From Saccoglossus kowalevskii (Eukaryota; Hemichordata; Enteropneusta; Harrimaniidae): a stretch of 35,000 bases of DNA. Under the pieces are notes generated by a model. It was not told the origin of the DNA. It saw only the letters and a program-made list of their open reading frames with translations, and searched no databases. Below are positions 1 to 35,000 of the stretch, piece after piece. The translations under genes and the position numbers were made by a program. The stretch covers positions 1 through 35,000 of the forward strand of contig NW_003109487.1 in assembly GCF_000003605.2 (NCBI RefSeq), in the 5' to 3' direction. How positions within the stretch are numbered: position 1 is the stretch's first letter; every line of letters starts with the position of its first letter.

Positions 1-70
1 TCGAAATTAAATCTTGAAACTCTGTCAAAATAAATTTGTGAAAATATAATCCTTTGCCTTCCTCCATGTA
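1..70. repeat. Diverged spacer, left edge
   Basis: This tract is the 3' part of a spacer (AAACTCTGTC, AAATTTGTGAAA are recognisable) but differs from all others: CAAAATAAATT, an ATATAATCC in place of the TATAAAAA box, and CCTTGCCTTCC in the leader. Divergence is higher than in internal units, as expected near an array end. Confidence 0.7.
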
Positions 71-154
71 AGTGCGGTGGCCGAGCAGTTAAGGCGTTGG
101 GCTTAAGTTTCCAATGGACGTTAACCCTCGTGGGTTCGAATCCCACCTGCACTA
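71..154 (+). pseudogene. Diverged tRNA-Leu(TAA) copy, left edge
   Basis: It is 84 nt long. It has G18A, A31G, an extra T after the anticodon loop (CTTAAGTTT), and ACCC in place of GTCC in the variable stem, which breaks that stem. The T arm (GTGGG-TTCGAAT-CCCAC) and acceptor (G6-T67 wobble) are sound. It is the most diverged copy in the window and probably a weak or dead gene. Confidence 0.7.
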
Positions 155-305
155 TACTATTTTGTGTGAATCCAGTTGAATGTGTCACTCCTTAAATTTT
201 CACTTTGATTAAACACAGTAATGGTGACATATCTCAAAATTTTAAATCTTTGAAACTCTGTCTAAATAAATTTGTGAAACTATAAAAATTTGACTCCATC
301 ATGTA

Positions 306-387
306 AGTGCGGTGGCCGAGCGGTTAAGACGTTGGACTTAAGTTCCAATGGACGTTAGTCCTCGTGGATTCAAATCCCACTGCACTA
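306..387 (+). pseudogene. tRNA-Leu(TAA)-like, 82 nt, three lesions
   Basis: It has C11-A24 in the D stem, G53A in the T stem and B box, and lacks one acceptor nucleotide near 66, leaving a 6-bp acceptor stem. Anticodon TAA is kept. Probably not functional. Confidence 0.65.
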
Positions 388-537
388 TACTATTTTGTGT
401 GAATCCAGTTGAATGTGTCACTCCTTAAATTTTCACTTTGATTAAACACAGTAATGGTGACATATCTCAAAATTTTAAATCTTTGAAACTCTGTCTAAAT
501 AAATTTGTGAAACTATAAAAATTAGCTCCATCATGTA

Positions 538-620
538 AGTGCGGTGGCCGAGCGGTTAAGACGTTGGACTTAAGTTCCAATGGACGTTAGTCCTCGTGGG
601 TTCAAATCCCACTCGCACTA
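538..620 (+). tRNA. tRNA-Leu(TAA), D-stem mismatch
   Basis: 83 nt. It has C11-A24 in the D stem and T66 (G7-T66 wobble). The T arm is intact. Trailer reads TACGATTTT, so the terminator is kept. A long, diverged spacer follows. Confidence 0.75.
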
Positions 621-916
621 TACGATTTTGTGTGAATCCAGTTGAATCTCTCCAAAGTACTTAAATTTCGTCAATGATGTTTTAGTGCAAACATGTTTTT
701 CTTTAGGGGTTCTAAAATGTGTCGTTACTTAAATTGTAAAATCTCTACAACTATTCCCAAAGTTTGCCTTCTAGTGACGACGCATTCCGTGACGTATAAT
801 ATCGATTGCGCCATTTTGATTAAACACAGTAATGGTGACATATCTCAAAATTTTAAATCTTTGAAACTCTGTCTAGATAAATTTGTGAAACTATATAAAT
901 TTGCCTCCATCACGTA
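621..916. repeat. Diverged long-type spacer
   Basis: This is the first long spacer and clearly the most diverged: CTCTCCAAAGTAC, TTTCGTCAATG, GTAAAATCTC, ATTCCCAAAGTTTGCC and ATTTTGATTAAACAC. The GATTAAAC form is otherwise found in short spacers, so this copy may resemble the ancestor of both types. A 74-codon open frame here (693-917) is not a gene. Confidence 0.75.
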
Positions 917-999
917 AGTGCAGTGGCCGAGCGGTTAAGACGTTGGACTTAAGTTCCAATGGACGTTAGTCCGCGTGGGTTCAAATCCCACCTGCACTA
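917..999 (+). tRNA. tRNA-Leu(TAA), compensated acceptor stem
   Basis: 83 nt. The acceptor reads AGTGCAG/CTGCACT: A6 pairs with T67, so the stem is fully Watson-Crick where most copies with T67 have a G-T wobble. The variable arm has GC in place of TC at 47-48 side. The D stem has C11-A24. A long spacer lies on both sides. Confidence 0.75.
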
Positions 1000-1297
1000 T
1001 ACTATTTTGTGTGAATCCAGTTGAATCTCTCCGAGCTACTTAAATTTTGTCAATGATGTTTCAGTGCAAACATGTTTTTCTTTGGGGGTTCTAAAATGTG
1101 TCATAACTTAAATTGCGAATGCTCCACAACTATTGCCAAAGTTCGCCCTCTAGTGATGACGCATTTCCGTGACGTATATTATCGATTGCGCCACTTTGTT
1201 TAAACACAGTAATGGTGACATATCTCAAAATTTTAAATCTTTGAAACATTGTCTAAATAAATTTGTGAAAATATAAAAAATGTTCCTCCAGTATGTA

Positions 1298-1379
1298 AGT
1301 GCGGTGGCCGAGCGGTTAAGGCGTTGGACTTAAGTTCCAATGGACGTTAGTCCTCGTGGATTCAAATCCCACTGCACTA
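1298..1379 (+). pseudogene. tRNA-Leu(TAA)-like, 82 nt, G53A
   Basis: The D stem is intact (GCC/GGC), but G53A breaks the last T-stem pair and the B box, and one acceptor nucleotide near 66 is missing. Long spacers flank it on both sides. Confidence 0.65.
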
Positions 1380-1677
1380 TACTATTTTGTGTGAATCCAG
1401 TTGAATCTCTCCGAACTACTTAAATTTTGTCAATGATGTTTCAGTGCAAACATGTTTTTCTTTAAGGGTTCTAAAATGTGTCGTTACTTAAATTGCGAAT
1501 GCTCCACAACTATTGCCAAAGTTCGCCGTCTAGTGATGACGCATTTCCGTGACGTATATTATCGATTGCGCCACTTTGTTTAAACACAGTAATGGTGACA
1601 TATCTCAAAATTTTAAATCTTTGAAACTTTGTCTAAATAAATTTGTGAAACTATAAAAAATGTTCCTCCAGTATGTA

Positions 1678-1760
1678 AGTGCGGTGGCCGAGCGGTTAAG
1701 GCGTTGGACTTAAGTTCCAATGGTCGTTAGTCCTCGTGGGTTCGAATCCCACCTGCACTA
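1678..1760 (+). tRNA. tRNA-Leu(TAA), near intact
   Basis: 83 nt. All main stems pair (G6-T67 wobble) and the T loop is TTCGAAT. One change, GGTC for GGAC, puts a T-T mismatch in the variable stem. Confidence 0.88.
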
Positions 1761-1911
1761 TACTATTTTGTGTGAATCCAGTTGAATGTGTCACTCCTTA
1801 AATTTTCACTTTGATTAAACACAGTAATGGTGACATATCTCAAGATTTTAAATCTTTGAAACTCTGTCTAAATAAATTTGTGAAACTATAAAAAATTGGC
1901 TCCATCATGTA

Positions 1912-1994
1912 AGTGCGGTGGCCGAGCGGTTAAGGCGTTGGACTTAAGTTCCAATGGACGTTAGTCCTCGTGGGTTCAAATCCCACCCGCACTA
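1912..1994 (+). tRNA. tRNA-Leu(TAA), intact
   Basis: Identical in all arms to the reference copy at 3988-4070. The trailer reads TACTACTTTG, so only three T remain and the usual terminator is weakened. Its paralogue at 29634-29716 shares this trailer. Confidence 0.93.
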
Positions 1995-2145
1995 TACTAC
2001 TTTGTGTGAATCCAGTTGAATGTGTCACACCTTAAATTTTCACTTTGATTAAACACAGTAATGGTGACATATCTCAAGATTTTAAATCTTTGAAACTCTG
2101 TCTAAAGAAATTTGTGAAACTATAAAAAATTGGCTCCATCATGTA

Positions 2146-2228
2146 AGTGCGGTGGCCGAGCGGTTAAGGCGTTGGACTTAAGTTCCAATGGACGTTAGTG
2201 CTCGTGGGTTCAAATCCCACCCGCTCTA
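2146..2228 (+). tRNA. tRNA-Leu(TAA), T3-T70 mismatch
   Basis: 83 nt. The acceptor 3' strand reads CCGCTCT (T3-T70), and the variable stem has GTGC for GTCC. Other arms are intact. Probably impaired. Twin copy at 29868-29950. Confidence 0.75.
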
Positions 2229-2525
2229 TTCTATTTTGTGTGAATCCAGTTGAATCTCTCCGAACTACTTAAATTTTGTCAATGATGTTTCAGTGCAAAC
2301 ATGTTTTTCTTTAGGGGTTCTAAAATGTGTCGTTACTTAAATTGTGAATGCTCTACAACTATTGCCAAAGTTCGCCCTCTAGTGATGACGCATTTCCGTG
2401 ACGTATATTATCGATTGCGCCACTTTGTTTAAACACAGTAATGGTGACATATCTCAAAATTTTAAATCTTTGAAACTTTGTCTAAATAATTTGTGAAACT
2501 ATAAAAAATGTGCCTTCAGTATGTA

Positions 2526-2608
2526 AGTGCGGTGGCCGAGCGGTTAAGGCGTTCGACTTAAGTTCCAATGGACGTTAGTCCTCGTGGGTTCGAACCCCAC
2601 ATGCACTA
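2526..2608 (+). tRNA. tRNA-Leu(TAA), anticodon-stem mismatch
   Basis: 83 nt. G29C gives a C29-C41 mismatch in the anticodon stem, and A66 opposes G7. T loop TTCGAAC. Twin at 15420-15502, exactly 12894 nt downstream. Confidence 0.7.
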
Positions 2609-2906
2609 TACTATTTTGTGTGAATCCAGTTGAATCTCTCCGAACTACTTAAATTTTGTCAATGATGTTTCAGTGCAAACATGTTTTTCTTTAGGGGTTC
2701 TAAAATGTGTCGTTACTTAAATTGTGAATGCTCTACAACTATTGCCAAAGTTCGCCCTCTAGTGATGACGCATTTCCGTGACGTATATTATCGATTGCGC
2801 CACTTTGTTTAAACACAGTAATGGTGACATATCACAAAATTTTAAATCTTTGAAACTCTGTCTAAACAAATTTGTGAAACTATAAAAAATGTGCCTCCAG
2901 TATGTA
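2609..2906. repeat. Long spacer (reference example; 37 copies)
   Basis: 298 nt. Compared with short spacers it carries about 147 extra nt: roughly 2636-2810 replaces a 29-nt tract. The insert contains CTCTCCGAACTACTTAAA, TTTCAGTGCAAACATG, TTCTTTAGGGGTTC and two TGACG motifs (GATGACGCAT, CCGTGACGTA). Long spacers start at 621, 1000, 1380, 2229, 2609, 3457, 5240, 6554, 7179, 7784, 8632, 9247, 10328, 10943, 13431, 14508, 15123, 15503, 16352, 16966, 18047, 19128, 20210, 21058, 22142, 23692, 24776, 25624, 27176, 28024, 28639, 29951, 30800, 31882, 32495, 33343 and 33957. All other spacers are short. No gene is visible in any of them. Confidence 0.9.
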
Positions 2907-2989
2907 AGTGCGGTGGCCGAGCGGTTAAGGCGTTGGACTTAAGTTCCAATGGACGTTAGTCCTTGTGGGTTCAAATCCCACCCGCACTA
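2907..2989 (+). tRNA. tRNA-Leu(TAA), C48T
   Basis: All stems pair as in the reference; the only change is C48T next to the T stem (CCTTGTGGG), which alters the G15-C48 tertiary pair. Its paralogue at 15801-15883 differs by one base, in the anticodon. Confidence 0.9.
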
Positions 2990-3140
2990 TACTATTTTGT
3001 GTGAATCCAGTTGAATGTATCACTCCTTAAATTTTCACTTTGATTAAACACAGTTATGATGACATATCTCAAAATTTTAAATCTTTGAAACTCTGTCTAA
3101 ATAAATTTGTGAAACTATAAAAATTTGACTCCATCATGTA

Positions 3141-3222
3141 AGTGCGGTGGCCGAGCGGTTAAGACGTTGGACTTAAGTTCCAATGGACGTTAGTCCTCGT
3201 GGATTCAAATCCCACTGCACGA
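3141..3222 (+). pseudogene. tRNA-Leu(TAA)-like, 82 nt, four lesions
   Basis: It has C11-A24, G53A, one lost acceptor nucleotide, and T72G (TGCACGA), which opposes A1. The trailer is GAAACTATTTT. The same odd 3' end recurs at 16650-16731. Confidence 0.65.
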
Positions 3223-3373
3223 AACTATTTTGTGTGAATCCAGTTGAATGTGTCACTCCTTAAATTTTCACTTTGATAAAACACAGTTATGATGACATAT
3301 CTCAAAATTTTAAATCTTTGAAACTCTGTCTAAATAAATTTGTGAAACTATAAAAATTTGACTCCATCATGTA

Positions 3374-3456
3374 AGTGCGGTGGCCGAGCGGTTAAGACGT
3401 TGGACTTAAGTTCCAATGGACGTTAGTCCTCGTGGGTTCAAATCCCACTTGCTCTA
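3374..3456 (+). tRNA. tRNA-Leu(TAA), impaired
   Basis: 83 nt. It has C11-A24, T66 and T3-T70 (TTGCTCT). Twin at 16883-16965. The spacer before it has the rare GATAAAACAC. Confidence 0.65.
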
Positions 3457-3753
3457 TACTATTTTGTGTGAATCCAGTTGAATCTCTCCGAACTACTTAA
3501 ATTTTGTCAATGATGTTTCAGTGCAAACATGTTTTTCTTTAGGGGTTCTAAAATGTGTCGTTACTTAAATTGTGAATGCTCTACAACTATTGCCAAAGTT
3601 CGCCCTCTAGTGATGACGCATTTCCGTGACGTATATTATCGATTGCGCCACTTTGTTTAAACACAGTAATGGTGACATATCTCAAAATTTTAAATCTTTG
3701 AAACTTTGTCTAAATAAATTTGTGAAACTATAAAAAATGTGCTTCAGTATGTA

Positions 3754-3836
3754 AGTGCGGTGGTCGAGCGGTTAAGGCGTTGGACTTAAGTTCCAATGGA
3801 CGTTAGTCCTCGTGGCTTCGAATCCCACCTGCACTA
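3754..3836 (+). tRNA. tRNA-Leu(TAA), T11 and G53C
   Basis: 83 nt. C11T leaves a T-G wobble in the D stem, and G53C (GTGGCTTCG) breaks the T stem and the first B-box base. Twin at 17263-17345, 13509 nt downstream. Confidence 0.7.
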
Positions 3837-3962
3837 TACTATTTTGTGTGAATCCAGTTGAATGTGTCACTCCTTAAATTTTCACTTTGATTAAACACAG
3901 TAATGGTGACATATCTCAAAATTTTAAATCTTTGAAACTCTGTCTAAATAAATTTGTGAAAC

Positions 3963-3971
3963 TATAAAAAA
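3963..3971 (+). promoter_or_regulatory. TATA-like box, 25 nt before tRNA (example)
   Basis: TATAAAAAA begins 25 nt before the first base of the tRNA at 3988. Nearly every unit has TATAAAAA or TATAAAAAA at this place. A TATA element near -30 to -25 is known to aid TFIIIB placement on tRNA genes in plants, insects and fission yeast. Its role here is inferred from position and conservation, and conservation is weak evidence in a homogenised array. Confidence 0.55.
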
Positions 3972-3987
3972 TTGGCTCCATCATGTA

Positions 3988-4070
3988 AGTGCGGTGGCCG
4001 AGCGGTTAAGGCGTTGGACTTAAGTTCCAATGGACGTTAGTCCTCGTGGGTTCAAATCCCACCCGCACTA
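3988..4070 (+). tRNA. tRNA-Leu(TAA), reference intact copy
   Basis: Cytosolic leucine tRNA reading UUA. It is 83 nt: acceptor AGTGCGG/CCGCACT, all seven pairs Watson-Crick; U8-G9; D stem GCC/GGC with loop GAGCGGTTAA holding A14, G15, G18 and G19; anticodon stem TTGGA/TCCAA with loop CTTAAGT; variable stem GGAC/GTCC; T stem GTGGG/CCCAC with loop TTCAAAT; A73, the leucine discriminator in eukaryotes. No CCA follows (TAC instead), so CCA is added after transcription. A box TGGCCGAGCGG and B box GGTTCAAATCC fit Pol III consensus. Long variable arm and TAA anticodon exclude serine. About twenty copies share this exact sequence. Confidence 0.96.
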
Positions 4071-4075
4071 TACTA

Positions 4076-4079
4076 TTTT
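4076..4079 (+). terminator. Pol III TTTT terminator (example)
   Basis: A run of four T starts six nt after A73 (TACTATTTTG). This trailer is present in almost all units; exceptions with only TTT follow the copies ending at 1994, 4773, 13808, 29716 and 32875. A second TTTT lies further into each spacer (TTAAATTTTCAC or TTAAATTTTGTC). Confidence 0.75.
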
Positions 4080-4151
4080 GTGTGAATCCAGTTGAATGTG
4101 TCACTCCTTGAATTTTCACTTTGATTAAACACAGTAATGGTGACATATCTC

Positions 4152-4166
4152 AAGATTTTAAATCTT
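4152..4166. repeat. Short inverted repeat in spacer (example)
   Basis: AAGATTT and AAATCTT are perfect reverse complements around a single T. It recurs in each unit whose spacer reads CTCAAGATTTT; spacers reading CTCAAAATTTT have a weaker dyad. It sits about 50 to 70 nt before the tRNA. No known role. Confidence 0.5.
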
Positions 4167-4221
4167 TGAAACTCTGTCTAAATAAATTTGTGAAACTATA
4201 AAAAATTGGCTCCATCATGTA

Positions 4222-4304
4222 AGTGCGGTGGCCGAGCGGTTAAGGCGTTGGACTTAAGTTCCAATGGACGTTAGTCCTCGTGGGTTCAAATCCCACCTGC
4301 ACTA
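4222..4304 (+). tRNA. tRNA-Leu(TAA), intact (G6-T67)
   Basis: Differs from the reference by T67 only, giving a G-U wobble in the acceptor stem. Trailer TACTGTTTTG keeps four T. Confidence 0.92.
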
Positions 4305-4455
4305 TACTGTTTTGTGTGAATCCAGTTGAATGTGTCACTCCTTAAATTTTCACTTTGATTAAACACAGTTATGATGACATATCTCAAAATTTTAAATCTT
4401 TGAAACTCTGTCTAAATAAATTTGTGAAACTATAAAAATTTGACTCCATCATGTA

Positions 4456-4538
4456 AGTGCGGTGGCCGAGCGGTTAAGGCGTTGGACTTAAGTTCCAATG
4501 GACGTTAGTCCTCGTGGGTTCAAATCCCACCCGCACTA
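4456..4538 (+). tRNA. tRNA-Leu(TAA), intact
   Basis: Same body as the reference, but with the TTTGACTCC leader usually seen before C11-A24 copies, so leader and body have been recombined. Confidence 0.94.
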
Positions 4539-4690
4539 TACTATTTTGTGTGAATCCAGTTGAATGTGTCACTCCTTGAATTTTCACTTTGATTAAACAC
4601 AGTAATGGTGACATATCACAAAATTTTAAATCTTTGAAACTCTGTCTAAACAAATTTGTGAAACTATAAAAAATGTGCCTCCAGTATGTA

Positions 4691-4773
4691 AGTGCGGTGG
4701 TCGAGCGGTAAAGGCGTTGGACTTAAGTTCCAATGGACGTTAGTCCTCGTGGGTTCGAATCCCACCTGCACTA
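4691..4773 (+). tRNA. tRNA-Leu(TAA), T11 and short terminator
   Basis: 83 nt. C11T gives a T-G wobble in the D stem and the D loop has GGTAAA. Other arms are intact with T loop TTCGAAT. The trailer CTATTTGTG has only three T. Confidence 0.82.
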
Positions 4774-4923
4774 TACTATTTGTGTGAATCCAGTTGAATG
4801 TGTCACTCCTTAAATTTTCACTTTGATTAAACACAGTAATGGTGACATATCTCAAGATTTTAAATCTTTGAAACTCTGTCTAAATAAATTTGTGAAACTA
4901 TAAAAAATTAGCTCCATCATGTA

Positions 4924-5006
4924 AGTGCGGTGGCCGAGCGGTTAAGGCGTTGGACTTAAGTTCCAATGGACGTTAGTCCTCGTGGGTTCAAATCCCACCC
5001 GCACTA
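4924..5006 (+). tRNA. tRNA-Leu(TAA), intact
   Basis: Same body as the reference; leader ATTAGCTCC. Confidence 0.94.
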
Positions 5007-5157
5007 TACTATTTTGTGTGAATCCAGTTGAATGTGTCACTCCTTGAATTTTCACTTTGATTAAACACAGTAATGGTGACATATCTCAAGATTTTAAATC
5101 TTTGAAACTCTGTCTAAATAAATTTGTGAAACTATAAAAATTTGACTCCATCATGTA

Positions 5158-5239
5158 AGTGCGGTGGCCGAGCGGTTAAGACGTTTGACTTAAGTTCCAA
5201 TGGACGTTAGTCCTCGTGGGTTCAAATCCCACAGCACTA
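5158..5239 (+). pseudogene. tRNA-Leu(TAA)-like, 82 nt, G29T
   Basis: It has C11-A24, T29-C41 in the anticodon stem and a shortened acceptor (CCCAC-AGCACTA). Related copy at 20976-21057 shares G29T. Confidence 0.65.
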
Positions 5240-5537
5240 TACTATTTTGTGTGAATCCAGTTGAATCTCTCCGAACTACTTAAATTTTGTCAATGATGTT
5301 TCAGTGCAAACATGTTTTTCTTTAGGGGTTCTAAAATGTGTCGTTACTTAAATTGTGAAGGCTCTACAACTATTGCCAAAGTTCGCCCTCTAGTGATGAC
5401 GCATTTCCGTGACGTATATTATCGATTGCGCCACTTTGTTTAAACACAGTAATGGTGACATATCTCAAAATTTTAAATCTTTGAAACTTTGTCTAAATAA
5501 ATTTGTGAAACTATAAAAAATGTGCCTTCAGTATGTA

Positions 5538-5618
5538 AGTGCGGTGGCCGTGCGGTTAAGGCGTTGGACTTAAGTTCAATGATCGTTAGTCCTCGTGGGT
5601 TCGAATCGAACTGCACTA
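5538..5618 (+). pseudogene. Degenerate tRNA-Leu(TAA)
   Basis: 81 nt. A14T removes the U8-A14 contact, one C is lost from the anticodon stem 3' side (AGTTCAAT), the variable stem is GATC, and the T stem 3' strand is CGAAC in place of CCCAC with one further base lost. Related to 28937-29019. Confidence 0.8.
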
Positions 5619-5769
5619 TACTATTTTGTGTGAATCCAGTTGAATGTGTCACTCCTTAAATTTTCACTTTGATTAAACACAGTAATGGTGACATATCTCA
5701 AGATTTTAAATCTTTGAAACTCTGTCTAAATAAATTTGTGAAACTATAAAAAATTGGCTCCATCATGTA

Positions 5770-5852
5770 AGTGCGGTGGCCGAGCGGTTAAGGCGTTGGA
5801 CTTAAGTTCCAATGGACGTTAGTCCTCGTGGGTTCAAATCCCACCTGCACTA
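5770..5852 (+). tRNA. tRNA-Leu(TAA), intact (G6-T67)
   Basis: Reference body with the T67 wobble; leader ATTGGCTCC. Confidence 0.92.
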
Positions 5853-6003
5853 TACTATTTTGTGTGAATCCAGTTGAATGTGTCACTCCTTGAATTTTCA
5901 CTTTGATTAAACACAGTAATGGTGACATATCTCAAGATTTTAAATCTTTGAAAGTCTGTCTAAATAAATTTGTGAAACTATAAAAAATTGGCTCCATCAT
6001 GTA

Positions 6004-6086
6004 AGTGCGGTGGCCGGGCGGTTAAGGCGTTGGACTTAAGTTCCAATGGACGTTAGTCCTTGTGGGTTCAAATCCCACCTGCACTA
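6004..6086 (+). tRNA. tRNA-Leu(TAA), A14G and C48T
   Basis: 83 nt. A14G (CCGGGCGG) changes an invariant D-loop base and the A box; C48T lies next to the T stem. Stems otherwise pair. The spacer before it has GAAAGTCTG, shared with the unit at 29405. Confidence 0.75.
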
Positions 6087-6237
6087 TACTATTTTGTGTG
6101 AATCCAGTTGAATGTGTCACTCCTTAAATTTTCACTTTGATTAAACACAGTAATGGTGACATATCTCAAGATTTTAAATCTTTGAAACTCTGTCTAAATA
6201 AATTTGTGAAACTATAAAAAATTGGCTCCATCATGTA

Positions 6238-6319
6238 AGTGCGGTGGCCGAGCGGTTAAGGCGTTGGACTTAAGTTCCAATGGACGTTAGTCCTCGTGCG
6301 TTCAAATCCCACCCGCATA
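6238..6319 (+). pseudogene. tRNA-Leu(TAA)-like, G52C and C71 lost
   Basis: 82 nt. G52C (GTGCGTTC) breaks the T stem and B box, and C71 is missing (CCGCATA). The same pair of lesions occurs at 27708-27789 and 33027-33108, so it spread by duplication. Confidence 0.75.
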
Positions 6320-6470
6320 TACTATTTTGTGTGAATCCAGTTGAATGTGTCACTCCTTAAATTTTCACTTTGATTAAACACAGTTATGATGACATATCTC
6401 AAAATTTTAAATCTTTGAAACTCTGTCTAAATAAATTTGTGAAACTATAAAAATGTGCCTCCATTATGTA

Positions 6471-6553
6471 AGTGCGGTGGCCGAGCGGTTAAGACGTTGG
6501 ACTTAAATTCCAATGGACGTTAGTCCTCGTGGGTTCAAATCCCACCCGCACTA
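6471..6553 (+). tRNA. tRNA-Leu(TAA), D-stem mismatch, A37
   Basis: 83 nt. C11-A24, and anticodon loop CTTAAAT (G37A next to the anticodon). Acceptor and T arm intact. Leader ATGTGCCTCCATTATG. Sister copies at 27941 and 33260. Confidence 0.75.
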
Positions 6554-6851
6554 TACTATTTTGTGTGAATCCAGTTGAATCTCTCCGAACTACTTAAATT
6601 TTGTCAATGATGTTTCAGTGCAAACATGTTTTTCTTTAGGGGTTCTAAAATGTGTCGTTACTTAAATTGTGAATGCTCTACAACTATTGCCAAAGTTCGC
6701 CCTCTAGTGATGACGCATTTCCGTGACGTATATTATCGATTGCGCCACTTTGTTTAAACACAGTAATGGTGACATATCTCAAAATTTTAAATCTTTGAAA
6801 CTCTGTCTAAATAAATTTGTGAAACTATAAAAAATGTGCCTGCAGTATGTA

Positions 6852-6944
6852 AGTGCGGTGGCCGGGCGGTTAAAGCGTTGGACTTAAGTTCCAATGGACG
6901 TTAGTCCTCGTGGGTTCGAATCCCACCTGCACTATACTATTTTG
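6852..6944 (+). tRNA. tRNA-Leu(TAA), A14G and G23A
   Basis: A14G and G23A (C12-A23 mismatch) alter the D arm; the rest pairs, with T loop TTCGAAT and G6-T67. The end here includes the trailer's start because A73 is at 6934+10 by block count; the body is 83 nt if measured to CACTA. Probably impaired. Confidence 0.6.
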
Positions 6945-7085
6945 TGTGAATCCAGTTGAATGTGTCACTCCTTAAATTTTCACTTTGATTAAACACAGTA
7001 ATGGTGACATATCTCAAGATTTTAAATCTTTGAAACTCTGTCTAAATAAATTTGTGAAACTATAAAAAATTGGCTCCATCATGTA

Positions 7086-7178
7086 AGTGCGGTGGCCGAG
7101 TGGTTAAGGCGTTGGACTTAAGTTCCAATGGACGTTTGTGCTCGTGGGTTCAAATCCCACCCGCTCTATACTATTTTG
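7086..7178 (+). tRNA. tRNA-Leu(TAA), T3-T70
   Basis: It has C16T (harmless), variable arm loop GTTT with GTGC stem strand, and T3-T70 (CCGCTCT). D, anticodon and T stems are intact. Confidence 0.6.
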
Positions 7179-7466
7179 TGTGAATCCAGTTGAATCTCTC
7201 CGAACTACTTAAATTTTGTCAATGATGTTTCAGTGCAAACATGTTTTTCTTTAGGGGTTCTAAAATGTGTCGTTACTTAAATTGTGAATGCTCTACAACT
7301 ATTGCCAAAGTTCGCCCTCTAGTGATGACGCATTTCCGTGACGTATATTATCGATTGCGCCACTTTGTTTAAACACAGTAATGGTGACATATCTCAAAAT
7401 TTTAAATCTTTGAAACTCTGTCTAAATAAATTTGTGAAACTATAAAAAATGTGCCTGCAGTATGTA

Positions 7467-7549
7467 AGTGCGGTGGCCGTGCGGTTAAGGCGTTGGACTT
7501 AAGTTCCAATGGACGTTAGTCCTCGTGGGTTCGAATCAAACCTGCGCTA
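7467..7549 (+). pseudogene. Degenerate tRNA-Leu(TAA)
   Basis: 83 nt. A14T, T-stem 3' strand CAAAC in place of CCCAC, and A70G (CTGCGCT, T3-G70 wobble). The broken T stem makes function unlikely. Sister copy at 31098-31180. Confidence 0.75.
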
Positions 7550-7700
7550 TACTATTTTGTGTGAATCCAGTTGAATGTGTCACTCCTTAAATTTTCACTT
7601 TGATTAAACACAGTAATGGTGACATATCTCAAGATTTTAAATCTTTGAAACTCTGTCTAAATAAATTTGTGAAACTATAAAAAATTGGCTCCATCATGTA

Positions 7701-7783
7701 AGTGCGGTGGCCGAGCTGTTAAGGTGTTGGACTTAAGTTCCAATGGACGTTAGTCCTCGTGGGTTCAAATCCCACCCGCACTA
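7701..7783 (+). tRNA. tRNA-Leu(TAA), G18T and C25T
   Basis: 83 nt. G18T removes an invariant D-loop base that contacts the T loop; C25T gives G10-T25. Acceptor and T arm are perfect. Probably reduced in function. Confidence 0.75.
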
Positions 7784-8081
7784 TACTATTTTGTGTGAAT
7801 CCAGTTGAATCTCTCCGAACTACTTAAATTTTGTCAATGATGTTTCAGTGCAAACATGTTTTTCTTTAGGGGTTCTAAAATGTGTCGTTACTTAAATTGT
7901 GAAGGCTCTACAACTATTGCCAAAGTTCGCCCTCTAGTGATGACGCATTTCCGTGACGTATATTATCGATTGCGCCACTTTGTTTAAACACAGTAATGGT
8001 GACATATCACAAAATTTTTAATCTTTGAAACTCTGTCTAAACAAATTTGTGAAACTATAAAAAATGTGCCTCCAGTATGTA

Positions 8082-8164
8082 GGTGCGGTGGCCGAGTGGT
8101 TAAGGCGTTGGACTTAAGTTCCAATGGACGTTAGTCCTCGTGGGTTCAAATCCCACACGCACTA
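8082..8164 (+). tRNA. tRNA-Leu(TAA), G1 family, A66
   Basis: 83 nt. A1G gives G1-T72, and A66 opposes G7 (CCCAC-ACGCACT). C16T in the D loop. Follows a long spacer. Confidence 0.72.
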
Positions 8165-8315
8165 TACTATTTTGTGTGAATCCAGTTGAATGTGTCACTC
8201 CTTGAATTTTCACTTTGATTAAACACAGTAATGGTGACATATCTCAAGATTTTAAATCTTTGAAACTCTGTCTAAATAAATTTGTGAAACTATAAAAAAT
8301 TGGCTCCATCATGTA

Positions 8316-8398
8316 AGTGCGGTGGCCGAGCGGTTAAGGCGTTGGACTTAAGTTCCAATGGACGTTAGTCCTCGTGGGTTCAAATCCCACCCGCACTA
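8316..8398 (+). tRNA. tRNA-Leu(TAA), intact
   Basis: Same body as the reference; leader ATTGGCTCC. Confidence 0.94.
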
Positions 8399-8549
8399 TA
8401 CTATTTTGTGTGAATCCAGTTGAATGTGTCACTCCTTAAATGTTCACTTTGATTAAACACAGTTATGATGACATATCTCAAAATTTTAAATCTTTGAAAC
8501 TCTGTCTAAATAAATTTGTGAAACTATAAAAATTTGCCTCCATCATGTA

Positions 8550-8631
8550 AGTGCGGTGGCCGAGCGGTTAAGACGTTGGACTTAAGTTCCAATGGACGTT
8601 AGTCCTCGTGGGTTCAAATCCCACTGCACTA
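8550..8631 (+). tRNA. tRNA-Leu(TAA), 82 nt, short acceptor
   Basis: C11-A24, and one acceptor nucleotide missing near 66 (CCCAC-TGCACTA). T arm intact. Probably impaired, since the acceptor plus T-arm helix is one pair short. Confidence 0.65.
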
Positions 8632-8929
8632 TACTATTTTGTGTGAATCCAGTTGAATCTCTCCGAACTACATAAATTTTGTCAATGATGTTTCAGTGCA
8701 AACATGTTTTTCTTTAGGGGTTCTAAAATGTGTCGTTACTTAAATTGTGAAGGCTCTACAACTATTGCCAAAGTTCGCCCTCTAGTGATGACGCATTTCC
8801 GTGACGTATATTATCGATTGCGCCACTTTGTTTAAACACAGTAATGGTGACATATCACAAAATTTTAAATCTTTGAAACTCTGTCTAAACAAATTTGTGA
8901 AACTATAAAAAATGTGCCTCCAGTATGTA

Positions 8930-9012
8930 GGTGCGGTGGCCGAGTGGTTAAGGCGTTGGACTTAAGTTCCAATGGACGTTAGTCCTCGTGGGTTCAAATC
9001 CCACACACACTA
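8930..9012 (+). pseudogene. tRNA-Leu(TAA)-like, G1, broken acceptor
   Basis: 83 nt. A1G, and acceptor 3' strand ACACACT: A66 opposes G7 and A68 opposes C5. Other arms intact. Confidence 0.65.
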
Positions 9013-9163
9013 TACTATTTTGTGTGAATCCAGTTGAATGTGTCACTCCTTAAATTTTCACTTTTATTAAACACAGTAATGGTGACATATCTCAAAATTT
9101 TAAATCTTTGAAACTCTGTCTAAATAAATTTGTGAAACTATAAAAATTTGACTCCATCATGTA

Positions 9164-9246
9164 AGTGCGGTGGCCGAGCGGTTAAGACGTTGGACTTAAG
9201 TTCCAATGGACGTTAGTGCTCGTGGGTTCAAATCCCACCTGCTCTA
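9164..9246 (+). tRNA. tRNA-Leu(TAA), impaired
   Basis: 83 nt. C11-A24, T3-T70 and variable-stem GTGC. This lesion set recurs at 10860, 15040, 16269 and 33874, always before a long spacer. Confidence 0.65.
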
Positions 9247-9544
9247 TACTATTTTGTGTGAATCCAGTTGAATCTCTCCGAACTACTTAAATTTTGTCAA
9301 TGATGTTTCAGTGCAAACATGTTTTTCTTTAGGGGTTCTAAAATGTGTCGTTACTTAAATTGTGAATGCTCTACAACTATTGCCAAAGTTCGCCCTCTAG
9401 TGATGACGCATTTCCGTGACGTATATTATCGATTGCGCCACTTTGTTTAAACACAGTAATGGTGACATATCTCAAAATTTTAAATCTTTGAAACTCTGTC
9501 TAAATAAATTTGTGAAACTATAAAAAATGTGCCTGCAGTATGTA

Positions 9545-9627
9545 AGTGCGGTGGCCGAGCGGTTAAGGCGTTGGATTTAAGTTCCAATGGACGTTAGTCC
9601 TCGTGGGTTCGAATCCCACCTGCACTA
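9545..9627 (+). tRNA. tRNA-Leu(TAA), C32T
   Basis: 83 nt. Anticodon loop TTTAAGT (C32T); all stems pair with G6-T67. Likely functional. Leader has GCCTGCAGTATG. Sister at 30249. Confidence 0.88.
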
Positions 9628-9778
9628 TACTATTTTGTGTGAATCCAGTTGAATGTGTCACTCCTTAAATTTTCACTTTGATTAAACACAGTAATGGTGA
9701 CATATCTCAAGATTTTAAATCTTTGAAACTCTGTCTAAATAAATTTGTGAAACTATAAAAAATTGGCTCCATCATGTA

Positions 9779-9861
9779 AGTGCGGTGGCCGAGCGGTTAA
9801 GGCGTTGGACTTAAGTTCCAATGGACGTTAGTCCTCGTGGGTTCAAATCCCACCCGCACTA
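9779..9861 (+). tRNA. tRNA-Leu(TAA), intact
   Basis: Same body as the reference. Confidence 0.94.
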
Positions 9862-10012
9862 TACTATTTTGTGTGAATCCAGTTGAATGTGTCACTCCTT
9901 AAATTTTCACTTTGATTAAACACAGTTATGATGACATGTCTCAAAATTTTAAATCTTTGAAACTCTGTCTAAATAAATTTGTGAAACTATAAAAATTTGA
10001 CTCCATCATGTA

Positions 10013-10094
10013 AGTGCGGTGGCCGAGCGGTTAAGACGTTGGACTTAAGTTCCAATGGACGTTAGTCCTCGTGGATTCAAATCCCACTGCACTA
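10013..10094 (+). pseudogene. tRNA-Leu(TAA)-like, 82 nt, three lesions
   Basis: C11-A24, G53A and the short acceptor, the same set as 306-387. The upstream spacer has GACATGTCTC for GACATATCTC. Confidence 0.65.
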
Positions 10095-10245
10095 TACTAT
10101 TTTGTGTGAATCCAGTTGAATGTGTCACTCCTTAAATTTTCACTTTGATTAAACACAGTTATGATGACATATCTCAAAATTTTAAATCTTTGAAACTCTG
10201 TCTAAATAAATTTGTGAATCTATAAAAATTTGACTCCATCATGTA

Positions 10246-10327
10246 AGTGCGGTGGCCGAGCGGTTAAGACGTTGGACTTAAGTTCCAATGGACGTTAGTT
10301 CTCGTGGGTTCAAATCCCACTGCACTA
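10246..10327 (+). tRNA. tRNA-Leu(TAA), 82 nt, short acceptor
   Basis: C11-A24, short acceptor, and GTTC in the variable stem (wobble). T stem intact. Probably impaired. Confidence 0.65.
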
Positions 10328-10625
10328 TACTATTTTGTGTGAATCCAGTTGAATCTCTCCGAACTACTTAAATTTTGTCAATGATGTTTCAGTGCAAACA
10401 TGTTTTTCTTTAGGGGTTCTAAAATGTGTCGTTACTTAAATTGTGAAGGCTCTACAACTATTGCCAAAGTTCGCCCTCTAGTGATGACGCATTTCCGTGA
10501 CGTATATTATCGATTGCGCCACTTTGTTTAAACACAGTAATGGTGACATATCACAAAATTTTAAATCTTTGAAACTCTGTCTAAACAAATTTGTGAAACT
10601 ATAAAAAATGTGCCTCCAGTATGTA

Positions 10626-10708
10626 GGTGCGGTGGCCGAGTGGTTAAGGCGTTGGACTTAAGTTCCAATGGACGTTAGTCCTCGTGGGTTCAAATCCCAC
10701 CCGCACTA
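10626..10708 (+). tRNA. tRNA-Leu(TAA), G1 family
   Basis: 83 nt. G1-T72 wobble and C16T; everything else pairs perfectly. Follows a long spacer with the CCAGTATGTAG leader. Confidence 0.82.
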
Positions 10709-10859
10709 TACTATTTTGTGTGAATCCAGTTGAATGTGTCACTCCTTAAATTTTCACTTTGATTAAACACAGTTATGATGACATATCTCAAAATTTTAAA
10801 TCTTTGAAACTCTGTCTAAATAAATTTGTGAAACTATAAAAATTTGACTCCATCATGTA

Positions 10860-10942
10860 AGTGCGGTGGCCGAGCGGTTAAGACGTTGGACTTAAGTTCC
10901 AATGGACGTTAGTGCTCGTGGGTTCAAATCCCACCTGCTCTA
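10860..10942 (+). tRNA. tRNA-Leu(TAA), impaired
   Basis: C11-A24, T3-T70, GTGC in the variable stem; same lesion set as 9164. Confidence 0.65.
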
Positions 10943-11240
10943 TACTATTTTGTGTGAATCCAGTTGAATCTCTCCGAACTACTTAAATTTTGTCAATGAT
11001 GTTTCAGTGCAAACATGTTTTTCTTTAGGGGTTCTAAAATGTGTCGTTACTTAAATTGTGAATGCTCTACAACTATTGCCAAAGTTCGCCCTCTAGTGAT
11101 GACGCATTTCCGTGACGTATATTATCGATTGCGCCACTTTGTTTAAACACAGTAATGGTGACATATCACAAAATTTTAAATCTTTGAAACTCTGTCTAAA
11201 CAAATTTGTGAAACTATAAAAAATGTGCCTCCAGTATGTA

Positions 11241-11323
11241 GGTGCGGTGGCCGAGTGGTTAAGGCGTTGGACTTAAGTTCCAATGGATGTTAGTCCTCGT
11301 GGGTTCAAATCCCACCCGCACTA
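11241..11323 (+). tRNA. tRNA-Leu(TAA), G1 family
   Basis: G1-T72 and C16T; variable stem GGAT/GTCC keeps a T-G wobble. Other arms intact. Confidence 0.82.
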
Positions 11324-11474
11324 TACTATTTTGTGTGAATCCAGTTGAATGTGTCACTCCTTAAATTTTCACTTTGATTAAACACAGTTATGATGACATA
11401 TCTCAAAATTTTAAATCTTTGAAACTCTGTCTAAATAAATTTGTGAAACTATAAAAATTTGACTCCATCATGTA

Positions 11475-11557
11475 AGTGCGGTGGCCGAGCGGTTAAGGCG
11501 TTGGACTTAAGTTCCAATGGACGTTAGTCCTCGTGGGTTCAAATCCCACCCGCACTA
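11475..11557 (+). tRNA. tRNA-Leu(TAA), intact
   Basis: Same body as the reference, with TTTGACTCC leader. First unit of the 937-bp duplication. Confidence 0.94.
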
Positions 11558-11709
11558 TACTATTTTGTGTGAATCCAGTTGAATGTGTCACTCCTTGAAT
11601 TTTCACTTTGATTAAACACAGTAATGGTGACATATCTCAAAATTTTAAATCTTTGAAACTTTGTCTAAATAAATTTGTGAAACTATAAAAAATGTGCCTT
11701 CAGTATGTA

Positions 11710-11792
11710 AGTGCGGTGGCCGAGCGGTTAAGGCGTTGGACTTAAGTTCCAATGGACGTTAGTCATCGTGGGTTCGAATCCCACCTGCACTA
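11710..11792 (+). tRNA. tRNA-Leu(TAA), variable-stem change
   Basis: G6-T67 and TTCGAAT; GTCA in the variable stem gives one G-A mismatch. Otherwise intact and likely functional. Confidence 0.87.
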
Positions 11793-11943
11793 TACTATTT
11801 TGTGTGAATCCAGTTGAATGTGTCACTCCTTAAATTTTCACTTTGATTAAACACAGTAATGGTGACATATCTCAAGATTTTAAATCTTTGAAACTCTGTC
11901 TAAATAAATTTGTGAAACTATAAAAAATTAGCTCCATCATGTA

Positions 11944-12026
11944 AGTGCGGTGGCCGAGCGGTTAAGGCGTTGGACTTAAGTTCCAATGGACGTTAGTCCT
12001 CGTGGGTTCAAATCCCACCCGCACTA
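11944..12026 (+). tRNA. tRNA-Leu(TAA), intact
   Basis: Same body as the reference; ATTAGCTCC leader. Confidence 0.94.
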
Positions 12027-12177
12027 TACTATTTTGTGTGAATCCAGTTGAATGTGTCACTCCTTGAATTTTCACTTTGATTAAACACAGTAATGGTGAC
12101 ATATCTCAAGATTTTAAATCTTTGAAACTCTGTCTAAATAAATTTGTGAAACTATAAAAAATTGGCTCCATCATGTA

Positions 12178-12260
12178 AGTGCGGTGGCCGAGCGGTTAAG
12201 GCGTTGGACTTAAGTTCCAATGGACGTTAGTCCTCGTGGGTTCAAATCCCACCTGCACTA
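12178..12260 (+). tRNA. tRNA-Leu(TAA), intact (G6-T67)
   Basis: Reference body with T67. The following spacer has GTGTCGCTCC. Confidence 0.92.
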
Positions 12261-12411
12261 TACTATTTTGTGTGAATCCAGTTGAATGTGTCGCTCCTTA
12301 AATTTTCACTTTGATTAAACACAGTTATGATGACATATCTCAAAATTTTAAATCTTTGAAACTCTGTCTAAATAAATTTGTGAAACTATAAAAATTTGAC
12401 TCCATCATGTA

Positions 12412-12494
12412 AGTGCGGTGGCCGAGCGGTTAAGGCGTTGGACTTAAGTTCCAATGGACGTTAGTCCTCGTGGGTTCAAATCCCACCCGCACTA
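12412..12494 (+). tRNA. tRNA-Leu(TAA), intact
   Basis: Second copy of the unit at 11475; same body as the reference. Confidence 0.94.
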
Positions 12495-12646
12495 TACTAT
12501 TTTGTGTGAATCCAGTTGAATGTGTCACTCCTTGAATTTTCACTTTGATTAAACACAGTAATGGTGACATATCTCAAAATTTTAAATCTTTGAAACTTTG
12601 TCTAAATAAATTTGTGAAACTATAAAAAATGTGCCTTCAGTATGTA

Positions 12647-12729
12647 AGTGCGGTGGCCGAGCGGTTAAGGCGTTGGACTTAAGTTCCAATGGACGTTAGT
12701 CCTCGTGGGTTCGAATCCCACCTGCACTA
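12647..12729 (+). tRNA. tRNA-Leu(TAA), intact (G6-T67)
   Basis: Second copy of the unit at 11710, with the normal GTCC variable stem; T loop TTCGAAT. Confidence 0.93.
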
Positions 12730-12880
12730 TACTATTTTGTGTGAATCCAGTTGAATGTGTCACTCCTTAAATTTTCACTTTGATTAAACACAGTAATGGT
12801 GACATATCTCAAGATTTTAAATCTTTGAAACTCTGTCTAAATAAATTTGTGAAACTATAAAAAATTAGCTCCATCATGTA

Positions 12881-12963
12881 AGTGCGGTGGCCGAGCGGTT
12901 AAGGCGTTGGACTTAAGTTCCAATGGACGTTAGTCCTCGTGGGTTCAAATCCCACCCGCACTA
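12881..12963 (+). tRNA. tRNA-Leu(TAA), intact
   Basis: Second copy of the unit at 11944; same body as the reference. Confidence 0.94.
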
Positions 12964-13114
12964 TACTATTTTGTGTGAATCCAGTTGAATGTGTCACTCC
13001 TTGAATTTTCACTTTGATTAAACACAGTAATGGTGACATATCTCAAGATTTTAAATCTTTGAAACTCTGTCTAAATAAATTTGTGAAACTATAAAAAATT
13101 GGCTCCATCATGTA

Positions 13115-13197
13115 AGTGCGGTGGCCGAGCGGTTAAGGCGTTGGACTTAAGTTCCAATGGACGTTAGTCCTCGTGGGTTCAAATCCCACCTGCACTA
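13115..13197 (+). tRNA. tRNA-Leu(TAA), intact (G6-T67)
   Basis: Second copy of the unit at 12178. Confidence 0.92.
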
Positions 13198-13348
13198 TAC
13201 TATTTTGTGTGAATCCAGTTGAATGTGTCGCTCCTTAAATTTTCACTTTGATTAAACACAGTTATGATGACATATCTCAAAATTTTAAATCTTTGAAACT
13301 CTGTCTAAATAAATTTGTGAAACTATAAAAATTTGCCTCCATCATGTA

Positions 13349-13430
13349 AGTGCGGTGGCCGAGCGGTTAAGACGTTGGACTTAAGTTCCAATGGACGTTA
13401 GTCCTCGTGGGTTCAAATCCCACTGCACTA
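13349..13430 (+). tRNA. tRNA-Leu(TAA), 82 nt, short acceptor
   Basis: C11-A24 and short acceptor; T arm intact. Probably impaired. Confidence 0.65.
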
Positions 13431-13728
13431 TACTATTTTGTGTGAATCCAGTTGAATCTCTCCGAACTACTTAAATTTGGTCAATGATGTTTCAGTGCAA
13501 ACATGTTTTTCTTTAGGGGTTCTAAAATGTGTCGTTACTTAAATTGTGAAGGCTCTACAACTATTGCCAAAGTTCGCCCTCTAGTGATGACGCATTTCCG
13601 TGACGTATATTATCGATTGCGCCACTTTGTTTAAACACAGTAATGGTGACATATCACAAAATTTTAAATCTTTGAAACTCTGTCTAAACAAATTTGTGAA
13701 ACTATAAAAAATGTGCCTCCAGTATGTA

Positions 13729-13808
13729 TGTGCGGTGGCCGAGTGGTTAAGCGTTGGATTTAAGTTCCAATGGACGTTAGTCCTCGTGGTTCAATCCCAC
13801 CCGCACTA
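13729..13808 (+). pseudogene. tRNA-Leu(TAA)-like, 80 nt, several 1-nt losses
   Basis: A1T, C32T, and three one-base losses, each in a homopolymer: GG to G in the D stem, GGG to GG and AAA to AA in the T arm. The trailer also lost a T and an A. The pattern suggests read or consensus error rather than decay; a G1-family or T1 gene may be intact in reality. Confidence 0.6.
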
Positions 13809-13957
13809 TACTATTTGTGTGATCCAGTTGAATGTGTCGCTCCTTAAATTTTCACTTTGATTAAACACAGTTATGATGACATATATCAAAATTTTAAATC
13901 TTTGAAACTCTGTCTAAATAAATTTGTGAAACTATAAAAATTTGCCTCCATCATGTA

Positions 13958-14040
13958 AGTGCGGTGGCCGAGCGGTTAAGGCGTTGGACTTAAGTTCCAA
14001 TGGACGTTAGTCCTCGTGGGTTCAAATCCCACCTGCACTA
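13958..14040 (+). tRNA. tRNA-Leu(TAA), intact (G6-T67)
   Basis: Reference body with T67; leader TTTGCCTCC. The next unit, 234 nt on, is a near-identical tandem copy. Confidence 0.92.
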
Positions 14041-14191
14041 TACTATTTTGTGTGAATCCAGTTGAATGTGTCGCTCCTTAAATTTTCACTTTGATTAAAC
14101 ACAGTTATGATGACATATCTCAAAATTTTAAATCTTTGAAACTCTGTCTAAATAAATTTGTGAAACTATAAAAATTTGCCTCCATCATGTA

Positions 14192-14274
14192 AGTGCGGTG
14201 GCCGAGCGGTTAAGGCGTTGGACTTAAGTTCCAATGGACGTTAGTCCTCGTGGGTTCAAATCCCACCTGCACTA
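14192..14274 (+). tRNA. tRNA-Leu(TAA), intact (G6-T67)
   Basis: Tandem twin of the unit at 13958, sharing the GTGTCGCTCC spacer and TTTGCCTCC leader. Confidence 0.92.
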
Positions 14275-14425
14275 TACTATTTTGTGTGAATCCAGTTGAA
14301 TGTGTCGCTCCTTAAATTTTCACTTTGATTAAACACAGTAATGGTGACATATCTCAAAATTTTAAATCTTTGAAACTCTGTCTAAATAAATTTGTGAAAC
14401 TATAAAAATTTGACTCCATCATGTA

Positions 14426-14507
14426 AGTGCGGTGGCCGAGCGGTTAAGACGTTGGACTTAAGTTCCAATGGACGTTAGTCCTCGTGGGTTCAAATCCCAC
14501 TGCACTA
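14426..14507 (+). tRNA. tRNA-Leu(TAA), 82 nt, short acceptor
   Basis: C11-A24 and short acceptor. Twin context at 17965-18046. Confidence 0.65.
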
Positions 14508-14805
14508 TACTATTTTGTGTGAATCCAGTTGAATCTCTCCGAACTACTTAAATTTTGTCAATGATGTTTCAGTGCAAACATGTTTTTCTTTAGGGGTTCT
14601 AAAATGTGTCGTTACTTAAATTGTGAAGGCTCTACAACTATTGCCAAAGTTCGCCCTCTAGTGATGACGCATTTCCGTGACGTATATTATCGATTGCGCC
14701 ACTTTGTTTAAACACAGTAATGGTGACATATCACAAAATTTTAAATCTTTGAAACTCTGTCTAAACAAATTTGTGAAACTATAAAAAATGTGCCTCCAGT
14801 ATGTA

Positions 14806-14888
14806 GGTGCGGTGGCCGAGTGGTTAAGGCGTTGGATTTAAGTTCCAATGGACGTTAGTCCTCGTGGGTTCAAATCCCACCCGCACTA
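14806..14888 (+). tRNA. tRNA-Leu(TAA), G1 family, C32T
   Basis: G1-T72, C16T and anticodon loop TTTAAGT; stems otherwise perfect. Sister at 18345. Confidence 0.8.
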
Positions 14889-15039
14889 TACTATTTTGTG
14901 TGAATCCAGTTGAATGTGTCACTCCTTAAATTTTCACTTTGATTAAACACAGTAATGATGACATATCTCAAAATTTTAAATCTTTGAAACTCTGTCTAAA
15001 TAAATTTGTGAAACTATAAAAATTTGACTCCATCATGTA

Positions 15040-15122
15040 AGTGCGGTGGCCGAGCGATTAAGACGTTGGACTTAAGTTCCAATGGACGTTAGTGCTCGCG
15101 GGTTCAAATCCCACCTGCTCTA
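15040..15122 (+). tRNA. tRNA-Leu(TAA), impaired
   Basis: C11-A24, G19A in the D loop, GTGC variable stem, T50C in the T stem (GCGGG) and T3-T70. Close to a pseudogene. Confidence 0.6.
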
Positions 15123-15419
15123 TACTATTTTGTGTGAATCCAGTTGAATCTCTCCGAACTACTTAAATTTTGTCAATGATGTTTCAGTGCAAACATGTTT
15201 TTCTTTAGGGGTTCTAAAATGTGTCGTTACTTAAATTGTGAATGCTCTACAACTATTGCCAAAGTTCGCCCTCTAGTGATGACGCATTTCCGTGACGTAT
15301 ATTATCGATTGCGCCACTTTGTTTAAACACAGTAATGGTGACATATCTCAAAATTTTAAATCTTTGAAACTTTGTCTAAATAATTTGTGAAACTATAAAA
15401 AATGTGCCTTCAGTATGTA

Positions 15420-15502
15420 AGTGCGGTGGCCGAGCGGTTAAGGCGTTCGACTTAAGTTCCAATGGACGTTAGTCCTCGTGGGTTCGAACCCCACATGCAC
15501 TA
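15420..15502 (+). tRNA. tRNA-Leu(TAA), anticodon-stem mismatch
   Basis: C29-C41 and A66, as in its twin at 2526. The spacer before it shares the TAAATAATTTG deletion with that twin. Confidence 0.7.
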
Positions 15503-15800
15503 TACTATTTTGTGTGAATCCAGTTGAATCTCTCCGAACTACTTAAATTTTGTCAATGATGTTTCAGTGCAAACATGTTTTTCTTTAGGGGTTCTAAAAT
15601 GTGTCGTTACTTAAATTGTGAATGCTCTACAACTATTGCCAAAGTTCGCCCTCTAGTGATGACGCATTTCCGTGACGTATATTATCGATTGCGCCACTTT
15701 GTTTAAACACAGTAATGGTGACATATCACAAAATTTTAAATCTTTGAAACTCTGTCTAAACAAATTTGTGAAACTATAAAAAATGTGCCTCCAGTATGTA

Positions 15801-15883
15801 AGTGCGGTGGCCGAGCGGTTAAGGCGTTGGACTTTAGTTCCAATGGACGTTAGTCCTTGTGGGTTCAAATCCCACCCGCACTA
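15801..15883 (+). tRNA. tRNA-Leu body with TTA (ochre suppressor) anticodon
   Basis: 83 nt, all stems Watson-Crick. The anticodon loop reads CTTTAGT, so bases 15834-15836 are TTA, complementary to the UAA stop codon. The only other departure from the reference is C48T, shared with its paralogue at 2907-2989; the two tRNAs differ at A35T alone. Leucyl-tRNA synthetases of eukaryotes rely largely on A73 and the body, so charging with leucine is plausible. TATA-like box, A and B boxes and TTTT are present. Expression and suppression are inference; a base-call error would restore TAA. Confidence 0.85.
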
Positions 15884-16034
15884 TACTATTTTGTGTGAAT
15901 CCAGTTGAATGTATCACTCCTTAAATTTTCACTTTGATTAAACACAGTTATGATGACATATCTCAAAATTTTAAATCTTTGAAACTCTGTCTAAATAAAT
16001 TTGTGAAACTATAAAAATTTGACTCCATCATGTA

Positions 16035-16117
16035 AGTGCGGTGGCCGAGCGGTTAAGACGTTGGACTTAAGTTCCAATGGACGTTAGTCCTCGTGGATTC
16101 AAATCCCACCCGCAGTA
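16035..16117 (+). tRNA. tRNA-Leu(TAA), impaired
   Basis: 83 nt. C11-A24, G53A and C71G (CCGCAGT, G2-G71). Confidence 0.6.
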
Positions 16118-16268
16118 TACTATTTTGTGTGAATCCAGTTGAATGTGTCACTCCTTAAATTTTCACTTTGATTAAACACAGTTATGATGACATATCTCAA
16201 AATTTTAAATCTTTGAAACTCTGTCTAAATAAATTTGTGAAACTATAAAAATTTGCCTCCATCATGTA

Positions 16269-16351
16269 AGTGCGGTGGCCGAGCGGTTAAGACGTTGGAC
16301 TTAAGTTCCAATGGACGTTAGTGCTCGTGGGTTCAAATCCCACCTGCTCTA
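16269..16351 (+). tRNA. tRNA-Leu(TAA), impaired
   Basis: C11-A24, T3-T70, GTGC variable stem; TTTGCCTCC leader. Confidence 0.65.
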
Positions 16352-16649
16352 TACTATTTTGTGTGAATCCAGTTGAATCTCTCCGAACTACTTAAATTTT
16401 GTCAATGATGTTTCAGTGCAAACATGTTTTTCTTTAGGGGTTCTAAAATGTGTCGTTACTTAAATTGTGAATGCTCTACAACTATTGCCAAAGTTCGCCC
16501 TCTAGTGATGACGCATTTCCGTGACGTATATTATCGATTGCGCCACTTTGTTTAAACACAGTAATGGTGACATATCACAAAATTTTAAATCTTTGAAACT
16601 CTGTCTAAACAAATTTGTGAAACTATAAAAAATGTGCCTCCAGTATGTA

Positions 16650-16731
16650 GGTGCTGTGGTCGAGCGGTTAAGGCGTTGGACTTAAGTTCCAATGGACGTT
16701 AGTCCTCGTGGATTCAAATCCCACTGCACGA
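16650..16731 (+). pseudogene. Recombinant tRNA-Leu(TAA)-like copy
   Basis: 82 nt. The 5' half (G1, G6T, C11T, intact 23-25) matches the copy at 34255; the 3' half (G53A, lost acceptor base, T72G, then GAAAC) matches 3141-3222. The switch lies between 16673 and 16711. Both acceptor strands are damaged. Confidence 0.75.
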
Positions 16732-16882
16732 AACTATTTTGTGTGAATCCAGTTGAATGTGTCACTCCTTAAATTTTCACTTTGATAAAACACAGTTATG
16801 ATGACATATCTCAAAATTTTAAATCTTTGAAACTCTGTCTAAATAAATTTGTGAAACTATAAAAATTTGACTCCATCATGTA

Positions 16883-16965
16883 AGTGCGGTGGCCGAGCGG
16901 TTAAGACGTTGGACTTAAGTTCCAATGGACGTTAGTCCTCGTGGGTTCAAATCCCACTTGCTCTA
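16883..16965 (+). tRNA. tRNA-Leu(TAA), impaired
   Basis: C11-A24, T66 and T3-T70; twin of 3374-3456, with the same GATAAAACAC in the spacer before it. Confidence 0.65.
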
Positions 16966-17262
16966 TACTATTTTGTGTGAATCCAGTTGAATCTCTCCGA
17001 ACTACTTAAATTTTGTCAATGATGTTTCAGTGCAAACATGTTTTTCTTTAGGGGTTCTAAAATGTGTCGTTACTTAAATTGTGAATGCTCTACAACTATT
17101 GCCAAAGTTCGCCCTCTAGTGATGACGCATTTCCGTGACGTATATTATCGATTGCGCCACTTTGTTTAAACACAGTAATGGTGACATATCTCAAAATTTT
17201 AAATCTTTGAAACTTTGTCTAAATAAATTTGTGAAACTATAAAAAATGTGCTTCAGTATGTA

Positions 17263-17345
17263 AGTGCGGTGGTCGAGCGGTTAAGGCGTTGGACTTAAGT
17301 TCCAATGGACGTTAGTCCTCGTGGCTTCGAATCCCACCTGCACTA
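17263..17345 (+). tRNA. tRNA-Leu(TAA), T11 and G53C
   Basis: Twin of 3754-3836: T11-G24 wobble and G53C in the T stem and B box. Confidence 0.7.
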
Positions 17346-17496
17346 TACTATTTTGTGTGAATCCAGTTGAATGTGTCACTCCTTAAATTTTCACTTTGAT
17401 TAAACACAGTAATGGTGACATATCTCAAAATTTTAAATCTTTGAAACTCTGTCTAAATAAATTTGTGAAACTATAAAAAATTGGCTCCATCATGTA

Positions 17497-17579
17497 AGTG
17501 CGGTGGCCGAGCGGTTAAGGCGTTGGACTTAAGTTCCAATGGACGTTAGTCCTCGTGGGTTCAAATCCCACCCGCACTA
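17497..17579 (+). tRNA. tRNA-Leu(TAA), intact
   Basis: Same body as the reference and its positional twin (offset 13509). Confidence 0.94.
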
Positions 17580-17730
17580 TACTATTTTGTGTGAATCCAG
17601 TTGAATGTGTCACTCCTTGAATTTTCACTTTGATTAAACACAGTAATGGTGACATATCTCAAGATTTTAAATCTTTGAAACTCTGTCTAAATAAATTTGT
17701 GAAACTATAAAAATTTGCCTCCATCATGTA

Positions 17731-17813
17731 AGTGCGGTGGCCGAGCGGTTAAGGCGTTGGACTTAAGTTCCAATGGACGTTAGTCCTCGTGGGTTCAAAT
17801 CCCACCTGCACTA
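17731..17813 (+). tRNA. tRNA-Leu(TAA), intact (G6-T67)
   Basis: Reference body with T67; TTTGCCTCC leader; GTGTCGCTCC follows. Confidence 0.92.
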
Positions 17814-17964
17814 TACTATTTTGTGTGAATCCAGTTGAATGTGTCGCTCCTTAAATTTTCACTTTGATTAAACACAGTAATGGTGACATATCTCAAAATT
17901 TTAAATCTTTGAAACTCTGTCTAAATAAATTTGTGAAACTATAAAAATTTGACTCCATCATGTA

Positions 17965-18046
17965 AGTGCGGTGGCCGAGCGGTTAAGACGTTGGACTTAA
18001 GTTCCAATGGACGTTAGTCCTCGTGGGTTCAAATCCCACTGCACTA
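17965..18046 (+). tRNA. tRNA-Leu(TAA), 82 nt, short acceptor
   Basis: C11-A24 and short acceptor. Confidence 0.65.
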
Positions 18047-18344
18047 TACTATTTTGTGTGAATCCAGTTGAATCTCTCCGAACTACTTAAATTTTGTCAA
18101 TGATGTTTCAGTGCAAACATGTTTTTCTTTAGGGGTTCTAAAATGTGTCGTTACTTAAATTGTGAAGGCTCTACAACTATTGCCAAAGTTCGCCCTCTAG
18201 TGATGACGCATTTCCGTGACGTATATTATCGATTGCGCCACTTTGTTTAAACACAGTAATGGTGACATATCACAAAATTTTAAATCTTTGAAACTCTGTC
18301 TAAACAAATTTGTGAAACTATAAAAAATGTGCCTCCAGTATGTA

Positions 18345-18427
18345 GGTGCGGTGGCCGAGTGGTTAAGGCGTTGGATTTAAGTTCCAATGGACGTTAGTCC
18401 TCGTGGGTTCAAATCCCACCTGCACTA
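18345..18427 (+). tRNA. tRNA-Leu(TAA), G1 family, C32T
   Basis: G1-T72, C16T, loop TTTAAGT and G6-T67. Follows a long spacer. Confidence 0.8.
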
Positions 18428-18578
18428 TACTATTTTGTGTGAATCCAGTTGAATGTGTCACTCCTTAAATTTTCACTTTGATTAAACACAGTAATGGTGA
18501 CATATCTCAAAATTTTAAATCTTTGAAACTCTGTCTAAATAAATTTGTGAAACTATAAAAATTTGACTCCATCATGTA

Positions 18579-18661
18579 AGTGCGGTGGCCGAGCGGTTAA
18601 GGCGTTGGACTTAAGTTCCAATGGACGTTAGTCCTCGTGGGTTCAAATCCCACCTGCTCTA
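18579..18661 (+). tRNA. tRNA-Leu(TAA), T3-T70
   Basis: The D, anticodon, variable and T arms are intact; CTGCTCT puts T70 opposite T3. Confidence 0.72.
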
Positions 18662-18812
18662 TACTATTTTGTGTGAATCCAGTTGAATGTGTCACTCCTT
18701 GAATTTTCACTTTGATTAAACACAGTAATGGTGACATATCTCAAGATTTTAAATCTTTGAAACTCTGTCTAAATAAATTTGTGAAACTATAAAAATTTGA
18801 CTCCATCATGTA

Positions 18813-18895
18813 AGTGCGGTGGCCGAGCGGCTAAGGCGTTGGACTTAAGTTCCAATGGACGTTAGTCCTCGTGGGTTCAAATCCCACCTGCTCTA
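18813..18895 (+). tRNA. tRNA-Leu(TAA), T3-T70
   Basis: As the previous copy, plus T20C in the D loop (GGCTAA). Confidence 0.72.
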
Positions 18896-19045
18896 TACTA
18901 TTTTGTGTGAATCCAGTTGAATGTGTCACTCCTTGAATTTTCACTTTGATTAAACACAGTTATGATGACATATCTCAAAATTTTAAATCTTTGAAACTCT
19001 GTCTAAATAAATTTGTGAAACTATAAAATTTGACTCCATCATGTA

Positions 19046-19127
19046 AGTGCGGTGGCCGAGCGGTTAAGACGTTGGACTTAAGTTCCAATGGACGTAGTCC
19101 TCGTGGGTTCAAATCCCACCTGCACTA
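19046..19127 (+). tRNA. tRNA-Leu(TAA), variable loop 1 nt shorter
   Basis: 82 nt. C11-A24; the variable loop is GTA (one T lost), which is tolerable. Acceptor and T arm pair with G6-T67. Confidence 0.72.
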
Positions 19128-19425
19128 TACTATTTTGTGTGAATCCAGTTGAATCTCTCCGAACTACTTAAATTTTGTCAATGATGTTTCAGTGCAAACA
19201 TGTTTTTCTTAAGGGGTTCTAAAATGTGTCGTTACTTAAATTGTGAATGCTCTACAACTATTGCCAAAGTTCGCCCTCTAGTGATGACGCATTTCCGTGA
19301 CGTATATTATCGATTGCGCCACTTTGTTTAAACACAGTAATGGTGACATATCTCAAAATTTTAAATCTTTGAAACTTTGTCTAAATAAATTTGTGAAAAT
19401 ATAAAAAATGTGCCTTCAGTATGTA

Positions 19426-19508
19426 AGTGCGGTGGCCGAGCGGTTAAGGCGTTGGACTTAAGTTCCAATGGACGTTAGTCCTCGTGGGTTCGAATCCCAC
19501 CTGCACTA
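19426..19508 (+). tRNA. tRNA-Leu(TAA), intact (G6-T67)
   Basis: T loop TTCGAAT; all arms intact. The TATA region reads AAAATATAAAAAA. Confidence 0.93.
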
Positions 19509-19659
19509 TACTATTTTGTGTGAATCCAGTTGAATGTGTCACTCCTTAAATTTTCACTTTGATTAAACACAGTAATGGTGACATATCTCAAGATTTTAAA
19601 TCTTTGAAACTCTGTCTAAATAAATTTGTGAAACTATAAAAAATTAGCTCCATCATGTA

Positions 19660-19742
19660 AGTGCGGTGGCCGAGCGGTTAAGGCGTTGGACTTAAGTTCC
19701 AATGGACGTTAGTCCTCGTGGGTTCAAATCCCACCCGCACTA
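19660..19742 (+). tRNA. tRNA-Leu(TAA), intact
   Basis: Same body as the reference; ATTAGCTCC leader. Confidence 0.94.
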
Positions 19743-19893
19743 TACTATTTTGTGTGAATCCAGTTGAATGTGTCACTCCTTGAATTTTCACTTTGATTAA
19801 ACACAGTAATGGTGACATATCTCAAGATTTTAAATCTTTGAAACTCTGTCTAAATAAATTTGTGAAACTATAAAAAATTGGCTCCATCATGTA

Positions 19894-19976
19894 AGTGCGG
19901 TGGCCGAGCGGTTAAGGCGTTGGACTTAAGTTCCAATGGACGTTAGTCCTCGTGGGTTCAAATCCCACCTGCACTA
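19894..19976 (+). tRNA. tRNA-Leu(TAA), intact (G6-T67)
   Basis: Reference body with T67; ATTGGCTCC leader. Confidence 0.92.
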
Positions 19977-20127
19977 TACTATTTTGTGTGAATCCAGTTG
20001 AATGTGTCACTCCTTAAATTTTCACTTTGATTAAACACAGTTATGATGACATATCTCAAAATTTTAAATCTTTGAAACTCTGTCTAAATAAATTTGTGAA
20101 ACTATAAAAATTTGACTCCATCATGTA

Positions 20128-20209
20128 AGTGCGGTGGCCGAGCGGTTAAGATGTTGGACTTAAGTTCCAATGGACGTTAGTCCTCGTGGGTTCAAATCCC
20201 ACTGCACTA
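20128..20209 (+). tRNA. tRNA-Leu(TAA), 82 nt, short acceptor
   Basis: D stem GCC/GAT (C11-A24 plus G10-T25) and short acceptor. Probably impaired. Confidence 0.62.
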
Positions 20210-20507
20210 TACTATTTTGTGTGAATCCAGTTGAATCTCTCCGAACTACTTAAATTTTGTCAATGATGTTTCAGTGCAAACATGTTTTTCTTTAGGGGTT
20301 CTAAAATGTGTCGTTACTTAAATTGTGAATGCTCTACAACTATTGCCAAAGTTCGCCCTCTAGTGATGACGCATTTCCGTGACGTATATTATCGATTGCG
20401 CCACTTTGTTTAAACACAGTAATGGTGACATATCTCAAAATTTTAAATCTTTGAAACTTTGTCTAAATAAATTTGTGAAACTATAAAAAATGTGCCTTCA
20501 GTATGTA

Positions 20508-20590
20508 AGTGCGGTGGCCGAGCGGTTAAGGCGTTGGACTTAAGTTCCAATGGACGTTAGTCCTCGTGGGTTCGAATCCCACCTGCACTA
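20508..20590 (+). tRNA. tRNA-Leu(TAA), intact (G6-T67)
   Basis: T loop TTCGAAT; twin of 19426. Confidence 0.93.
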
Positions 20591-20741
20591 TACTATTTTG
20601 TGTGAATCCAGTTGAATGTGTCACTCCTTAAATTTTCACTTTGATTAAACACAGTAATGGTGACATATCTCAAGATTTTAAATCTTTGAAACTCTGTCTA
20701 AATAAATTTGTGAAACTATAAAAAATTAGCTCCATCATGTA

Positions 20742-20824
20742 AGTGCGGTGGCCGAGCGGTTAAGGCGTTGGACTTAAGTTCCAATGGACGTTAGTCCTCG
20801 TGGGTTCAAATCCCACCCGCACTA
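20742..20824 (+). tRNA. tRNA-Leu(TAA), intact
   Basis: Same body as the reference; twin of 19660. Confidence 0.94.
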
Positions 20825-20975
20825 TACTATTTTGTGTGAATCCAGTTGAATGTGTCACTCCTTGAATTTTCACTTTGATTAAACACAGTAATGGTGACAT
20901 ATCTCAAGATTTTAAATCTTTGAAACTCTGTCTAAATAAATTTGTGAAACTATAAAAATTTGACTCCATCATGTA

Positions 20976-21057
20976 AGTGCGGTGGCCGAGCGGTTAAGAC
21001 GTTTGACTTAAGTTCCAATGGACGTTAGTCCTCGTGGGTTCAAATCCCACTGCACTA
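20976..21057 (+). pseudogene. tRNA-Leu(TAA)-like, 82 nt, G29T
   Basis: C11-A24, T29-C41 and short acceptor; shares G29T with 5158-5239. Confidence 0.65.
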
Positions 21058-21355
21058 TACTATTTTGTGTGAATCCAGTTGAATCTCTCCGAACTACTTA
21101 AATTTTGTCAATGATGTTTCAGTGCAAACATGTTTTTCTTTAGGGGTTCTAAAATGTGTCGTTACTTAAATTGTGAAGGCTCTACAACTATTGCCAAAGT
21201 TCGCCCTCTAGTGATGACGCATTTCCGTGACGTATATTATCGATTGCGCCACTTTGTTTAAACACAGTAATGGTGACATATCTCAAAATTTTAAATCTTT
21301 GAAACTCTGTCTAAACAAATTTGTGAAACTATAAAAAATGTGCCTCCAGTATGTA

Positions 21356-21438
21356 GGTGCGGTGGCCGAGTGGTTAAGGCGTTGGACTTAAGTTCCAATG
21401 GACGTTAGTCCTCGTGGGTTCAAATCCCACCCGCACTA
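21356..21438 (+). tRNA. tRNA-Leu(TAA), G1 family
   Basis: G1-T72 and C16T, otherwise intact. The spacer before it has CTCAAAATT where most of this family have CACAAAATT. Confidence 0.82.
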
Positions 21439-21590
21439 TACTATTTTGTGTGAATCCAGTTGAATGTGTCACTCCTTAAATTTTCACTTTGATTAAACAC
21501 AGTAATGATGACATATCTCAAAATTTTAAATCTTTGAAACTTTGTCTAAATAAATTTGTGAAACTATAAAAAATGTGCCTTCAGTATGTA

Positions 21591-21673
21591 AGTGCGGTGG
21601 CCGAGCGGTTAAGGCGTTGGACTTAAGTTCCAATGGACGTTAGTCCTCGTGGGTTCGAACCCCACCCGCACTA
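21591..21673 (+). tRNA. tRNA-Leu(TAA), intact, TTCGAAC loop
   Basis: Perfect stems; T loop TTCGAAC makes the B box GGTTCGAACCC. Preceded by a short spacer with the GCCTTCAG leader normally tied to long spacers. Confidence 0.94.
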
Positions 21674-21824
21674 TACTATTTTGTGTGAATCCAGTTGAAT
21701 GTGTCACTCCTTAAATTTTCACTTTGATTAAACACAGTTATGATGACATATCTCAAAATTTTAAATCTTTGAAACTCTGTCTAAATAAATTTGTGAAACA
21801 ATAAAAATTTGACTCCATCATGTA

Positions 21825-21907
21825 AGTGCGGTGGCCGAGCGGTTAAGGCGTTGGACTTAAGTTCCAATGGACGTTAGTCCTCGTGGGTTCAAATCCCACC
21901 CGCACTA
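21825..21907 (+). tRNA. tRNA-Leu(TAA), intact
   Basis: Same body as the reference. The upstream box reads ACAATAAAAA, so the TATA-like motif is altered here. Confidence 0.93.
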
Positions 21908-22058
21908 TACTATTTTGTGTGAATCCAGTTGAATGTGTCACTCCTTAAATTTTCACTTTGATTAAACACAGTTATGATGACATATCTCAAAATTTTAAAT
22001 CTTTGAAACTCTGTCTAAATAAATTTGTGAAACTATAAAAATTTGACTCCATCATGTA

Positions 22059-22141
22059 AGTGCGGTGGCCGAGCGGTTAAGACGTTGGACTTAAGTTCCA
22101 ATGGACGTTAGTCCTCGTGGGTTCAAATCCCACCTGCTCTA
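22059..22141 (+). tRNA. tRNA-Leu(TAA), impaired
   Basis: C11-A24 and T3-T70; variable stem normal. Confidence 0.66.
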
Positions 22142-22439
22142 TACTATTTTGTGTGAATCCAGTTGAATCTCTCCGAACTACTTAAATTTTGTCAATGATG
22201 TTTCAGTGCAAACATGTTTTTCTTTAGGGGTTCTAAAATGTGTCGTTACTTAAATTGTGAATGCTCTACAACTATTGCCAAAGTTCGCCCTCTAGTGATG
22301 ACGCATTTCCGTGACGTATATTATCGATTGCGCCACTTTGTTTAAACACAGTAATGGTGACATATCTCAAAATTTTAAATCTTTGAAACTTTGTCTAAAT
22401 AAATTTGTGAAACTATAAAAAATGTGCCTTCAGTATGTA

Positions 22440-22522
22440 AGTGCGGTGGCCGAGCGGTTAAGGCGTTGGACTTAAGTTCCAATGGACGTTAGTCCTCGTG
22501 GGTTCGAATCCCACCTGCACTA
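22440..22522 (+). tRNA. tRNA-Leu(TAA), intact (G6-T67)
   Basis: T loop TTCGAAT; all arms intact. Confidence 0.93.
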
Positions 22523-22673
22523 TACTATTTTGTGTGAATCCAGTTGAATGTGTCACTCCTTAAATTTTCACTTTGATTAAACACAGTAATGGTGACATAT
22601 CTCAAGATTTTAAATCTTTGAAACTCTGTCTAAATAAATTTGTGAAACTATAAAAAATTGGCTCCATCATGTA

Positions 22674-22756
22674 AGTGCGGTGGACGAGCGGTTAAGGCGT
22701 TGGACTTAAGTTCCAATGGACGTTAGTCCTCGTGGGTTCGAATCCCACCTGCACTA
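22674..22756 (+). tRNA. tRNA-Leu(TAA), C11A
   Basis: TGGACGAG: A11 opposes G24 in the D stem and alters the A box. Other arms intact with T loop TTCGAAT. Confidence 0.75.
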
Positions 22757-22907
22757 TACTATTTTGTGTGAATCCAGTTGAATGTGTCACTCCTTAAATT
22801 TTCACTTTGATTAAACACAGTAATGGTGACATATCTCAAAATTTTAAATCTTTGAAACTCTGTCTAAATAAATTTGTGAAACTATAAAAAATTGGCTCCA
22901 TCATGTA

Positions 22908-22990
22908 AGTGCGGTGGCCGAGCGGTTAAGGCGTTGGACTTAAGTTCCAATGGACGTTAGTCCTCGTGGGTTCAAATCCCACCCGCACTA
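22908..22990 (+). tRNA. tRNA-Leu(TAA), intact
   Basis: Same body as the reference. Confidence 0.94.
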
Positions 22991-23141
22991 TACTATTTTG
23001 TGTGAATCCAGTTGAATGTGTCACTCCTTGAATTTTCACTTTGATTAAACACAGTAATGGTGACATATCTCAAGATTTTAAATCTTTGAAACTCTGTCTA
23101 AATAAATTTGTGAAACTATAAAAAATTGGCTCCATCATGTA

Positions 23142-23224
23142 AGTGCGGTGGCCGAGCGGTTAAGGCGTTGGACTTAAGTTCCAATGGACGTTAGTCCTCG
23201 TGGGTTCAAATCCCACCCGCACTA
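23142..23224 (+). tRNA. tRNA-Leu(TAA), intact
   Basis: Same body as the reference. Confidence 0.94.
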
Positions 23225-23375
23225 TACTATTTTGTGTGAATCCAGTTGAATGTGTCACTCCTTAAATTTTCACTTTGATTAAACACAGTTATGATGACAT
23301 ATCTCAAAATTTTAAATCTTTGAAACTCTGTCTAAATAAATTTGTGAAACTATAAAAATTTGACTCCATCATGTA

Positions 23376-23458
23376 AGTGCGGTGGCCGAGCGGTTAAGAC
23401 GTTGGACTTAAGTTCCAATGGACGTTAGTCCTCGTGGGTTCAAATCCCACCCGCACTA
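23376..23458 (+). tRNA. tRNA-Leu(TAA), D-stem mismatch
   Basis: C11-A24 is the only lesion; acceptor, anticodon and T arms are perfect. Confidence 0.8.
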
Positions 23459-23609
23459 TACTATTTTGTGTGAATCCAGTTGAATGTGTCACTCCTTGAA
23501 TTTTCACTTTGATTAAACACAGTAATGGTGACATATCTCAAGATTTTAAATCTTTGAAACTCTGTCTAAATAAATTTGTGAAACTATAAAAATTTGACTC
23601 CATCATGTA

Positions 23610-23691
23610 AGTGCGGTGGCCGAGCGGTTAAGACGTTGGACTTAAGTTCCAATGGACGTTAGTCCTCGTGGGTTCAAATCCCACTGCACTA
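23610..23691 (+). tRNA. tRNA-Leu(TAA), 82 nt, short acceptor
   Basis: C11-A24 and short acceptor. Trailer TAGTATTTT, shared with 31800-31881. Confidence 0.65.
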
Positions 23692-23989
23692 TAGTATTTT
23701 GTGTGAATCCAGTTGAATCTCTCCGAACTACTTAAATTTTGTCAATGATGTTTCAGTGCAAACATGTTTTTCTTTAGGGGTTCTAAAATGTGTCGTTACT
23801 TAAATTGTGAAGGCTCTACAACTATTGCCAAAGTTCGCCCTCTAGTGATGACGCATTTCCGTGACGTATATTATCGATTGCGCCACTTTGTTTAAACACA
23901 GTAATGGTGACATATCACAAAATTTTAAATCTTTGAAACTCTGTCTAAACAAATTTGTGAAACTATAAAAAATGTGCCTCCAGTATGTA

Positions 23990-24072
23990 GGTGCGGTGGC
24001 CGAGTGGTTAAGGCGTTGGACTTAAGTTCCAATGGACGTTAGTCCTCGTGGGTTCAAATCCCACCTGCACTA
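23990..24072 (+). tRNA. tRNA-Leu(TAA), G1 family
   Basis: G1-T72, C16T, G6-T67; other arms intact. Confidence 0.82.
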
Positions 24073-24224
24073 TACTATTTTGTGTGAATCCAGTTGAATG
24101 TGTCACTCCTTAAATTTTCACTTTGATTAAACACAGTAATGATGACATATCTCAAAATTTTAAATCTTTGAAACTTTGTCTAAATAAATTTGTGAAACTA
24201 TAAAAAATGTGCCTTCAGTATGTA

Positions 24225-24307
24225 AGTGCGGTGGCCGAGCGGTTAAGGCGTTGGAGTTAAGTTCCAATGGACGTTAGTCCTCGTGGGTTCGAACCCCACC
24301 TGCACTA
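24225..24307 (+). tRNA. tRNA-Leu(TAA), C32G
   Basis: Anticodon loop GTTAAGT: a purine at 32 is unusual. Anticodon TAA kept; T loop TTCGAAC; stems pair. Confidence 0.84.
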
Positions 24308-24458
24308 TACTATTTTGTGTGAATCCAGTTGAATGTGTCACTCCTTAAATTTTCACTTTGATTAAACACAGTTATGATGACATATCTCAAAATTTTAAAT
24401 CTTTGAAACTCTGTCTAAATAAATTTGTGAAACTATAAAAATTTGACTCCATCATGTA

Positions 24459-24541
24459 AGTGCGGTGGCCGAGCGGTTAAGGCGTTGGACTTAAGTTCCA
24501 ATGGACGTTAGTCCTCGTGGGTTCAAATCCCACCCGCACTA
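24459..24541 (+). tRNA. tRNA-Leu(TAA), intact
   Basis: Same body as the reference; TTTGACTCC leader. Confidence 0.94.
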
Positions 24542-24692
24542 TACTATTTTGTGTGAATCCAGTTGAATGTGTCACTCCTTGAATTTTCACTTTGATTAAA
24601 CACAGTAATGGTGACATATCTCAAAATTTTAAATCTTTGAAACTCTGTCTAAATAAATTTGTGAAACTATAAAAATTTGACTCCATCATGTA

Positions 24693-24775
24693 AGTGCGGT
24701 GGCCGAGCGGTTAAGACGTTGGACTTATGTTCCAATGGACGTTAGTCCTCGTGGGTTCAAATCCCACCTGCTCTA
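24693..24775 (+). tRNA. tRNA-Leu body with TAT anticodon, impaired
   Basis: 83 nt. The anticodon loop reads CTTATGT, so bases 24726-24728 are TAT, which would read the isoleucine codon AUA. The body also has C11-A24 and T3-T70, like its sister at 22059 with a normal anticodon. If expressed and charged by leucyl-tRNA synthetase it would put Leu at AUA; the lesions make that unlikely. Automated tools may call it Ile. Confidence 0.75.
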
Positions 24776-25073
24776 TACTATTTTGTGTGAATCCAGTTGA
24801 ATCTCTCCGAACTACTTAAATTTTGTCAATGATGTTTCAGTGCAAACATGTTTTTCTTAAGGGGTTCTAAAATGTGTCGTTACTTAAATTGTGAATGCTC
24901 TACAACTATTGCCAAAGTTCGCCCTCTAGTGATGACGCATTTCCGTGACGTATATTATCGATTGCGCCACTTTGTTTAAACACAGTAATGGTGACATATC
25001 TCAAAATTTTAAATCTTTGAAACTTTGTCTAAATAAATTTGTGAAACTATAAAAAATGTGCCTTCAGTATGTA

Positions 25074-25156
25074 AGTGCGGTGGCCGAGCGGTTAAGGCGT
25101 TGGACTTAAGTTCCAATGGACGTTAGTCCTCGTGGGTTCGAATCCCACCTGCACTA
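25074..25156 (+). tRNA. tRNA-Leu(TAA), intact (G6-T67)
   Basis: T loop TTCGAAT; same run as 19426 and 20508. Confidence 0.93.
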
Positions 25157-25307
25157 TACTATTTTGTGTGAATCCAGTTGAATGTGTCACTCCTTAAATT
25201 TTCACTTTGATTAAACACAGTAATGGTGACATATCTCAAGATTTTAAATCTTTGAAACTCTGTCTAAATAAATTTGTGAAACTATAAAAAATTAGCTCCA
25301 TCATGTA

Positions 25308-25390
25308 AGTGCGGTGGCCGAGCGGCTAAGGCGTTGGACTTAAGTTCCAATGGACGTTAGTCCTCGTGGGTTCAAATCCCACCCGCACTA
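25308..25390 (+). tRNA. tRNA-Leu(TAA), intact, T20C
   Basis: Reference body with C at 20 in the D loop. Confidence 0.93.
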
Positions 25391-25541
25391 TACTATTTTG
25401 TGTGAATCCAGTTGAATGTGTCACTCCTTGAATTTTCACTTTGATTAAACACAGTAATGGTGACATATCTCAAGATTTTAAATCTTTGAAACTCTGTCTA
25501 AATAAATTTGTGAAACTATAAAAATTTGACTCCATCATGTA

Positions 25542-25623
25542 AGTGCGGTGGCCGAGCGGTTAAGACGTTGGACTTAAGTTCCAATGGACGTTAGTCCTCG
25601 TGGGTTCAAATCCCACTGCACTA
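25542..25623 (+). tRNA. tRNA-Leu(TAA), 82 nt, short acceptor
   Basis: C11-A24 and short acceptor. Confidence 0.65.
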
Positions 25624-25922
25624 TACTATTTTGTGTGAATCCAGTTGAATCTCTCCGAACTACTTAAATTTTGTCAATGATGTTTCAGTGCAAACATGTT
25701 TTTCTTTAGGGGTTCTAAAATGTGTCGTTACTTAAATTGTGAAGGCTCTACAACTATTGCCAAAGTTCGCCCTCTAGTGATGACGCATTTCCGTGACGTA
25801 TATTATCGATTGCGCCACTTTGTTTAAACACAGTAATGGTGACATATCACAAAATTTTAAATCTTTGAAACTCTGTCTAAACAAATTTGTGAAACTATAA
25901 AAAAATGTGCCTCCAGTATGTA

Positions 25923-26005
25923 GGTGCGGTGGCCGAGTGGTTAAGGCGTTGGACTTAAGTTCCAATGGACGTTAGTCCTCGTGGGTTCAAATCCCACCCG
26001 CACTA
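25923..26005 (+). tRNA. tRNA-Leu(TAA), G1 family
   Basis: G1-T72 and C16T; otherwise perfect. One extra A in the upstream TATAAAAAAA run. Confidence 0.82.
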
Positions 26006-26157
26006 TACTATTTTGTGTGAATCCAGTTGAATGTGTCACTCCTTAAATTTTCACTTTGATTAAACACAGTAATGATGACATATCTCAAAATTTTAAATCT
26101 TTGAAACTTTGTCTAAATAAATTTGTGAAACTATAAAAAATGTGCCTTCAGTATGTA

Positions 26158-26240
26158 AGTGCGGTGGCCGAGCGGTTAAGGCGTTGGACTTAAGTTCCAA
26201 TGGACGTTAGTCCTCGTGGGTTCGAACCCCACATGCACTA
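26158..26240 (+). tRNA. tRNA-Leu(TAA), A66
   Basis: A66 opposes G7 (CCCAC-ATGCACT); T loop TTCGAAC; other arms intact. Confidence 0.78.
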
Positions 26241-26391
26241 TACTATTTTGTGTGAATCCAGTTGAATGTGTCACTCCTTAAATTTTCACTTTGATTAAAC
26301 ACAGTAATGGTGTCATATCTCAATATTTTAAATCTTTGAAACTCTGTCTAAATAAATTTGTGAAACTATAAAAAATTGGCTCCATCATATA

Positions 26392-26474
26392 AGTGCGGTG
26401 GCCGAGCGGTTAAGACGTTGGACTTAAGTTCCAATGGACGTTAGTCCTCGTGGGTTCAAATCCCACCCGCACTA
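26392..26474 (+). tRNA. tRNA-Leu(TAA), D-stem mismatch
   Basis: C11-A24 only. It is the one copy that pairs this lesion with an ATTGGCTCC leader, here ending CATCATATA. Confidence 0.78.
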
Positions 26475-26625
26475 TACTATTTTGTGTGAATCCAGTTGAA
26501 TGTGTCACTCCTTAAATTTTCACTTTGATTAAACACAGTTATGATGACATATCTCAAAATTTTAAATCTTTGAAACTCTGTCTAAATAAATTTGTGAAAC
26601 TATAAAAATTTGACTCCATCATGTA

Positions 26626-26708
26626 AGTGCGGTGGCCGAGCGGTTAAGACGTTGGACTTAAGTTCCAATGGACGTTAGTCCTCGTGGGTTCAAATCCCAC
26701 CCGCACTA
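26626..26708 (+). tRNA. tRNA-Leu(TAA), D-stem mismatch
   Basis: C11-A24 only; otherwise the reference body. Confidence 0.8.
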
Positions 26709-26859
26709 TACTATTTTGTGTGAATCCAGTTGAATGTGTCACTCCTTGAATTTTCACTTTGATTAAACACAGTAATGGTGACATATCTCAAAATTTTAAA
26801 TCTTTGAAACTCTGTCTAAATAAATTTGTGAAACTATAAAAATTTGACTCCATCATGTA

Positions 26860-26941
26860 AGTGCGGTGGCCGAGCGGTTAAGACGTTGGACTTAAGTTCC
26901 AATGGACGTTAGTCCTCGTGGATTCAAATCCCACTGCACTA
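26860..26941 (+). pseudogene. tRNA-Leu(TAA)-like, 82 nt, three lesions
   Basis: C11-A24, G53A and short acceptor, as at 306 and 10013. Confidence 0.65.
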
Positions 26942-27092
26942 TACTATTTTGTGTGAATCCAGTTGAATGTGTCACTCCTTAAATTTTCACTTTGATTAAA
27001 CACAGTAATGGTGACATATCTCAAAATTTTAAATCTTTGAAACTCTGTCTAAATAAATTTGTGAAACTATAAAAATTTGACTCCATCATGTA

Positions 27093-27175
27093 AGTGCGGT
27101 GGCCGAGCGGTTAAGACGTTGGACTTAAGTTCCAATGGACGTTAGTCCTCGTGGGTTCAAATCCCACCTGCTCTA
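27093..27175 (+). tRNA. tRNA-Leu(TAA), impaired
   Basis: C11-A24 and T3-T70. The long spacer after it has CTTAAGGGG for CTTTAGGGG, as after 19046 and 24693. Confidence 0.66.
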
Positions 27176-27473
27176 TACTATTTTGTGTGAATCCAGTTGA
27201 ATCTCTCCGAACTACTTAAATTTTGTCAATGATGTTTCAGTGCAAACATGTTTTTCTTAAGGGGTTCTAAAATGTGTCGTTACTTAAATTGTGAATGCTC
27301 TACAACTATTGCCAAAGTTCGCCCTCTAGTGATGACGCATTTCCGTGACGTATATTATCGATTGCGCCACTTTGTTTAAACACAGTAATGGTGACATATC
27401 TCAAAATTTTAAATCTTTGAAACTTTGTCTAAATAAATTTGTGAAAATATAAAAAATGTGCCTTCAGTATGTA

Positions 27474-27556
27474 AGTGCGGTGTCCGAGCGGTTAAGGCGT
27501 TGGACTTAAGTTCCAATGGACGTTAGTCCTCGTGGGTTCGAATCCCACCTGCACTA
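27474..27556 (+). tRNA. tRNA-Leu(TAA), G10T
   Basis: TGTCCGAG: T10 opposes C25 in the D stem and alters the A box. T arm TTCGAAT intact, G6-T67. Confidence 0.75.
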
Positions 27557-27707
27557 TACTATTTTGTGTGAATCCAGTTGAATGTGTCACTCCTTAAATT
27601 TTCACTTTGATTAAACACAGTAATGGTGACATATCTCAAGATTTTAAATCTTTGAAACTCTGTCTAAATAAATTTGTGAAACTATAAAAAATTGGCTCCA
27701 TCATGTA

Positions 27708-27789
27708 AGTGCGGTGGCCGAGCGGTTAAGGCGTTGGACTTAAGTTCCAATGGACGTTAGTCCTCGTGCGTTCAAATCCCACCCGCATA
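27708..27789 (+). pseudogene. tRNA-Leu(TAA)-like, G52C and C71 lost
   Basis: Same lesions as 6238-6319; start of a six-unit block shared with 6238-7783 at offset 21470. Confidence 0.75.
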
Positions 27790-27940
27790 TACTATTTTGT
27801 GTGAATCCAGTTGAATGTGTCACTCCTTAAATTTTCACTTTGATTAAACACAGTTATGATGACATATCTCAAAATTTTAAATCTTTGAAACTCTGTCTAA
27901 ATAAATTTGTGAAACTATAAAAATGTGCCTCCATTATGTA

Positions 27941-28023
27941 AGTGCGGTGGCCGAGCGGTTAAGACGTTGGACTTAAATTCCAATGGACGTTAGTCCTCGT
28001 GGGTTCAAATCCCACCCGCACTA
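27941..28023 (+). tRNA. tRNA-Leu(TAA), D-stem mismatch, A37
   Basis: C11-A24 and loop CTTAAAT; sister of 6471 and 33260. The long spacer after it has AAAATATGTCG and CTACCACTATT, shared only with the one after 33260. Confidence 0.75.
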
Positions 28024-28321
28024 TACTATTTTGTGTGAATCCAGTTGAATCTCTCCGAACTACTTAAATTTTGTCAATGATGTTTCAGTGCAAACATGTT
28101 TTTCTTTAGGGGTTCTAAAATATGTCGTTACTTAAATTGTGAATGCTCTACCACTATTGCCAAAGTTCGCCCTCTAGTGATGACGCATTTCCGTGACGTA
28201 TATTATCGATTGCGCCACTTTGTTTAAACACAGTAATGGTGACATATCTCAAAATTTTAAATCTTTGAAACTCTGTCTAAATAAATTTGTGAAACTATAA
28301 AAAATGTGCCTGCAGTATGTA

Positions 28322-28404
28322 AGTGCGGTGGCCGAGCGGTTAAGGCGTTGGACTTAAGTTCCAATGGACGTTAGTCCTCGTGGGTTCGAATCCCATCTGC
28401 ACTA
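28322..28404 (+). tRNA. tRNA-Leu(TAA), C65T
   Basis: G49-T65 wobble (CCCAT) and G6-T67; other pairs intact. Likely functional. Confidence 0.85.
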
Positions 28405-28555
28405 TACTATTTTGTGTGAATCCAGTTGAATGTGTCACTCCTTAAATTTTCACTTTGATTAAACACAGTAATGGTGACATATCTCAAGATTTTAAATCTT
28501 TGAAACTCTGTCTAAATAGATTTGTGAAACTATAAAAAATTGGCTCCATCATGTA

Positions 28556-28638
28556 AGTGCGGTGGCCGAGCGGTTAAGGCGTTGGACTTAAGTTCCAATG
28601 GACGCTAGTGCTCGTGGGTTCAAATCCCACCCGCTCTA
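28556..28638 (+). tRNA. tRNA-Leu(TAA), T3-T70
   Basis: T3-T70 and variable arm GCTA loop with GTGC strand; D stem intact. Confidence 0.7.
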
Positions 28639-28936
28639 TACTATTTTGTGTGAATCCAGTTGAATCTCTCCGAACTACTTAAATTTTGTCAATGATGTTT
28701 CAGTGCAAACATGTTTTTCTTTAGGGGTTCTAAAATGTGTCGTTACTTAAATTGTGAATGCTCTACAACTATTGCCAAAGTTCGCCCTCTAGTGATGACG
28801 CATTTCCGTGACGTATATTATCGATTGCGCCACTTTGTTTAAACACAGTAATGGTGACATATCTCAAAATTTTAAATCTTTGAAACTCTGTCTAAATAAA
28901 TTTGTGAAACTATAAAAAATGTGCCTGCAGTATGTA

Positions 28937-29019
28937 AGTGCGGTGGCCGTGCGGTTAAGGCGTTGGACTTAAGTTCCAATGATCGTTAGTCCTCGTGGGT
29001 TCGAATCGAACCTGCACTA
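28937..29019 (+). pseudogene. Degenerate tRNA-Leu(TAA)
   Basis: 83 nt. A14T, GATC in the variable stem and CGAAC in the T stem; the less-deleted relative of 5538-5618. Confidence 0.78.
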
Positions 29020-29170
29020 TACTATTTTGTGTGAATCCAGTTGAATGTGTCACTCCTTAAATTTTCACTTTGATTAAACACAGTAATGGTGACATATCTC
29101 AAGATTTTAAATCTTTGAAACTCTGTCTAAATAAATTTGTGAAACTATAAAAAATTGGCTCCATCATGTA

Positions 29171-29253
29171 AGTGCGGTGGCCGAGCGGTTAAGGCGTTGG
29201 ACTTAAGTTCCAATGGACGTTAGTCCTCGTGGGTTCAAATCCCACCTGCACTA
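29171..29253 (+). tRNA. tRNA-Leu(TAA), intact (G6-T67)
   Basis: Reference body with T67; twin of 5770. Confidence 0.92.
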
Positions 29254-29404
29254 TACTATTTTGTGTGAATCCAGTTGAATGTGTCACTCCTTGAATTTTC
29301 ACTTTGATTAAACACAGTAATGGTGACATATCTCAAGATTTTAAATCTTTGAAAGTCTGTCTAAATAAATTTGTGAAACTATAAAAAATTGGCTCCATCA
29401 TGTA

Positions 29405-29487
29405 AGTGCGGTGGCCGAGCGGTTAAAGCGTTGGACTTAAGTTCCAATGGACGTTAGTCCTTGTGGGTTCAAATCCCACCTGCACTA
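29405..29487 (+). tRNA. tRNA-Leu(TAA), G23A and C48T
   Basis: C12-A23 mismatch in the D stem and C48T. Shares the GAAAGTCTG spacer mark with 6004, but has A14 where that copy has G. Confidence 0.75.
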
Positions 29488-29633
29488 TACTATTTTGTGT
29501 GAATCCAGTTGAATGTGTCACTCCTTAAATTTTCACTTTGATTAACACAGTAATGGTGACATATCTCAGATTTTAAATCTTTGAAACTCTGTCTAATAAT
29601 TTGTGAAACTATAAAAATTGGCTCCATCATGTA

Positions 29634-29716
29634 AGTGCGGTGGCCGAGCGGTTAAGGCGTTGGACTTAAGTTCCAATGGACGTTAGTCCTCGTGGGTTCA
29701 AATCCCACCCGCACTA
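29634..29716 (+). tRNA. tRNA-Leu(TAA), intact
   Basis: Same body as the reference. The spacer before it has several one-base homopolymer losses. Trailer TACTACTTTG has three T, as at 1912. Confidence 0.92.
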
Positions 29717-29867
29717 TACTACTTTGTGTGAATCCAGTTGAATGTGTCACACCTTAAATTTTCACTTTGATTAAACACAGTAATGGTGACATATCTCAAG
29801 ATTTTAAATCTTTGAAACTCTGTCTAAAGAAATTTGTGAAACTATAAAAAATTGGCTCCATCATGTA

Positions 29868-29950
29868 AGTGCGGTGGCCGAGCGGTTAAGGCGTTGGACT
29901 TAAGTTCCAATGGACGTTAGTGCTCGTGGGTTCAAATCCCACCCGCTCTA
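29868..29950 (+). tRNA. tRNA-Leu(TAA), T3-T70
   Basis: Twin of 2146: CCGCTCT, GTGC, and the TATTCTATTTT trailer. Spacer mark CTAAAGAAATT shared. Confidence 0.75.
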
Positions 29951-30248
29951 TTCTATTTTGTGTGAATCCAGTTGAATCTCTCCGAACTACTTAAATTTTG
30001 TCAATGATGTTTCAGTGCAAACATGTTTTTCTTTAGGGGTTCTAAAATGTGTCGTTACTTAAATTGTGAATGATCTACAACTATTGCCAAAGTTCGCCCT
30101 CTAGTGATGACGCATTTCCGTGACGTATATTATCGATTGCGCCACTTTGTTTAAACACAGTAATGGTGACATATCTCAAAATTTTAAATCTTTGAAACTC
30201 TGTCTAAATAAATTTGTGAAACTATAAAAAATGTGCCTGCAGTATGTA

Positions 30249-30331
30249 AGTGCGGTGGCCGAGCGGTTAAGGCGTTGGATTTAAGTTCCAATGGACGTTA
30301 GTCCTCGTGGGTTCGAATCCCACCTGCACTA
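30249..30331 (+). tRNA. tRNA-Leu(TAA), C32T
   Basis: Loop TTTAAGT, TTCGAAT T loop, G6-T67; sister of 9545. Confidence 0.88.
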
Positions 30332-30482
30332 TACTATTTTGTGTGAATCCAGTTGAATGTGTCACTCCTTAAATTTTCACTTTGATTAAACACAGTAATG
30401 GTGACATATCTCAAGATTTTAAATCTTTGAAACTCTGTCTAAATAAATTTGTGAAACTATAAAAAATTGGCTCCATCATGTA

Positions 30483-30565
30483 AGTGCGGTGGCCGAGCGG
30501 TTAAGGCGTTGGACTTAAGTTCCAATGGACGTTAGTCCTCGTGGGTTCAAATCCCACCCGCACTA
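30483..30565 (+). tRNA. tRNA-Leu(TAA), intact
   Basis: Same body as the reference. Confidence 0.94.
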
Positions 30566-30716
30566 TACTATTTTGTGTGAATCCAGTTGAATGTGTCACT
30601 CCTTAAATTTTCACTTTGATTAAACACAGTAATGGTGACATATCTCAAGATTTTAAATCTTTGAAACTCTGTCTAAATAAATTTGTGAAACTATAAAAAA
30701 TTGGCTCCATCATGTA

Positions 30717-30799
30717 AGTGCGGTGGCCGAGCGGTTAAGGCGTTGGACTTAAGTTCCAATGGACGTTAGTGCTCGGTGGTTCAAATCCCACCCGCTCTA
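30717..30799 (+). pseudogene. tRNA-Leu(TAA)-like, scrambled T stem
   Basis: 83 nt. The T stem 5' strand reads GGTGG in place of GTGGG, breaking two pairs; GTGC variable stem and T3-T70 add to the damage. The B box core GGTTCAAATCC survives. Confidence 0.65.
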
Positions 30800-31097
30800 T
30801 ACTATTTTGTGTGAATCCAGTTGAATCTCTCCGAACTACTTCAATTTTGTCAATGATGTTTCAGTGCAAACATGTTTTTCTTTAGGGGTTCTAAAATGTG
30901 TCGTTACTTAAATTGTGAATGCTCTACAACTATTGCCAAAGTTCGCCCTCTAGTGATGACGCATTTCCGTGACGTATATTATCGATTGCGCCACTTTGTT
31001 TAAACACAGTAATGGTGACATATCTCAAAATTTTAAATCTTTGAAACTCTGTCTAAATAAATTTGTGAAACTATAAAAAATGTGCCTGCAGTATGTA

Positions 31098-31180
31098 AGT
31101 GCGGTGGCCGTGCGGTTAAGGCGTTGGACTTAAGTTCCAATGGACGTTAGTCGTCGTGGGTTCGAATCAAACCTGCAGTA
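31098..31180 (+). pseudogene. Degenerate tRNA-Leu(TAA)
   Basis: A14T, GTCG in the variable stem, CAAAC in the T stem and C71G (CTGCAGT). Relative of 7467. Confidence 0.77.
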
Positions 31181-31331
31181 TACTATTTTGTGTGAATCCA
31201 GTTGAATGTGTCACTCCTTAAATTTTCACTTTGATTAAACACAGTAATGGTGACATATCTCAAGATTTTAAATCTTTGAAACTCTGTCTAAATAAATTTG
31301 TGAAACTATAAAAAATTGGCTCCATCATGTA

Positions 31332-31414
31332 AGTGCGGTGGCCGAGCGGTTAAGGCGTTGGACTTAAGTTCCAATGGACGTTAGTCCTCGTGGGTTCAAA
31401 TCCCACCTGCACTA
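31332..31414 (+). tRNA. tRNA-Leu(TAA), intact (G6-T67)
   Basis: Reference body with T67. Confidence 0.92.
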
Positions 31415-31565
31415 TACTATTTTGTGTGAATCCAGTTGAATGTGTCACTCCTTGAATTTTCACTTTGATTAAACACAGTAATGGTGACATATCTCAAGAT
31501 TTTAAATCTTTGAAACTCTGTCTAAATAAATTTGTGAAACTATAAAAAATTGGCTCCATCATGTA

Positions 31566-31648
31566 AGTGCGGTGGCCGAGCGGTTAAGGCGTTGGACTTA
31601 AGTTCCAATGGACGTTAGTCCTCGTGGGTTCAAATCCCACACGCACTA
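31566..31648 (+). tRNA. tRNA-Leu(TAA), A66
   Basis: A66 opposes G7 (ACGCACT); other arms intact. Confidence 0.82.
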
Positions 31649-31799
31649 TACTATTTTGTGTGAATCCAGTTGAATGTGTCACTCCTTAAATTTTCACTTT
31701 GATTAAACACAGTTATGATGACATATCTCAAAATTTTAAATCTTTGAAACTCTGTCTAAATAAATTTGTGAAACTATAAAAATTTGCCTCCATCATGTA

Positions 31800-31881
31800 A
31801 GTGCGGTGGCCGAGCGGTTAAGACGTTGGACTTAAGTTCCAATGGACGTTAGTCCTCGTGGGTTCAAATCCCACTGCACTA
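31800..31881 (+). tRNA. tRNA-Leu(TAA), 82 nt, short acceptor
   Basis: C11-A24 and short acceptor; trailer TAGTATTTT as at 23610. The long spacer after it is 2 nt shorter (GTTTTTTTAGGGG). Confidence 0.65.
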
Positions 31882-32177
31882 TAGTATTTTGTGTGAATCC
31901 AGTTGAATCTCTCCGAACTACTTAAATTTTGTCAATGATGTTTCAGTGCAAACATGTTTTTTTAGGGGTTCTAAAATGTGTCGTTACTTAAATTGTGAAG
32001 GCTCTACAACTATTGCCAAAGTTCGCCCTCTAGTGATGACGCATTTCCGTGACGTATATTATCGATTGCGCCACTTTGTTTAAACACAGTAATGGTGACA
32101 TATCACAAAATTTTAAATCTTTGAAACTCTGTCTAAACAAATTTGTGAAACTATAAAAAATGTGCCTCCAGTATGTA

Positions 32178-32260
32178 GGTGCGGTGGCCGAGTGGTTAAG
32201 GCGTTGGACTTAAGTTCCAATGGACGTTAGTCCTCGTGGGTTCAAATCCCACCCGCACTA
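32178..32260 (+). tRNA. tRNA-Leu(TAA), G1 family
   Basis: G1-T72 and C16T; otherwise perfect. Confidence 0.82.
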
Positions 32261-32411
32261 TACTATTTTGTGTGAATCCAGTTGAATGTGTCACTCCTTA
32301 AATTTTCACTTTGATTAAACACAGTTATGATGACATATCTCAAAATTTTAAATCTTTGAAACTCTGTCTAAATAAATTTGTGAAACTATAAAAATTTGCC
32401 TCCATCATGTA

Positions 32412-32494
32412 AGTGCGGTGGCCGAGCGGTTAAGGCGTTGGACTTAAGTTCCAATGGACGTTAGTCCTCGTTGGTTCAAATCCCACCTGCTCTA
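32412..32494 (+). tRNA. tRNA-Leu(TAA), G51T and T3-T70
   Basis: T stem GTTGG has one mismatch, and CTGCTCT gives T3-T70. Probably impaired. Confidence 0.65.
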
Positions 32495-32792
32495 TACTAT
32501 TTTGTGTGAATCCAGTTGAATCTCTCCGAACTACTTAAATTTTGTCAATGATGTTTCAGTGCAAACATGTTTTTCTTTAGGGGTTCTAAAATGTGTCGTT
32601 ACTTAAATTGTGAATGCTCTACAACTATTGCCAAAGTTCGCCCTCTAGTGATGACGCATTTCCGTGACGTATATTATCGATTGCGCCACTTTGTTTAAAC
32701 ACAGTAATGGTGACATATCTCAAAATTTTAAATCTTTGAAACTTTGTCTAAATAAATTTGTGAAACTATAAAAAATGTGCCTTCAGTATGTA

Positions 32793-32875
32793 AGTGCGGT
32801 GGCCGAGCGGTTAAGGCGTTGGACTTAAGTTCCAATGGACGTTAGTCCTCGTGGGTTCGAATCCCACCCGCACTA
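32793..32875 (+). tRNA. tRNA-Leu(TAA), intact, TTCGAAT loop
   Basis: Perfect acceptor (CCGCACT) with the GGTTCGAATCC B box, the best match to the Pol III consensus. Trailer has only TTT. Confidence 0.95.
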
Positions 32876-33026
32876 TACTACTTTGTGTGAATCCAGTTGA
32901 ATGTGTCACTCCTTAAATTTTCACTTTGATTAAACACAGTAATGGTGACATATCTCAAGATTTTAAATCTTTGAAACTCTGTCTAAATAAATTTGTGAAA
33001 CTATAAAAAATTGGCTCCATCATGTA

Positions 33027-33108
33027 AGTGCGGTGGCCGAGCGGTTAAGGCGTTGGACTTAAGTTCCAATGGACGTTAGTCCTCGTGCGTTCAAATCCCA
33101 CCCGCATA
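33027..33108 (+). pseudogene. tRNA-Leu(TAA)-like, G52C and C71 lost
   Basis: Third copy of the 6238-6319 lesion pair; 5319 nt after the one at 27708. Confidence 0.75.
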
Positions 33109-33259
33109 TACTATTTTGTGTGAATCCAGTTGAATGTGTCACTCCTTAAATTTTCACTTTGATTAAACACAGTTATGATGACATATCTCAAAATTTTAAA
33201 TCTTTGAAACTCTGTCTAAATAAATTTGTGAAACTATAAAAATGTGCCTCCATTATGTA

Positions 33260-33342
33260 AGTGCGGTGGCCGAGCGGTTAAGACGTTGGACTTAAATTCC
33301 AATGGACGTTAGTCCTCGTGGGTTCAAATCCCTCCCGCACTA
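33260..33342 (+). tRNA. tRNA-Leu(TAA), impaired
   Basis: C11-A24, loop CTTAAAT, and A64T (CCCTC) opposing T50 in the T stem. Confidence 0.66.
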
Positions 33343-33639
33343 TACTATTTTGTGTGAATCCAGTTGAATCTCTCCGAACTACTTAAATTTTGTCAATGAT
33401 GTTTCAGTGCAAACATGTTTTTCTTTAGGGGTTCTAAAATATGTCGTTACTTAAATTGTGAATGCTCTACCACTATTGCCAAAGTTCGCCCTCTAGTGAT
33501 GACGCATTTCCGTGACGTATATTATCGATTGCGCCACTTTGATTAAACACAGTTATGATGACATATCTCAAAATTTTAAATCTTTGAAACTCTGTCTAAA
33601 TAAATTTGTGAAACTATAAAAATTTGCCTCCATCATGTA

Positions 33640-33722
33640 AGTGCGGTGGCCGAGCGGTTAAGGCGTTGGACTTAAGTTCCAATGGACGTTAGTCCTCGTG
33701 GGTTCAAATCCCACCTGCACTA
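33640..33722 (+). tRNA. tRNA-Leu(TAA), intact (G6-T67)
   Basis: Reference body with T67 and TTTGCCTCC leader. Preceded by a hybrid long spacer. Confidence 0.92.
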
Positions 33723-33873
33723 TACTATTTTGTGTGAATCCAGTTGAATGTGTCGCTCCTTAAATTTTCACTTTGATTAAACACAGTAATGGTGACATAT
33801 CTCAAAATTTTAAATCTTTGAAACTCTGTCTAAATAAATTTGTGAAACTATAAAAATTTGACTCCATCATGTA

Positions 33874-33956
33874 AGTGCGGTGGCCGAGCGGTTAAGACGT
33901 TGGACTTAAGTTCCAATGGACGTTAGTGCTCGTGGGTTCAAATCCCACCTGCTCTA
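33874..33956 (+). tRNA. tRNA-Leu(TAA), impaired
   Basis: C11-A24, T3-T70, GTGC variable stem. Confidence 0.65.
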
Positions 33957-34254
33957 TACTATTTTGTGTGAATCCAGTTGAATCTCTCCGAACTACTTAA
34001 ATTTTGTCAATGATGTTTCAGTGCAAACATGTTTTTCTTTAGGGGTTCTAAAATGTGTCGTTACTTAAATTGTGAATGCTCTACAACTATTGCCAAAGTT
34101 CGCCCTCTAGTGATGACGCATTTCCGTGACGTATATTATCGATTGCGCCACTTTGTTTAAACACAGTAATGGTGACATATCACAAAATTTTAAATCTTTG
34201 AAACTCTGTCTAAACAAATTTGTGAAACTATAAAAAATGTGCCTCCAGTATGTA

Positions 34255-34337
34255 GGTGCTGTGGTCGAGCGGTTAAGGCGTTGGACTTAAGTTCCAATGG
34301 ACGTTAGTCCTCGTGGGTTCGAATCCCACCTGCACTA
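34255..34337 (+). tRNA. tRNA-Leu(TAA), G1, T6, T11
   Basis: G1-T72, T6-T67 mismatch and T11-G24 wobble; T arm TTCGAAT intact. Its 5' half recurs at 16650. Confidence 0.68.
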
Positions 34338-34488
34338 TACTATTTTGTGTGAATCCAGTTGAATGTGTCACTCCTTAAATTTTCACTTTGATTAAACACA
34401 GTAATGGTGACATATCTCAAAATTTTAAATCTTTGAAACTCTGTCTAAATAAATTTGTGAAACTATAAAAAATTGGCTCCATCATGTA

Positions 34489-34571
34489 AGTGCGGTGGCC
34501 GAGCGGTTAAGGCGTTGGACTTAAGTTCCAATGGACGTTAGTCCTCGTGGGTTCAAATCCCACCCGCACTA
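34489..34571 (+). tRNA. tRNA-Leu(TAA), intact
   Basis: Same body as the reference. Confidence 0.94.
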
Positions 34572-34722
34572 TACTATTTTGTGTGAATCCAGTTGAATGT
34601 GTCACTCCTTGAATTTTCACTTTGATTAAACACAGTAATGGTGACATATCTCAAGATTTTAAATCTTTGAAACTCTGTCTAAATAAATTTGTGAAACTAT
34701 AAAAAATTGGCTCCATCATGTA

Positions 34723-34805
34723 AGTGCGGTGGCCGAGCGGTTAAGGCGTTGGACTTAAGTTCCAATGGACGTTAGTCCTCGTGGGTTCAAATCCCACCCG
34801 CACTA
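34723..34805 (+). tRNA. tRNA-Leu(TAA), intact
   Basis: Same body as the reference. Confidence 0.94.
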
Positions 34806-34956
34806 TACTATTTTGTGTGAATCCAGTTGAATGTGTCACTCCTTAAATTTTCACTTTGATTAAACACAGTTATGATGACATATCTCAAAATTTTAAATCT
34901 TTGAAACTCTGTCTAAATAAATTTGTGAAACTATAAAAATTTGACTCCATCATGTA

Positions 34957-35000
34957 AGTGCGGTGGCCGAGCGGTTAAGACGTTGGACTTAAGTTCCAAT
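34957..35000 (+). tRNA. tRNA-Leu(TAA), cut by window end
   Basis: First 44 nt, through the anticodon stem. C11-A24 is present; anticodon TAA. The array continues past the right edge. Confidence 0.85.

Follow-up and report, generated by a model that had tools for sequence, protein, structure and literature searches.

The window analysed here, a stretch of 35,000 bp at the start of a contig in the draft genome of Saccoglossus kowalevskii, is a single head-to-tail array, built of tRNA-Leu(UAA) units (Table 1). The mitochondrial features of this genome are of Saccoglossus type, and an amphioxus (Asymmetron), also considered as the source, was set aside because of its gene order. ARAGORN recognizes 125 tRNA genes in it, all on the forward strand, of which 122 are Leu(TAA) and the remaining three ('???' at 71, anticodon TTA at 15801, and TAT at 24693) are variants of that gene, and an ungapped position scan of the window places 126 unit starts, with no comparable units on the minus strand, where the best placement matches at 29 of 60 positions. 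All of the 124 Rfam matches at or above the gathering score in the window (29.2 to 64.0 bits) are to tRNA, and the window has no complete open reading frame of at least 80 aa. The original prediction, of a giant single-isoacceptor array with every copy on one strand and with no other gene, is borne out by these data. The units are GC-poor, with one tRNA gene each, and come in two lengths, of about 234 and 380 bp, that are interspersed along the array: of the 125 unit-to-unit intervals from the position scan, 88 measure 229-235 bp and 37 measure 378-381 bp, the distance between neighbouring tRNA genes being under 1 kb in each.

Table 1. Features of the tRNA-Leu(UAA) array and of selected copies, in window coordinates.
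Feature	Position	Strand	Basis
tRNA-Leu(UAA) tandem array, 126 complete tRNA copies and a 127th that is cut	1..35000	+	ARAGORN, position scan
Spacer segment of the long (~380 bp) units	1027..1191	+	
TATA-like stretch ~26 bp upstream of the example gene	1652..1660	+	
Example tRNA-Leu(UAA) gene, 83 nt, no encoded CCA	1678..1760	+	ARAGORN, Rfam 61.0 bits
A box of the example gene	1685..1695	+	consensus pattern
B box of the example gene	1739..1749	+	consensus pattern
TTTT, Pol III terminator-like, just 3' of the example gene	1766..1769	+	
Damaged tRNA copy, absent from the ARAGORN list	5538..5620	+	position scan
tRNA-Leu body that scores well (63.1 bits) apart from its TTA anticodon, which would read UAA	15801..15883	+	ARAGORN, Rfam
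Copy with anticodon TAT, tRNA-Leu body, 47.8 bits	24693..24775	+	ARAGORN, Rfam
Incomplete 127th tRNA copy, running off the right edge of the window	34957..35000	+	

As predicted, the array runs past the right edge of the window. On the 43,907-bp contig that carries it (C399), a 2,500-base N gap is followed by 22 further Leu(TAA) genes, and the array reaches to about position 43,660 of the contig, where, by eye, it ends in a truncated copy, followed by approximately 240 bp of other sequence, for a total of about 150 tRNA-Leu(UAA) copies. Position 1 of the contig is already inside the array, the left end of which lies outside the assembled contig, and the exact copy number is uncertain.

The unit statistics were taken over 147 aligned units, which all fit one alignment, with parallel orientation and homologous spacers; the first unit, once aligned, is 97.4% identical to the consensus. 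Signals typical of Pol III genes are present in most units: a TATA-like motif within the last 40 bases in 146, TTTT at most 20 bases from the gene end in 142, and, using consensus patterns, an A box in 134 and a B box in 138. A strict structure check was passed by 65 units and failed by the remaining 82. By eye, the short (~234 bp) units have a 19-bp segment in place of the spacer segment of the long units. In a search of the genome (40 scored of 45 candidates), the latter segment was found only on C399 among the matches listed, which is not the dispersal through the genome that characterizes a tRNA-derived SINE.

The proposal that every unit holds the same tRNA is correct as to descent but not as to sequence, as 71 distinct tRNA sequences occur among the 147 units. 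Counted as whole units, 111 are distinct, the largest identical class has seven members, and no series of at least three consecutive units is exactly repeated among the 147. Such diversity, along with the truncated array end, argues against copies multiplied or scrambled during assembly, a scarcely credible reading even for a draft of 4830 contigs (572 Mb), with N gaps within or beside arrays and with some contigs that are almost wholly array; also against it, a second Leu(UAA) family, with a 157-bp unit, occurs on two contigs, one of them 171 kb long and carrying other sequence beside the array.

Variation within the array is not lower in the gene than around it. Diversity (pi) is 0.043 for tRNA versus 0.034 for spacer, rare variants are denser in tRNA (0.53 versus 0.29 per site), as are singletons (p = 0.002 overall), and rare variants disrupt pairs at the rate predicted by chance (0.46-0.57 observed versus 0.44-0.48 predicted). 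Judged from these sequences, single Leu copies carry no sign of selection, and the array would appear to evolve like satellite DNA. The mean ungapped distance over tRNA bases 1-70 is 3.42 at lag 1 and 3.41 over all pairs; adjacent units are no more alike than distant ones, and so recent neighbour-to-neighbour duplication is not visible, and neighbour similarity was dropped as its mark. The CpG observed/expected ratio is 0.93 with no excess of CpG transitions, thus no trace of long germline methylation is apparent, and decay through methylation was rejected. Transcription-associated mutation, considered as a source of the denser tRNA variants, is not claimed, since the substitution spectrum is mixed.

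A total of 256 matches to the Leu(UAA) core are present in the genome at two or fewer mismatches. One example of the 157-bp family is the array on contig C278, with 95 tRNAs recognized by ARAGORN. Its spacer has no match to that of C399 beyond about 10 bases, and the two tRNA consensuses differ at 3 of 83 sites; pi is 0.067 for tRNA and 0.068 for spacer. Non-array genes are also present: a 612-kb contig (C4723) carries two Leu(UAA) genes 6.4 kb apart, with no other in the 9 kb examined, both well formed by eye. Their flanks are unlike those of the C399 array beyond a few bases; one of the two genes shares with that array the CATGTA leader and also, apart from a single change, the TACTATTTT flank. 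At tRNA position 67, A is found in 112 and G in 34 of the 147 array units, and G in both C4723 genes.

Leucine is not the only isotype with this organization. ARAGORN identifies further arrays of tRNA genes for Arg, Cys, Trp, Thr, and Ile, and pattern searches of the genome return repeated matches for His, Lys, initiator-Met, Trp, and Val, those for His, initiator-Met, and Lys being known from one searched pattern each, and the Val repeat mixing two isoacceptors. In the complete list for Trp, 46 of 48 genome matches fall inside two arrays, and for Lys, 99 of the 100 listed matches (of 101) are on contigs with at least six listed copies; Val, His, initiator-Met, and others have single listed places as well. 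Run on parts of the arrays for Leu, Arg, Cys, Trp, Thr, and Ile, ARAGORN finds one intact tRNA per unit, and no multi-tRNA unit of the Entamoeba type was encountered there. The Arg unit also holds a second tRNA-Arg that has decayed, and the Thr unit holds two decayed copies of tRNA-Thr, which is what repeated local duplication would leave. Among the arrays compared (Leu, Arg, Cys, Trp, and Thr), consensus spacers are not shared and only the tRNA parts match, so that each array was probably amplified on its own; a shared mobile unit was rejected on the basis of these differing spacers and of the restriction of the long Leu spacer to C399 among the matches listed.

The lack of any spacer element shared between the Leu array and those of Arg, Cys, Trp, or Thr also speaks against an architectural role, in which the array would serve as a TFIIIC-bound boundary or clustering site. 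This we consider very unlikely, even with a B box pattern in 138 of the 147 Leu units and with the boundary function that has been linked to a tandem tRNA repeat in humans (PMC4041453).

The breadth of the phenomenon also bears on selected dosage, the proposal that the array raises UUA decoding capacity. The number of genome matches to the Leu(UAA) core is in its favour. However, more than half of the aligned copies fail the strict check, and genes for tRNA-Cys, tRNA-Trp, tRNA-His, and initiator tRNA-Met are repeated in the same way, three of them serving residues (Trp, Cys, His) that are as a rule rare in proteins. Codon demand is therefore disfavoured as the main cause, the corresponding part of the original prediction is not supported, and we regard selected dosage as improbable in the extreme.

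We assign a probability of roughly two in three to the reading that these are ordinary nuclear Pol III tRNA genes that were amplified locally, with the window being one of many such arrays. The unit structure and the near-identity of the units suggest that one Leu(UAA) gene with short flanks (leader, gene, and TTTT) would have been amplified locally, most likely through unequal crossing-over or slippage, and that further unequal exchange and gene conversion would keep the copies similar. The outcome would be redundant copies, mostly with Pol III signals and presumably transcribed by Pol III. With these signals in most units and with 65 of 147 intact, the array can contribute to the supply of tRNA-Leu(UAA). 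As several other tRNA genes are amplified similarly in the same genome, this looks like a genome-wide tendency for tRNA genes to become satellite-like repeats, not a special need for this leucine tRNA. The lower diversity of tRNA than of spacer in the Cys arrays is also in favour of this reading. Counting against local amplification of ordinary genes are the tRNA being no more conserved than the spacer in the Leu arrays, the dense rare variants of the Leu tRNA, the equal likeness of adjacent and distant units, and a tRNA diversity in the Arg, Trp, and Thr arrays that is little or not lower than that of the spacer. Singletons are denser in tRNA than in spacer for all three Arg sets, for Trp, and for C4368, one of three Cys sets.

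The same observations invite another, rather doubtful reading, that the array is a by-product of recombination-prone Pol III genes, silent in chromatin, with tRNA-Leu(UAA) supplied by a few non-array genes. It agrees with the lack of any sign of purifying selection on the copies, with the 82 failures in the strict check, and with the well-formed pair of non-array genes on C4723, and precedents exist in the cited passages: in most tissues of Arabidopsis the Ser-Tyr cluster is both methylated and silent (PMC12308677), and tRNA genes in clusters are said to be largely methylated and repressed (PMC11700998). What speaks against it is that over 90% of the units keep Pol III signals, that two Leu arrays with unrelated spacers have near-identical tRNA consensuses, that in the Cys arrays, on three contigs, tRNA is about half as diverse as spacer (pi 0.041-0.057 versus 0.081-0.133), that at least 100 of 247 initiator-Met matches are free of mismatch in the 34-base core, and that the CpG data carry no trace of long germline methylation. 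The original suggestion of a satellite in which a Pol III gene happens to lie holds insofar as single copies appear free of selection, but it fits only part of the data.

As to uniform arrays being foreign to known systems, the cited passages hold multiple examples to the contrary. Uniform plant clusters include 27 tRNA-Pro genes in Arabidopsis and 28 tRNA-Ile genes in maize, and the tRNA-Cys cluster of Arabidopsis is built of single-gene repeats of about 420 bp (PMC12652284, PMC11700998, PMC10701932). These are likewise tandem copies of one tRNA, but in the plant passages copies number in the tens and a genome has few clusters, clusters in one survey ranging from 2 to 110 genes, whereas here about 150 copies form one array and at least six isotypes are in arrays (ARAGORN) in one animal genome. 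Entamoeba presents another example, with tRNA genes likewise organized into many distinct tandem arrays genome-wide, without a link to codon usage, and with a single-gene unit, [H-GTG], on record for Entamoeba equi; however, in the passages cited, Entamoeba units hold up to five genes and the authors saw no clear pseudogene copies (PMC2652664), whereas the units examined here contain a single intact gene and damage is common among the copies. Zebrafish, Nematostella, and Xenopus are also animals rich in clustered tRNA genes, mostly in heterogeneous pairs, and drosophilids have mostly homogeneous pairs, according to the passages cited (PMC2888827); unlike in the former three, each array examined by ARAGORN here consists of a single isoacceptor, anticodon variants aside. 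The human 1q23.3 tRNA VNTR, also a tandem repeat of tRNA-bearing units, is described as having 9-43 units, variable in copy number, each of 7.3 kb, GC-rich, and binding CTCF (PMC4041453), in contrast to the GC-poor, single-gene unit of about 234 or 380 bp found here.

Uniform tRNA arrays are thus already known, and what is noteworthy is their scale and number in one deuterostome. More tentatively, most tRNA genes of this genome, initiator Met included, may reside in separate, independently grown arrays of 10-60 kb, mostly of one isoacceptor, in which selection would hold the array consensus and not single copies, so that anticodon-shifted copies (UUA or CAA on a Leu body; GUA, GAA, or CCA on a Cys body) could remain as a lasting reservoir of suppressor tRNAs or of new isoacceptors. 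The finding provides an animal case of several different tRNA genes each turned into a satellite-like array, and it raises the questions of what sets the number of copies of a tRNA gene, which of the copies are in use, and whether tandem amplification has hot spots at Pol III genes, with the many variants within the array making it testable which copies are expressed. It is also a caution that in genomes of this kind the number of tRNA genes may be a poor guide to codon demand.

The window holds a real array of tRNA-Leu(UAA) genes on a single strand, as originally noted: ARAGORN recognized 125 tRNA genes, all on the forward strand and 122 of them Leu(TAA), and a position scan gave 126 unit starts, with bimodal spacing (229–235 bp, n = 88; 378–381 bp, n = 37) and with short and long spacings interspersed along the array. 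As the period is regular, chance origin is excluded, and the array is clearly beyond chance. The absence of any other gene from the window is also borne out, all 124 Rfam matches at or above cut-offs being tRNAs and no complete open reading frames of at least 80 amino acids being found there. Contig C399 (43,907 bp, in an assembly of 572 Mb and 4830 contigs), of which the window is the initial 35,000 bases, carries the array past the right edge of the window, as had been anticipated, with a 2,500-base gap of Ns followed by 22 further genes; its right end is a truncated copy about 0.25 kb short of the contig end, and its left end lies outside the contig.

Among 147 units aligned from the window and its continuation on C399 (104 short and 43 long, with the gap-bearing interval omitted), there are 111 distinct sequences as whole units and 71 as tRNAs. 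An upstream TATA-like stretch is present in 146 of the 147, TTTT in 142, the B box pattern in 138, and the A box pattern in 134; a strict test is passed by 65, of which 52 start inside the window. To pass, a copy must be 83 nt long, have its acceptor, D, anticodon, and T stems paired, and carry a TAA anticodon, A73, the A and B boxes, and TTTT. Single copies are without sign of purifying selection, as base pairs are broken by variants at the same rate as by random changes and variants are denser in the tRNA. Diversity over the 147 units is 0.043 in the tRNA versus 0.034 in the remainder, and rare variants (up to 3 copies) number 44 per 82.8 site equivalents in the tRNA versus 57 per 194.2 in the spacer (first unit omitted). 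The tRNA also exceeds the spacer in singleton density (p = 0.002 for all sites together), by a factor of 3.1 where the base is G or C (p = 0.02) and of 2.1 where it is A or T (p = 0.06). When variants present in up to 2 or up to 3 copies are counted, the difference over all sites has p = 0.015 or 0.004, respectively, and neither base class is significant by itself. This concentration of rare variants is the opposite of what function would give, and singletons are likewise denser in the tRNA in several other arrays. CpG transitions show no excess (7 of 26 CpG sites versus 28 of 118 other sites, p = 0.80), and with a CpG o/e of 0.93 this counts, weakly, against long-term methylation of the array. 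Greater likeness of neighboring versus distant C399 units was not seen.

A genome scan with the Leu(UAA) core (up to 2 mismatches) gave 256 matches (reversed control, 0), and the 100 places listed are on contigs C278, C399, C1497, C3466, and C4723. C278 (15.75 kb) is a second Leu(UAA) array, with a 157-bp unit and 95 tRNAs (81 TAA, 11 CAA, 3 others); its consensus tRNA differs from that of C399 at 3 of 83 positions, and the spacers of the two share no match longer than about 10 bases. The 157-bp type occurs twice within the first 7.5 kb of C1497 (171 kb), with other sequence in between. C4723 (612 kb) possesses two Leu(UAA) genes 6.4 kb apart, both well formed by eye, with no others in the 9 kb fetched; one has its immediate leader in common with the C399 array and, with one change, its 3' flank. 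Of 45 candidate genome matches to the long-unit spacer, 40 were scored, and these are listed on C399 only. As the alignment contains 43 long units, the other five probably also belong to C399, and perhaps to C3466, where a 380-bp step is present.

Other tRNAs form arrays in the same genome. The Arg, Cys, Trp, Thr, and Ile stretches analyzed by ARAGORN each represent a single isoacceptor, save scattered anticodon variants; between copies of the His, Val, initiator Met, Lys, and Trp repeats seen by pattern matching, other tRNAs may sit. Cys bodies with GTA, GAA, or CCA anticodons occur within arrays. In the Val repeat more than one isoacceptor is present, and strands are swapped in its right half.

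The initiator Met search core (34 nt, up to 3 mismatches) gave 247 matches, with 100 of the 100 listed free of mismatches; on C341, where the core is mismatch-free in the listed matches, it recurs in steps of about 603 bp over nearly 60 kb. The Lys core (up to 2 mismatches) gave 101 matches, one of the 100 listed being alone on its contig. Trp, the sole tRNA with a complete match list among these pattern searches, has 48 (C577, 23; C4826, 23; C3109, 2). Two general tRNA searches gave 634 matches, the 100 listed all being in Ile or Cys groups, and 789 (control, 2), the 100 listed including single places on C117, C130, C201, C343, and C413; tRNA-like repeats may account for some of these. Every genome-wide tRNA copy count thus depends on the search pattern used. 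A top-scoring Arg gene on C3484 has no neighbor tRNA in 9 kb and, together with the single places, indicates that tRNA genes outside arrays exist.

tRNA features in the window and on other contigs of the assembly
Feature	Contig	Position	Strand	Basis
127th tRNA-Leu(UAA) copy	C399	begins 34957	+	unit start at right edge of window
Leu body with TTA anticodon	C399	15801-15883	+	ARAGORN, window
Leu body with TAT anticodon	C399	24693-24775	+	ARAGORN, window
Arg-UCG array	C237, C1937, C3006			ARAGORN, fetched stretches
Cys array	C926, C682, C4368			ARAGORN, fetched stretches
Trp array	C4826			ARAGORN, fetched stretch
Thr-UGU array	C4103			ARAGORN, fetched stretch
Ile-AAU array	C550, C636			ARAGORN, fetched stretches
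Ile-AAU group of three	C128			ARAGORN, fetched stretch
His repeat	C824			pattern match, anticodon by eye
Val-CAC + Val-AAC repeat	C631	645-20186	opposite strands	pattern match, anticodons by eye
Initiator Met repeat (61 matches listed)	C341	1110-59915		pattern match
Initiator Met repeat (32 matches listed)	C3681			pattern match
Lys-CUU repeats	C4166, C2779, C874, C1622			pattern match

As to the growth of such arrays, each of five isotypes has a consensus spacer of its own, and the Ile arrays on C550 and C636 have a spacer in common at 78–80%. The Arg unit (about 565 bp; C237, stretch L010) is an old dimer whose second tRNA-Arg has decayed; the Thr unit (about 580 bp; C4103, stretch L020) holds two decayed tRNA-Thr. 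No decayed extra tRNA was found in the Trp, Cys, or Leu units. The private spacers and the decayed tRNAs fit a model in which ordinary tRNA genes would have been amplified locally, over and over, with copies homogenized through unequal exchange, the likely recombination route. Diversity of the Cys tRNA is roughly half that of the spacer in the same arrays, which would argue for at least the Cys family being in use, but singletons of the C4368 Cys array run counter to this lower diversity; tRNA and spacer diversity show no clear difference in the Leu, Arg, Trp, and Thr arrays.

The mitochondrial contig of the assembly (C4830, stretch L052) has an inverted COX1 (Pfam match) adjoining ND1, with COX2 further on (both named by eye). 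Against solved structures, the top COX1 score, 927.0 bits, comes from translating ATA to Ile and AAA to Lys, versus 924.5 with AAA as Asn and 919.5 with ATA as Met. By eye, AAA falls where Lys is conserved, and a single AGA in ND1 falls where Ser is conserved. The inversion and the ATA and AAA assignments are as in the Saccoglossus type: the Saccoglossus kowalevskii mitochondrion is reported to have an inverted COX1 and to read AUA as Ile, AAA as Lys, and AGA as Ser (PMC3121625). The animal is therefore probably an acorn worm of this type, with the species itself less certain.

The original view of a uniform tRNA array as a departure from known arrays is not supported, as uniform arrays of 27 tRNA-Pro and 28 tRNA-Ile are already recorded in plants, along with tRNA gene clusters of 2 to 110 (PMC12652284, PMC11700998). 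Other sources describe nearly all Entamoeba tRNA genes as being in arrays, unlinked to codon use (PMC2652664), and tRNA pairs as mostly mixed in zebrafish, clawed frog, and Nematostella and mostly homogeneous in drosophilids (PMC2888827). No paper on such arrays in an acorn worm was found among the best matches listed in the open-licence literature.

In conclusion, the C399 array is one case of a wider pattern in the same genome and belongs to a known kind of array. A tentative reading, to which we assign a probability of about 0.27, is that most tRNA genes, initiator Met included, may reside in separate, independently grown arrays of 10–60 kb, mostly of one isoacceptor, with selection acting on the consensus and not on single copies, and with anticodon-shifted copies persisting as a source of suppressor or new isoacceptor tRNAs; this figure allows for other tRNAs perhaps lying between copies of the His, initiator Met, and Lys repeats, which were seen by pattern matching. 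The anticodon-shifted copies with Leu and Cys bodies could, if expressed, be suppressor or misreading tRNAs. What is unusual is the scale and the generality of tRNA arrays in a deuterostome.
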